A stretch of 64,000 nt of DNA, from positions 1-64,000 of the forward strand of contig JABANP010000141.1 of assembly GCA_013115135.1 (NCBI GenBank), in the 5' to 3' direction. The notes under the pieces are model-generated. The model was not told the DNA's origin and did not search any database. It worked only from the letters and a program-made list of their open reading frames with translations. The stretch comes from Perkinsus olseni. Lineage: Eukaryota; Perkinsozoa; Perkinsida; Perkinsidae. The translations under genes and the position numbers were made by a program. Shown piece by piece: positions 1 through 64,000 of the stretch (positions are counted from its first letter, which is position 1; the number at the start of each line of letters is the position of its first letter).

Positions 1-282
1 GTAAAATATGTGCTGATCGATATTCGTGCGACGTGCCTCAACCCGACCTATTTTGTATCTTGCATGCTTCAACGTAGGATACACTTTCCCATCACTCATG
101 ACCTTAGTTTCGCCTCCCTCCAACCTTGGTGGAATCGAAGATTCTCCTTCTCGCCGCCGCTCGGTCGGTCGTCAGCGCAATGCAAGAAAAAAGGAAACCC
201 ACAATTGACCTAAATGCACAACAAGTGAACTCCCATGCGGTTGGCCGCAGGTTCTATCCTCGGTTGTGGCACTTTTCCGCGC

Positions 283-416
283 TAAATGATCACTGTCCCC
301 CTCAGGGTAGCCTGATCGACATTTGTCTGGTTGAGATCAATGTTTACGAAGGTCGTGGGCTAACTGATTCTGAGTTCAGTATTGTGGATACCTCCTCCTA
401 CCACAACTATCCCTAA
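283..416 (+). CDS. Possible exon with C2-like start (uncertain)
   Basis: An open stretch follows a CTCAG acceptor-like site and encodes LVEINVYEGRGL, which resembles the first strand of a C2 domain, then stops at 414-416. The frame stays open upstream to about 126, so exon limits are unknown. It may be a 5' exon of the IQ-motif gene that follows on the same strand, or the end of another gene. No full domain can be seen. Confidence 0.25.
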
Positions 417-690
417 TCGTCACCAGTCGGAGGGGCCCTCCTGAGAGTAACCAGAGTACAGTATACTTGTTGCCAGCACGAGGTCGTTGTTACGATTACG
501 ATGTGCATGCGTGCTAGCTTCGTCATTAGCTATTGGGATAACAGCGCTAGCATGCCCCTATCTCTAGCATCCTTCTCTCATTCTGTCGAGAGCATGGGTC
601 AACCTTGGATACGTCAACTGTATTCCTCACCTTAACAGCGTTCTGAGTGAAGGAGCGGGGATGATTTTTCCTTTGAAGGCCACACCAATT
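417..690. other. No gene seen
   Basis: I see no convincing coding sequence. A TGCATGCGTGC motif near 505-515 and a GTCAACCTTGGATAC element near 599-614 match short elements found inside introns elsewhere in the window, so this stretch may be intronic. Confidence 0.3.
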
Positions 691-724
691 ACTATTCATA
701 CACTTTGCTCGAAACGGTAGTTTC

Positions 725-820
725 GGACTGAGAATCGACTCTGGAATTTCTTTCTAAACCCAAAATATGGTCCAAGAATCGATTCCGAGTTTCAGAATTG
801 CTTTTTCGAACGACCCCACA
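725..820 (+). repeat. ~95 bp dispersed intronic repeat, copy 1
   Basis: This is the first of four related segments. They share a GAATCGA/TTCTGGAA block, a central AAAAT block, TTCAGAATT and a terminal CGAAC. The copy ends 15 nt before an acceptor-like CTCTCGTCCAG and is probably most of an intron in the IQ-motif gene. The other copies are at 994-1090, 1790-1885 and 60366-60465. Confidence 0.5.
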
Positions 821-835
821 GTGTCCTCTCGTCCA

Positions 836-3397
836 GTATCTCTCAACGCTCTCCTCGACCGGTGCTCTCGGCAGCTCAGTCGGCACCGATACGAAATTCG
901 ACCTTATCAGGAAGTCCTGTATCACAACCAGTGGATAAAAAATCATCACGACGTTTCCAAGGTCGGCAGAGGGTTGTCAGTGAGCCATTTCTGAGACTGA
1001 TAATTGATTCTAAAACCGCGTCATTCTACGCGTAAAAATAAATTATGGATTCGACGGCGAGTTTTGGATCGGTTTACCGAACGGAGGGTGCATCAACCGT
1101 CACTGCGCCACGAAATTATGACGAGTAGGTCCCTGAGGAGGTCCTGGAAGGATGGGGGATTCCTCTGAAATTGATAAAAGCGCTCAAGGAGCAGGTTCGA
1201 GATATCGAGGTGAGAGTTGTGATCTATCGGCCAGGCTGTGGTTCGGAGGTGGACGGTCAGGTCACGGCCATTCGGTCCGACTTCGTTGCTCGGCTGCAAA
1301 TCCTGGGGGACAGGAAGAGTAAGAGGAAAAAAGCGATGGAAAAATTAAAAAAACGCCACAAGGAAAAGTAAGCTGGGCGTGAATCATAGAAGAGTTGGAA
1401 AAAAGAATCTCTTTTAAGAGCAGGACGGCTTTGGCTTGGTCGAGTTAGAATGGCTCAAGCAACGGAACTTCGCTTCGCTTTTTTCATAGAATTTGTTATT
1501 CCCAGAGGGGAGCTTCCGTGTGGGTGTGAGGAGCTTCCATGAGAGCTTTCTCGACCTCAGGTGGGCGGCCGTGACCATCGCGGAGTGCTACAAAAGGTAT
1601 CTTATGAGAAGGGATGGCCACGTGCTCGTCTATCGACCTGACGATGAGGATGGGGAGTTCCGGGACGGCCCTGATTTTTACGAACAGGCTTCTACGATGT
1701 CCTGGAGTATGGGTGATGGTCCAAGGCCTATCCTCAGTGAGTTCGTCATTCTGGGAAACAGGACGATCGCTGAGTTTTCCGTGAACTGATTTGGAATCTC
1801 AGAATTGATTCTGGAAGCGCGTTTTGGGTGTAAAAATCAGTTCCAGAATCGAATCTGAATTTCAGAATTTGCTCACTGAACGGGGGGACCGTTTTCTCTC
1901 AGCCCACCGGAGTAGCGTTTCCTCGGCGGCGTCGAGTAGCACGGCGTCTTACAAGGTCGCGAGGAGGACCATCATGCTGGCTGTGAGTCGATGGATTTTG
2001 CGGTAGGGGCGTGGGTGAGCGGTGGGGGTCGGGTGCCCATGTTACCTCTCCTTAGTGTGCTCAAACGCCGAAGGAAGGCTGCCAATGAAACGTGTCCGCT
2101 TGCGAAGGCCATTCAGAAGGTTTGGCAAAGTACCGGCGCTGGGATTCGATCCGGGGACCTCTAGATACTAGTGGAGAAGGATATTCGGCCTGACCTGGGC
2201 GGCCCTATACGAGACTGGTTGGTCGGCAGGCAGTGGCTCCTCACCGTGGAGGACCTTGGTATCGTCGAGGAGAGGCACTGGCTGAAGTGGAACTCCGAGA
2301 ATAAGGTATCTTTTGTGCACGCGTGCAATCGATAGGTCAACCTCCTGTCAAAGATACCCTGGGGTATGGTGATGCATTTGAAAGAATTGTACTCGACTAA
2401 GTTGACGGAGAGGATGCTGAACAAATTGCCAGACAGTAGCCGTCGGCGGAGGGCCGGGAGACTTTCTCGTACAAATCGAAGCTCAGGTATCCGCGACCGC
2501 GTCCTCTCGAGCTCGGCCTGGGTTAAGCTGATGCCCACCAGAAAGAACAGCATGGTGATGAGGACTCCCTTCATCCACCTTCGCTCCGCTAGAGTTTTTG
2601 TAATTTTTAGATGTCGTCGTGGTTGCGAGGGGTAGTCCGATGGATCAACCCTGACTCCTGGGCGGCTGTTGTTATACAGAGAGCTGTCCGGCCGTGGCTG
2701 ATGACTCGGCGCCCGAAGATGTGGGCAGAGGAACGGGAGAGATGCTCGTTGGAGCGCTTGTTCGGTGTTAGACCATGCCCCTTTGAGGATACTAGATCGA
2801 TTGCTGACAACTACGTAGTGTGCTTGGAGAAGGACTCGGAGAAGGGAGGCCGCTGGTAGGACACAAGCTCGGTTGGTCTAGTGGTTAGAACACGGGACAC
2901 TGTAGGGTGAGGTATAGGGTTCGATCCCTGCTGGGGTCTTTTATGCTCATCCGACGTACCCATACCACACCATTCGTATCTCTTCCGTCAGGACCCCCTA
3001 CTGGTACAGGATCTTCCACACTGAAAGTGGCCGAAGCGACGACGCAGGGCTGATGTATTTCCTAGCCAGTTGGGTGACCAGAGAGGAGGCCTACCATCGC
3101 GACCTCTCCTCAGCCGTCGAGGTCATCCCGGTGAGTCGCTGCAGCAGCGGGCCGGCAGTGATGACCAACGGTGTCGTCCCTCAGTTGCTCTCGGTAAACC
3201 GGGTGCACATTCCTCCTCGGAACTCCAGCCGATCGAGCTTCAACTTATCAGAATCATTAGTGTTCATACTGCGCTACAAGAGGCGAGGGGAGTTCATCAC
3301 TCGACGCCTTCGAGCGTCCACTGCCGCTGAGCTAGAGTTCGCCGCGGGCGAGTTGAAGAGAGCCATCCGAGCCGCCCGGGCCGAAAGGGATCTCTGA
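836..3397 (+). CDS. IQ-motif protein with PH-like C-terminus (5' exons uncertain)
   Basis: I infer one multi-exon gene. Exons from about 1898 onward join in phase: to 2002, then to 2129 (intron 2130-2171), 2305 (intron to 2353), 2545 (intron to 2610), 2855 (intron 2856-2991), and on to the stop at 3395-3397. IQ-like motifs occur at 1583-1630 (AAVTIAECYKRYLMRR), 2104-2129 and 2662-2710 (AAVVIQRAVRPWLMTRR); such motifs usually bind calmodulin or myosin light chains. The C-terminal 70 residues (FILRYKRRGEFITRRLRAST followed by a long helix) look like the end of a PH domain. A 54-nt stopless segment at 3130-3183 could be an extra intron. Exons 836-985, 1132-1370 and 1490-1780 look coding, but their joins were not resolved. 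The specific family is not recognised. Confidence 0.5.
994..1090 (+). repeat. ~95 bp dispersed intronic repeat, copy 2
   Basis: This segment shares the TAATTGATTCTAAAA, CGTAAAAATAAATTATG and ACCGAACGG blocks with the other copies. It is followed at 1105-1120 by a GCGCCACGAAATTA element, so two repeat types may be nested in one intron. Confidence 0.45.
1790..1885 (+). repeat. ~95 bp dispersed intronic repeat, copy 3
   Basis: The segment begins just after a GTGAACTG donor-like site at 1781 and ends shortly before a TTTTCTCTCAG acceptor at 1897. It contains AGAATTGATTCTGG, GTAAAAATCAG and ACTGAACGG. This is the copy that most clearly occupies a whole intron. Confidence 0.5.
2130..2171 (+). repeat. 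42-nt intron made of antisense tRNA-like sequence
   Basis: The intron runs from GTACCGG to ATACTAG and joins exons in phase 1. Its core GGGATTCGATCC is the reverse complement of a tRNA T-arm. It is one of at least twelve tRNA-like introns in the window. Confidence 0.5.
2856..2991 (+). repeat. Intron carrying a sense-strand tRNA-like sequence
   Basis: Between a GTAGGACA donor and a TCCGTCAG acceptor lies TTGGTCTAGTGGTTAGAAC (A-box/D-arm-like), followed 40 nt later by GGGTTCGATCCCTG (T-arm-like). The anticodon stem and acceptor stem do not pair convincingly, so I do not call a functional tRNA. Confidence 0.6.
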
Positions 3398-3406
3398 TGA
3401 TGAGCA

Positions 3407-3908
3407 TCATGCGATGGTGTTGTTAGCCATGATACAAACGATGCTTGTTGGTGTTGAACAGTTGGGAGGGTCGAAGAGGAGAACACAGAAGGGACTTAGC
3501 TCAGCGCTGAGGGGGATGGTGTAGCTACGGCTAAGAAGAGGGGATAGGTTATTTGCGAATTTTTGGACTGTTGATGATTTAGGGAATGGTAAGATTGCAA
3601 GATTCGCCAAGCTCGTGTTCAGGGCAGCTGCGTAGCTCCCTAAAGTCCTCTACGATGACCTCTCTTCTAGCACTGTTGTTTAGGGCAGGAATCTCAGGTT
3701 GACCCAAGCCAGCTTCGTTATCGATTACACGGGCGCGCGCGAAATGAAGACTAAGTTCCTGAGCCTGGCTCTTAAGCTCGAGATCCTCTAGAAGAAGCCT
3801 TTCTCTTTTTTCTAGTGTACCCAAGTGAGCTGTAGCTATGTCCTCTTCTACGATCCAACCGTACTTGATTCTGGCCTGTTCGTCTGCCGACGAGCCCAAG
3901 GAGCTCAT
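3407..3908 (-). CDS. Possible small coiled-coil ORF, antisense to V-ATPase C exon 1 (doubtful)
   Basis: A 109-codon minus-strand frame (3579-3908) reads as a plausible charged helix (HLGTLEKRERLLLEDLELK). A second open frame continues to 3407. Its ATG lies inside exon 1 of the V-ATPase subunit C gene on the other strand, giving a 71-bp overlap. No family is recognised. It could be a real head-to-head neighbour that starts further downstream, or chance. Confidence 0.25.
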
Positions 3909-5402
3909 TCATACCGTTTTGCAGTCCAGGGTATGCGAGAAGAACAAGTATTGTGATGCTGTTTACAAGTAGTTTTGGCAGAGGGAGGGACTTGGCTTTA
4001 TTGTGCTGTTGGAAATTTTATGCTACTTTTACTCGTGCAACCGATTTTATGGCTTTGTTGTCTCTAGCGTGGAATACTTGTTGTTGTTTTACTATTTTTC
4101 CATCAGGTTCGATGTTCCGGAGAACCTTAAGTTTGGTTCCTTCGACTCCCTCATCAGATTGGTGGACGACCTTTCCAAGCAGGATTCCCAGGTAACTCTC
4201 AATCGCTGCGCAATGAGTCGCTCACCCCTGGCTTCTCTTCCTCAGGTCGAAGCTGTCCTGCGCCGAATCGAAAGACAGCTTCTCGAGCTTGACCCCAAGA
4301 CCGAGTTCAAGGTGGTGTCTCAGAGGTCCTCTCTCTCGTGCGAGGAGTACATTTCCAAGTTCCACTGGGACGACGCTAAGTTCCCCAGGACCAGAAACAT
4401 CCAGGACAACCTAAGTTTGCTCTTGACCAGCATTCAGAAGCTCGACGAGGAAGTCAAGTCCAAGAGTCAGACCTTCTCCGATTTGAAGACTCAGTACACT
4501 CAGATGAGCAAGAAGGTATGCTGCGTCGCTCCGCTATAGTATCTTTTATTTTGTTTGTCTCTAGGATGCAGGCTCTTACGCCCAGCGTGACCTCACCGAT
4601 GTAGTGACTCCCAAGAGCGTCCGCGATGGTGACTTCGTCGAGACCGAGCATCTCACTACGGTTGTTGTTGTGGTTCCTCGCGGCCAAGATCAAGAATTTT
4701 TGAGCAAATATGAGGCCGCCGCTTCCAAGGTCGTCCCTCAGTCGGCCATTCCCCTCAACCTTCCCGCCGATAAGGACGGTGCTAAGCTGTACCGAGTGGT
4801 TGTCTTCAAGAACAGCGTTGAGGAGTTCTCCAGTAACATGCGACACGCCAGATTCAACTGTCGTGACTTCACCTATGACGCCGCCAAGTATGACGAGCTT
4901 CAGAGCGCCAAGGCCCACATGGAGAGCGAGGTGAAGAAGCAGGAGGCCTTCCTTAAGAGGTGAGGGTACATCTGCTTCGCTCCGCTAAGAGATGTGTATT
5001 TTTTCAGGGTTTGCGCTGCCGCTTTCTCCGATACTCTGGTCGGCTGGATGCACTTGAAGGCTATGCGAACGTTCGTCGAGGCCGTCCTTCGTTTTGGTGT
5101 TCCCCCGAACTTCGCCGCTTTCATCGCGGTGGTCGGCAAGAAGTCCCAGGCCAAGCCAGTTAAGCTGCGCGCTGAGCTCATGGACGTTTTCTCCAGTAGC
5201 GGTCTCTTCGGCAAGAACTACCTCTCCGGTGCGAAGACCGAGAAGCAACAGGGAAGCGCTGCCACTGACGTAAGATTCCCTCGCTAGGTCGATGACGTTG
5301 ATGGTTTTTTTTCCTGTTCAGGAGGAGGGTAGCAGCGAGTACTACCCTTATGTGTCTCTGAGCTTCTCCCCTCTCGTCTCCGCTAAGGCTGGCAGCGCGT
5401 AA
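3838..5402 (+). CDS. ATP6V1C: V-type proton ATPase subunit C
   Basis: This subunit is a stalk component of the V1 sector of the vacuolar H+-ATPase; it links the stator to the membrane and is released during reversible disassembly. Six exons join in phase: 3838-3968, 4107-4191, 4246-4515, 4565-4959, 5008-5269 and 5322-5402, giving about 407 residues against 380-390 typical. Family landmarks are YKFDVP, TYxxxFxWDxAKxP-type (EEYISKFHWDDAKFP), HLTTVVVVVPR, NCRDFTYD, WMHLKAMRTFVEAVLRFG, and the near-terminal EYYPYVSLSF. Intron 3 contains CGTCGCTCCGC and a GTATCTTTTA element; intron 4 contains CTTCGCTCCGC. The start is set by similarity of the first 40 residues to the family N-terminus. Confidence 0.95.
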
Positions 5403-5924
5403 GCGACGGTGAAGGTCGGGCGCGGCGGCAGCAGCAGGAGGCCGCCCCTCGTCACCGCAGCGTCGACCGGTTAGTAAAAGTCTTCGACTGATTTCTCATT
5501 GGTAACAGTAGTGGGTTTATGACGGTAGTCGTTGAGGAAATGCAAGATTGCAAGATATTGGGATTATTCTCGATTTACTCTGTTGTTCCAATAGGGAGAC
5601 CATATTGGTATCCTATTGCCCTCCGCCGCTACCGCCGCCCGCTGTCTGTCGCCGCATCTTTAGTCCGACCAGGACTGATACTTTTACTCACCGTACGCGC
5701 TTGTGGAGGTCGTCATCTGTCATCATCATTACTGTCCTTCGCGGAGGGTATTGTTGTTGTTATCGATGATGGCGAGTAAGATGTTGTCAAGTTTCTTCAA
5801 GTTGGGTCCATCAGTGATGATACATTTGTTTCGCGTGGACTCTTGAGTAGTTCTTTGTCTAGTTGTCAATCTTGGTCCGGGGCAGAAAGGTGAACCCTCT
5901 CAGGATTTGGTATCCAGCTTCATC
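5403..5924. other. Intergenic, no gene seen
   Basis: This is the spacer between two same-strand genes. It holds GAGGAAATGCAAGATTGCAAG at 5534-5554, one of several dispersed copies of an element that usually lies in introns. No coding frame with good similarity was found. Confidence 0.4.
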
Positions 5925-7992
5925 ATGGCGGACACGGTGATGGGCCAACGGAGCAGCGCGTCCATTGGTGAGTCGACCAGAGGGGTTTGGCAGGACGCGG
6001 AGATTCGGTTCGATCTGTCGAGTAATGATTTGAAATTGAGAAGGTGGGTGACGATACGCCTTTTGGTGGTTGAGGGGACGGCCCTTGTAGGGGAGAGCAC
6101 GAGATTGATACGATTAATTCTGTTGAAGACACTAAGGCGAGGCGGCGGCAGGTTTTGGGCGATTAGGTCGATTTTTTGGGTTCAGGGAAATAATGGCGAC
6201 CGTGGTGTCATGATAGTTACCAATCTCAGGGTTATTTGGATAACTGCCAAGAAAAAAGCTCGGTGGTATCTTTGCGCAGCGCGAAGATTTTTCGCCGGAT
6301 ACGTCATTTTCAGAGCGAATCTTTGTATTGGATGGGGGTGCGTGCAAAACATCAACATAAAAATGGTGAACAGCAAACTGAGGGGCGACACCCAGGCGGT
6401 GTTTATCATGACTAAGTAAACTGATAGGTATCTTTCAGTGATAGGTTGATCATGGTAAGATACAATGGCCAAAGATTCGAGTTCATCTTCACTTCGCTGG
6501 TCCGCTATTCCCCTCGTATTTTTACGACAATTCAATCGGTTTATAAAGCCTACGATACCTCAAGATTTTACCGTGAGCTCAAACTCAGGTAGGGGTATCT
6601 TAGGTTGACCCGTGTCATTCACAGAATCTCAGGGCTGCTATAGTGAGAGATCAGGAGCTGGTGCTGCTCCCTGGGGAGAAGATGTACGACAAGATATCGG
6701 GAGTGTGGAACCTTGCAACGGACCAAGGCAACCTCGGCACTATGGTCATCACCAATGTGATCGTTGTGCCGAGGACAGCATGTCAGGATTGCTTTTGAGG
6801 TTAGGTGAGGGTGGTGTGGTATGCCGCCCTGGCTGAGTCCTTCAACGTCTCAATACCCTATATACAGATTGTAATGGCCATTGGCTACCTTCTTGTGTGC
6901 ATTGCCGTTGGTTCAGCGTGGAGTGACACTGAGGAAGTCGAAGTTCGGGAAGGCGTTGGTGATGGACACCTTCAGAGGAGGTCAGCACAGCCGCTCCGTG
7001 CCGAACCTAATGGTTGAACATCAACAGCGTTCGGCCTCTTGCCGGTGCGAAAGAATGTAAAATAGTCGTCGATCCGACTGGTGACACTAGGCCACGGGGG
7101 GTTGCGGTGACGAGAGTTGAGAGGAGGGGGTCTCGGGTCAGATCTGAAAGGAGTTCGCGAGTACGGGAGGTCGCATACGGGTGAAGTGCTATCTCTCTAA
7201 GCCTCTCTCGTAGTGAGGCAAGAGACGAGCGATCGGTTGAAAGAATAGATCGCTACGGCGCAATATCATACAACTAGTCATTAGGCGACTCATCAAGGTA
7301 TGGGGTAGAAGTGAAAACAAAATTGAGAAATTTTATGCTACATTCGCGACTGCAACCGATCCTCCCGATTGCTCCTGGTGATCAGCGGGAGGATACGTCC
7401 TCGGTTTCCGACTGGACCCGCCGGAGGAGCTCAACAGAGTTCACCAGCAAGTGCTGAAAATGCGCGAACTGTTCGTCGAGGTGGGCGGAAAGGCGGCTGC
7501 TTCGCTCCGCCATTTTTTCGTGCCCAGTCTCCTATTTTCGGAGTGGAAGTGTCGATGGAGGAACCCATCGGTGGGGGAGGAAGCTCAGCAGGTGAGTATC
7601 TTAAAAACCTTTCGAGTGCGCTGACTGTAGTGTCAGGTGCCGACCAGGTGAGAGCTCAGGTTCACGAGACTTCGCGCGCCACGAAATTAGCCTCAGCTTC
7701 TGTCTGCCCCGGCGCCACTGCAACGGTTCGAAGAGGATGTTGAGATCGACGAGGAAGTCGGGTTCGAGAAGCTGTTGGATCGGGCGGGCGCGGCTGAGCA
7801 GGACGGAGATGTTGCCATGCTCTACCACCCTGATGGCGAGCCTGGTGGCTACCGGTAAAAGCAGCAGCTGGGCGGTCGGCGGACGGTGATCGTGCTGTCC
7901 TCAGGGACCCGGTGTACTCTCCCCAGCTCGGCTTGGCCGTTGCGAGGTTACGTGATGGTGTGACTATCGATGGCTTGTGGAACATAGTGTGA
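5925..7992 (+). CDS. BBS5: Bardet-Biedl syndrome 5 protein (BBSome subunit)
   Basis: BBS5 is a two-PH-domain subunit of the BBSome, the cargo adaptor for intraflagellar transport. Thirteen exons were traced: 5925-6043, 6091-6136, 6186-6262, 6314-6415, 6460-6588, 6633-6756, 6805-6870, 6917-6980, 7392-7481, 7528-7591, 7637-7647, 7697-7854 and 7905-7992. Diagnostic blocks are GNNGDRGVMIVTNLRVIW, NSKLRGDTQAVFIMTK, NGQRFEFIFTSLVRYSPRIF, DKISGVWNLATDQGNLGT, SFNVSIPYIQI, GYVLGFRLDPPEELN, SPIFGVEVSMEEP, EDVEID and the C-terminal DGLWNIV. The product would be about 378 residues (human about 341). Oddities: the second intron starts GC; exon 11 is an 11-nt microexon; and one extra T near 7440-7443 breaks the frame of exon 9, probably a sequence error. 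Confidence 0.95.
6137..6185 (+). other. GC-AG intron of BBS5
   Basis: The conserved junction SVEDTK/GNNGDRG fixes both ends, so the donor must be AAG|GCGAGG rather than GT. The acceptor is GGTTCAG. Confidence 0.75.
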
Positions 7993-8058
7993 TCTTGCCG
8001 GGCCTTCGTAGTTGGTGTTCACGAGAGGGCCGACGGGAGGTGCTTTTTTCTTCGACTG

Positions 8059-9046
8059 ATGACGTCTCCTGAGGAGGGCTGCCATCAGCCGACGGAGTTT
8101 CTGTCGATTAACCCGATCGAGAATCTGATGAATATTATGACGAAACAGACACACGAGAGCGCGCAAGTGACGCATGAGCAGGTGAAGAATATGGAAACGG
8201 TGGGGTGCTAGTGGCATGGTGCTTTGGTGAACCTCACTTGTATCAGACCAGAGTCGACCATAAGATTCCGAGGCCTTTGGAAGGTGGCTATAAACGTGAC
8301 TTGGCTGCATGGGACAAGCTCAATCCGGAGAAGGTGAAGCCTGTCGGAGCGCTGCCACTCAGGGGTTCCAAGATACATCGGCGGCAGGTGGGGTCCCGAG
8401 GGGGAGGGCCTTCCAAACCACAGTTATCAGATCCAACGGGTAGTGGTGGTGGACCCGGCCAGTCTGCGGACCAGCCAGACGCGTGCTTGTCATATTACCG
8501 ACCGGCCTGATGACGAGACCAGCTCATGGTGGACGAGATGGAAGCTACCGGTTGGGATGGGGTCAGGGGACGACTGAGGGAGTGGAGGCCCTTCAGATGC
8601 CCACTAATGAGGTCACCTTCCACCATCACCGAAATCGTAATTTGGCGGAAATTTGGGATGAGGAAGGGAAGCCGTCAAGGAGGCATTACGAGTAAGGTGT
8701 GTGGAACCTATTTTGGGATGGTCATGCATCGAGCTAAGATTCCCGGCTGATGATCCTCTAGAAGGCTGGAATGGCGTTAATATGCTCTGGCCGATCGACG
8801 CACGAACTCATGATGATGTTCTCGATGCTTTCATATACACGCTGAGGCGTTCTGAGTTCTTTGTGAGTGAATGACCCTATGAACCTATCAATTGGCTCCA
8901 CAGAAAGGTACATCGGTAGTCTAACCGAGCTGTCGGCGTTGGACTTTCAACTCAAACAGGAGCTTCGCTTTGAGCTCGAACGAACGGTCATTAGCGCCTT
9001 CCCAAGAGATGGCCTCGGGCTTTCAGAAGCTTTCAGGAGGCCTTGA
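8059..9046 (+). CDS. Conserved-looking hypothetical protein, six exons
   Basis: The product is not recognised. Six exons join in phase: 8059-8181, 8247-8283, 8363-8550, 8597-8691, 8739-8866 and 8904-9046, giving about 237 residues. The translation has high-information stretches (VPRYIGGRWGPEGEGLP, QIQRVVVVDPASLR, DETSSWWTRWKLP, GWNGVNMLWPIDARTHDDV, RYIGSLTELSALDFQLKQEL) that look like a folded globular protein. No signal peptide or membrane segment is seen. The gene starts 66 bp after the BBS5 stop on the same strand. Exon boundaries rest on phase and codon quality only. Confidence 0.55.
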
Positions 9047-9463
9047 GATGTCTCACAGATCTCCACTGTGTAAGGAATGTGGTCCAGAAAGAGACTTTAT
9101 GACATATGAGACCGGAGCTGCAAGAAACGGCCAAAGTGAATTGCTGGAAATCCTCCGTTGCCATCTACTGGGACAAAACAATACAGAACAGCTATAAGTG
9201 CGAAATTATGCCTAATGAGGCAGCGGCATAACAGCAACTTGTATACTTTTAATATTAATTATCATGGGATGGTAATTTGAGTGATCTGTCGACGGTTCTC
9301 CTTCTACCAGTTCGAACGGACTCGACAACTCGAGCGGCACTCGCCCGCCGAATGGCGTTTGGACTGGGTCGATCGTCGAATATCGGCTGTGGGGCGGATG
9401 GTACTGATGAATGGACCTGAGACAGGCAAGTAGGAACATGAGAAAGCATGACGCGATGCATCA
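9047..9463. other. Intergenic, no gene seen
   Basis: This spacer lies between the unknown gene and tRNA-Ser. Its last ~30 bp (including GATGCATCAGACAGC) form part of the duplicated patch that recurs inverted near 31650-31670. Confidence 0.35.
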
Positions 9464-9545
9464 GACAGCGTGTCCGAGTGGTTAAGGAGGTGGACTAGAA
9501 ATCCACTGGGCTCTGCCCGCGCAGGTTCGAATCCTGCCGCTGTCG
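9464..9545 (+). tRNA. tRNA-Ser (anticodon AGA)
   Basis: The 82-nt gene has a perfect acceptor stem (GACAGCG with CGCTGTC, discriminator G), a class II variable arm (GGGCTCTGCCC region), anticodon loop CTAGAAA and T-arm GCAGGTTCGAATCCTGC. It decodes UCU/UCC serine codons. An identical gene lies on the minus strand at 31569-31650. Confidence 0.95.
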
Positions 9546-10649
9546 AAATCGTATCGTCTGTAAAAGCTCATCTTCGATACTCACCTCTTCCCTTGGTGTT
9601 TCAAACATTTCCTCGTCAATCCTTATAGGCTGGGGGACCATCGCCCTTCTGCCGCCCTTCGGAGGTTCCTCCTTCCGCTTCGGCATCTCCGCCATCGACC
9701 GCCTAACTTGCCACTGCCTCTCCAGTCGAAGCCGCTGAACTCGCAGGTCCTCAGCGTGACGACGTTCGAGCTCCGCCGTCACGCGCTGATGCTCCCGACC
9801 GAGCCGCTCTACCTCCGCTCGATAAGATTCTTCCCGCGCCCGCAGACGAACCTTGAGAGAGGCGTGCAACCCGGGAGCGTCAGCAGCTGATGCTCTCACC
9901 TGCCCGTTACATCTCGTTATTCTCACTTGCTCCTCCATATGCGCCTTCATCTCTCTTATGGCTTCCTCGCGTATGGCTGCTTCATGATCGGCATCAACCG
10001 GATGGACGGCTATCGGATGGTCATCACCGAAATTGGTTTGCGTCAGCCTTGAGACGCTCCTGCCCTTCCTCCCCACGGGGTTGGTTTGGGACTCCGCTGT
10101 TGACACCTCCACGCGGGTTTGGACGCCGGTATCGGTGATGCGGGGCGAAGCTTGGACCATTGAGTTCCATCGGGCGACTCGGATGGTCTGCACGCCAACG
10201 GTCAAAAACTTTTTGCTCGAGCCAGCGGCTGTGCCGATCTCTCGAGCGGCCTGGAGATCCACCAGGGCCTCTACGAGCGCCTCCAAGTGCCCTTCCCGGT
10301 CCTCTCTGATCATCTCCCTCCTCTCCCTGCCCACCCCTTCCTTCATCATCACAGCATCAGTCTTGGCAGCAACATCCCTAGCCGCCCTCTGCAGACCCCT
10401 TCCACGTTCCTCAGCACGGATTAGGTGAGCAGACAAATCGCTACTGAGCATTCTCTCACGCTCCTCATTCAAACACACTCGGGAGTATCTGATGGTAGCA
10501 GGAACGAGTGCAGCTGGAGGGTCGAGGTTCCCAACATACTCGGCTGACAGCCTGTCGACGTACTCGGTGAGTGCCGCCATCTGTTCACTTCCAAATTCAG
10601 TACTTTCTCCGATGCTACTCAGTCTAGATTGACCCTGAAGGAGAAGCAA
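9495..10649 (-). CDS. Coiled-coil protein of unknown function (384 codons)
   Basis: The long open frame is rich in Glu, Arg, Ala and Gln (for example AEVERLGREHQRVTAELERR) with long predicted coiled-coil stretches, interrupted by a Ser/Thr-rich linker. The last ~17 codons are the antisense of tRNA-Ser, so the true C-terminus is doubtful. A GTGAGTATC donor-like site at about 9580-9588 (just after FETPREE) suggests the gene is spliced there. The first good ATG may be MAALTEYV rather than the upstream MLLLQGQ. Segments recur at 12090-12374 (minus) and 31470-31560 (plus). No enzymatic domain is seen. Confidence 0.55.
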   Translation of the reverse strand: MLLLQGQSRLSSIGESTEFGSEQMAALTEYVDRLSAEYVGNLDPPAALVPATIRYSRVCLNEERERMLSSDLSAHLIRAEERGRGLQRAARDVAAKTDAVMMKEGVGRERREMIREDREGHLEALVEALVDLQAAREIGTAAGSSKKFLTVGVQTIRVARWNSMVQASPRITDTGVQTRVEVSTAESQTNPVGRKGRSVSRLTQTNFGDDHPIAVHPVDADHEAAIREEAIREMKAHMEEQVRITRCNGQVRASAADAPGLHASLKVRLRAREESYRAEVERLGREHQRVTAELERRHAEDLRVQRLRLERQWQVRRSMAEMPKRKEEPPKGGRRAMVPQPIRIDEEMFETPREEVSIEDELLQTIRFRQRQDSNLRGQSPVDF

Positions 10650-12089
10650 TCCACGCCGATCCCATGTAGCGTCCCCGAAATTTCACGAATAGTGTGCCAT
10701 CTCGAGAGGCCCGCCAACCGCGTGACAACGTTCTTGACGCTGACACTTTTTATGAAATACCAGGGATAAATTACCGCCGATAGTCCAAGGAAAAATACGG
10801 ACTGCAAGGAAATTTCCCCTAAGAGAACACTGCTAGTGAGGTGGAAAAGTGATAACCTATCAACCTCCCACTCAGCAGAGAGTTCACGTCATGCCACAGG
10901 TCCCCAGCCCGATTGGGTAGATTATCATCTTTCTTCAAACAGGGTTCCAATCCATCCAATTTAGCCGAATCCTTCTCACGGAAACTGGTATTAAGTCCAG
11001 CCTGTTCTCCCAAAATAGCGAGAACCAGCGAGCCATCCGTCACCCTGCCGCGTTTCATACGATCACAGCTAGGGCAGTACCATGGTGTTTAAGTGTCAGC
11101 GTGGATGGCGTTCTCAAACCTTGGAGCGCATTTTTCGATGTGTTACCACAGCTCGCATGAGTCGCATTGCACACCATCTCCAGGATCGCCGAGAGGTCTT
11201 CTCTTTAGAATAATATTGTCTAGAGTAGACAACTATCATCAGATGACAATTGATCAGTGCTCAAATACTTGCATGTTTCAGGCAATCTGCCAGTTCCTTG
11301 CTGTAGCTTGAAATGGAGGTGCTGCATCTTCTAATTCAAAGCACTTGTTCATACATGTAAGAAGGAAGAAGTGTAATGCAACATTCCCTGCATCATGTTG
11401 CTCCTGTTTCTCAGAAGAGAACCACCAGCGTCTATCAGAGACCCGCCTTCTTTCAGAAGTTCTCGCATAGCGGGGTCCTCATCTTCTACAACCATCTTCT
11501 CGATGAATGATGCGAGCATAACTTCACTCTCTTCGTCCAGTTACGACCGTCGGGCACAAGCACGCTGATGAGCCAGATGATGTCAACATCGTGAAGGTCT
11601 TCATGCATGAGCTTTCGAGTCGGGAGCTCCAATAGCCGCATGAGCATGCCCGATAACAGGCAGAGCGATAACCGATAACAAGGCGACAGATGGGTTGGAT
11701 GATCATGAATCGCCATGATCGATTTAGCACTGCAACGATTTAGTATAGAAGGGGGGCGAGTCTCACCCAGCTAGTCGTCGGTTGCTCGTAGAAACTACCA
11801 TTCTGTTGACGACGGTCGAGAGACCAACTCGGGCTGTGAAGACGATGGAAAACTATCCCGTGACCGCGTGGATGGTCTCACCTCGAATATCACAACATCT
11901 TCCTGCTGCTGTTGTTGAGCTAACTCTTCTCGACAACGCCGCAGTTCCAATCGCAGATCACGAAGCTCGGCCTATCGAAGGGAGCATGATAAGCGAAAGG
12001 AGTGGTATGACTGTGCACCCTGGCACAAGATAAATTTGCCCCAACGCGTTGTTGCACTCGAGGTGTTATGAAGCTCCCCTCCAGCGCCG
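10650..12089. other. Low-confidence interval, mostly no gene seen
   Basis: Two short minus-strand frames (10619-10807 and 10819-11058, ending KLDGLEPCLKKDDN...SGRLIGYHFS) might be remnants of one spliced or decayed gene. Nothing in 11060-12089 reads as a reliable exon. No RNA gene was recognised. Confidence 0.3.
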
Positions 12090-12374
12090 TCATCGCCCTT
12101 CCAAGCTAGACGACAGCATTACCTCCCGGGCCTCGATCGTCCTTAGTTGCTCTTCCGCGAGCCATCTATCGTCCCCAGCCTTCGAGTGCAACCGACCATA
12201 CTCCCTCCGATAAGTTGATTCCCGGTCCTCTCTGATCATCTCCCTCCTCTCCCTGCCCACCCCTTCCTCCATCGCAGCATCCTCCCCAGCTGTCCGCCGA
12301 CGCTCCTCAGCACGGAGTAGATGACCACGCAAATCACTACTCAGCATTCTTTCCCGCTCCTCATTCAAACACAC
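12090..12374 (-). pseudogene. Partial duplicate of the coiled-coil gene
   Basis: This 94-codon frame opens with CLNEERERMLSSDL and GVGRERREMIREDRE. Those segments are nearly identical, at DNA level too, to the N-terminal third of the gene at 9495-10649. It then diverges (REYGRLHSKAGDDRWLAEEQ) and stops. It has no obvious full-length partner and sits just 50 bp beyond the stop of the next coiled-coil gene, suggesting local tandem duplication followed by truncation. It could instead be an exon of a longer gene. Confidence 0.45.
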
Positions 12375-12423
12375 TCGGGAGTATCTGATGACGAGTAGCA
12401 GGGCCGCAGCAGTCGAGACTTCT

Positions 12424-14709
12424 TTACTCTTCCAAAAACCTCTCCGTGTCCTCAGCCAGATTGGCCGTCTGCTCTTCCATCTTCAACAGCAGCCCCTCAG
12501 TGTCTGCCAAGGCCATACTTCTCCCTTCCAACTCGGCGGCATTCTGTGCCATCAAGATCAATTACAGCGAGCGTCTCACGCGCCTACCTTAGATTCCTTT
12601 TCGTCCATCTTCTCCATCATTTTGCGTCGGCGGACCACTTCATCTCGCAAGCCCGAGGTTTCGCTCCTCGCCAGAGACAATTGGGCCACCATCAGCTTCA
12701 GCTTCGTCTCGAGCCTCTCGCTAGTCGCCGCTTCTTCTCGCAGTCTCTCCGTCACCTCCCGCAATTCATTTTCCATTTTTTCTATCCGTTTTTCCGCCAT
12801 TTCTCCCGCCCGCTGAGCCCGCGCTAAATCCACCTCCCGAGATGACAGCTGGTCTCGGGCACTTCTGAGCTTATTGGTAGCGCACTTGGCCGACTCCACA
12901 GCTTCCTGCTTCAACCGCCTAATCTGATAGAAAAACCGCAAAATACTCTCAACCTCGATCCGTTGCCCCTCCCCCACTTCTCTCTTTAGAGACGCCAAAT
13001 CTTCTGCAGAGCAAACAGTATAATCATCATCGCCATCCCCTTGTTCTTTTTCGCTCGGACACTGATGGTGAGGGGAGCCCTCTCTTGGTGTCGTCTGACT
13101 ACATCCTTCAACCCAGCTGCGTCCCTCTTCCTCCTTCGACTGTCTCAGGGGACTGGTGCCTAACATCGATCCACACAGTGGTAAGCTTAGAAATCCGAGC
13201 CGACCCACCAATATCAGCGAGCACTAGCTTTCCAGCCACTGACGCTACGGTAGTAGCGACGCCTTCGTTGGTCCGCGTCTGAAGAGTCGGCCTCCCCGCC
13301 TCTGCATCAGAGCTGCTCAGCGCCTCCAGGCGAGCCTCGACTTCCACCTTCCCTCTCCTCTCGACAGACAACTCCTCCTCGAGCTCCTTCACTTTTGCCT
13401 GCAGTACTTTCCTATTCGCCTCCGCTGCCTCCACCGTCGACCGAAGCCTGCCAACTTCAGTCATCATCGACGAGGGCCACTTCCTTCTCCCCGCATCCGT
13501 CGGCCCCGTCGCCAGGAATTCCTCCCGAATGGACTCTATTTCTTGAGAGCTCGCCGCGCCCTCCAGCAGGAAGTGGAGCAGCTCGTTCTCAGCTCGCTCG
13601 GCCGTGTGGGAGTCCATCGACCCTCGCAAGCTGGAAGAAGCGTTGGCGGCCTCCTCCGACGAGTTCACGAAGATTCCTGTCGACTCAGGTGTGGTACTGG
13701 CCGTGAAGCTCGGCTGGGATTGCTCATCTAAAGGAGAGATGATCGAGCTGAGCCAACTAGCCTCGCGGATTCAATCTCGTCCGATCGGTGGTTGTACTAT
13801 GCACATGCTGGTTCAAATCCGGCACCCATCATTTTTACCCTCAATATAATGATGCTCCTCTAGAGCCGACTTCAACTTCTCCACTTCCTTTTCCGCCTCT
13901 TCGCCCCGTCGCCTCCACAACGCGACTTGGTCTTGCAGCCTCTCCACCTCACTGGTCGACTTCTCCAACAGACCCACGAGCTCCTCGATCTCTCCCGGGC
14001 TGGCCATCGCCCCTCCAACAGGCACCTTCGCAGGACGCTCCTTCGCCTCAGCCGTCTTCGGCGGACTGAGCACTAGGGCAATGAATACTGGCGAACGCGC
14101 ATGGACCCGACCTGTCAACCACCACCGTCCGGTCCGGTGCTGGCCTCGAACGCTCGGCCTCAGAGTGCCTCGCCGTTCGCAGTGAATCACATTCATCCTC
14201 CAATTCTTGGCAACGGCCAGTGAGATGCTCTACTCGACTTTGCAGATCTGACAGCCCCAACCCTGCATCCAAGATAAGGAGAAAGAGGAGACCCCACCGT
14301 GGACGGTTTTGATCTCGATGGCCATCTCCTCGTTAGCAGCATTAACGCTCCGCACTTCGGCTTCCAGTACCTGCATGAGCCCCTCCGAGCGAGGCAGAGA
14401 CATTAGGCGACCACCTGGGCACGGTCAGTCAGGGAACGGTTCTCCGCGGTTATTCGTTCCACTTCCCTCGCCGAGTTGGCCGCAGAGGTCCTCACAGATG
14501 CCAACAGGACTTCTTGCGATCTTATCTTCTCTACCAATTTCTCAACGTCTCCTTCGTATCTTTCCCAGCTCAGTCACGAACAATCAATCAGCAAACTAAA
14601 TTTCTCACTTTTCCCGGCAAATGTCGAACTCATTCTGAATGTCCAATTTCTCCATTTGCATGCACTGCGCGAATCTGATCATCAGCATATCCACCTCGAT
14701 ACCATTCCC
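12424..14709 (-). CDS. Large coiled-coil protein of unknown function
   Basis: At least seven minus-strand exons join in phase, ending EDTERFLEE at the stop 12424-12426. The intron with its donor at TCTAAG|GTAGGCG ends near 12551. Another begins after VLADIG. The intron at 13728-13838 carries tRNA-like sequence. Further introns follow VVVD, KTVHG, DRAQ and FDICREK. The protein is almost wholly charged heptad-like helix (EELSVERRGKVEVEARLEAL; ENELREVTERLREEAATSER), with a low-complexity acidic stretch (GDGDDDYTV). A structural, cytoskeletal or basal-body role is possible but only inferred. The N-terminal exon was not found; reading starts at GIEVDMLMIRF near 14709. Confidence 0.6.
13728..13838 (-). 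repeat. Intron carrying tRNA-like sequence (antisense to transcript)
   Basis: The minus-strand intron runs GTAAAAATG...CTCCTTTAG and joins exons in phase 1. On the plus strand it reads GGTTGTACTATGCACATGC then GGTTCAAATCCGGC, like a T-arm preceded by a variable region. Confidence 0.5.
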
Positions 14710-15511
14710 TCACCGCATCACCTCCTCAACTGCATCATCGTCATCATGCCGAGCTCAGGCAGCGGCCCCTCAGCCGGGAGGGGCAAGGGGTTCATTGGTA
14801 GTAGCTGCTGCTGATGTTCCATCGTGTTTTAGCTGTCGAAGGCAGCCGCTAGGACGTACATGGCGGGCTCCAAGAATGACACTGCAAGACGATTTCCGTT
14901 GACCTAACCCAACAGCATCGGTGCCGCTTCCTTGGACACTAAAGGGCAGCCCCATCTCTACGAACATCGCCAACATCCTAGACGGAGCCGCTATGAAGGG
15001 CGATGAACGTCGGCAACTGCACGCCAAAGATCCCAGGAAGGTTGACAGGAGCGTAGCTCATGTAAAACCGAGACGGACGCCGAATGGAAAAGCCAAGCTT
15101 GCAACCAACGAAAGGAAGTTGGCAACCAAGGAAAGCCTGCTTGCAAGCAACTGGAAAAGCCAAAAAAGCCAGGAAGAGCCCGCTATTCAGTTATTCTCTT
15201 CGGTGGACCCAGTCCCACTTGTCGAGTCCACGGCCAGTGAGGAGGGGCCAATGCGGTAGCAGTCGGGTAGCTAGATGCTTCAACATTCCTCCAACCCACC
15301 CGAACAACATATCGGTTGACCCCCTAGTCCTTCCCTTCCCGTCTGCATAGTACCCGAAAGGTAGTCCATCGTCACTACCTGCAATGGCGCCTCCCGAGCG
15401 AAGTGGAGGCTCACAACGACAATCATTGATAATTGACTCAACCAGCAAAGACCGATAGTAGGACGGAAACAAATTAATGATTGGCATGAGGATCGGAAAC
15501 AGCCCTTCCCA
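14710..15511. other. No gene confidently seen
   Basis: This is probably the 5' region of the coiled-coil gene plus spacer. Short imperfect direct repeats (GGAAAAGCCAA, GCTTGCAA and CAACNAAGGAA) lie at 15080-15165. No frame is convincing. Confidence 0.3.
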
Positions 15512-17423
15512 CTACGACGAGCCCCCTCCTCCTTCTCGCTGTTCTCTCAACGTCAACATAAGATCCTCCTCGGGATCGAAGCCATGAGCGATGAATGACT
15601 CAATCAGCATATGACAGGTCCGCTTAGACCGGCCCAACTCCACCACTCTGGCGGGGGATGCCATCAGAGACCTAAACCGATACCGCCCGTCCACCAACCA
15701 GCTACCGCCCATCCCTACCTTGCCAGGGCGTCCATCACAGCTCGATCCGAGTGCGCCGTATTTGACATGGCCTCCACGAACTTGGCGATTGTGCCGAGCT
15801 CGAGTGTGGCCGCCGAGGAGACAATCAACGGCGAGTACGACTGTAGCAATTTCCGCAAGGACTCCATCAGCGCTGAGGGAGCTGAGAGAAGAAAGACGCT
15901 GACGTTGACCTCAGCTGTTGGACCCATTTCTACCAATTTCGCGGGACTTGGCCGTGTTCAACACGATCATCGATGTACAGTAGGCCGCATTACACGCGAC
16001 CTCCGCATCGCACTTGTCAGCGGTGGCGACGAGCCGGGACACCATCACCGCGAGGTCGCTGTGGCCGAAGGGAATCCTCCACCGTGCGTAGACTTGGAGC
16101 AGCCCGGCCACTTCCGAGGCCAAAAACAGGGGCGCTGAGCTGACCGCTGAGAAACGTAGACGCTCGAAGATCGATGCATCGAGCAGGGCAATGTCCGAGA
16201 CGCTCGTCAGAGACTCCCGGACTTGTCCGAATGCGAACGCTACGTTGACCTGAAGATACGCTCCTCTGTCATTGCCTCGCTTCGACCTTGGATACTACTA
16301 CCAGCTCCGCGGGTGCCATGAACATGAGTTTATCCCTCGCACATTCGAGGCTGGACTCGAGCAGCTGCTTCGGAGGGCTGATGATTCCGCCGCTGTCACT
16401 GGTGAAGGCCAGCACCAATCGGGCTAATTCCATCGGGGTTGCCTCGCCCAGAGTCGCCAACGCTCGGCCCGCGATGAGGTCCATTGTGTCAGTGAGAGGG
16501 TCGAGAGCCTCATTCAACGCCGCCGTAGAATCCTGAACGCCGTAGAGATTTTTTTCGTATCAAGCGCCGCTTTCGGACATTTCAATGCATACCAACTTTT
16601 CCCGAAATCACCAAGAGCGACGACCCCGATAGGAAGCATGAAGAATCTCAGGCCCCTCCTGTAAGACCTCTTCCTCCTTCTTCTGCCGACCTCCCTCAGC
16701 CACAGTATGATGCTTGATGACCCTAGCGAGGGCGCTGGCGATGACGCTGAGATCTCGAACATGGAAGGGCTCCTGGGACATCCTCGCCTGGACATGCTTC
16801 GACCATCGGGTGAAGAGATCTAGGTCTACCAACCCCAGCTTGGTCATCGCGTTGAGGAGCATGCAGATCTCGACCGGACTGTGAAACTCGTGAACTCGGG
16901 CGCCCACCTCCCGGGAGAGAGCGCTCAAGAACGACTCCTGAAAAATCAGCGACACAATCCGTCTTCGCCGAACCCATCCGAACCTTACCTGAATCTTCAC
17001 GCCGGTTTTGGCGTAGGCGCTGAAAACCATCGCCAGGTGGACCGAGGTGAAATATAAAAGCTTGGCTTCAACCACGGGCGCCAGCGTGTCGAACAACTGC
17101 TGATCACACAGCCGGACTCGGGAGAAGGCGTTGAGAAGGAGGGCGCAGTCCCTAGGCTCCATCGCTGGGGCGATAGCGAGGGCCCTGTCCTTCAGCTGCT
17201 GCCAGTAGGGAGAGGTGCCCTTCACTCTGTCCCGAGCGGCGGTGTTGGCGGCGTGGCCGAGCCCCTCGGCGTCCAAGGTTGAAGGCGGTGGCAATTCGGA
17301 CGTCAGAGGGCCGCCGAACTTAGCGAGAGGCTTCCAGGTAGGGGGAGGACCGGGCTGGGGCGAGGACGATGGATGGACGTACTGAGGACGAGTATCCGAG
17401 TATCCGAGGTCGATGCTAGGCAC
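15512..17423 (-). CDS. Helical-repeat protein, probably organellar (HPR/FASTK-like class)
   Basis: Six or more exons were read on the minus strand. The first is 16989-17423 (145 codons), then a 51-nt stopless intron at 16938-16988. Further exons end at VAEGGRQKKEEE, VVVSK, NAAYCTSMI and MDALAR, and the last exon ends GGGGSS at 15512. The repeated pattern of paired helices with motifs such as DCALLLNAFSRVRLCDQQLF, ICMLLNAMTKLGLVDLDLF and ELARLVLAFTSD resembles heptatricopeptide and FAST-kinase-like proteins, which in alveolates mostly act in mitochondrial RNA metabolism. No RAP domain was seen. The gene at 22858-24984 is of the same kind. The N-terminal targeting exon may be missing. Confidence 0.6.
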
Positions 17424-17868
17424 TTACATTTTTGGTCAGAGGATTCCCGAAGTGGGAGTTGGTGGAGGTGTGGGGTATCTGTTTGAGAGCCGTGCCTCGG
17501 AAGGTCGGCAAGACACTTCGACCGGACGGCGGGCGCATGAAAATTGAAACTGACGACCAGACAGAAGTATCTTCTTCTCAGTCGCGGCCAGGCCTCACAG
17601 ACGCTAGGGCTACCATGCACTCTCCTTTTACACGGCCACCAGGAAATCATAACCCATCGGCAGATTCTCCGCAGGGGAGTCCAGACAGGGCCGCCACCGT
17701 TGCTGCTGGCCCGGGCGAACTCAGCACGCTGAGAGTTGTGGTGGAAACTACTATTCACAGAGGGGCCCTTAAGGGGAAGGTGATGATGATGAATGCTTCA
17801 CAGAGCGACTGTAGTCACAGCAGGAATCGTACAGAGGATGATCGTGTTGATGATGAGGATGGTGGCAG
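17424..17868. other. Spacer with GAT microsatellite
   Basis: No gene is confidently seen. The part nearest 17770-17868 is the 3' flank of the secreted-protein gene and is closely matched at about 19600-19724 downstream of its paralog. It includes short GAT/GTG runs. Confidence 0.4.
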
Positions 17869-19056
17869 TTACACCTCCTTAGCCAGGGGAGCGCTGGTGG
17901 TGCTGCCGAAGTCGATCCGAATCGGTTGGCACTGGTGGTTGATGTACACCCGGACCTGGTCCATGCTCTGCAGGTTGAACAGGGCGAGGAGCTCGTTGGA
18001 GTCATCGAAGGGTCGAAGGCTGAACCAAGGTTGCCCTGATACGAACTCGTAGTAGATGTTGCTGTAGCTGAAGGAGGAACTGTCATAGGAACCTGACGGG
18101 AAGGGTGGAAAGGGGCGAGGGTGGAGGAACTAGAATACTGCAGCATAGATCCATGGATGATGTAATATTGTAAGTCGATTAAACTAAAAATGAAATTATG
18201 ATCATTTCCCTCTTCGAAATCAGCCGATCGCGATTGGTGCGATTTCGAAATCCCTCCCCAGAGTGGTCAAGAATGCGTTCCTTGCGGTTGTGGATATGAA
18301 AACATGTAGCCCCGTTGCCAGTCTGAGTGCTATGCACGTGATTTGGGTGCACCCTCTTTAGTGGATACATAAAGGGAGGTGATGATGACCTCATCGTTTG
18401 CCGTGTTGTTGATGATGTGAAAGTTTTTGGGGCCTCTTCGTGGTACTTTCGTGCCTGTGTGTCCGGTACACTTGATATTGTACATTTTTACAGGATTTGA
18501 TTAAAATACGTGAATACAACGATACTGGCTTGACGTCGAAAACTTGAAAGAAAAAAATATTTCTCATGATCTGAATAATATACACTTATTAAATAAATCA
18601 TAAATATAATATCTTGGGAGGAGAGCTTACCAGCCATCACGCCGATCTTCTTGGGCTGGGCGAACTGTAGTGACACTCCCTGAGTGCTGCTGCCTTCGAA
18701 GGATCCTCGATAGGTTCCCACAACGGCGGGAGTGGCGGCATCGCAAGTGTAGGGGGTATCTAAGGGAATCCAAGGTTGAAGCGAGGCAGTTGCAAGTTAA
18801 AAGATGCGTTACTGTCCGGAGTTGGGGTCGTCCGAGTGGTCGGACTACTGCTACCGCTCGATGAGCCCGGTGAGGTAGAAGGGCCCTGGGGGTCGTCCCC
18901 GGGGGTGGTACTCCCCGGATAAGTTGTGGAAGGAGTGGTACTCAAAGGAGAGTCCGACGGCGTGATCGGGGTGAAGTTGGAGCGGGTGGAGGCACAGCCT
19001 TGGAAGAGGAAGAGTAACAAGGAGGACAGCAGAGGTAGGAGAATTACTCTGCTCAT
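17869..19056 (-). CDS. Secreted protein, tandem copy A (198 aa)
   Basis: Three exons: 18813-19056, 18631-18759 and 17869-18092. A strong signal peptide (MSRVILLPLLSSLLLFLFQG) leads into a Ser/Thr/Pro-rich linker, then a folded region (YTCDAATPAVVGTYRGSF, VSLQFAQPKKIGVMAG, YEFVSGQPWFSLRPF, INHQCQPIRIDFGST) ending APLAKEV. No family is recognised. Compared with copy B (19725-20324), the mature parts are nearly identical, but the linker is about 32 residues longer and the last intron is 538 nt instead of 46, because of an AT-rich insertion. An extracellular or surface role is inferred from the signal peptide. Confidence 0.75.
18093..18630 (-). other. Expanded AT-rich intron in copy A
   Basis: Flanking exons match copy B base for base, but this intron is 538 nt against 46 nt. 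The extra sequence, roughly 18150-18620, is conspicuously AT-rich compared with its surroundings and has no matching segment in copy B. Confidence 0.7.
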
Positions 19057-19724
19057 GATCATGCAGGAACAATAATAATGTAACTTCGAAGGCATCAACT
19101 TGACATATTCTGTATCTTACACGCTTCGAGATACACGGGTTGTTCAATAAACCCTTCCTAAGTCTCGGGAACGTCCCCAGGAGCTTGCCTGGGAATGTTC
19201 CTAAGACGCTATGCACGTTCCCGAACACGTTACACCTGCCTAAGAAAAAAGTGCTTTTCCAAGCGTATTGCGAACTCCCCTTATAAATTCCTGAGAGGCT
19301 GACTCTTGGGACTGGAGGACCTGTTGCGGCGGAAGCAGAGCTGGAAGTCATGCTAAGTCACCACTGTCCACTGCTACCAGCAGCCTGGACCCGGCCACTC
19401 AGTTCTGTAGTCTCCATCGACCCGCCCAGGAGTGCCGCCGGATCGGGTTCGGTTAGTGACCGGCGGTCACGACCGACACCTCGTTACCAGGATACACTCC
19501 ACCGATTCGTGCTTGGTTGGCTTCATGAATGGTCACGACTCTGCGCCAGTCGAGGAAAACTCCGCACCAAGGAGGGCTGTGGTGGAAACTATTATCAACC
19601 TTGAAGGGAAGATTATAAATCATGTGACAACATCATAAAGTATGACGAATGCTTCACAGAGCGACTGTAGTCACAGCAGGAATCGTACAGGTGATCGTGG
19701 TGATGATGATGATGATGGTGGCAG
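19057..19724. other. Spacer between the tandem secreted-protein genes
   Basis: The 5' flank (19083-19145, containing ATTCTGTATCTTACACGC) recurs at 20345-20400 above copy B. The 3' flank of copy B (about 19600-19724) recurs below copy A. No separate gene is seen; plus-strand frames here are weak. Confidence 0.5.
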
Positions 19725-20324
19725 TTACACCTCCTTGGCGAGAGGAGCGCTGGTGGTGCTGCCGAAGTCGATCCGAATCGGTTGACACTGATGGTTGATG
19801 TACACCCGGACCTGGTCCATGCTCTGCAGGTTGAACAGGGCGAGCAGATTTTTGGAGTCATCGAAGGGTCGAAGGCTGAACCAAGGTTGCCCTGATACGA
19901 ACTCGTAGTAGATGTTGCTGTAGCTGAAGGAGGAGCTGTTGAAGGAACCTGAAGGGGAGGGTAGCAAGACGGGGGGTGGAGTCAAGGGGCATACCAGCCA
20001 TCACGCCGATCTTCTTGGGCTGGGCGAATTGTAGTGACACGCCTTGAGTGCTGCTGCCTTCGAAGGAGCCTCGATAAGTTCCCACAACGGCGGGAGTTGC
20101 GGCATCGCAAGTGTAGGGAGGATCTGAGGGAATCCAAGGTTGAAGGAAGGCAGTTGCAAGTTAGAAGATGCGTTACTGTCCGGAGTTGGGGTCGTCCGAG
20201 TGGTCGAACTATTGCTGCCCCCCGATGGCGTTATCGGGGTGAAGTTGGAGCGGGTGGTGGCACAGCCTTGGAAGAGGAAGAGTAACAAGGAGGGCAGCAG
20301 AGGTAGGAGAATTACTCTGCTCAT
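19725..20324 (-). CDS. Secreted protein, tandem copy B (166 aa)
   Basis: Three exons: 20177-20324, 19995-20123 and 19725-19948, with introns of 53 and 46 nt. The signal peptide (MSRVILLPLLPSLLLFLFQG) is followed by a short Ser/Thr linker ending TRTTPTPD, and then by the same folded domain as copy A. Two Cys residues in the mature part (YTCDAA and HQCQPI) could pair. An in-frame ATG two codons upstream (20328-20330) is an alternative start. The arrangement is a head-to-tail duplication of roughly 1.3-1.9 kb. Confidence 0.75.
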
Positions 20325-20535
20325 GATCATGCATAATAATGTAACTTCAAAGGCATCAACTTGACATATTCTGTATCTTACACGCTTCGAAATAGATATC
20401 CGAGAAGTCCAAGCCAAAAAATGACAAAAATTCATTCATGAATCGCTTCGCTCCGCCTCTATTAACAACTTCGCTCCGCCAAAATCAGACCATTTTCGCC
20501 TCTCCTCTGGATACGTTGTTTTGTAGGCTTCCCTC

Positions 20536-21244
20536 ATGCCCACCTCCTGCACGGCCATCACCACCACCCGGCCTGCTACCCCGTCACTACGCCATACCAC
20601 ACCTTTCGAAATAATACCAGAATTCACCCTTACCCCCCGACGCCTGCAACTCGCCGGGGTCGGCCTGGGCCTGCTCGGCGTCCTCCTGGCCATCATAACA
20701 GTCGTCCCCTCCCTAGTCTGGTTATGTCTACTCATCTCGACCGTCGGGGCCATCGTGCTGGTGATGGGAGTGTGGCTAGAGGTGTCAGAAAGTGGTCGTA
20801 GCGGGTCGATGGTCATGTCGAACACTGTGCGGGAGATCCTCACTGAGAAAACGTTATTGGAGATCCTGGAGGTCGTGCTGAAGCGAAGCACGATGGGCTT
20901 CATGATGGCTGGCCTGCTATGTGAGTCAAGGAAGGGGGGAATTTTCGGTTTTTTCATCAGAAAGTTCGTTCGACTCTTGCCGCTTGTCAGCGCTGAAGTT
21001 TTTCGACCTGAACGAGCTGGAGAGGGCCCGTTTCCTGGCGGGTTGCTCTCCTCGGATACGACACCTCCTCACCACTCGCGGCCTGGCATCCCTCCTACCC
21101 TCCTGGGTCCGGTCCTTCCTACCCAAGGAGACCCCTCGTCGGAGGGCCCTACCCAACAGTAGTAGTGGACAGCAGCAGGCGACCAGCAGAGACGAGGATA
21201 GTGTCCATCTTGCCCTGGCGTGCATCAAACGCCATCCACGGTAG
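20536..21244 (+). CDS. Small membrane protein, two transmembrane segments (212 aa)
   Basis: Two exons: 20536-20920 and 20991-21244, joined in phase 1. Residues about 37-85 form two adjacent hydrophobic segments (LAGVGLGLLGVLLAIITVV and LVWLCLLISTVGAIVLVMGV). The rest is polar, with a Leu/Arg-rich segment (FFDLNELERARFLAGCSPRI) and a Ser/Gln tail. No family is recognised. The 5' flank at 20445-20480 holds two CTTCGCTCCGC elements. Confidence 0.6.
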
Positions 21245-21920
21245 TAGAGGGGAGGGAGCTTCTCGACGGTGGGGCTGGGTAAATTCGCCCAACTGGAAAT
21301 CGTATCTTTCATAAGGTATCTTTTGCGGTCGCAGTCTCTGCCAATTGGCTGCTTAGGGCATGAACGGTTAGGTTGTGTCTTTACTTCGTGGAGTCAGATA
21401 TCGTCGGATGTGCTATTGAAGCTGTGCTAGTAGCATATAATTCTCGCGCGCCGCGAAGTTGTATGCCGATCTCCGGAGCGATTATGAACTCTTAAGAAAG
21501 TTTTACCACTGTGGTGTGTCTATCGGGTAACCAGCGCGGGTTACTTATCCGGAATATCCAGACCGCGGGAAATGCGCACAGGTTGTCTTATTCGGCTGGC
21601 AGTTGGAATTTCAGAAGTTGCTTCTTCCCTGGATGGGCCCGTACGGGATGATTCGATATCACGCTCTCGGCTGAAGGAAGATTGGGACCGTTTTCGTCAG
21701 TGACGTGCTTCGACATAGGATTCCCGCTATTCTGCGGGATCGAGCTCAGCGATCTTAGGAACGTGTCCCCTAGCTTGACGGCCAAGCTCGTGCGAATTCC
21801 CGTTTTCGGATCTCAATTTTTTCCCGCGACGGAAAAATCTTGGTGACTAGCGTGCCACACGCTGCCCTCTTCAGAGCCATTCGGGCGCCTTCTGAATTCG
21901 GAAAAAACTTTTTCAGAAAA
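21245..21920. other. Spacer, no gene confidently seen
   Basis: Two GTATCTTT elements lie at 21302-21325, and a CGCGCGCCGCGAAGTTG variant of the recurrent intron element lies at 21449-21465. The upstream part of the next gene (a missing first exon) may lie here. Confidence 0.3.
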
Positions 21921-22721
21921 ATGCTTTTCAGTTTATCACCTATAGGAGGTCGTATGTCTCCTGAGTGGTCCATCTTGAATGATGAGGGTGTCGTTTCATT
22001 TTCCGGATATTTTTTGGGTGATTTCAGATCACTGAGTCCGCGTCTTCGACTGGAAGTGTCGGCCCTATGCCGACAGACTCTCCACGGCGATGCCCCCCTT
22101 CACCATCCACCTGTCACCAAACCAGCGCAGGCACTAGCCTGGTTAGCCTGGGATAAATGCAGGGGGCTGTCAAAGCAAGAAGCGCGCGCCCGGATGATCG
22201 ATATTCTCATGCGGTTTGATGAGGATTTTGCGAACCTGAGCTACCAACGGTATCGCTTGCATGGCGGTCGGCCGACGAACTCGTCGCTGGTCGAAGTTGA
22301 TCGATTTGGCAAACCAAAGATCTTTCCGATTGTGGCTAGCATAGTGGAGAGGTATCTTAGAAGATACGTATCCGAATCTTGGGCTCCATGGTGCCGTCGG
22401 AGGTTGATTGTGATTGTTACGGTACTGCTGTTGTGCAGTCTCTTGCTGAGGACGTCGCCTAGGGTTCGACGGTTGTACGATCGAGCACCGAAGGCGGTGT
22501 TGCTGTTCTCGAGCGCTCTGATCTACCTCCTCTCCGTCCAGCACGGTGTACCTGGCTGGGCCTTCGCGATGTGTCCAGACTTCGCCCTGAGGATGATTTA
22601 CGGAGGAAGCCGGGGGCCTAGGGGGTCCTCAGGTGGGTGGCAGAAAATCTTTGACGTCTTCGTTAATGAGGCCCTGCCATTTGTCCGGGAGGATGAGGAT
22701 GAAGGTGATGATGTGAGTTGA
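21921..22721 (+). CDS. Acyl-CoA-binding-domain membrane protein
   Basis: The segment ALAWLAWDKCRGLSKQEARARMIDIL matches helices 3-4 of acyl-CoA-binding proteins (the AWDxxxGxSKxxAxxxYI signature); helix 2 is likely LRLEVSALCRQTLHGD. Such domains carry long-chain acyl-CoA. Two hydrophobic segments follow (IVIVTVLLLCSLLL and AVLLFSSALIYLLSV), then an acidic C-terminus (DEDEGDDVS). Helix 1 is not obvious, so either a short intron (about 21988-22027) or an upstream exon is likely. The start is uncertain; the ATGs at 21921 and 21954 are both possible. The frame is open from 21840. Confidence 0.6.
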   Translation: MLFSLSPIGGRMSPEWSILNDEGVVSFSGYFLGDFRSLSPRLRLEVSALCRQTLHGDAPLHHPPVTKPAQALAWLAWDKCRGLSKQEARARMIDILMRFDEDFANLSYQRYRLHGGRPTNSSLVEVDRFGKPKIFPIVASIVERYLRRYVSESWAPWCRRRLIVIVTVLLLCSLLLRTSPRVRRLYDRAPKAVLLFSSALIYLLSVQHGVPGWAFAMCPDFALRMIYGGSRGPRGSSGGWQKIFDVFVNEALPFVREDEDEGDDVS

Positions 22722-22857
22722 GGTCGCCGTAACGTTTATGCTAATATTGCCAATTTTTAATGTCACTTTGCGAAGGGACTGGTGAGAGGAATCTTTTGAG
22801 TTCATAATTAGCCAGGGTCGACCAAAGATACGTCGTGCTTTGTGCAGGGTATTTTTC

Positions 22858-24984
22858 ATGTTAGCTCGAGCGGAGGCATCAGTGGCGGCGGGACTTTTCA
22901 CTGCGCCACGAAATTACAGCGTGGCGGCTCGGGCCCTCCAGGACAACTCCACCGGGCCCAACTCCCGGCGGATGCGATCTGTCTTGTCCCCTGCTCGAGG
23001 GGAGGATGCGCGGCTCCTGCAGGATATGCGGAAGATGATACCGAACCTGTTCCACGGGGAAAGGGCAGACTTCGGCAAAGTAGAGGAGATGACAGCCAGG
23101 GTAGTGGGCGAGCCTTAACGCGGTGGCTGGGGGGCTATCCTAAGGCTGGCTGGATTATATTAATTTTTGGATTGCATTTTGTTTCCAAAATTACTGCTAA
23201 TTACGTATGATCTTTGTCATTGACTTCCTCGAAGAAAATGCTTCTATTATTGATTTCTGGCCGATCTATCGCTCTACCGTTGTCGTGGAGCTGGTGATTC
23301 ACAGTCTTCCTCGCCCGAGCTCCTCTGGTGGTCTGTGTAGGAAAGTAACTCTGATGAGTCATTCTGCGTCTTAACTCAGTTCAAACGCCATTGGCGGTCG
23401 TATGATGACGTTAATCTTGTGGTGGAGGGCTTCCGAACCTTGGCGAGGCTGCATGCTGGGCATAGGCCGATGGACGGGGCGCTGGCGAAGGATCTCCTAC
23501 TCTTCATTAGAAGGAACCTTGACAGGGTGGAGGACCTGGGTTCCATAATGTGCGTGTGCATGCGTGCAGATTTATTGTGTCGAGGTGTCCCCCTCGAGGT
23601 ACGCTCTGTCAATTTGTGTGAACCGCAATAAAGTGTTGAACTGTGATGTGGACCAAGTGGAGTTGATCAAAATACGAGATGAGCTGATTGGAAGAATCAT
23701 CAGACGCATGCGGGGGAGGACGGCCCACATGCTGGTCACCGAGAGAGTGCAGCTCCTGAATGCTCTGGCTAAACTGGAAAACACGGAGTGGGCAGCTGCC
23801 TCGACTCGATGTGGTTTGGATTGATAATGGGTCAGATACCAGCCTCTGTTCCACGAGTTGATGAGGACGGTTTTGGAGTCGTATCAGTCGTGTATCGGCA
23901 ACGACCTCGCGATGGCGAATTGCAATTTTTATAACTCGAGCGTTTACGTCATTACAGCAGCGGCGAAGGCTGGTCTGGTGAATAAGGAACTCTTTGATTT
24001 AATTGCCAATCAGTGCATAGATGGATTCGAATATGTATGCTGCAGGGTTCGAACCGACATCCTTCAGATTAATAGCTGGTTGCTCTACCACCCGGCTATT
24101 TTGGTTGATTGTTTGGGTAAACCGTAATTTCAGGTACCATATTTAGCGCTTTCACATCTGCTCAACGGCTTGGGAGAGCTGTCTTCGTGTGGATACTCCT
24201 TCGAACGATGGCCGGACCTCTTCGGAAAAACAGCGAGTATCTTTGAACCCCATTTGATGCTAGAGTCGACCTCCCTGGTGCCACCAGCAGCCATCATGCG
24301 AATGCTCAAAGGCCTCACTCTGGCCACCATCAGCGGTCAGTTGGAAGATTCCGAGCGTGTTAAAGAGGTCGTCACGAAAGCGCTGGGCAACCTCGCCGAG
24401 ACGGTAGCCGAGCATGAGGCTCTGGCCTGGGACAGCCATAGTGTACCCGATCTTGCCTTCGTGATGGCCCACTTCCAGCTCAGCAACGATAGCCTGATCG
24501 AGCTCGTCACTGCCTACTGCACCGACAAGGCGATGGTGGACTGGCCGGTGGTTCATCTGGTGACGACCCTTAAGTAGGGCGAAGGAATACCCATTGCGCT
24601 CATCGTCTTCGTGTCAGGTACGGCACTCGGCTTCCTCCGAGCGATGCTGTGGAGGCCTGGCTCGATCGTATCCTCTCCCACACGCTCTATAGTTGCCGCT
24701 ACTGCGATCCGCCTACCCTCACCACTCTAATCGAATGCCTGGTCCACCTCTACCAACAGGAGGACCTCCTCCCTACTCTGAAGCGAGACGATCGATGCCG
24801 TCGTATAAGTCTGGCATGCTCGAGGGAGCTGGTCCGATGGATGCAATACTTCACTGCGCCCGATGCCCTCCGCTGCCTGGCTATGCTTCGGACCTTGGAG
24901 CGCCGCTTACCCGACCTCACCCTCCAGGAGTGGCTCGAACCGACTATCAGAGAATTCATACGACAGGGGAAGACGGTCACGTGA
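22858..24984 (+). CDS. Helical-repeat protein, probably mitochondrial (HPR/FASTK-like class)
   Basis: The Ala/Arg-rich start (MLARAEASVAAGLFTAPRNY) could be a mitochondrial presequence. Clear exons begin at FKRHWRSYDD (about 23379), VSPSRYALSICV (after an intron holding TGCATGCGTGCA), LFHELMRTVLE, VPYLALSHLLNGL (24134) and YGTRLPPSD (24617), ending at the stop 24982-24984. Paired-helix repeats such as ELFDLIANQC, VPDLAFVMAHFQL and LRCLAMLRTLERRLPDL match the heptatricopeptide style of apicomplexan mitochondrial RNA-associated proteins. The join near 23820 was not resolved. The intron 24035-24133 contains the most complete tRNA-like sequence of the window. Confidence 0.6.
24035..24133 (+). repeat. 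99-nt intron containing a near-full antisense tRNA-like sequence
   Basis: The junction DGFEY/VPYLAL is in phase 0. The intron's reverse complement shows a D-arm (GGTGGTAGAGC), an anticodon-arm-like AGCTATTAATCTGAAGG and a T-arm-like TCGGTTCGAACC in the right order and spacing. The acceptor stem does not pair, so it is tRNA-derived rather than a working tRNA. Confidence 0.65.
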
Positions 24985-25133
24985 TGATGCCAATGTTTCC
25001 GCACGGTTTCTGCAGGATCCTTCAATGTTGTGTTGTGAGATTGGTCGCAAGTCGTGGAATCGATTAGGATGGCGAGCGCTTTTTACGTTGACCTGTGCTC
25101 AAGATAGGATTTGGTGTGCAGAGGAAGTGCTTT

Positions 25134-27543
25134 ATGTTGGCTGGTCGCGTTCGTCTTCGTCCATCCGGGTTGTGGAGTCGGCCTTTGGCCCAGTCGAAGC
25201 GTACCTACTACTGGGGCTCTACTATCACTAATGAGATGCACAACGTCGCGCCGACACAGGTATCTTAGGTTGAAGCTGGCGTTTTGCGAATAATGTCTCA
25301 GGTGACGCGCTTGGCCAATGGCATGAGAGTTGCGACCCAGTTTTCGTACACCGACTCGGCAACGGTTGGTCTGTGGATAGACGCGGGGGCAAGATACGAG
25401 ACAAAGGAATCTAATGGTAGGTTGAAGCTTGCAAGTGACGAGGTCGAAAGATACGCCTTAGGTACCGCCCATTTTTTGGAGCGTGTTCTTTACAAGGGCA
25501 CCAAAAATCGGACTCGGAATCAGCTGGAGACCGAAGTCGAGAACATCGGGGCAAATCTTAACTCATACACTGGCCGAGAGCAGACAGCGTAAGTAGCGTA
25601 TCTTTTATTCCGTCATGTGCACGGGTCAACCTCTTAGGTTTTACGCCAAGACCACCAAGGATGGTATCTTTCCCTGCATTGATATCCTCGCTGATTCTAT
25701 TCTCAACCCCTCCCTCGACGCCGATGAAATCGAGAAGGTCAGCCGTTGCCTTCCTTAACGTCACAATCATCTCATCCCTTTCAGGAGCGCATCCGCATCA
25801 CCCAGGATCTCCAAGCGGTTAACCAGTCCTACGAAGAGCTGCTCTACGATAAGGTCCACACCGCGTGCTATCGGGATTGTTCCCTCGGGTAGGTTGATGA
25901 TGATGCGGTCGTGTTGTGGTATGCCTTCGTTCAGTCAAACTGTGATTGGACCGGAGGAGAACGTGGCCACTATAAAACGGGATCACATGATCAACTACCT
26001 CTACAACAACTTCACAGCGGACCGGATGGTCTTGGTGGCTGTTGGCCCGGTCGATCACGGGGAGATAGTGAAGGAGGTTAGCGGAGCGAAGCGTGGATTG
26101 TTTTGCATTTTTGTCTCTGTTCAGGCCGAAAAGAAGTTTGCAAATATTCGTCCGACGGCGGGGCCGCGAATGCTGGAGGAGAAGCCCTACTTTTGCGCCT
26201 CCGAGTTGGTCTATAGGTGAGCTCCCAGAGCTGGGGAATTTCGTGGCGCGTGACGGTGATGTTAGGAATGACGATATGGGTCCGACAGCCCACATCGCCA
26301 TCGCTTATGAGGGCGTCCCTTGGAGGAGCCCCGACCATATCACCTTCATGCTGATGAACTCAATTCTTGGCAGCTATGATAAGAAGAATGAAGGTAGGGT
26401 GGTGATGGGTGGTGGGTTTAGGGGAAAAGTTGGTATGAATGTAATTTGATTTCTTGCTGGGTAAAGCGATTGGAAATTTCTTCTTCACTTCTTGATTCTG
26501 ATAGGAGAAAGTCTCAACCTCCTGACTCGGAACTCGGGAAAATACCCGAAGGTTTTGGCATCAGTAATGGTGTTGGACTGAGGATGATGACGCTGTCAGC
26601 GTCAGCGGAAAAGATACTCTCGAGACTCTCCCTGTCAGGTTTGGTACCCGGTCTTCAATCTGCCAATCGCATCACTCAAACCGGCGCTACGAGAATGGAC
26701 GTTGGATGCTTCGGTAAGCCCAGAAAAATAGATTTTTTTTCGTGCATCGCTCCGCTGTTGGTGATGATCAGATTATTATACTGGCTTCAACATCTCCTAT
26801 AAAGATACCGGCCTCTTCGGCTTCTACATCGCCACGGATGAGGTTGCCGTAGAGCACGCCGTCGGTGAGTCATCATCTTACCGATGGTTATCATTCCCAG
26901 CGGTACAGGTGACCTCATGTTCGGAGTGACGAGCTTCTCTTACTCTCTAACCGAGGAAGAGGTCATGAAGGCCAAGAGAGAGCTCAAGACCAACTTCTTC
27001 TCGGGCCTGGACAACACCACTGGTGAGCCGCTTATGTCGTTGGCTCCATCTCACGGCTCGCGGACTACAGATTGCTGTGCTTGAAAGTTCTTACGTGGAC
27101 GGAAAGAACAATTTTTGGTTAAAAAAGGTTGACAAATACCGTGCTATTATTGCTGTCGTATTTACCGTCATAGAATTGCTCAAAATGTGGTATCTAGATT
27201 TATCAGCATATCCGAGATTCCTTCAAGACTAGGTTATTGTCATACCATCCGTTCGGATAATCACCTTCTTAGGTGTCGCTGAGGACATCGGCCGACAGAT
27301 CCTGGCCTACGGTAGAAGACTTTCCCCAGCTGAGTTCGTGGAGAGGTTGGACCAGATCGACTCGCGTAGGTCGACAATGATAATCATCACACGACATCAA
27401 CTTTGCCGTTTTCAGAGGAAGTCCAGCGGGTGGCGTGGAACCGCCTGCACGACGCTGAGATCACGATGACGGGCGTCGGCCCCCTGCACGGTCTGCTGCA
27501 GCTGTGGGACCTCAGGAGACAGACTTGGTGGTGGCGTTATTAG
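25134..27543 (+). CDS. M16-family MPP-beta / complex III core-1-like protein, degenerate zinc site
   Basis: Thirteen exons: 25134-25259, 25302-25416, 25462-25588, 25638-25737, 25785-25888, 25935-26076, 26125-26216, 26266-26393, 26639-26713, 26772-26864, 26909-27022, 27273-27365 and 27416-27543; 478 residues, the usual length. The N-terminus is a mitochondrial-type presequence (MLAGRVRLRPSGLWSRPLAQ). Family blocks are TRLANGMRVAT, TVGLWIDAGARYET, NSYTGREQTAFYAKT, VIGPEENV and VAEDIGRQILAYGRR. The catalytic HxxEH box reads HFLER, and the distal Glu region reads RITQDL in place of the usual LRE, so two zinc ligands are altered. It may therefore act as a bc1 core-1 protein or non-catalytic MPP partner rather than as the peptidase. 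Confidence 0.9.
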
Positions 27544-27792
27544 TCTATTAGTTTTGATCATCATCATCATCATCATCACCACAGTAGTACAGCGTGGGCC
27601 AGGAGCCTTCGCAGACTGGAAGGAGGGTTGGTATCGTCGATGATATTTTTATGGAATTATCGAGGCCCGAGTTGAGTGAATTCAGGGTGGTTGGGCGGAG
27701 CGAAGTTTTTTTGCAGCGGTTTTTGAGTGGTTCGATTTTGGAGTACTGAACCTGCTGCAGCAGGCTTCACCTATTTTTCAGTTTTTCTATCA
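27544..27792. other. Spacer with CAT microsatellite and CTTCGCTCCGC element
   Basis: A run of CAT repeats lies at 27559-27582. The inverted form GCGGAGCGAAG is at 27695-27705, followed by a TTTTTCAG acceptor-like site, so a 5' non-coding exon and intron of the next gene may be present. Confidence 0.4.
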
Positions 27793-30148
27793 ATGTCGCC
27801 GCTGAACACCAGCAGCTCCTCCGCCAACAGTACCACTCAGAAGCCGATGGTCTTCCCAGATTATAACGGTCTTCAGAAGTGCACCTGGAAGGTCGGCGAC
27901 GGTCTCGACAATTGTCCCCATCACGTCTTCGGTCGGACGTCGAAGTCCTCGTCTGCCGGTAGCGGTAGGGTCGTCAGCAGCGCCCTCGAGTTGGTCGGGA
28001 GAACCCCCATGATCAAACTGGAGAGGATCATGAAGGAGTTTGATTTGCCCTGTAAGTTGCCTCCCTTCGATTGGCTGTTGGTCGATGGTGGCGACAGGTG
28101 AGCTCTGGGCGAAGGCCGAGTACTTCAACCCGGGTGGCAGCGTTAAGGACAGGATAGCGTTGAGGATGATCGAAGCTGCCGAGGAGGAAGGGAGGGTAGG
28201 CTAAAATGTGCATGCGTGCATACCAACTTTTTCCCGAATCAGATTCGGCCGGGCGACACTCTGATTGAGCCCACTAGCGGGAACACTGGTACTGGTCTCT
28301 GCTTAGCGGCTGCAATTAAAGTAGGAGGGAAGGAAGTGTCGTCGTCTTTCAGTTGAGGTCTTCAGGGGTACAACATGGTCATCACTATGCCGGAGAAAAT
28401 GAGCGGGGAGAAAGTGAACATGATGAAATCCCTAGGCGCCAAGATTTTGCGTAAGTCGCCAGGGTCAACCTAAGATTCTCCATGGGTATCTTGACCAGGT
28501 ACTCCGAACGAGGCCGCATGGAACACACCGGAGTCGCATATCGGATTGGCTATTAAGTTACAGAAGGAGATTCCCAGGAGCCACATTCTGGACCAGGTTG
28601 GCACCACCGGACGAGGGGCGATGATGGTGTTGCTCAGTACCTCAACCCGGCTAACCCGATGGCCCACTATGAAGGGACGGGAGCGGAGATAGTCGACCAA
28701 TGCGAAGGAAAAGTTGACGTGTAAGGTTGCTTGTCAGCGTGTGGCGGCGGATTTGAAGGCGTCAGGATGGTCCTTGGGGCTGGTACTGGTGGCACTATTA
28801 CGGGAGTAGCGAGAAAGCTGAAGGATGAGCTCGGGGAGAAGTGTAGGGGGGAGGGGCGGGGTGGTTTTGATGAGAATTTCGACAAGGTTTGGTGGTCGGC
28901 GTGGATCCAATCGGATCGATTTTGGCGGTTCCGGACTCTCTGAATGACCCAGGAAGGTTGGAGGGTTACCAAGTGGAGGGGATCGGATATGACTTTATAC
29001 CAACAGTAGTGCTGAGATGTCGCCGCCGGGGATCGAACCTGCGACCTTCTCAGGTCCTCGACCGAGATCCTAGTGTGATTGACGAGTGGATGAAGGTTGG
29101 CGACCCGGAAGCTCTAAGCATGGCTCGAAAGCTCATCCGGCTCGAAGGCCTCACCGTCGGTGGAAGCTCCGGGACCTGCGTCGCTGCTGCAGTAGGCTGA
29201 TCGAGACGGGAGTAGTCGACTTGACCGCTTCTCCTCAGGTCCGGTATATAAAATCGCAAAGGCCCGAGGAGATGGCGGGGAAGAGGGTAGTGGCGTTGCT
29301 GCCGGACTCCTCCCGTAATTACATGTCCAAGGTAAGGGGCGCAGTCCTCGCTGCTGCCGTTAGGATGCCTTCCTGTCGTCAGTTTCTCGATGATGGCTGG
29401 ATGTTCGCTCATGGTTTTATCACTCTGGAGGAGCATCCAAGGTCGACCCTTGCAGTCGGCAAGTTAGGTTCAGCAGTTACTCGTCTCAGTTACTCAACCT
29501 ACCGGAAGAAGCCTTGGGGTGGCGTATCTTTGAAGGAAGCTGGAATAGTTTTATCGAAGGTTCTGATGCTCAGCTCGGCTCTGTCGGCCGCCGATGGCAT
29601 CAAAAAGATCCAATCGGCTGCCCGAGAGGACCCTAGTTTCTCATCCGAGGTGAGTGGACGCCGGTCGGTCGATGATCCTAGCAGAAGTCTTCGCGCGAGA
29701 TTTTCGCTTCGACAGGATCTCGCAGCTTTCATAGTGGGATGATGATTAGTGTGAATTCAACTGTTAGCGATCCCGCAGGATACCTCCCCGCACTGTGAAG
29801 ATTCTCGTTTGACCATTCGGTCAGGTTGCCATGCTCAGCAGTGGGGAGGAAATGGTCACCATCACCAACTTGTACGCCCGACTGTCAGCTGCTGACGAGC
29901 CCAAAGCTCTCACTCTTGAAAAGTGCAAGTAGGCGAGTGGTAATTTCGTGGCGCGCGACATTTCTCTCCGTTCGGACAGGCATAAACCGAGCCCCTTGAC
30001 GGTGGGAATGGACTCATCCCTAGCGGAAGTTGCCACCAAGCTGGATGTGCAGCCCTGCCTGCCGGCGGTCGGCGGTGATGATGACCAGATCGCTGGTGTT
30101 GTCGACCGTGGGGCATTCCTCGAGTTTTTGGCCACTTCATCCGCATAG
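27793..30148 (+). CDS. CBS: Cystathionine beta-synthase
   Basis: CBS condenses serine and homocysteine to cystathionine using PLP. Fifteen exons: 27793-28051, 28098-28195, 28243-28320, 28366-28450, 28499-28596, 28638-28720, 28766-28842, 28887-29005, 29054-29191, 29239-29331, 29383-29518, 29549-29649, 29716-29733, 29825-29928 and 29980-30148; about 551 residues. Landmarks: GRTPMIKL, the PLP-lysine block [67 protein letters not shown] and GGSSGTC. After the catalytic core comes an unusual helical segment (29549-29928), then one recognisable CBS motif ([20 protein letters not shown]). No clear N-terminal haem-binding motif was seen. Several introns carry recurrent elements. Confidence 0.93.
29006..29053 (+). 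repeat. 48-nt tRNA-like intron in CBS
   Basis: The conserved protein junction FIPT/VLDR fixes both splice sites. The intron's 3' half, GGGGATCGAACCTGCGACC then TTCTCAG, is an antisense tRNA T-arm that also supplies the acceptor. Confidence 0.6.
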
Positions 30149-30201
30149 ATTAAGTTGGCATCTACTGTCGCGCATGGCGTATCTTTTTTTCGTCCGTTTC
30201 A

Positions 30202-31383
30202 ATGATCGACCTCAGCGTCGAGTTCGGTGCGCCGTCCTACGTAATCCTCGCCCCCAGCGTTTTTCTCACCAGTATGCCGGCCGTCAGTATCTTCATCGGG
30301 TCCATGCTGGTCTTCGGGGCCTTGAACACGCTGATCGGTAAAATACAGTTTCAAACCAAATCTGTTGGAATCGACGGTGAAGAGCACCTGTTCAAAAAAC
30401 CCTGGTTCAACACCTTCTCGATGTTTCTGGGGATGTCCCTCAGTATTCTGGCGTATCTGGCCAGTGCTTTCATAAAGCGGCGACGCAGTCGGGAAAAGCT
30501 CGTCGAGCAGGAGGCGCCTCTGTTGCAACCCGACAGGAGTTCACGTCGGCCGCGCTCCGTCAAGAAATCGATTATGATCGGCTTCCCGGCAGCCTTGGAC
30601 TTGACAGCCACGGTCATGTGTTTTGTTGGGTTGCTATACAATCCAGCTTCAGTATGGCAGATGCTGCGAGGAGCGGAGATCATCTTCTGTGCCATCCTTT
30701 CGGTATGTTTTCTTGGTCGCCGTCTCCGTCCTCACCACTGGGCGGCGGTGGGCCTGTGTTTCATCGCTATTCTGATCGTTGGATTGGCCAATCTGATGAG
30801 CTCAGCCGCCTCGACGCCGTCCGGAGGCGATCCGACGTTGATGCTGTTTGGTATGCTGATGATCGTGGTCGGGCAGGTGGTGCAAGCAGCTCAGGTCGTC
30901 TGTGAAGAGCGGCTGTTGAAGGAGTGGACGGTGTCACCATTACAGCTGGTCGGCATGGAAGGCCTTTGGGGATGCCTTCTGATGCTTTTCTTCGCTTTCC
31001 CGGTTCTACAGAGAATCCCGGGAGACGATCGAGGCAGTCTGGAGAACACTATTGATACGATAACAATGCTGCACAACAACCCACAGTTGATTGTCAATTT
31101 ACTGGTTTACTTTATCTCAATTCTTAGCTATAATATATCCGGTGTAATGGTGACATACAAGTTGACGGCCGTCCACAGGACGATGATTGAAGCCTCGCGA
31201 ACGGCGGTCATCTGGACGGTGGATCTTCTCATACATTATGTGATTTTACCCGACTCGGAATTCGGCGAGAGGTGGACGTCTTGGTCGTGGGTCCAACTTT
31301 TCGGTTTTGTTCTTTTGACGTACAGCCAAGCGGCTTATTCGGATGTTGTGAAGTTGCCGTGGTTCAATTATTTGGAGAGATGA
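30202..31383 (+). CDS. SLC35F6: Drug/metabolite-transporter superfamily protein, SLC35F6-type
   Basis: This 393-codon gene appears intronless. About ten hydrophobic segments are seen, with family-like blocks: NTLIGKIQFQTKSVG, KPWFNTFSMFLGMSL, FPAALDLTATVMCFVGLLY, SVWQMLRGAEIIFCAILSV, GRRLRPHHWAAVG, QVVQAAQVVCEERLL, SYNISGVMVTYKLTAVHRT and EASRTAVIWTVDLLIHY. SLC35F6 proteins are found in lysosomal or mitochondrial membranes; the substrate is not established. A long charged loop (residues about 95-115, KRRRSREKLVEQEAPLLQP) lies after the second segment. The start codon at 30202 lies just after a GTATCTTTTTTTC element. It is the only large single-exon housekeeping-type gene here. Confidence 0.88.
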   Translation: MIDLSVEFGAPSYVILAPSVFLTSMPAVSIFIGSMLVFGALNTLIGKIQFQTKSVGIDGEEHLFKKPWFNTFSMFLGMSLSILAYLASAFIKRRRSREKLVEQEAPLLQPDRSSRRPRSVKKSIMIGFPAALDLTATVMCFVGLLYNPASVWQMLRGAEIIFCAILSVCFLGRRLRPHHWAAVGLCFIAILIVGLANLMSSAASTPSGGDPTLMLFGMLMIVVGQVVQAAQVVCEERLLKEWTVSPLQLVGMEGLWGCLLMLFFAFPVLQRIPGDDRGSLENTIDTITMLHNNPQLIVNLLVYFISILSYNISGVMVTYKLTAVHRTMIEASRTAVIWTVDLLIHYVILPDSEFGERWTSWSWVQLFGFVLLTYSQAAYSDVVKLPWFNYLER

Positions 31384-32053
31384 TTTTGATGATGATGCGT
31401 CCGTTTTGTATTCTGAGTATCATTGAGTATCTTGAGGTTGAGTTCGACCGTCAAGGAACAAGCGGAAGGAGGATCCTCCGAAGGGCGGCAGAAGGGCGGT
31501 CGTCCCCCAGCCTATACGGATTGATGAGGAAATGTTTGAAACGCCACGCGAAAAGGCGAACACGAATTCGACAGCGGCAGGATTCGAACCTGCGCGGGCA
31601 GAGCCCAGTGGATTTCTAGTCCACCTCCTTAACCACTCGGACACGCTGTCTGATGCATCGCGTGCTGCTATCTCATGTTCCAACTTGCATATCTCAGGTC
31701 CACTCATCAGCACCGTCCGCCCCGCAGCCGATTTCGAAGAAGAAGCGTCTCAGACGGATCACTCAAATCCCTATCTCATGATAATTACTAACTACACCAC
31801 TTTCCACTTTCATACCGAACGTAGGCCTCAGACCGATTGAATCATCCCAAGGACAATTGGAGAGTCTGTATCATGCCGTGTCCCAACCGAGGCCGAATGA
31901 CCCTGCGTAGGGGGTCCTATGATCATCAGTGAGATTTCGTGGATTAGTTTTCGATCCGCCACCGTCTCGTCGTCAGCACGACTTTAATGGAACCGACTAA
32001 ACACGACAGACTCACTTAGACATCAAATTAACATCAATTATTGGTATTATGCT
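31384..32053. other. Spacer holding an inverted duplicated patch with tRNA-Ser
   Basis: About 31470-31670 is an inverted copy of about 9440-9660, containing the end of the coiled-coil gene (GAGGAAATGTTTGAAACGCC) and the tRNA. The rest shows no gene. Confidence 0.6.
31569..31650 (-). tRNA. tRNA-Ser (anticodon AGA), second copy
   Basis: This is the reverse-strand copy of the tRNA at 9464-9545, with the same acceptor stem, anticodon and T-arm. It sits inside a duplicated patch that also copies the 3' end of the neighbouring coiled-coil gene, so it arose by segmental duplication rather than retroposition of the tRNA alone. Confidence 0.93.
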
Positions 32054-32692
32054 TCATCCGCGCCCTGCGAGTCGTCCTTTTCGACGGCTGGTGGAATCAG
32101 AGGCGCTTGCTGAGAAGGAGTGCATGCCCGTTGGTTGCTGCTGTATCTTTGCTGGACTCACTTCTAAGGATGGCTTCCGACCACCCGGCTGTGGGTGTGT
32201 TGACTTTTTCTCTCCAGTGAAGAGGGAATGGCAATAGCAGCCACACAGAGCTACTATCAGAACTAGGAGAATGCCAAGGCCAATCAGAAGATACGTGTAC
32301 CTGCACGGAAGGGAATCATTAACGACGACCTGCATGCGAGCGGCACTCAACAACGACAAAGTCTCTGAAGGTTGACGGGCATATCTTCTATACAAAATCG
32401 ACGCTGCGATAACTGACTGACAATTATTACGCCGAATGCATTGAACGCTCAGAATTTCCACTCCTCAGTATGTGAACGAATCCATTCAAATGCTATCATT
32501 TTTCTAAGGGCGGACTTACCAGGCGAACTGATCACACTGAGTCCCCGTGTAGTAGCTGCCGCAGAAGCATTGGAAGTCCTTAGTGCATACCCCATGAGCG
32601 TTGCATTGGTCTGCCGTCGGCAGAGTTGGGTTGCAAGGGAGAGCTTCCAAGACGTTGGACGGCGCCAATTTGGAAGAGTCTGCCTCCGCCAT
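32054..32692 (-). CDS. EGF-like single-pass membrane protein (139 aa)
   Basis: Two exons: 32520-32692 and 32054-32300, joined in phase 2. Residues about 20-56 form one EGF-like module (CNAHGVCTKDFQCFCGSYY then TGTQC) with the six-cysteine spacing expected if the upstream LPCNP cysteine is counted. A transmembrane helix follows at once (YTYLLIGLGILLVLIVALC), then a basic, Ser-rich tail (about 55 residues) ending KGRLAGRG. No classical signal peptide is visible at the short N-terminus MAEADSSKLAPS, so either a 5' exon is missing or the helix acts as a signal-anchor with the EGF side outside. Confidence 0.7.
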
Positions 32693-32831
32693 TGTCGAAC
32701 TAAAAATGGGTCCTCATCACAGATTTACCAACACAAAACATAAGGATAAGTGAAACGTATCGGAATTTATCACTCAATTTTAATCGTTTGAATGTGTATC
32801 TCTTCTCGAGGTCGATCTTCCGCATCGGTTC

Positions 32832-35800
32832 TCACACCTTCAATTTTATGAACCTAATGACGACGGAATCTCCCGAAGACCGCCCCAACCCTTCCCTTAT
32901 TACGACATCCTGTCCCGAAGTAACCTTCCCGAACACAGTGTGCTTGTTATCAAGGAATGGGCACGGTACCTACTCGCAGGGCAATACCAAAAACCTTACG
33001 AGAGCTAATCTCTCACAGTGGTGATGAAGAACTGGGAGCCGTTGGTGTTCGGCCCAGCGTTCGCCATTGAGACCATGTACGGCTCGGAATGGTCCAACTC
33101 AGGGACCTGATCGAGGTAGAGCTTACCCGAGTGACGTATCTTTCGAGCTTACAAATTCGTCTTCAAAGTCGCCACCCCAGATACTGCTGCCTCCCATGCC
33201 AGTGCCTTCGGGGTCTCCCGTTTGTATCATGAACTTATTGATAACCTACACGGCGGTATCCGAATAGGTCGCGGGTTCAATCCCTGCACCCTGCATTATT
33301 ACCCTATGGAAGAGCACATCGTCATAATACCCATCCTGTGCATGCTTAGTGAAATTCTCGACCGTTTTCGGCACCAGTTTGCCGTACAAGTCAATTTGGA
33401 TGTCACCGAAGTCCGTGTGAATGACCGCCTTCTTGCCGATCCTGAATGATAATCATCCCCTCTCCCACACCTTTCCTTCCCTACTTGATCTGCGGCTTTC
33501 TGCTGCCAGCAGCGGCGGCAGCAGCAGCGGACATCTCATCGGCCGTCGGTTTCTCATTGAAGATATCGCGCTGTTGGCCAGCCCCGGTGTCGCTCGGAAG
33601 ACGCTTCGTAAAGAGGTAGAATCGTTTCTTTTTGAAGCTGATGATGAAAATGAAATCACCTTCCCATCTCGACTCGCACGTTACCTGGTCGCCACTAAGG
33701 TCGGATCGGTGACGTACTCGTAGGCCCCTGCCCCGGCTGCTGCGATGTTGTCTTCCCCTCCGGGGTTGACCTTCTGTCGGACAGGCTTGGGTTGCAATCT
33801 GGAATGGGGTCGAATTGAGAGGGCAAAGGGCGGTGCTTTTCCTACAATGCTGTGGCGAGGAATCTCTCACTGGACTCGACTTTTCCGAGTAGAGTTGACA
33901 AATGGTTTGTGACAAGATTCACCACCTAATATAAAGAGCTCGGTCCAACCTAAAGATATTTCCGTGCTTCTACCTTGATACCGACCATAGTGGGGTAGAT
34001 GATGAAGTTGCCCGACTGATCGAAGTCCAGCGTTTGATACATCGCGTCGGGTGATTTCAACAGCTCCTTCTCTACAGCACATCGGCGGCCAAAATCGAAA
34101 CTGATGAATGAAACTTTTCACGCGCCACGAAATTACCTACAAGGAGGCTATTACCCGTCCAAATGAACTTGTTTCATGAGGGGGTCTGACTGCGCGATGC
34201 TGGTCGCGTCTAGAGACTCATCGAAGGCCTTGAAGAGTTTACCGGTCCTGCAAGGGGGCGGCATGGTAGGATGAGAGGAGGGCTGTGGCTGGGACGGACC
34301 TTGTCTTGAATACTCTCACTTGGGAGTCCTTGCTGAGGACTGCAAAGCGCTCACCATTAGGGGAGATGGCGAGGTCGAAGGCGGTCGTCTGATACAAGGG
34401 AGCTGGGCATCTTACGACACGATGAAAGTTGGGACGATTTCGAACGCTTTCAAGATGAGATATTTCCGATTTTTCGATAGCTTCACGAGATGCGAGGGAT
34501 GATGGAGCGGTGAGAATAACCCGGCGAACTCGACTGGTACTCCCGCGTTCTGCGGACATCGTCGTTACGCATTCGGCCGCTTCGACGGGGTACAGTTGGG
34601 GAGATCTCAATCACTTCATAGAAAAAACATTTTTCAATGGCTATACGGAGAGTGGCGGATGGCGTATCGCCATTGCAAAGCGAAGTGCTCAGGTCCACTC
34701 AACTAGTGTCTCCCTCCCCCGTCCTGCTGACGTTGTCGACCTCACGATACTACCTCGGCTGCCTTCAAGTCAAAGAGACTTGTGTCGAATTTGGACTTGA
34801 AAGATACGCTTTCCGGTAGCTGCAATGTTATAGGATCCCAGATATCAATCAACCCTCCAGTATCAATGGATACCACTAACTTCAGTTTATCATTGTACCT
34901 TGCAATAGGCCCCTAGTTCAATTCCCAGCAGCAGTATTATAATTACTTCATATGTTGTACCGGGTCGAGGTGGGCAGTGTACGTCTTTGGTTTTGCCTTC
35001 GGGTTGCCCAGCTTCGAAATCGGCCAGATTTCCACCGTACCTCAGAGATGCCACCTTTCTTTCTTCAATAGGTTGATGAGTATCTTACTGTCATTCGTGT
35101 TCGACACAGCTAAGGTCGCCGAGGGTGAGTCAGCCTCGTGGATGAAGCAGCAAGAGAGGGGATCCAGATTGGAAAACTTGTGCATCATGACCATGTTAAA
35201 ACCAGCGACATCGAATACTTTCACGCATCTACAACGAGATAGGGTATCTTACACTCCTATGAAAGCCGCGCTCAACCTCAAGATATCTCCGCTTACTTGT
35301 CCTGCTTTCCCAGCGTAGCGAATTCCATACCGGAAGCACTGATGGTGGCGCAGGCTATCGGACCCTTATGGGCTGCGTAATGCTTCACGAACTCAACCTG
35401 ATTCGACCGATGATACACAGAAATATCTTTGGTACTCGTGGAACCCTCGCTCGACCTCACACAATGCAACTTTTATTACCCCTATTTTCCGCTTTTTCCA
35501 GAACTTGACGTGACCATCGGTCGAGCAAGTTATGATAAACTCTTGCGACTTGGACACCACAACGTGCGAGACCGGGGCCCTGCGGAACGACTCGACTCAG
35601 ATCAAGAGAGGGAAGCACAACACTACTACCGATGCATGAAGCTCCTCTCGTACATGGCCGCACTGGGAAGATTCTCAAGATACTCCTTCTCATGGGCCAA
35701 CTGTTTCCTTATTTTCCGACGCTTCTTGGCTGGTTGAGGTGCCGGCTGAGGACAGAAAATTCCTATCAATCGTTCGGAATTTGTGCCTTACCATCGGGGC

Positions 35801-35911
35801 GGGGCCCATCTCGTCGTCGGAGGAGGAAGAGGAGCTCAGACCCTCATCATCAAGGCCCTCCTTCTTCTTCTCTTCACTCGGAGAACTCGACATGATGATC
35901 GTCTTGGGCAT
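32832..35911 (-). CDS. PPWD1: PPWD1: WD40-repeat peptidyl-prolyl cis-trans isomerase
   Basis: PPWD1 is a spliceosome-associated cyclophilin. The gene is minus-strand with about twelve exons: first 35792-35911, then 35630-35745 ([13 protein letters not shown]), then WD repeats ([82 protein letters not shown]). After [16 protein letters not shown] comes [21 protein letters not shown], and the cyclophilin domain ([56 protein letters not shown]). The stop is at 32832-32834. The N-terminus has an acidic Ser run; an in-frame ATG at 35893 is the alternative start. Introns carry tRNA-like sequence (33246-33302 and near 34900) and a GCGCCACGAAATTA element (34116-34135). Confidence 0.92.
33246..33302 (-). 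repeat. 57-nt tRNA-like intron in PPWD1
   Basis: The junction [16 protein letters not shown] is fixed by the cyclophilin fold. On the transcript strand the intron reads antisense tRNA (GGGATTGAACCCGCGACCT); on the plus strand it is GGTCGCGGGTTCAATCCC. Confidence 0.6.
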
Positions 35912-36039
35912 GGAAAAAATACTCGATTCGATTTGGGAGGCGGAGCGAAGCGATTCATGTTTGTCGTTTTTGTCGAGCGAGTTGAGCGACGCTGAAGTTC
36001 CGAAAACGATCGGCCAGGGTATAGGTATCTTTCAACCTC

Positions 36040-36562
36040 ATGTCGTACGAGGAGCTACGTCCTAAGCTTGACGCCTTCGTGAAGTCCAACAAGGTCGTCC
36101 TGTTTATGAAGGGCGATCCGGAAGCCCCAAAATGCGGGTTCAGCAAGAAGGTCGTGGAAACGTTGAAAAACGAGGGTACTGGGGAGGGGTGTTGAGGAAT
36201 TTTGTGGAGTGCCTGGGAGTTCAGGTGTCGAGTCATTCGCTCATATGAACATTCTGGCTAACGACACGCTGAGGGAAGGTGTTAAGAAATACTCAGGTAG
36301 TATCTGAAACGGTTGGATACTAGGTTGACCTTGCAAGATACAAAATAGGTCAAGCTGATGACCATATGATTCCTATCGGTCATCTTCTCAGATTGGCCAA
36401 CCTACCCTCAACTGTATGTGGATGGAGAATTCGTCGGCGGTTGCGATATTGTCCTGCAGATGGCTGAGGACGGTGAGCCTTCCTTCCCCTCTTTCCTCTT
36501 TTATTCCCTCTTCAGGTGAACTCCATGACCTCCTCCTCGAGAAGGGCGCCATCACTGCTTAA
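36040..36562 (+). CDS. Monothiol glutaredoxin (CGFS type, 111 aa)
   Basis: Single-domain CGFS glutaredoxins bind a [2Fe-2S] cluster with glutathione and act in iron-sulphur cluster transfer. Four exons: 36040-36175, 36225-36296, 36392-36472 and 36516-36562. Landmarks are [19 protein letters not shown] with the active-site Cys, the [20 protein letters not shown] block containing the cis-Pro and glycine-pair glutathione site, and a short C-terminal helix ([12 protein letters not shown]). There is no N-terminal extension, so it looks cytosolic unless an upstream exon exists. Intron 2 contains a GTATCTGAAAC...GGTTGACC element. Confidence 0.92.
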
Positions 36563-36670
36563 CACACAGCAGCTGTTGTACCGTTCCTTTCCTTCATACC
36601 TCGCTGTTCTGTTCAACGGGCTGGTCGGCTGTTGTTATTCTCTCCCTCTTCTCATGCCTCAACTCTCCCC

Positions 36671-37811
36671 ATGGCTTCCCTTCGAGCTTGCAGATCCTTC
36701 CTTCTCGAGCGTCATTGCGACAGCCTTCGCTCGTCCACGTCGTCTAAGGAGCTGCCGACCCTCTTGATGGAGGACTTTCAGTGTGGCGAGGAGTTGAAAC
36801 TCCTCGGGCCCCGGGGTTCTCCCGTACGCCCTCAGGTATGCTGTTCTTTACCTCTATGCGTCTGCACTTGCCTCCTCCCTTCAGGGCTCGATTATGTCAT
36901 CTATTGTCTCTGACACTCGACCCTTACCGAGTGAAGCTTCTTTGCTACGGACAGCTTCTTCTGTAGGGTCGGGCGTGTCGAGAGGACGGTCTTCATCTCG
37001 TGGAAGCCAACGAACTAGAAAGAAGCGAGACCTGCGGTTTGGCCCGCCGCCCAAGACTGCCGAGTACCCGGCGCCCAACGCGTATTCTCCTGAAGCCTCC
37101 TTTCGAAGCACTGGAGGGTGTTCTCGCAGCCCGCAGTGGACCATGCCCGATCGGAATCCTCGAGGAGGTAGCTTTGATATGCACGGTGTTAATGTTCATG
37201 TTGCTCCTTGGTCGTACAATCTTCCCAGTGCGTTGAATATCTTTCCGAGACGCCCTCAGGGTTCTCCTCTCGGCGGCCAGCGATTCCCCCGTATCCCTGG
37301 TCGGTCTCCTGGCCCGTGTGCATACAGCCCTGCGGATATGCGGAAGACAGTCAACGGCCCTTGGGACAGGGGCATACGGCAAGGGGTGACCCTTCCTGAG
37401 GATGATTATACTCCAAGTCCATGTACGTACAATAATAGGCTACCTCCCTCGTCGCCGAAGGCGGCTACCATCTCGCGAGCTGGCCTGGTGCGAAGGAGGG
37501 AATCTTTGGTTGAAGGGAGAACTGCGCGAGTTGAGAAGCAGTTGGCTGCCCCTGGTAGTACGTTAAATCTTAGGAGTGGCAGGTCTTTCGGCCGTGCCAA
37601 GCCAGTAAGGGGCATTCCTATCACGATGAGTGGTGCTGGAGACCTCGGCCCCGGCACCTACGGGTCCTTTCTAAGGCATTACGCAGTGGGTAAGCTGAAG
37701 AGTGTGACCAGTTGTCAGGGTAGGAACCCCCCTGGGACGAGATGGATGGACAGTTGTCTGGATTCTGAGAGTGACGGCGATGATGAGATTGATTTTGATC
37801 GTGATACATGA
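36671..37811 (+). CDS. SHIPPO-repeat (ODF3/STPG-like) axonemal protein
   Basis: The protein has at least four Pro-Gly-Pro-x-x-Tyr-type repeats: YPAPNAYSP, SPGPCAYSP, TPSPCTYNN and LGPGTYGS. They are spaced through a basic, Ser/Pro-rich chain, as in outer-dense-fibre 3 and STPG proteins that line ciliary microtubules. The main exon is 36885-37811. A preceding exon, 36671-36835, joins in phase 0 and starts MASLRACRSFLLERHC; if it is not used, translation begins at the ATG at 36894. The C-terminus is acidic (ESDGDDEIDFDRDT). Its presence fits a flagellated organism, as does BBS5. Confidence 0.75.
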
Positions 37812-37889
37812 ACCTCTTAGGTGTTGCACGGAGGTTGAGGTTCTTGAGTTGGTCAATTCTCTCGTTGCTTTCTGTGGTAGTTATCACTC

Positions 37890-38369
37890 ATGCGTTGTGC
37901 CCTTGTTTTAGCTCTACCGCTCCTCGCAGCTTCCCAGTGTATCCAGGACAACTCGATCAAAAAATTGGCGGGTAAGAAGTTTACCATCTCGCCGCAAGCG
38001 AAGGACAGAATTTCATACATCTCGGTGAGGTTTAAGAAAGAGGACGATTGCTTCGTTAAGGCTAGATTCAGTATGACTATGGGGAAGATAGCTTTGGAGA
38101 AAGGTATGCAGTATGAAAGCCCGTGGTTGAAGGTTGAGGAGCGCAGCGATAAACACGGTAATTATTGGCCTCTCGTTGCCGAGAAGAGAGCGAAGCGAGC
38201 GCTTCAAGATTTTGTTGATCGGGTCGCTGGGGATGCTTATCTCGACAGGCGGTTCTCAGCCTTCATCGGTTATGATAAAAAGGGAAAGCTGCAAGTAGAG
38301 GTTATGGTTGGCAGAACTGATCGTTTTAACGTATTCGGTATCATACCTCTTCAGCGCTATTTCAGATGA
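37890..38369 (+). CDS. Secreted protein, divergent member of the CaaX-like cluster (159 aa)
   Basis: This single-exon frame starts with a signal peptide (MRCALVLALPLLAASQC). Its core aligns in order with the five genes downstream: VRFKKEDDCFVKARFSM corresponds to VEFKDEVFRSGSDARFSL, YESPWLKVEE to CESPWMRLRA, and IIPLQRYFR to EIPLSGHYR. Unlike them it has no intron and no C-terminal Cys motif. Function is unknown. It is probably the oldest or most divergent copy of the array. Confidence 0.65.
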   Translation: MRCALVLALPLLAASQCIQDNSIKKLAGKKFTISPQAKDRISYISVRFKKEDDCFVKARFSMTMGKIALEKGMQYESPWLKVEERSDKHGNYWPLVAEKRAKRALQDFVDRVAGDAYLDRRFSAFIGYDKKGKLQVEVMVGRTDRFNVFGIIPLQRYFR

Positions 38370-39385
38370 TGCGCCATCTCATGTTGTCCCGTAGGTGTCC
38401 TATTCACTTCTGTTGGGTTTCTCATCTCCGCTCGATGGGGGTGGCAGTATCCTTTCGGTTTCGATTCGGTCCTGAGAAGCTCCGATTGTTGTTCGTTACC
38501 TCTCCTGTTGTCCGCGCTTCCGTGTGGGTGGCCTCTCGTGGGTTACACCTGCTGCTAGCGCTACGGACGTTCACCGTGTGTCGAAGCTCTCGGGATGAGC
38601 CTCGGTCGAGTCGACAGCCGAGTGAGATCAATTTGTTCGTGGATCGGACCCCCGGGGATAGTCCGTTGATGGCGGCAGCTCGCTGAAGTTAATAAAGTCA
38701 TCTTGGAGCCCGCTAACTCGTTCGGGGAGTTTTGTGAAGGGGCGGGTGATGCTCTCAAAGAACCGCAGCACTACCCTCAGAACCCTCATGGTTCTACTCT
38801 ATTAGGACCGACAAGAGTCCCGCGGCCTGAGCGGGGATAATCAAAAGGCGCCCCGACCGATGCTGCTTATCGATCTGACTGACATTAGTGTGACAATGAT
38901 GTTCTGTATCCGAAGTATCCCGTCGCGGTGCTGGGACAGATCGGCGGGTCTATTAACAACCTACCACAGGAGTTGTTTCAAGTCGATGCCCGCCCCCTCC
39001 CCTGCAGTGGATCAATGGTGGTCAGCTAAGAAGCATCTCCTGGCCGGGGGCGGAATCCCCGACAATCACAAACAGCATCTGGCCAACTACTATACGGCGA
39101 GAGTGAGCTGGGGGACAGGGCGGCCAGCCTGCGCTGCACTCTTCATCTCAGTCTCTAATGGGACGTTCCTTCGACGATGTGGTTCAAGAATGGCTGGAGA
39201 CGGCCAGTCGGGTGAACTTCGATCGTGGAGATACAGCTCCAGATAACAGCCGCGTCGATGGCCGCGGCTCTGGCAGCGAATCGTCGGCGAGTGATGACGC
39301 AGATGGAGGGAGAGTCGGCAGAATGGGATATAGTGTGCCGAGGAGAATTGACTGGGAATGGGTCGAGGTCACGCGAAGGAGGTAA
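38370..39385 (+). CDS. Unknown gene, only last exons clear
   Basis: An exon ending at about 39102 (HLLAGGGIPDNHKQHLANYY then TAR) joins in phase 0, across an intron ending CATCTCAG, to a final exon starting SLMGRSFDDVVQEWLE and ending WEWVEVTRRR with its stop at 39383-39385. The C-terminal region is Ser/Asp/Gly-rich (GSGSESSASDDADGG). Upstream stretches such as VNKVILEPANSFGEFCEG (38690-38760) and LYPKYPVAVLGQIGG (38900-38950) also look coding, but I could not join them. No family is recognised. Confidence 0.4.
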
Positions 39386-40104
39386 CAGTTGAAGTGGCAG
39401 TGTTATCTTCAGGAGCTCCCGATCTCTGCATCAGCGTTTAAACGTACGAGTGTCCAGTCGCGGCGGACCAGCATAGCGAAAGACCCTGCACGAATCTTTG
39501 ACGATCTTTGGGAGAAGTCCCGGGACGTCCGACCATCGGCGGGTGAGTGACTACAGAGCACCCCAGATGGCAGACTAGTTCAGATGGTAGTATAAGAGCT
39601 GATGCTTCTGGTAGTGTGAGGCTGCTGTCACGATTATGTGAAGCGATGGGTATCAACTTGCGGACGACGAGGTTCGGCAAGGTACGACTGATATTCAGTT
39701 AAACGACTGGTCTGATGTCGCTGTAGCAGAACTGGTTGAAGCACAGTGTTGTCTTCTGCCACTTCGTGGTGGGGATGGGAGGAATCTCGAGGGAGTCCCT
39801 GAAGAAGAGGTAGGAAGGAACCCGAACACCTCGGACGAGCTCGTGATCAGATGGATAATCTGGTATGATTGTGTGAAGCATCTTAACATGGACACTGACG
39901 TTCCGCCGCCAGTGGCTGCTACTCGCTGAGCATCCCACCTGTATGCTCAGTGCTCATGTATCAACATGCTATTTTTGATAATGGACGTTATTCCCATGAG
40001 CGGCTTCTCGCCACAATTGGTGTTTTTTCCACTCGCCTTTTTCGTCGGAAGAAAAAATTGCACCCTCGCGACTCGCTTCCTCAGGTGTTTTCGTGACTTT
40101 GGTA
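39386..40104. other. Spacer, no gene seen
   Basis: Two loosely similar segments occur around 39600-39660 and 39700-39940 (TGTGAAG...ATCTTAACATGGA). The second resembles 43560-43650, upstream of another cluster gene, and so is probably part of the duplicated unit. Short elements GAAAAAATTGCACC and CTCGCGACTCGC precede the TTCCTCAG at 40078-40085. Confidence 0.35.
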
Positions 40105-40955
40105 ATGCTCATGCCTGCTCCCTCCGTTCTTTCCATCATCAAACTTGCCCTGCTCTCTGCCACAGCCGTGTGGTCGCTCATTTCCGCCGGGCCTACGTTT
40201 CAGCAGCATTTCACAAACAGTTATATCGCGTCCGCTTCTGTCGAATTCAAGGATGAAGTTTTCCGAAGCGGTTCGGACGCACGCTTTTCTCTCGTGACCG
40301 GCGAGAAGGCAATCAATCCTAACGTAACCTGTGAGAGTTCCTGGATGAGAACGCAAACTGTAGTGGGCGATGAGGTGAGGTCTCGCATCAGCAAGCGTCT
40401 CTCGCGGTTATGGCGTGGCGCTGGGCGACACGCAGTAGCTTGTTTGAGAATTTTCGCCGCCTTCCTAGAAACTTGAATCGAAAGAGCATATTTCTTGACG
40501 TCGTCGTGTGGATTCTCGCGGGTCTGTCTGTTGATCTTGAAGTCGGATATGATTCTTTGCTTCTGTAGAAAACTAAGACTGGCCATCTGAAGCAGCGCTT
40601 CGTCCAGCGGCCAGGAGACAACGTCGCGTTCGAAAGATTCAAGCAGTGTGTTTGGAAAGCTACTGGCATGCCCGGCCCTTTCTCGGCGGTGAAAATTGAT
40701 GCTGGAGATGGTTATGTGCAAATACAATTCGGCGCAAAACGCCATAGACGGGACAAGCTCGTCGCAGGCTTTGTTCTCCGTATACCGTTATCAATAGACT
40801 ATCGGGTTGATGACGATGGATCATTGACGCCAGGTGGTGGTGGACAGTCAACTGGTGTTGAGAGTCGACTCGCGCCAGAGCTTAGTGAAGATGCGAGCGA
40901 AGAACCTCCCGCGTGTGATGAAGACGAGGAAGGTATCAGCTGCGTGATACTGTAA
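40105..40955 (+). CDS. Secreted protein with CaaX-like C-terminus, cluster member 1 (218 aa)
   Basis: Two exons: 40105-40374 and 40569-40955. The N-terminus is a signal peptide (MLMPAPSVLSIIKLALLSAT). Shared family blocks are VEFKDEVFRSGSDARFSLVT, NVTCESSWMR, FVQRPGDNVAFERFKQCVWK, ATGMPGPF and FVLRIPLSIDYRV. An acidic tail leads to the last five residues SCVIL, a CaaX-like end (Cys-Val-Ile-Leu) of the kind geranylgeranylated in cytosolic proteins. The single intron lies at the same place in every two-exon member. Function is unknown. Confidence 0.75.
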
Positions 40956-41160
40956 AGGGGGAGTGATGAAATATTTATCTGCATGTGATTTCACGTGATG
41001 TTGATGATGTTACCAACACCCAGGGTTGCTGTTGTGATGAAATCTTCCACTCACTTCGACCATGAACAGCCTCAAAGGAGCTAACTATCTTCGCTGATTG
41101 GGTATTCTAGAATGCTTGGTGACCGTACCGTCATGAGAAGGTTCTTGAGTAGCCCCTTTG

Positions 41161-41936
41161 ATGGCTACGATGATGCTCATGTCTGCTCCCTCCCCCTTCC
41201 GCATTATCAACAGCATACTGGTGTCAGCCGCAGTCCTGCGGCACTCCGTTTTGGCTGGCCCCGGCGTAGTCTACGGAAAGGGTATCATCAGCTCGGCTTT
41301 CGTTGAATTCAATAGTGAGGTTATCCGGAGAGGCTCGGAAGCCATCTTCGAGATTACGACCGGTGATGATGCCGAGATCCCGGACGTGACGTGCGAGAGT
41401 CCGTGGATGAGGTTGAGGGCTTTCAATGGGGGAATGGTAGGCCTTTCTACGTATACTAGTTGTCGCCATTAGCTCTTGCATGCTCGGAACTCTCGGTATT
41501 TTGGCTCCCGGCTTGGTCGCTCACACTGGCCGTGGTCGTACTACCCGATAGGAAGATTCGCTGTGACATCCGAGCCGGATGTGCATTATCTCATTTTTAG
41601 GACGGCACAGGGAAGCAGATCCGTCTGATTGAATATAAGTTCATTCCCCGGCCGGGTGACAACGACTCCTTCGAGAAGTTCACGTTATGCCTCGCGGAAG
41701 CTACTGGCCTTCCTAGATCATTTGAGGCGGAGTTGACTGAGGATGATATCCGGATACGAGTCGGTATAGCGATCCGTAAGGAGAACAGCAAGGAGAGGTT
41801 CACGCCATGGATCGGAGAGATCCCATTATCGGGACACTATCGAATCGCTGTCGATGAACAGGCGACGGAAACCGGCGGGGATAATGGCAAACTGCGGGGA
41901 CCTTCCTCCGCGTGCGAAGGTTGCGTCATATCTTGA
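41161..41936 (+). CDS. Secreted protein with CaaX-like C-terminus, cluster member 2 (203 aa)
   Basis: Two exons: 41161-41436 and 41601-41936. The signal peptide region is MMLMSAPSPFRIINSILVSA. Family blocks are VEFNSEVIRRGSEAIFEITT, DVTCESPWMRLRAF, FIPRPGDNDSFEKFTLCLAE, ATGLPRSF and IPLSGHYRI. It ends GCVIS. The second exon begins at GACGGCACAG, matching member 1 in position and phase. Confidence 0.75.
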
Positions 41937-42184
41937 ATCGGCTTCATGCTGTGATGTCATGTAATTCACGTTGTCAGCTAGTGGGGGTGTTCTTGTATTG
42001 GAAATCTCGGAGTGCCCATAGACGAGGCTTTGAGCTACTCTCTACTTACTCAGCCTGATGCTGTCAGCCTCTTCATTTTATGAAAGATTGGTACTGGCTT
42101 GTTGCGATCGCGACATCTGAATTGCGTACTCGTTGCTAACACTCGGTCTTGTAACGGCTCTCGCAGGGGGTTCCGGTCACTTAT

Positions 42185-43357
42185 ATGATGATACTCTTTG
42201 CGTCGTTCACCTCTCCCTCTATTAAACTCTTGCTGCTCTCCCTAGCAGTCCTGGGGCACCTTGTTTCGGCAGGCTCTCGCTTTGAAGCAAGCTACAAAGA
42301 CGGAGGCATCGCAACCTGCTCCGTCGAATTCAAAGATGAGGCTATCGAGGAAGGCTCAGAAGCTCGCTTCACACTCACGACCAGCGACGAGGCAGTCAAA
42401 CCCTTTGGGTCGTGCCAAAGTCCGTGGATGAGAGTGAAGACTGTCCAGGGAAAAACTGTAGGCCATGGCGTCACTGCTCGTGTTATCGTTTCTTGCGCTT
42501 GTGGCGGAGGGCTAATGAATGTGACGAATTGTCGGTATCTGAATCAGCCGCGGCTCTTCGGGAACATGTCCAGGGATTCGACCTGGATGATGCTTTTTCC
42601 TGGTTTCGTCATTCTCGCTCGCTCGATCATTCGCTTGCGTGCTCGCCGAGTCCGACATGGATGTTGCTTGCAGGGCGACGTACGCCTCGGGACTGGTACA
42701 CTCATCTACAAGTTCATCGCGCGCCCGGGTGACAGCACCGAGTTCGAGGCGTACACTAGGTGTATCGTGGATGCCACAGGCCTGCCCGCTATGTTTACAG
42801 CCGAGCTGATTGATGGTGCCAATCCGCGTGTGAATATGAAGGTGGGGAAACTTCCCAACAAGGGCAAGAGGCTTGTCACCGGCCTTGCGCTTGAAGTACG
42901 GCTGTCGATCGAGAATCTAGTTGATAAGCGCAAACCGCTGGTCGAAGCTGAAGGCGTGGATGGAAATGAAGCAAGCCATGGACAACCAACCGACGAGGTC
43001 GACGGGCGACGGTCGTATGAAAGGGGCCATGGACAATCCACCGAGGAGGTTGACGGTCGACGGTCGAATGAAGGGGGCCATGGACAACAAACCGACGAGG
43101 TTGACGGTCGACGGTTGAATGAAGGGGGCCATGGACAACCAACCGACGAGGTTGACGGTCGAACGTTGAATGACGAGGGTCATGGACAGCTGACTGGGAT
43201 TGGAGGCAGGAAGATGAGAAAGTATGTCCCCGTACGGCCGACCGAGGCGCCGAGTTTGAAGGGAAAGTCGAGCGGAAAGACTAAGAATGGTGGACGACCT
43301 TCGGATTGCGACCGTCATCGAAAGCACAAGAAAAGGAGCGGCTGCATCATCCTATAG
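42185..43357 (+). CDS. Secreted protein with 17-residue repeats and CaaX-like end, member 3
   Basis: Exons 42185-42457 and 42674-43357 flank a 216-nt intron that has no in-frame stop, so retention would give 390 instead of 318 residues. Blocks VEFKDEAIEEGSEARFTLTT, SCQSPWMRVKTV, FIARPGDSTEFEAYTRCIVD, ATGLPAMF and LEVRLSIENL match the family. A tandem repeat follows (42974-43198; unit GHGQPTDEVDGRRLNEG, five copies), then a Lys/Arg-rich segment and the end SGCIIL. The repeat and basic tail are unique to this member. Confidence 0.75.
   Translation: MMILFASFTSPSIKLLLLSLAVLGHLVSAGSRFEASYKDGGIATCSVEFKDEAIEEGSEARFTLTTSDEAVKPFGSCQSPWMRVKTVQGKTVGHGVTARVIVSCACGGGLMNVTNCRYLNQPRLFGNMSRDSTWMMLFPGFVILARSIIRLRARRVRHGCCLQGDVRLGTGTLIYKFIARPGDSTEFEAYTRCIVDATGLPAMFTAELIDGANPRVNMKVGKLPNKGKRLVTGLALEVRLSIENLVDKRKPLVEAEGVDGNEASHGQPTDEVDGRRSYERGHGQSTEEVDGRRSNEGGHGQQTDEVDGRRLNEGGHGQPTDEVDGRTLNDEGHGQLTGIGGRKMRKYVPVRPTEAPSLKGKSSGKTKNGGRPSDCDRHRKHKKRSGCIIL
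42974..43198 (+). repeat. Coding minisatellite, 51-bp unit
   Basis: Units begin at 42974, 43025, 43076, 43127 and 43178 (the last partial). Each encodes 17 residues of the form GHGQxTxEVDGRRxNEG. Neighbouring units differ at a few bases, with the changes clustering in the RRSYE/RRSNE/RRLNE/RTLND positions. Confidence 0.9.
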
Positions 43358-43862
43358 GAGCGATGCGTGAGAACCTCGACTCGTTCGACTTCATTCTCCG
43401 ATGTCATGTGATGTAGATGTTGTCAACACTCAGAGCCGCTATTCTCGTTTCGGGATCTTGGGGAGACCACGCTCGGTAGTCTTCATTAGCGGCAGCAGTC
43501 CGACGCTCTTCGGTACTAGGGCTAGTGGAGACTCTCCACTGGAGAGGGAAAACCTCGACCGGAAAGCTGCAATACAGTGAGGAACATCGTCCGACTTGGA
43601 CAAGGACAATCTGCCTCCAGTGGATGCTTGTGGCTGATCATGTTGCCTGACCCGGGTGTCCCTGATTGATAGCTTCCCAAACTGGTGGTCGTGCTGGTCT
43701 CATTTGCAGAGAATGCTCGTCCTGCTGTCCTGGAGTGGCAGTATTTGCGATCATCGTCTCCACATTCCTTCCTACCGCCTCCTGCACCACCGAGTTGTGG
43801 TGATGAAATCAGGTTTTTGAATTCTTGTTTTTGCTTCTCTCGATCATTCTTTGGCGTCTATC
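43358..43862. other. Spacer of the duplicated unit
   Basis: The first ~70 bp (GATGTCATGTGATGTAGATG, then GTTGTCAACACTCAG) match the 3' flanks of the other cluster genes. The stretch 43560-43650 matches about 39860-39940. No other gene is seen. Confidence 0.5.
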
Positions 43863-44727
43863 ATGTCCGCTCCCACACCGTCAATCACCAAGTTTATGCT
43901 GCTCTCCTCAGCGGCCTTGTGGACGTCCATCTTGGCTGGACTACGCTATGGGGGGACGTACAGAAACCACATCATAGGCTCGGCCTTGTTCGAACTCGAG
44001 GACGACGTTCTCGCGATAGGGTCGGAGGGTCGCATTGAGTTCACTACGGGAGATATGGCTATTGGGTCGAACGTGACGTGGTGTAGGAGTCCGTGGTTGA
44101 GCTTGAAGGCCTTCACGGGAGAGGAGGTAGGATGTTCCTCGCCTTTGACGATTCTCTGTTGCTCGTGTATTTCCGGAAGTTCGCCCATGAACGACGTTGT
44201 GAGCACTTCCGGAAATTTCTACCACTAGCTCGATGAATCTTCCGACAATCGTTGGTCGTTCGTGGAGTAGATTGTGGAAGTTTCGTTTGCAGGAAATTGA
44301 AGGCGTCCCAACTGCTGTATCGAGGTATAGGTTTATTCCCAAGCCGGGTGACAGCCTGGCCTACGACAACTTCACTCGATGCGTCTTCGAGGCCACGCAG
44401 CTGTCCAGATCCTTCTCGGTCGATCTGGTTCGTAATGCTACCCCTTATGTTCTCATAGACATCGGGAAAGTCCCCGACTCCGTCATAAGAATACCGTTGA
44501 CAGAACGTTATCAAGTTCGCGACGCCAGACCGCAACCCCAGTCGACCGCGGCTGATGGCGAAGAGGTGGCTGAGGACGCTGTTGAGCGGTCAGTGGAGGC
44601 CGAAGGAATGGATGGGCGTCGACGTGTGCAGTCCGAAGGAACGGAACGCGAGGAGATCGTTGAGCCGGCCGATGGAAAGTTGATCGGGACACCCGTTTGG
44701 ACGAGAGGCAGACGAGCTTCGGCGTAG
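43863..44727 (+). CDS. Secreted protein, cluster member 4, no CaaX-like end (232 aa)
   Basis: Two exons: 43863-44126 and 44293-44727. The N-terminus is a signal peptide (MSAPTPSITKFMLLSSAALW). Blocks FELEDDVLAIGSEGRIEFTT, CRSPWLSLKAF, FIPKPGDSLAYDNFTRCVFE, ATQLSRSF and IPLTERYQV match the family. It ends GRRASA without a Cys, after an acidic tail rich in Glu and Ala. Confidence 0.72.
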
Positions 44728-45035
44728 AATCGTGGACAGAGCAGCTGCGGAGGTGGCCATTCTTTCATGCTATGATGTTCAATGATGTAGATGTTGTCAG
44801 GGAGTAGGAGTTGTTGCTGTTGTGGTATGGGATATCTTAGTCTAGTGGTAGAAGTGGTTTTACGGCGTATTCCTCCAAGTTGCAGCCACGAAGGCCTTCC
44901 CTTCCCGGGAAGAGGCCTCAGCTCATAAGGAATTCTCATCTTTCTGTTCCTCCTCAATTCTCACCGGCCTAGTTCCGATGAAGCTTCCTATTTCACGTTT
45001 CCTTTCACTGCTTTTCTCACAGCGTTTCCAACCAC

Positions 45036-45679
45036 ATGTCGCCCCTCCGCATCTTCTCTCTCTTCAACCTTCTCTTGCTACTGTCCTCCACGACCGTCGC
45101 GGCAGTCCGCCGCTACAAACGCGTCTTTAAAGAGGATAGCGTCATCGCTCGCGCTGCCATCGAAATTGTAGATGGCTCGGTTGACGTCGGCTCAGAAGCC
45201 CGTTTCAATCTCACCACTGGCAGAGAGGCGATCGAAGCCGGCGCCGAGTGCGTCAGCCCGTGGATGAAACTAACCGCCATTGGACAGACCAATGTGGGTC
45301 GGGTGTGATTCGTATCATCATCACCGCCCTCTCCTTCGGGGACTATTTCGGAACTCCGCCGAGTGGCTTCATCTTTTTGTTTCAGACTGAAGGCCAGCGC
45401 TTGTTGCCTGTCTTGAAGTTCGTCCCTCTGCCGGGCAGCGGCGTGGACTTCGACAAGTTCTCTCATAAGCTCGCTAATGTCACCGGCTTAGCTTCTAAAT
45501 TCACGGCAAAAATCGTTAGAGGAGACCCGGACGAGGCGTGCTTGTCCGTCGGAGGGGAGTCAAAGGTCCCCTATCATACATTCGGAGAGGGAGGAAAGGT
45601 TGTACCCGGGCATAAGCCGGTCACATCTCTCGTCATAAAGATTCCTTTGGAGGACAACGTCTGCTGCGTTATATTGTGA
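45036..45679 (+). CDS. Secreted protein with CaaX-like C-terminus, cluster member 5 (183 aa)
   Basis: Two exons: 45036-45293 and 45386-45679. The signal peptide is strong (RIFSLFNLLLLLSSTTVAA). Blocks AIEIVDGSVDVGSEARFNLT, ECVSPWMKLTAI, FVPLPGSGVDFDKFSHKLAN, VTGLASKF and SLVIKIPLED match the family. It ends VCCVIL, with two adjacent cysteines before VIL. It has the shortest tail of the cluster. Confidence 0.75.
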
Positions 45680-46017
45680 GAGGATTCATCCATCTCCGTG
45701 CTGCGATGTCATGTGATGAAGATGTTGTTAGCACTCGGGGTTGCTATTGTGTTGGGGATCTCGGACATACCAACCCGAAGGCCTTTTAGTTTGTCCGATG
45801 CTATCAACCCCGTTTTCATGGGAGGAGTCGTTACAGGCCTGTTACGACCATCGGTTACGATTACACAACGTCTGGCGGGCGGTTGGCCCGACCAATGAGG
45901 AGGTGGTTGATGCTGTAAAGCAAAGTGGGTTGCTACCTTTGCGGAGGTCAAATGGGCTACTGCTCTCCGCTCAGCCACGATCACCTACGCCCACCCAAGC
46001 GTTGAGGCAGCAGCCGT
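45680..46017. other. Spacer, no gene confidently seen
   Basis: The conserved 3' flank of the cluster lies at 45702-45770 (GATGTCATGTGATGAAGATG, then TTGTTAGCACTCGG). The frame EEVVDAVKQSGLLPL near 45900-45945 may be an early exon of the next gene. Confidence 0.35.
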
Positions 46018-47196
46018 GTGTCAGGCGTAGCGGACCAGAGGATCTTCTCGATGTCGTCGAAGCTGCGCTCAGTGGTTGGCCAATCGCTGAGGGAGGACCT
46101 AGGGAAGGAGAGGGAAGTAATGCGGTTGTGCGGCATTCAGGTGAGTGCCCCTGTCATCCATTATCGTCATCATCTCGGGTTTCTCCAGCTGGCCCACATT
46201 TGGACGATGATCTCAGAGATGCTGCAGTCAGAAGTGAAGGAGGGATTGGCTCCTCGGATCATGACCAGTTACCTCACTTTCTCGGTTGACCTCTCCCGCG
46301 TAGAAACCGTCGTGGCCGAGGTAGCGTCATCACTGGGGCGACGGAGATCGGTATCCCCTCCTCCCCCCTGTCACGTTGCCAGTGTGAGACCCTCAGGTGT
46401 TGGTCGGGTACGTCTCTCTGTGTAAGGAAGCCAACCTCTCCTACGTATTGTCGATGCTCGGAGGAGGGTTTCGGATACTCAGCAACTTCGTCCTCTTAAC
46501 TCGTGCGATCTCGACGGCAGCTGAGTACCTGAAGAGACAAATGGCGGAAGCTGATGATGATGGCGTTGAGGAAATGCAAGAGGACGTGAGAGTGCAAGAA
46601 TTGGATTGGGTCTCCGTTGTGATTGCAGGTTTTGGCAGGGTTCCTCGACTGGGCTCTTACGTTATGACTATTTGCAGCCATTTTTGCGCCAAACTCGATC
46701 TCTGTTGCTGGAGGCCATCGGAGGTCATTGTGAGCTTCTAGAGGGAATCATGCGACACCATCAAACTCCTGCTGCACTTCTCGGTCTCACTCAAGAGCTA
46801 GTCGGTGGTAAGGCTGCTAGGCATGCGGGGTTGACTATCACATCACTCCGACTATCTGCACTCCGGACACGGGCCGAGCCGCTCGGCTGTGGCGCTTCGG
46901 CGTACCTGTACTTGTCCCTCAGTACGGCTCAATGCCACTTCGGCACACCTGAGTACACGTCCCCTCACTCATGATGAGCTGGAACTATGGCTTGATGCTA
47001 GCAATGCGATGCGGAGAGGAAAGTCTTTCGAAGGCTTCAGGTGATGACGCTCGAGACCGTTCTCTTGCGCGACGGGTCTTCCATGCTCAGGGCGGCAGCC
47101 GCGCCAGCGGTGGAGATATTGGAAGAATCACAGCCCACACCCTTAGACGTTTATCTGATGGGAAACAGCGGCGGCGGCGGAGGAGGAGGAGCTTGA
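46018..47196 (+). CDS. Unknown alpha-helical protein, multi-exon
   Basis: Several exons on the plus strand look coding: SKLRSVVGQSLREDLGKERE joined in phase 0 to LAHIWTMISEMLQSEVKEGL, then LVGYVSLCKEANLSYVLSML, RQTRSLLLEAIGGHCELLEG, LTHDELELWLDASNAMRRGK, and a final exon with AAPAVEILEESQPTPLDVYL and a Gly run, stopping at 47194-47196. The composition is mostly amphipathic helix; no domain is recognised. The start and two joins are unresolved. Confidence 0.45.
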
Positions 47197-47297
47197 TGAT
47201 GCTGTCATGTCGTGCGGCTGTGTTGTCTCATTAACCACACTCTTGCGGTCTTCTGAGACGTTGAAAGTGGTTTGATGGTCCGAGCAGTATCTAAAAC

Positions 47298-48834
47298 ATG
47301 TCAGCCCCTCTCTTCTCAAGGGGCAGCAGGAGCGAGTCCTTCCCAGAGTTCCGCCTCCGTCAGCAGACTTCGTGGAGGCTCCTGAGGGAGAGTGTCGGGG
47401 ACAGCGACTATCGACGACGTCAGGCGGCGTGGGGGAAAAGTCTGAGGTGTCTTGCTGAGGAGTTCGAGGGAAAATCGGTAGGGGTATCTTAGGTTGAACA
47501 TGGTTCATTACACAGTCCCATCAGATACTCCGGAACTCGTCAGTCGAGAAACTGCCGGTTGCGCCGGTCGGTGGATTCTCCCGGATGCCGACTGCTACTA
47601 GTCTGAGTCCAACGGTGGAAGGAGAGGCTCAGCAGCAGGGCCACAAGAAGGCGAGGAGAGAGTGAGTTGTTTCTTCAGTCAGCTCGGCAGGGATTTGGTT
47701 CTCCCTAGGGCGATTACCCCTTCGCTGGAGCCTCCCGTTGGGGGCATCGAGGCTGGCCATTATGCGAGTCAGAGCATCTCTTCAATGCTCGCTGAATCGC
47801 CGCGGGAAGGAGGGTCCCTTCAAGTGGGTGCTCTGCCGCCGCTGACGCTTGGAGCAGTCCTGTGGTGATGAAGGTGTTGGCGAGACTGCAATTGAAGGCG
47901 TCAGCAAAGACACGCGAAGCTTGCACGGCTAAGATGTGCGAGAGGAGACCGGACACGCAGAAAGCCGAGAAAATGGTTCGAAAGAAGATGCTCGAGGAGG
48001 GCAAGGGTGCTTCGCTCCGTCGTGGGTTCGATGAAGGAATGCATCATTCAGGTTTGGACTTTATTTTTTCTCGAAATCGAGATCGCGTGCTGGCGGCTGC
48101 ACGGCCGTTCACCACTTCCTTCGCCCTGAATCAGAAGCAGAGGAGAAGAGTTGAAGCTGAGTGGGTTGCAGCCCGTCATGGGAGGTTGGGCTCACGTGGC
48201 GCTTCAGGGAGATGTCGCTGACGGCCCCCGGCGGGTGGCCGTCGTCGGATGGAGGCGTCAATGAGCAGCCAGGAGGGGTTACGAAGGAGAAGTTCATAGT
48301 GAAGATTAACAAGAGGGATAAGTGGCAGCGAGACGTTCTCTGGAGGAAGTGAGAGACACCGATATTTTCTTGCATCGCTCCGCTGAGAATTTTCGCCTTT
48401 TCAGAATATTCGCGCATATCGACAAGGCGACGTCTGCTGCTGCGGAGCCCAGTGCTAGCAAGAATCACCTCCCGGCGGCTCATGCTGTTCACCGCGAAGA
48501 AGTCCACCTCCCACGCCATAGCGCAGAGTCGCTGGCGGCTCTTCGACAACCTCCCAGGAGCCGGTCGCTGCTCCCTCCTCGAACCCGTGCGCGAGTTGAA
48601 GATGATGAGAAGTGGCAGGCTATGAAAATGCTCTACTATGGAGGACTTGATGGCGATGTTGCGGAACATTTGGACGTCATTCGAGAGTGTCAACTGGGCC
48701 TTCAAGACGGAAAAGGAGGTATCCTCGAGCGGCTCGAGATCTACCCGATGCTGCAAGTGCCTGCAGAACGACAGTCGACTGCTATCGGCGTGCTGTTGCA
48801 AAGTGACTCCTTCGAGGCTGTTCATGCGCTTTGA
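47298..48834 (+). CDS. Unknown charged protein, multi-exon
   Basis: Exon 1 (MSAPLFSRGSRSESFPEF...EEFEGKS) joins in phase 0 across the intron GTAGGGGTATCTTAGGTTGA...CACAG to SHQILRNSSVEKLPVAPVGG, and then probably to DLVLPRAITPSLEPPVGG. Later exons are rich in Lys/Arg/Glu (CERRPDTQKAEKMVRKKMLE; KEKFIVKINKRDKWQRDVLW). The last (KWQAMKMLYYGGLDGDVAEH...DSFEAVHAL) stops at 48832-48834. An intron near 48350-48405 contains CATCGCTCCGC. No family is recognised; a coiled-coil scaffold is possible. Confidence 0.45.
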
Positions 48835-49137
48835 AAAAATGTGTTGTGCATTTTCTTTCTGCTTCGCGTTTGAAGGGGGGTATTCATTCTGGTAGGGCGT
48901 CGGAAGACCCTCGCGGTGGGGGGTTGTACCATGATGATCTTGAGTGAGCTCGAGAGATTATGCAGTTCCGCACTGCTGTATTTTGTCGTCATTTTTCAAG
49001 CATTTTGCAAACTTCGCCTAGTATAATGCATTTCGTCCAAGAACTGTCTCTCGAATGGACGGACACTATCAGTGGATAGAAATGACGATCTCCCCTTCGG
49101 ATCGTCTCCTTCTCAGTATTCTCTCAATCCGATTGTA
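48835..49137. other. Spacer, no gene seen
   Basis: This is the region upstream of the second secreted-protein cluster. Nothing distinctive was noted apart from the in-frame extension of the next gene back to 49072. Confidence 0.4.
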
Positions 49138-49662
49138 ATGAGATCATCCCTAGTCACTATCAGCAGCATCCTCAGCGCTGCCCTCCAACGTGCTTATTCC
49201 GCTGGCCCGCATCACGGCATCCAACCAGATGCTCAACTTTCGGCTGAGGACATCTTTTCCGATATTGTTGATCGGACTTTCTGTGGGGAGGATACCAACG
49301 ACCACATCCGCACGATTGGCATAACCTTCTCAAAGCGTCATCGAGCTCCCCAAGTGGTGGACGTGGTGGCTGAGCTTGACGTTGTCGCGGGCGCTGGGAC
49401 TCTCAGACACTATCACAGCGGTATCCTCACGGTTACCATGGATGAGGGAGGCGAACTCTCTTTCGAGAATGCTGCGGATGACGGCTTCGATAAATTCTTC
49501 AAACTCGTTCACGGCGACTATGATCTGGACGCTCCTACTGTGACCGCCGCAGCAGACGGCCTGCGTATTGACCATGGCTACAAGTTTATTTTCATCCCGT
49601 ACGAGGACGCCACTGCAGCCGAAGATGCTTATGATCATGATTGGCTGAGCGGGTGTCCCTAG
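49138..49662 (+). CDS. Secreted protein, HYHSG family member 1 (174 aa)
   Basis: This intronless gene has a signal peptide (MRSSLVTISSILSAALQRAY), then blocks shared by all four members: DIFSDIVDRTFC, AELDVVAGAGTLRHYHSG, GELSF, a second aromatic segment (KFFKLVHGDYDLDAPTVTA) and the end DWLSGCP. Two conserved Cys (FC and GCP) may pair. An upstream in-frame start at 49072 exists, but the signal peptide favours 49138. Function is unknown. Confidence 0.75.
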   Translation: MRSSLVTISSILSAALQRAYSAGPHHGIQPDAQLSAEDIFSDIVDRTFCGEDTNDHIRTIGITFSKRHRAPQVVDVVAELDVVAGAGTLRHYHSGILTVTMDEGGELSFENAADDGFDKFFKLVHGDYDLDAPTVTAAADGLRIDHGYKFIFIPYEDATAAEDAYDHDWLSGCP

Positions 49663-50093
49663 ATCGTGCAACGCTGCGGTCATGGCTGATGTTGCTGTGG
49701 TGATGTTTATTATCATTTTGCTTCTCTTATGTTTTGAAGGGCCGATTCAAGTCGCTTTTCTCAGGGACGCCCTGGTCGCCAGTGGTTGCTTTCTCGCGTC
49801 AAGAGGACGATGATTGGCTCTGCCGTAGTGTTGTCTGCTCATTCCATGGGAATCCGGTCTGAGACAAGGTCCAGCCTTCGCTGTTCCTGAGCAACTATAT
49901 CGTATACAGGGTACCGCTGGTTCTTAGCTCACGTCGTTTCCGAGCTACCTAACTGGAATGCCCTGAGGCTTGATCCGCTAGCTGCTTCTTCTCATTCGTA
50001 CCGATCGACCGCAGATACTCTTTTCTCATCGGATCGACCTGCTGCGCGACATCTCGGCTGATCTATCTGTTCAGTTACCTTTCTGTGTGAACA
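49663..50093. other. Spacer, no gene seen
   Basis: This is the flank between the first two HYHSG-family genes. A weak resemblance to the 3' flank of the CaaX-like cluster (GTCATGGCTGATGTTGCTG near 49679-49697) may be chance. Confidence 0.35.
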
Positions 50094-50592
50094 ATGAGGT
50101 CCGCGGCGTTACTCATCCTCAGTGCTGCCTTCCATCGTGCTCACGCTCCGCATGCTCAACCCGTCCCCCAACGATCCCCTCAAGATATCTTCTCCGATGT
50201 TCTCGGCTATACCTTCTGCCGCCAGAATGTTTCTAACTACCTCCGTGCTATTGGCGTCACCTTTTCGGGAGCGTACCAACCGAATGCGCCTCGTGTCATG
50301 GCCGAGTTCGATGTGGTAGTCGGCGGCGCTGCGGGGAAGAATAGACATTATCATAGTGGCATGTTCAGCGTTGCCACTGATGAGTTCGGTGAGCTCTCCT
50401 TTGGGAAGCAATGAGCTCGGCAGTGTGGCTCAGTTCTTCGACGGCGTCGACTTGCACGCCCCAGTCGTGACGGCCACGGAAGGAGGCATTGTTATCGAGT
50501 CCGGCGATGCTGTTATCATCACTATCCCGTACGGGCAAGCTACGGAGGCATCGGCTGACGTTGACCATCATTGGCTCAATGGCTGCCCTTAG
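50094..50592 (+). pseudogene. HYHSG family member 2, frame broken once
   Basis: The signal peptide (MRSAALLILSAAFHRAHA) and the blocks DIFSDVLGYTFC, AEFDVVVGG and NRHYHSG run in one frame to a stop at 50412-50414. The rest of the family (FFDGVDLHAPVVTATEGG to HHWLNGCP) continues in another frame to 50592. A single extra base near 50403-50410 accounts for the shift. It is either a recent pseudogene or a sequencing error; the remaining sequence is well conserved, which slightly favours error. Confidence 0.6.
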
Positions 50593-50889
50593 GGGCTCGG
50601 CAAAGCGATGTCATGTGTTGCGGTGTCTGAGGTTCCGACGTGCTGAGTTGCGATGAATCTTAGATTGCCGCGAGGCGAGCTCAGTCGTGCTTCGTACTGC
50701 TACAACCATGTCGTTTTCAGAGGCCTGAGATACTAGAGTAATCCGAAAGTGACTTTTCTGACCTTTATAGGGTTCACTCGACGCCTCGTCGTCTTAGTCC
50801 GATATCGATCGTGAAAGCGAGCTTCGAGTATCAACCTCAGCATACCACAATCACCGTGCTCTTCCTGTGGGCTTAGTTTTGCCCCCGCC

Positions 50890-51465
50890 ATGATCTCATC
50901 ACCACCACCTGCTTTTGTCAGTGCGATCATCATCTTGCTCGTCTTTGGACGATGTGAGGCTCCTCATGCTCTGCTACCCGACCAACAGCCACAGCAGCAG
51001 GGGGTGGTCGTGTTGGAGTACCCTGTCTTACTTCTTGCTTTGCCTCCACGCGTCCTTAATAAGACCTTTTGCGACACCACCAACAACCCAGAAGATCTGC
51101 TCAAGTTGTTTGCCATCAGCTTCTCCGCAAGGGGTCCCTCTTCGGCTGAGTTGGATGTTGTAGTGATGACTGCGAGTGGCAAGGTTCATTATCATAGTGG
51201 TTTTCTCCACGTCTTCATGACCGAGGCCCGTGAGTTGAGGTTCTTCCCTGCGGATGCTTATAAAGAGTTCTTCGCTATTATCGACGACAGGCTTATGAAA
51301 AACAACTTGGACACGCTCGGAAGCACCACAATCAGAATTCTTGACCACGGCTTGGAAGTCCTTTTTGATGACTATGGCCATTTGACACTGTACAACCATG
51401 AAGCCATACCGCTGCCATCATCAGGAGAGCCTCGTGATTGGTTGGAAGGATGCCCGACTACTTAA
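50890..51465 (+). CDS. Secreted protein, HYHSG family member 3 (191 aa)
   Basis: This intronless gene has the signal peptide region AFVSAIIILLVFGRCEAPHA. Blocks are LPPRVLNKTFC, AELDVVVMTASGKVHYHSGF, FFAIIDDRLMKNNLDTLG and the end DWLEGCPTT. It is closer to member 4 (shared DDRLMKNNLD/DARLKKNNFD) than to members 1 and 2, so the array seems to have grown by at least two duplications. Confidence 0.75.
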   Translation: MISSPPPAFVSAIIILLVFGRCEAPHALLPDQQPQQQGVVVLEYPVLLLALPPRVLNKTFCDTTNNPEDLLKLFAISFSARGPSSAELDVVVMTASGKVHYHSGFLHVFMTEARELRFFPADAYKEFFAIIDDRLMKNNLDTLGSTTIRILDHGLEVLFDDYGHLTLYNHEAIPLPSSGEPRDWLEGCPTT

Positions 51466-51987
51466 CAGTGCTAGATCTCACTAGTACGTTTTTAGCATCT
51501 TTCGGGATCTTGAAGTTGACTTGAGTGCTTGGTGACGAATGGTATCGAACTCGGTGACGAACTAGTTGTATCTTACTGGTACGAGCTGATCCGTACGAAG
51601 GCGGTTATCGATGATCCTTGCTTCATCCACCGACACCATCATCATGATCGTTCCCAACATTTCCTGTCGATGATGGGTCCTGTATCATATCAGGCATGTA
51701 TGGTTCCGCTGCTGCACAAGAGAAAACAACCTTCTGTCTCCCCTGATGGTGGTCGTCTCTGGCTGGGTTCGTCGATTCCCGCAGGAGTGGCCCTTGGTTA
51801 TTTTCACGATAGACATGTCGCTGTTTTGGTGTTGAAGATATTCGTGTGTTGAGTTTTAATTCGAACGGAATATGCCGCAGTAATGACTGCGTGAATTGTT
51901 TCCGTAGGTGATAGCCACGACCACGGATCTTTACACAGTGCCTGCAGCGCTGCTTTGCCCTTTCTTCTGAGTTATCATCCCTCCATC
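51466..51987. other. Spacer, no gene seen
   Basis: This is the flank between members 3 and 4. Open plus-strand frames (for example 51529-51852) lack family similarity or signal sequence, and I do not call them. Confidence 0.4.
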
Positions 51988-52545
51988 ATGCCGTCATACC
52001 CTCCTGCTTTCACCAGCATCGTCATGTTCTCCATCCTACTTGTCCAGCGTTGTGGCGCTCCTAGTGCCTTACAGCAGCATCACCAACCGCAAGACCCCGA
52101 CACTCTCTGGGATGTGTATCCAGAGGTCCTCGACCTGACCTATTGTAAAAGTATCGATCTTGATGATGCTCCAATGAAGCTGTTCGCCATCGGCTTCTCG
52201 TCTCATGTCTTTTTCAACCGCGCTGAGTTGGATGTCGTTATGGATTTCGGAAGCGGCAAACGTCATTACTACAGCGGCTTCTTGAACGTCTCCATGTCGA
52301 GCGCTGGTGAAGTAAGGTTTCGACCTCTCGAAAGATACGACGCCTTCTTCAAGACGATTGACGCTAGGTTGAAGAAGAATAATTTCGACTTACTAGGGCG
52401 ACCTAGAATTAAAATCTTGCGCGACTTCATTCAGATCGATTTCGGGGACACGGGATTCATGGGCATCCCTGACGATCAAGCCGTACCATTGCAGTCGGTG
52501 GGAGATCTGTATAATTGGCTGGACGGCTGTCCTGTCAATCAGTAG
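51988..52545 (+). CDS. Secreted protein, HYHSG family member 4 (185 aa)
   Basis: This intronless gene starts MPSYPPAFTSIVMFSILLVQ, a signal-peptide-like N-terminus. Blocks are YPEVLDLTYC, AELDVVMDFGSGKRHYYSGF (HYYSG instead of HYHSG), FFKTIDARLKKNNFDLLG and the end NWLDGCPVNQ. An in-frame ATG at 51955 would add 11 residues; the spacing of the hydrophobic core favours 51988. Confidence 0.75.
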   Translation: MPSYPPAFTSIVMFSILLVQRCGAPSALQQHHQPQDPDTLWDVYPEVLDLTYCKSIDLDDAPMKLFAIGFSSHVFFNRAELDVVMDFGSGKRHYYSGFLNVSMSSAGEVRFRPLERYDAFFKTIDARLKKNNFDLLGRPRIKILRDFIQIDFGDTGFMGIPDDQAVPLQSVGDLYNWLDGCPVNQ

Positions 52546-52812
52546 TGGAATATTCCTCAAGTTGCTGCATGTGCGTGTTTGGATGTCCCCTACCGTCTTG
52601 TTGCTTTGGAGGCATTTCCAACCAGGCGGGCTGGCGCCCGAGGGTTTTTGACAGGCTTTAAGGATGGCTCTCATCTCCTCTGGCGATGTATTCCTCCTTC
52701 GAGAGGACCGTGATGATTATCTGGTTCACCTACCATCTTTGTGTGGTCGAAAGATAAAGTCTGCATCAGCCGGTTCTTCGTCCATCTTCGTACCTTTCGC
52801 CGGTGAGCTTAG

Positions 52813-55800
52813 ATGCTCCACCGCAGGCTCTCGGCTCTAATTCGTTCAGATACAATCGGCAGCGTCGCTGCGGACAAGGCTTCTCTAGTGGAGATTAGAG
52901 GTGGGTGGTAGAGGTCGTAGGTTCGATTCCTTGCAGTGGCATTTCGTCTCACAGATATCGATTCAATTGTGAATGTTGAGTTGCCTGACGGAGATGACAT
53001 CAGAATGATAGCGGCATGCCGAGACTGTCTGCTTGCTCTCGGTGGGCTCCTCGGGAATTACACGGTATCACTGGGGATCGAACCCGGGACCTTCTCAGGG
53101 AGATCTGGCAAGTTGTACAGCGCGGCCACTGAGATCTCACAGTCGCCAGCGCCGCGCGGGGTCGGCGGCGCTGCGAGCCTCCCTGATGGTAACGGATGGA
53201 AGGAGGTGAAAGCTGCTATAGGTCGGATTGATCCGCAGAAGTGCAGCGCTTTAGATACCATCTTTTCGCGAAATCACAATTCGGTACATCGCTTGTGGGG
53301 GCAGCACATGCTTCGCAATCACACAAGGAGGCGATGTGTAGGTCGTTGCCAGCTGCTGCCTGACAGAATTTCGATTCCACGAGAATTAGCAAGATTATGG
53401 CGATCTGAGTAGATATTCTTGGGGGACAAATTTTGCGGGGGAGGCGGCCAACTTGGGATCCATCAGCTCAGTACCACGACTCTCGAGTCGATTGACTAAG
53501 CTGAAGGTGTGAAGAGGTCCCGGGTTCAAATCCCATCGGGAGTTTTTCTCTATTAAGATCCTCAAGATAGCAGTAGGAGGTAACCACTGCCTCGGAATAA
53601 CAGGATTACAGCAATGCGTGGCTTGGGGTGAAAACACATGTGGCCAGTTAGGGGTGAGTTGAGGAAACGCAAGATTAGCAAGATTCCCTAGTTTCTTCGT
53701 AATTTCTTTGTAGATCGGCAAGAAACTCTCGTCGAGCAACCAGCCACTCTTCGTGAATATGCCGGCTCGAACAGATAAGGAAAGTAGGGCGGAGCGAAGC
53801 GATTACCATTCACCATTTTCGCTCAGACTGTGATGATCATCATATGACTGTCGTTGATATCGCTGCTGGCTGGGCCCACTCCGTCTTTGTGGACAATAAC
53901 GGACATGCATACAGGTCACTCTGCCTCGAGCGGTGGCGTATCTTAGGTCGAACCCTGCCTCTTACGAACCAAATACGTCTAGTACTGGCCTATTCACCCA
54001 ACCGCGAGATCCCCAACCTTCCCTTCCTCAGTTTTGGTCTAAATTCTCATGGTCAACTCGGACTGAATGACACCCGATCTCGCTGGTCACCGGAGGTGAT
54101 CACGACACTTCGGTAGGCCTTAAGGGTCTATCGATTCTGGGGTATCTTTGTCGCTCAGAGAGGTCACGCATATTGGTTGTGGTAAGCTGTTCACAGCAGT
54201 GTGGGCGATGGGAACAACGAGAGCCTCTCGGGGAGCCAGGGGCGTCTACTATGCTGGGAAGGTCGACCTGCTCACTGTTAATGCTGATCTCTGAGGGTGA
54301 CAAGGATATCTTCAGAATCTTCGCAGCGCGCCACCGGTTGGCGCGGTCGTTGATGCGGACCCTGAGGAGCCGAATGAGGTGACAGCGGCCACTAAGGATC
54401 ACGATGGACTTTTCTCGAAGAAGTTTGTGAGACGGCAGGAGCGTAGGTGCCGATGGCGAACGACCTGGAGTGGCGATGCGCACGCGTGCAGGTCCGCATA
54501 TTTTCACCGCCACTGGCAATTCGACGGCGAAATTCACAGGGCCACTGGTGAGAGTCCGATGAGCTTATCATGGTCATTTACGGATTTCAGGATATGCGTC
54601 CGCCGTTTCCGTCGGAGTATACTCTGTCGGCGCCTATTACTGCTATATCAAGCATGCTAGCCTCGGATAATGTGAGCCCTGTGCTCGGTATCATCATACC
54701 ATCTTTTTCGCAAATCATCAGATGGTGTACGTCTTCGCTTCGACACATATAGCAGCGCTCTCTCCGAGTATTGCAAACCTCTCCGGTGGTACTCGAGTGG
54801 CCATTCATGTTACGGGTGAGTGTATCTTCCAACCTTGCAGGATACAAACTAGCTCAAGTTGCTCTCAGGCCTATCATATCCTTCTTCAACCCCCAGTTCC
54901 CTCGGCCAGGCTCGTGTCCGTCTGACCCGTCAAAGCCCAGCACTTGACCACATCGTTGATGCCCAGATTGATGTCGGGGTGGCCCCGTGGGGCTTCTCAC
55001 GTCCACTCTCTCCTTCAGGAACTTTCACCTGGACGGATCTGTTTCGACTTTCCCGACCTCTCCCTCTCCCCACTGGCGCCACTGGTAGAGTCGGCAACCG
55101 CTCCCACCTTCCTGGGCGTCCAGGTGGGTTCGATCCGAGGGAGAGGGAGTTCTCTGTTATTTTTTTCCGTGGGAATTTCTGCTCAGTTATCGTTGGACGA
55201 CGGGCTCTCCTGGACGGCCTTGGACGAGACTCAGCCAAAAATAGCCGTGATGAAGTTCCCGGAAAGGCAGCTTGTGGTAAGTCCTGATTTGTTCCTTCCT
55301 GACCTATTCCGAATCTTGCGCGCTCGACCTGAAGATTCCTCCCAGGTGGTGCCCAACTGTGCTTCTATGACTGGTGGTGCCCCATTGACTGTGTTCCTGC
55401 CCGGAGCCCCTGGCCTGACGGTCGAAGGCGAGCCCGCTGGCGGCCCGCCTGCCCTTCCTGATAACCTCCCGGTGGGCGTGACGGCATGTGACAGCATCTC
55501 TCGTCTCGGCACTTGACATCTAGAGCATCCTCTAATGGAATGTCACACCCGAGACGAGTCCCTCCAGTGACGTCATCCCCTTCCAATCTGCCGCCCGTCT
55601 CCTCTCGGTGCCCCCCCCACTCTCACCGGGGTTTTCTGTTCAGGATGATTCGTTATTGGCACTCTTCACCATTGAGTGCCGGTCGAAGGCTGTTGACTCG
55701 GAGGACTTCGATGACGTGTGAGTGTAGCGGAGCCTCCTGATTCGCCTCCCCTTTGATTCATAGCCTCTGAGGGTTCCACCTGACTGACTTGGTTTCCGGC

Positions 55801-58041
55801 ATGTGTGGCACAACCTGATTCCTCAGTATTTGCTTAAGAATCTCATGGGACGGAATCCTTGGGGTCGTGTTGGCGCACCCTTGGAAGTCTCCTCTGCCTC
55901 GCCCAATACGGAGAGAATCGCCCCACCTGGGTTTCGAACCCGGGACCTCTGCTGTGTTCGCTATAGCAAGCATTTTGCAGGTACGCTGACCGCGAGATGC
56001 TTGTGGATGCCAAGCCGAGGGAGAAGGTGAAAATCAAGGTACCTGGTTGGAGGTCTATTAATGTAACCCAGAGGACCCGGTGAGCTTCGCTCCGCCGTAT
56101 CTTTCAGGGAGTCTCTTGCATCTGCCCCTCCTTCGACCCCGACATCATCGGCTCGTCAGCTGGTGTTTCCGTCCAAGTCAGCCTCGATGAGGGCCAGACC
56201 TTGCTGGGTCCGCCCCTTCCCTTCAAGGTGAATCCTCCTTTAGCGGAGCGAAGTTTTTTCTGTCGTTCCGTTTAGGTATTTTCGTTCATGATTGATCGCA
56301 TCGTGCCGGCTGTGGGCGAAGCGGCTGTCTCGACGAGAATGGAGGTTGTCCTGGGCGGCCGGATGCCGGTGGTGACAAAGAAGCCGAGGATTGGAGTAAA
56401 GCTCCGCGACACAATTTGTCGCGCGCCGCGAAAATTACATTAGGCTATCCTGCCTGGTAAGAGCGATGCAGCGGGTCGGAGACGGAGACCCCTGATGAGG
56501 GAAATGCCGGAGGCAGTCGCGGAGGTGAGAGCTTCGCTCCGCCCGAAAATTGAATAGTTTCTCGATGTACATGCGTGCATACCAACTTTTTCGAAACTCT
56601 CGCTGGTCATGGTTATAGCCAGGCTAGGGTGGACGGCACCATCCGCATCTTCTTCACGATGCCCAGCTTGGAAGATTTACTTCCGGAAAAGACTGTGGCT
56701 GTCGCCGAGGTGAGCGTATCTTGCGCATGCGTGCAAGTCATGAGTTGTCCTGTATGTTGCTAGAGATACCTGAAGATTCCGATCGAAGTATCTCTGAATG
56801 ACGGTGCTGAGTACTCGGAGGACGGATTTTCGTTCACGTGAGGCATGGGCAATGAATTTTGTGGCGCAGTGACTTTCAGTTACCTCTTGCCGCAGGGAGC
56901 CGAGGGAGGTCAGCAATTTTCACGCGTCGCTCCGCTAGGCATTTTTCAGATTCGCCCACCTTCACGGCAGCCCCCGGGCTTGTATAAGAAGCCTGAGGAG
57001 TGGACGGAGGGTGAGGAGGCTGAATTAATGAGAACAGAAATCGCTTCGCTCCGCCTTTCTCAGAGGACAACAGGATTGACGTATCCGCTGCGATACCGGC
57101 TGGGACAGAGATGTGCGTCCGGCTGACGGAAGGCGATTTGCCAGTGGATCTAGTATATGCCGACGCGAAGATCAGGCTCAGGTGAGACACCCTTCGCTGT
57201 GCGCACTTCGACCCTTAGAATAGGGTTTTCCGCGCGCTCTTGCAACTGCAAATTCGCAACTGCAAATTCATGAAGTTGCTGCAGTTGCGCTATAGCCCTA
57301 ATTCACGTGAAGTTGCGCGACACAATCGATCAGGTGGGCGGGCGAGAAGTGTGGTCTGCGCAGTAAGGTCGAGACAGTTGTCCGCCGAAGGCGGACCGAC
57401 AAAATTGACTCAGTGTTCTTTCGCTCGCTCAGGGATCGATGGATGCCCTTCGGTGGAGAGTAAGATGATATTCCTGCAATCTGGCGAGGAGTAGCTGGCT
57501 CTATGAGAACTCCGGGTCGCCCAATAAGTATTTTATGGCGCGCGCGCAGCGCGCGAAAGAAAATTTCCTACTTCATGCAGTTGCAAATTCAGCAACTGCA
57601 AATTCATGCAGTTGCACCGGTGGTGTTGAAGTTGAATTAGGTGCAAACCCTACCTTAGAATCTTCGCTGTGCGTGTAGATACGTTCTTGATGGAGAAGAT
57701 GAGGCAGAGGGTGCGGAATTGAAGCCTCCGGCGGATCTGGAAGTGAATTCTCCCTTGAGTGCGAAGCGTATCTTTTAACCTCACAGGTCATGGCGGGAAT
57801 CTCCTTCCACGGAGAGAAGGATATCCCGGTGGTTGAGTTCACCACTCCTGACGTCACGGCGTCGCAGTTGGCCATGGAGTTGGGGACGGTGGTTGCGATG
57901 GAGGTGTCCTTTGCAATAGACGGCCAACACTTCCATGAGGTGACCTCCAGAGTCGGCCCAATGCAGTTATCGGACAGTCAGGTTGTTGATGACGACGGCC
58001 AGGCTGTGCGGTTTCTCTGCGAAGTATCTTCAGACTCATGA
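52813..58041 (+). CDS. RCC1-repeat plus IPT/TIG-domain protein, many exons
   Basis: Early exons are certain in phase: 52813-52900, 52955-53064, then 53143 on. RCC1-type repeats read MIAACRDCLLALGGLLG, YSWGTNFAGEAANLG, ILKIAVGGNHCLGITG...VAWGENTCGQLG and VDIAAGWAHSVFVDNNGHAY...FGLNSHGQLGLND. IPT/TIG-like parts follow: LSPSIANLSGGTRVAIHVTG, LGVQ joined to LSLDDGLSWTALDE, SMTGGAPLTVFLPG, VSVQVSLDEGQTLLGPP and VSLNDGAEYSEDGFSF. The last exon (VMAGISFHGEKDIPVVEF...) stops at 58039-58041. RCC1 propellers often bind chromatin, GTPases or ubiquitin factors; IPT folds are immunoglobulin-like. The combination is not one I can name. Middle joins are unresolved, and at least four introns are tRNA-like. 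Confidence 0.65.
52901..52954 (+). repeat. 54-nt tRNA-like intron (sense), intron 1 of the RCC1/IPT gene
   Basis: The join is in phase 1 (VEIR/DIDSIVNVELPDG). The intron contains GGTGGTAGAGGTCGTAGGTT then CGATTCC, a D-arm-like start running directly into a T-arm. Confidence 0.6.
53065..53142 (+). repeat. 78-nt antisense tRNA-like intron, intron 2 of the RCC1/IPT gene
   Basis: The reverse complement reads CTCAGTGGCCGCGCTGTACA (D-arm-like), then CCCTGAGAAGG and CCCGGGTTCGATCCCC (T-arm): all tRNA landmarks in order. It begins GTATCACTGG and ends CTCACAG. Confidence 0.6.
53507..53557 (+). repeat. 51-nt tRNA-like intron (sense), RCC1/IPT gene
   Basis: The join is in phase 0 (SRLTKLK/ILKIAVGG). 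Its core is GAGGTCCCGGGTTCAAATCC, a T-arm. The exon just upstream (CGACTCTCGAGTCG) also looks anticodon-stem-like. Confidence 0.55.
55920..55990 (+). repeat. Antisense tRNA-like sequence at the 3' end of an intron
   Basis: CCTGGGTTTCGAACCCGGG (T-arm) followed by ACCTCTGCTGTGTTCGCTAT leads to the acceptor TTTTGCAG, just before the exon encoding YADREMLVDAKPREKVKIK. The donor was not located. Confidence 0.5.
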
Positions 58042-58137
58042 TGCGCACGAGTGAGGTCGTCATCGTGACTGACAGAGTCTTGTGTTTGGAGCGAATCTAG
58101 CGGAGCGAAGCTTTCGTCGTTTCTTTTGTGTGTCGTC

Positions 58138-59974
58138 ATGGTTCGGCAGTCATCGTCTGGCCGAGAAGAACTGAACCCTGTGGTCGAGGAGGTAGGCGGA
58201 TGGTCGTCGGAGTGCAGACGCAATGGCACTCTCAGTTACGATTAAACCCTTCCGTGGACCCGGACCGGGAAGACCCGGGAAACGATGCCTTGCTTGACTT
58301 CTATAGCGCTGTTGGTCGAGAGGACGAGGAGCTAGTCCGGTAATCCGAAGGTCCATGGTTCGAGTCCCCTGTCGAATTTGATCTGCCCCTTGGCAGGTCG
58401 ATGGTAGCTGACGGACGGCCTCTCGTCAAGTTGAACTCACTGAGAGCCTCGCCGCTGCTTCTGTCTTTGTGGAACAACAACCCTCGAATTCTATCGCTGC
58501 TGTTGGACGCCGGGGCTGATGGAGTAAGCGGCGACAAGAGAAGCGGCTTCGCTCCGCTGCATCATGCTGCCATGTGTCAAGGAGCCTCCGAGTGTATCAA
58601 GGTAAGCCCACATTGACCGTCTTGTGTGGAGGACCCCTTCCCTTCGGGTTAGCTGCTGGTCCAGTATGATGCTGATCTGTTATGTCGGACTTCGAGAGGA
58701 GGCTACACGCCCCTCTTCCTGGCCTGCGCATTGGGGATCACGGATAACGTGGCAACACTACTCGCTATGGCATTGCAGAGTGAGACCGCGCTCACGCCTT
58801 GACCTATTTCATATCTTGCGTGCTTGACCAGAAGATTTTCAGGAGCTCCTGCCGTATCGAGCCTGCCCGGCAGAGCGTTCATTGAGTCCTGCAGCACTAC
58901 GCGCGGCCACACTTGTTTGGTGGCAGCAGTGAGAACAGGAAATCGCGAGCTAGTAGTGAAGGCCGAGTCAAGCCCATGCCCTCCATCAGTGGACAGGTCT
59001 CCCTTCTAGTCCACTGCAGAGCCTCCGTCTTAGCGGCTGATCCTAACGGGATTACTCCAGTGGAGGCGGCGAAGGGACGGTATGGAAGATCATCGGAGAC
59101 TGATCCGCAGAGGTTCGATCCCTGGTAGTTGTATTCTGCTTCAGGGATGACATGCTAGAGGCGCTGCTCGGCCGGAGCGCTCGACGAAAAAGGTAGGTCG
59201 GCGCTAAAATGAGTGTTTCATCGAGTCCCTGTGGTCCGCCTCTCTCGAGCCCACGGAATGGCTTCATCTTTTATCAACATTACTCGGCCTAGGAAGGTTC
59301 AGCATCATTCGGGTGGTTGAGGGCCGGGTATTGAGTATTTCCTCGGAATCCGCGGCGGCTCTTTCAACTTTTGGTTTAGATCACCTTATAGACCACTTCC
59401 AACGGCAGTGGCGGCTGGAGGGCTGCATCGCTCCGCCTCCTCCTCTGAAAATATTCCGTCTCCGTTGGCTCGGAGAGTGCTACCTAGCAGATCACTACCA
59501 CCACGAAGGGTAGGACTGGTTTGAGGAAATGCAAGAGTGCAAGTGACACACTTGTTGTCAGGGTGGAGGCTTTCTTGGAATCTCCTTTCGGCGGGATGGT
59601 CGCGCTGGTTTCTTGAACCCAATGTCGATCGGGAGGGTCCCGGAGGCTGCACGCATGCGCAGAGTCAGATCTCAGGCCCAGCAGAATATGAGACTGATGG
59701 ATCGAAATTTGGTCGTCCAGCCGATGGCTGTGCGTGAGACATTTTCGCGCGCCACGAAATTGGCCTCTTTCAGGCGAGCGCGAGTGTGCGGCAGTACGAG
59801 ATGCTGCTTTCCGAGGAGGGTGTATTGAAATCTCAACGATTGCTCGAGAGTCAGGTTGGGGGACCACCAGGAGAGACAGCGAGAGGCCTGAGGAAGATTC
59901 TGATAGAAAAACAGAAAATTGGCAGACGGCAGGTTCTGGAAGGCCTTGACCTCATGCGCTGGTGTTGCTGTTGA
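58138..59974 (+). CDS. Ankyrin-repeat protein
   Basis: Exons in phase include 58138-58191, 58236-58339 and 58397-58601, then LLVQYDADLLCRTSRGGYTP, RAPAVSSLPGRAFIES, VSLLVHCRASVLAADPNGIT and DDMLEALLGRSARRK (from 59145). Ankyrin consensus is seen four times: ASPLLLSLWNNNPRILSLLL, GFAPLHHAAMCQGASECIK, GYTPLFLACALGITDNVATL and GHTCLVAAVRTGNRELV. The C-terminal part (PTEWLHLLSTLLGLGRFSII, then a basic helix and MLLSEEGVLKSQRLLESQ) has no recognised domain, and the product ends MRWCCC. One join (near 59190) is unresolved. Two introns are tRNA-like, and one carries CGCGCGCCACGAAATT. Confidence 0.65.
58340..58396 (+). repeat. 57-nt tRNA-like intron continuing from exon sequence, ankyrin gene
   Basis: The join is in phase 2 (DEELVR/SMVADGRP). 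The intron contains GAAGGTCCATGGTTCGAGTC. The exon before it (GTTGGTCGAGAGGACGAGG, then AGCTAGTCC) supplies the matching D-arm and anticodon-arm half, so the tRNA-like unit straddles the splice site. Confidence 0.55.
59080..59144 (+). repeat. 65-nt tRNA-like intron (sense), ankyrin gene
   Basis: The join is in phase 2 (EAAKGR/DDMLEALL). The intron contains CGCAGAGGTTCGATCCCTGG, a T-arm with adjoining variable region, followed by TTCTGCTTCAG. Confidence 0.55.
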
Positions 59975-60080
59975 TGTTGAGAATTTGGCTTTGTGTTTAG
60001 CAAGCTTTGACCTAAGATTCCTCACTTCCCTTGCAGAGATAATCTATCGTTTATCGATCGATCCTCGATCCTCTCCTCGT

Positions 60081-63000
60081 ATGTCGACCATTCGACCAGA
60101 CCTATCGAATTCCCTTCCCTGCCTTGCCGCTACTACCGTCCCTGAGAAGAATGAAAAACAACAACAGAATACCCTGGAAGGTTGCCAACCTACTCCCGCG
60201 GACGGTGAGCCATTTCGTCTGCCTCTCTCTGTTCAATAGGCCCCCTGCTCCCCGGAGACCCCCTGCTGCTCTCCGGGTGAGCGGTCGCGCTTTTGAATTC
60301 TCGCGCGCCCTGAAATTGTCAGCACTGTGGAAGGCGGGGGGGGGCAGGGTGGCGCTCAGTTAACCAATTCTGAAATTCATAGTGGAATCTGGAGTTGCAT
60401 ATTGCTTGTAGAAAAAAATCCAGAATCGGCCCTGAGTCTCGAAAGTAGCTTATCGAACAGGAGGATGGCGTGTGGAATACCTCGTTGATTTCAGAATCTT
60501 CACCAACCTCCTCGGCTCCAATAGGGGCTGCTGCTGCTGCCTCCAACTCTAATCGTCCTTCCAGTGGCCGGATACCGGTCCTATTCCTCCTGTCGGTAGA
60601 TAATGTCGGCAGGTTGATTGGAAAACAAGGAAGGATTATCAATCAGGTTAGCGGTCGGGAGAGTACCATCTCTTCGCTTATTGATGAGCCCTTTCGCCCT
60701 TTTATTGATAGGCCTGAGGTTGACCTATTTCGTATCTTACTAGGATGTTGGCTGGGATATGCCGTCGCCTGTGCCTTCCAGAAGAGGACTTCGATCCTCA
60801 ACGCGTGGAGAGGGAGATCTTCCGAGCTGACTCTAAGGTGAAGTTTTCCACATCCTCCGCCCCGGAGACCCTCGTTAACTTCCCATCCCTCAGGTTTCGT
60901 CCGATACCTGCTGCATTTGCCTGCTCATCCCGGGTAAGCTCCATCAGCGCCCACTAGCATCTCGCACAGCTGAGTCCAGGTAGTACGCTGCCGGGCATGA
61001 TCGGTCATGAAGGACAGACCGTGAGGAGTCTCCAAGCCGATACAGGCTGCATAATTCAATTCGTCACAGAGCCTGTTGTTGGCACTCCCAACTTTAGAAG
61101 GTCAGCCAGTGAGGGGTACCGACTTGAGTGACCGTGTTGACGATGTAGGTGCCGCATCACTGGATGCTGGCCGAACCTGGGTAGGGCAGTGATTGCTGTC
61201 GTTGAGAAATTGCAAGATTTGCAAGATCGAGGACGAGCTGGGGTTTCCTTCCCCGGTGGATGGGACCCTCTCACCAACCCAGGAAGACTGGAAGATAACG
61301 AGTTGGCCGCTAATTGTAAGTCGCCCGTTGGATTGAACCCGGGAGCTTCGCAGTGAAGTCGGACGGTCTGCCCTGTTGATCAATCAGCTCCCTCTTCAAG
61401 TCGCGACATTGGCCTGCCCTCTCTCGCTGTTATCGAGCCGAGTAGATTCCTGGTGTCACCTCAAGAGGCCGCCTGGCTCCTCGGCAAGTCGGGTAGGTCA
61501 AGTTCCTGTCCGCCGTCAACGATCGGGAGGCCCCTCTTAGGTCGAAAAATTAATCGCCTCCGCGACAAGTACTCTCCCGCCGTATCCATCAACGTTGATA
61601 CGGTCACTCCGGAATGGAGGGTAGTACTACTTATCGATCATCCGGGCGCGCGATAAGGCAGTTTTCTCTTCAGGTGGTGTCGGTTGGACTATCTTCACCT
61701 TATTCCCGTTCGGCCTCTCTAAGGAAGGCTCACGCCCTGCTGGACCTCCTCGGCGATCTCGAAAGGTGGGTCATCCATTTTAGGATTTCTTAACCTGTCG
61801 GTGGTCTCCTCAATGGCTCTCTCGTGGTGATATCTTCATTTCTATTGTCCACCACCTTCGACCTTAGGGCTGCCGGGGACGTATGGCAAGGCATGGCAAA
61901 CTCCTCTGACGGCCCACCGTCGTATGTAATGTTAGATACCCGACACCGGCCGTGATCGGTCCGAATGCTTCTTCGGTGGAGGCCAACTTCTTCCTCCGTC
62001 ATTCTGGCTCTAAAATGAAGGTGTTGATTCCACCGGAGCTCTTCGGGGCGGTGATGGGCCGTGGTGGAGAGAGGATGCGCAGACTTACTAGGGCCACAGG
62101 AGCCGCTATACAGAAGTACCGCCGCTGGGATTCGAACCTGCGAAGGGGTGGAGCTCACCGTTTTTCAGAGTTAGACCCTCGGACTCCCCTTTATCCACTG
62201 GAGACACTCTGACGGAGTCGGTTATTCGCAGGACTCTGAGCTCCCACCGACTCATCGAAATTTCGGGCACGTCTAAGCAGAAGGCTGGTAAGTCGACCCG
62301 TCAGCAATCATCCGAAATCTGATGGGGGGGTACCGGGTACTATGATCACCCTCCTTCGAGAAACCCCTACGGGACCCAACTTCCCTACTCGCCAATAATT
62401 AGGTCTTCGGTGCGAATAGCGTACAACGCTGGTGAGGTGTATGACTCGTTGACTACAAATAGCTGTTGGCATGATAGAATTCAAAGCTCGTGCCCCCCGA
62501 CTGTATCTTCGTCCTGTGGTAGCCTCCTCTCATCTCATCTGTGTTCCTCAGACGCTATCTTGAGGGTGGTCCAAATCATGGATCGCAAAGCTCTGGACAT
62601 CGCCGGCATCCCGGATGACGACCGTAAGGATTACTACCCGAATAGTTCATCGTCATCCATCTCATAATTCTTTAGGTGACTCTTCTTCCGGCAGCCCATC
62701 CGTCGCCTCCCCCCGCTCCCCTTCCACCAGCGTTCATCGTGGTGGTAACAATTCCAACGGCATTACGGAGAGGCTCAGTGAGTGTGTTATTGTTATTGAG
62801 CAAACGGTTGAGTGTGGCGGTAGGTGCTTTCGAAAGGAGTGTCCGCGAGGCCCAGTCGATGCCACAGCTCATCAACACCTATGTCACGATGACGGTGAGA
62901 ATTCAAGCCGGTCAATCGAATGGTCCGGGTTCAATCCCTTCAAAGAACGCTCAGAATATCGTGTTCGGTAGAGCTTTAGTCATCGCCACCTACCTCAGAT

Positions 63001-63367
63001 CGTCCTTCCTTCTCTACCTCAAGCTCAGCTACTCCTCGCCGAAGCCGGTGGGATTCTTCAACAAACCGGATGCCGCATCACAGTGGGCGGCTTCGTTCCC
63101 GAGTAAGACGGCTCTCTTCTCTCATCGAACGATCGTCCCCTTTCCCTCAGCATATCTCTCCATCCCAATGATTCCCCTAATGGAAGAAGCGCCTTCGACC
63201 TGCCTGGCTCATCCACTTCCTCGCCATCATCGTCGTCCACTCGTGGTGGCGTCCTTGCTTGGCTGACCGGCACTCCACTCCAGAACACCCATGCCTTCTT
63301 CCTTATTCAGCAGTATATCGCGGCGACTAGGATGCTCCATCAAAGGCCATCCTACTACACCCACTAA
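60081..63367 (+). CDS. Multi-KH-domain RNA-binding protein
   Basis: KH domains bind single-stranded RNA through a GxxG loop. At least four are visible: DNVGRLIGKQGRIINQ, STLPGMIGHEGQTVRSLQ, SPQEAAWLLGKSG...RKINRLRDKYSP and PPELFGAVMGRGGERMRRL; a fifth, degenerate one may be GGILQQTGCRITVGGFVP. Exon 1 is 60081-60204 (MSTIRPDLSNSLPCLAATTV), then a 290-nt intron to 60494. Several later exons join in phase (one intron 62116-62231 is tRNA-like). A Ser-rich linker (SSSGSPSVASPRSPSTSV) precedes the end QQYIAATRMLHQRPSYYTH at 63367. If a 31-nt intron at about 62647-62677 is not removed, the product stops at 62667. The layout resembles NOVA/PCBP-type splicing regulators, but orthology is not claimed. 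Confidence 0.7.
60366..60465 (+). repeat. ~95 bp dispersed intronic repeat, copy 4
   Basis: This copy lies in intron 1 of the KH gene (60205-60494), 57 kb from copies 1-3. It shares TTCTGAAATTC, TGGAATCTGGAG, GTAGAAAAAAATCCAGAAT and TTATCGAACAGG. The same intron also contains CGCGCGCCCTGAAATTG at 60302-60318. Confidence 0.5.
62116..62231 (+). repeat. 116-nt antisense tRNA-like intron, KH gene
   Basis: The join is in phase 2 (ATGAAIQK/TLSSHRLIEI). The reverse complement carries GTCTCCAGTGGATAAAGGGG, a long variable region and GCAGGTTCGAATCCCAGC, like a degenerate class II tRNA (Ser/Leu type). Confidence 0.6.
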
Positions 63368-63819
63368 GAAGGGCCTCGGGTGCCATCCGATGATGTTGCC
63401 CGTTGCTGCTGCTGCTGCTGATGTATCGATGTCGTATGAAGTTAATAGTTATTTAGAAGCAGAAAACAGCGGAGTCGATGGTGGCTGATGATGATGTACA
63501 TGAGGCTTGTCGCCGCTGCCACCGTCCTCTGTTGATCCCTTTATAGTCGTCTTCACAACCCCATAATAATAGAATCTCCTTAAAGATCGGCGAATGAAAG
63601 TTATATCATCTTGAGTATCCACAACAGATGGCGAAGGTCTTTATATATATTGATGATGATATGCCGAGCTATGTTGTAGCGGCAGTAGGTATCTTTGGTT
63701 GACTCGTGTTGTTAATAGAATTTGCAGGGGCCTAGGGTGTGATCTAACGTAGTGTCTTTCGATCGAGCGTGGCAGTGGTGGGAGAGGTTGAGTCCATCAC
63801 TTCAGTATCTAATCCCGTC
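63368..63819. other. Spacer with CTG microsatellite
   Basis: A short GCTGCTGCTGCTGCTGATG run lies at about 63403-63421, and TATATATTGATGATGATATG at about 63643-63662. AGGTATCTTTGGTTGAC at 63688-63704, followed by AATTTGCAG, looks like one of the recurrent introns, perhaps in the 5' UTR of the next gene. Confidence 0.4.
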
Positions 63820-64000
63820 ATGGCTGAGGAGGAGGCAGTTTCATACAGTCTGGTCACCGAGGAAGGGGAGACGAGGCAGACGGTCTTCGGCTACACTGGG
63901 AAGGTCAGCTCGCGTTCCCTGCCTCCTGCGAATCAGCCACTTCAGGGTACTGCCACCTACCCCAATGGTGATGTCTATGAGGGCCATTTCGAGGGCGGTA
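63820..64000 (+). CDS. MORN-repeat protein, 5' end only
   Basis: Exon 1 (63820-63903, MAEEEAVSYSLVTEEGETRQ and on to GYTGK) joins in phase 0 to an exon from 63946 that encodes GTATYPNGDVYEGHFEGG, the start of a MORN repeat (YxxGxxYxGxxxxG). It runs off the window. MORN proteins of this kind include radial spoke head 1 and membrane-skeleton proteins; the fragment is too short to choose. Confidence 0.7.
   Translation, partial: MAEEEAVSYSLVTEEGETRQTVFGYTGKVSSRSLPPANQPLQGTATYPNGDVYEGHFEGG

Follow-up and report, generated by a model that had tools for sequence, protein, structure and literature searches.

T-arm sequences in short spliceosomal introns of Perkinsus and their probable descent from tRNA-gene pieces

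The source of new introns is a long-standing question, and to our knowledge the large-scale sources recognised so far are mostly transposon-like introners. A 64,000-nt stretch of DNA (the window) from the shellfish parasite Perkinsus, located on contig C48 of the 61.5 Mb, 968-contig assembly searched here, raises the question of whether tRNA genes can act as such a source. A preliminary description had reported tRNA T-arms in at least twelve putative introns of unrelated genes in the window, and proposed that they form a new class of introner. The observation of T-arm introns is confirmed as real, and is larger than first stated: thousands of pieces resembling the tail half of a tRNA gene occur in the genome, and protein homology indicates that pieces of this kind, in either direction, are introns of several well-conserved genes.

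T-arm introns in the window

A T-arm was located at all twelve positions, eleven with an exact match to the B-box pattern GGTTCRANYCC and one (2130-2171, GGATCGAATCC) with a mismatch. The orientations (seven antisense, five sense) were as described, and GT..AG ends were found on the expected strand in 12 of 12 cases. Support for the sites as introns is more uneven than had been proposed. Protein homology is good for 29006-29053, 33246-33302 and 62116-62231, moderate for 53507-53557 and weak for the two sites associated with ankyrin repeats (58340-58396 and 59080-59144), while those starting at 2130, 2856, 13728, 24035, 52901 and 53065 display only open, phase-compatible flanks. An open-frame test of 94 elements against random positions gave no separation (Fisher p=0.39 and 0.27, rank test 0.06), hence such flanks have little power as an intron criterion.

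Table 1 T-arm introns, candidate introns and tRNA genes in the window.
Position	Strand	Feature	Basis
29006..29053	+	T-arm intron (antisense), phase 0, 48 nt, cystathionine beta-synthase (CBS)	spliced alignment; PDB
33246..33302	-	T-arm intron (antisense), phase 0, 57 nt, cyclophilin domain of PPWD1	PDB; Pfam
34899..34946	-	second PPWD1 T-arm intron (antisense), phase 2, 48 nt, missed earlier	WD-repeat match
62116..62231	+	T-arm intron (antisense) predicted to split a KH domain	KH_1 19.5 bits on the unspliced frame, 43.5 bits on a short spliced piece
53507..53557	+	T-arm intron (sense), phase 0, RCC1-repeat gene, moderate support	Pfam gains
59080..59144	+	candidate T-arm intron (sense), ankyrin-repeat gene	spliced frame NGITPVEAAKG^RDDMLEALLG
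58340..58396	+	candidate T-arm intron (sense), upstream of ankyrin repeats	Ank_2 E=0.058 only
52901..52954	+	candidate T-arm intron (sense), near RCC1 repeats	T-arm, open flanks
53065..53142	+	candidate T-arm intron (antisense), near RCC1 repeats	T-arm, open flanks only
2856..2991	+	candidate intron, near full-length sense tRNA-like (A-box-like + B-box, by eye)	
2130..2171	+	candidate antisense T-arm intron, single mismatch in the B-box	
13728..13838	-	candidate T-arm intron (antisense)	
24035..24133	+	candidate antisense T-arm intron, by eye resembling a tRNA along most of its length	
62928..62938	+	further exact B-box match, absent from the earlier list, intron or exon	
9464..9545	+	genuine tRNA-Ser(AGA) gene, outside the class	ARAGORN, Rfam
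31569..31650	-	genuine tRNA-Ser(AGA) gene, outside the class	ARAGORN, Rfam

Spliced alignment with P. marinus CBS returns exactly the intron 29006-29053, and the junction is gapless to PDB CBS chains. The CBS protein encoded in the window has its best match in P. marinus, with 91% BLAST identity and 87% over the full spliced alignment. The ~1.1 kb of coding sequence in this gene (27793-29330) is interrupted by nine GT-AG introns, each 41-48 nt long. T-arm introns resemble these ordinary neighbours in their GT-AG ends and in length; the difference is that the profile scan found no T-arm in the other eight CBS introns. Ordinary Perkinsus cis-introns are described in the accessible text of PMC3101222 as GT/AG introns of 39-1622 bp, mostly shorter than 100 bp.

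In PPWD1, the alignment to the PDB protein is gapless over the FHR^VIN junction at 33246-33302, and the Pro_isomerase score is 77.0 bits spliced versus 64.9 unspliced. The spliced peptide at 34899-34946 runs gapless through the junction to WD-repeat proteins (best E 1.9e-5 for Utp13; human PPWD1 E 0.11). Splicing of 53507-53557 raises the scores for RCC1 (18.5 to 27.2 bits), WD40_RLD (26.6 to 31.4) and RCC1_2 (27.1 to 27.9); a protein search with this gene returned nine proteins, none named as Perkinsus. For the candidates, the spliced 66-aa piece around 59080-59144 gave no Pfam match at E<=1, and none was seen in any minus-strand frame of 11500-15501 (around 13728-13838) or at 24035-24133. 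The flank score of 52901-52954 exceeds all random sites save a rounding fraction, and 53065-53142 holds AGs that would give earlier 3' ends.

Other parts of the window offer anchors for gene models, with V-ATPase subunit C exons at 4102-4977 and the start of an M16 peptidase at ~25.3 kb. A nucleotide-sugar-transporter-like protein occupies one long open frame (30154-31383) beside intron-dense neighbours, with Pfam scores just under the cut-off.

T-arm motifs and introns across the genome

The T-arm motif is commoner than chance in the genome. Exact matches to GGTTCRANYCC number 5,367 compared to 507 for the reversed pattern, from which about a tenth are judged to be chance matches. The stricter GGTTCGAWTCCC yields 852 versus 16 reversed, and GGTTCRANYCC with one mismatch allowed 21,291 versus 13,232. 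Subtracting chance matches and tRNA genes leaves, by arithmetic, ~4,000 exact non-tRNA copies, a count that does not give the intronic share. A 264-kb sample, consisting of the window and 20 pieces of 10 kb, contains 34 exact matches versus 1 reversed, three of the 34 being accounted for by tRNA genes (the two tRNA-Ser of the window and one tRNA-Arg in locus L016). A 36-column T-arm profile, trained on the same sample that was scanned, found 65 sites at threshold 8, compared to 6.2 in shuffled sequence, and 42 at threshold 14.5, compared to 0. A second sample took every exact match from contigs C1-C5 plus the first three from C6, giving 89 matches at 80 loci. Eight of these lie inside seven tRNA genes and 81 outside, with one palindromic site (L063) entering the 81 twice, once per strand. 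Together with 31 from the 264-kb sample, this makes the 112 non-tRNA exact matches that were tested. High-scoring tRNA genes themselves occur in tandem runs on C778, C823 and C607, for example with ~166-nt spacing at C778:307743-310471.

Loci outside the window were chosen rather than drawn at random: 99 non-window matches with usable flanks on both sides were ranked by codon score, and 23 of the first 24 were taken. Pfam gave a match for 8 of the 23 flank pairs and none for 15, and five of the eight fit an intron (L098A, L060, L061, L045 and L050). Two of these, L060 and L061, are T-arm introns in RPN1, and both are gapless to PDB RPN1. Reading through the L098 sequence revealed a further T-arm intron, L098B. 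This phosphonopyruvate-decarboxylase-like gene (G000:C5:77000-77600, minus strand) thereby carries two T-arm introns in opposite orientation with an 86-nt exon between them, the cleanest pair seen. Splicing raises the scores of L045 (cation efflux) from 19.6 to 31.2 bits and of L050 (response regulator) from 16.8 to 24.2 bits, the latter still below the Pfam cut-off; the gain is partly technical in both, because a GG-joined piece in a longer string was compared with an exact join.

Not all exact matches behave in this way. The piece at L104 is best interpreted as coding and in frame with an RsmB-like domain, which scores 29.4 bits when read through versus 25.2 with the piece cut out. L107 reads open through and has no Pfam match, and the exact B-box matches at both loci probably represent coding sequence. 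L066 and L105 have a Pfam match that does not decide between the two readings. PDB searches with the spliced L085 and L045 pieces returned nothing, and L085 also has no Pfam match; L085, L038, L103 and L105 were kept as unproven candidates outside the count of introns.

Eleven T-arm introns with GT-AG ends are thus supported by protein homology, which indicates a segment absent from the product and an exact frame join. Seven are antisense (CBS, PPWD1 twice, KH, L098A, L060 and L061) and four sense (RCC1, L098B, L045 and L050). Support is unequal in strength, and appears weakest for RCC1, L045 and L050. Within the C1-C6 sample, six of the 81 non-tRNA matches are homology-supported introns, most of the sample being undecided.

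tRNA signature and fold of the elements

When the B-box was excluded and flank columns were scored leave-one-out, 96 of the 112 non-tRNA exact matches (86%) exceeded the 95th percentile of random sites. Among the 81, flank columns follow tRNA positions 44-48 (AGGTC), C72 and A73, and are then T-rich; position 65 is C or G in 78. TTT is found downstream of 40% of elements versus 36% behind real tRNAs, and a CCA end in 0 of 112. A core of ~34 nt is common to the copies, with a V-loop region that splits into classes and an acceptor region with a weak excess of similar pairs (161 within two changes versus 98 shuffled). Neither the anticodon side and sequence 5' of the V-loop nor the trailer (+24..+44) displays similarity between copies beyond a few pairs, and no shared body or 3' tail was seen. 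D-arm and anticodon-arm landmarks, previously said to follow in order in several introns, are present in a minority at most. An A-box with up to one mismatch occurs in 25 of 63 elements versus 23% of random stretches, and with up to two mismatches in 58 of 63 versus a background of 77%, the B-box being present by selection of the matches. An origin of the elements from tRNA genes, mostly from their 3' part, is well supported, with Perkinsus tRNA genes the likely source pool.

Elements differ from these tRNA genes in their loss of pairing. Acceptor pairing at tRNA distance was found in 24 of the 112, close to the 20 expected by chance, compared to 11 of 11 real tRNA matches. The T-stem has a mean of 3.73 pairs, identical to the shuffled value (3.73), versus 4.91 for real tRNAs (4.33 shuffled). 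A T-arm scan that required three of four stem pairs gave six sites in the window, two of them the tRNA-Ser genes, compared to 1.7 by simulation; such a low number suggests T-stem pairing is mostly lost. Neither ARAGORN nor Rfam covariance search, even at E<=10, reported a tRNA at any of the 12 window elements, including the near full-length 2856-2991; the two tRNA-Ser genes were the only calls in the window. With acceptor pairing at chance and T-stem pairing as in shuffled sequence, we reject the elements as functional tRNA genes. One repeated segment (95.6% identical over 946 nt; L014:9070 and L028:1606) contains, in both copies, the same tRNA-like sequence, and its T-stem is paired.

The T-loop core is far better kept than the flanks. 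Using a flank model trained on other loci, flank-positive sites made up 28 of 31 exact matches (1.6 expected by chance), 15 of 65 with one mismatch (3.2 expected) and 40 of 578 with two mismatches (28.9 expected). None of the 15 flank-positive one-mismatch sites is changed at T55, C56, R57, A58 or C61. With T-stem pairing lost and the T-loop core retained, the elements are neither tRNA genes nor fresh copies of them. Slight covariation was detected at one T-stem pair, 50-64 (p=0.011); its absence from the T-stem otherwise sits badly with a recent origin from intact tRNAs.

Origin of the T-arm introns

We consider it probable that inserted tRNA-gene pieces, splice-ready in either orientation, gave rise to a class of short spliceosomal introns and that their tRNA fold has since decayed. 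The inserted piece would consist of the variable loop, T-arm, acceptor 3' strand and discriminator with the T-rich bases that follow. In antisense, the V-loop and anticodon side would provide a pyrimidine-rich 3' splice site, as in the CBS intron (GACCTTCTCAG), where the earlier proposal that tRNA sequence can supply the acceptor holds. A GTA donor would lie near the tRNA 3' end or the T-run, giving the scheme GTA...GGGRATCGAACCYGGGACCTYY..CAG, from which single cases vary. In sense, the T-rich tract would be placed ahead of the AG. Read in either direction, the quasi-palindromic T-loop core (TTCRA / TYGAA) could form a branch-site-like motif, which would account both for the use of the two orientations and for conservation of the core. 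Such an insertion could be spliced out from the start and be tolerated within a gene; later the tRNA fold would decay and the T-loop core be kept, perhaps for splicing. We infer from sequence how the pieces work, their route of insertion and selection on the core. The pieces may have entered by retroposition of pre-tRNA, by capture at breaks on the DNA level or through an old burst of SINEs. TYGA occurs 1.24 times per 45 nt in the eight other CBS introns (10 in 363 nt, a base of eight introns in a single gene), compared to 0.51 in the sample and 0.56 in CBS exons. The core of the RCC1 T-arm intron reads TCAA rather than TYGA. More tentative is the extension of this model to a genome-wide intron class, derived from tRNA 3' pieces that came ready-made either way, in which the T-loop core now persists under selection for splicing.

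The usual source of tRNA-like repeats is the tRNA head of a SINE, and the elements could represent tRNA-derived SINEs scattered genome-wide, some having landed in older introns. The modest A-box enrichment and the high overall abundance of the motif (5,367 versus 507) would fit, as would descent from tRNA genes and retention of the B-box. We nevertheless regard this as unlikely: in introns of 47-57 nt most of the length is taken up by the T-arm piece, which often adjoins the splice sites and leaves little older intron, and the copies compared have no common body, trailer or tail and no target-site duplication, and consist mostly of the tRNA 3' part. Quite unlikely, in our view, is that the core is a functional B-box (a TFIIIC or Pol III site) under selection, which introns just tolerate. 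Selection for TFIIIC binding would also preserve the core relative to its flanks, and the T-rich bases downstream and the use of both orientations agree with it; what it does not predict is placement beside the splice sites of introns as short as 47-57 nt, and tRNA fold and acceptor pairing are lost. Convergence of TYGA-type branch sites and pyrimidine tracts on a T-arm-like appearance by chance can draw on the TYGA enrichment in CBS introns that have no T-arm. It is hardly tenable given the V-loop, position 65, positions 72-73 and T-rich signature at tRNA spacing (96 of 112), for which splicing has no need.

Classical introners, mobile elements in the course of spreading that generate introns as their copies insert, would account for the many copies, the unrelated genes and both orientations, and introners have been reported in the dinoflagellate relative Amoebophrya (PMC7789003, accessible text). 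The accessible texts of Gozashti et al. 2022 (PMC9860276) and Farhat et al. 2021 (PMC7789003) describe introners as families of similar copies, those of Amoebophrya with direct and inverted repeats. T-arm introns share with them one sequence source for many unrelated introns; they differ in that the tRNA-derived core is all that copies have in common. Highly similar copies in unrelated introns were not found among the 112 matches, which are dissimilar outside the ~34-nt core. When 11.5 kb that includes seven exact elements was searched against the genome, no further element copy was returned, weak evidence as very common words were skipped and sensitivity is limited; its sole other match is 75 nt long, at a place without an element. 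Target-site duplications, suggested earlier as a test, were not seen at the splice sites beyond the splice-site consensus: the in-register repeat at the junctions of the 11 T-arm introns has a mean of 2.73 compared to 2.71 for swapped partners (p=0.51). A young mobile family is not supported, similar copies being absent from these comparisons, and we consider classical introners very unlikely. Of the preliminary description, what stands is that unrelated genes have spliceosomal introns with tRNA-derived sequence in either orientation; in the strict sense of a mobile family now spreading, the term introner is not supported by the sequences compared. BLAST within the sample, among the best 139 of 189 pairs, detected segmental repeats. 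L018 and L019 (contigs C118 and C121) are related, internally repeated segments, mostly 78-97% identical, and may be allelic or duplicated clusters.

A description of tRNA-derived introns was not found in the accessible texts of PMC7789003, PMC9860276, PMC3706591 and PMC3101222. The word 'tRNA' has no occurrence in the accessible main text of PMC9860276 and two in that of PMC7789003, both tRNA synthetases. A title and abstract search gave nothing like tRNA-derived introns among the matches listed. In open full text, with subscription journals outside the scope, phrases such as 'tRNA-derived introns' had a single use, in an archaeal exosome paper.

If true, descent of an intron class from tRNA would represent a source different from transposon-like introners, with a testable reason for its success in the splice signals that tRNA pieces would carry in both orientations. 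The ~4,000 exact non-tRNA copies in a 61 Mb genome would permit dating of these insertions and comparison across Perkinsus species.
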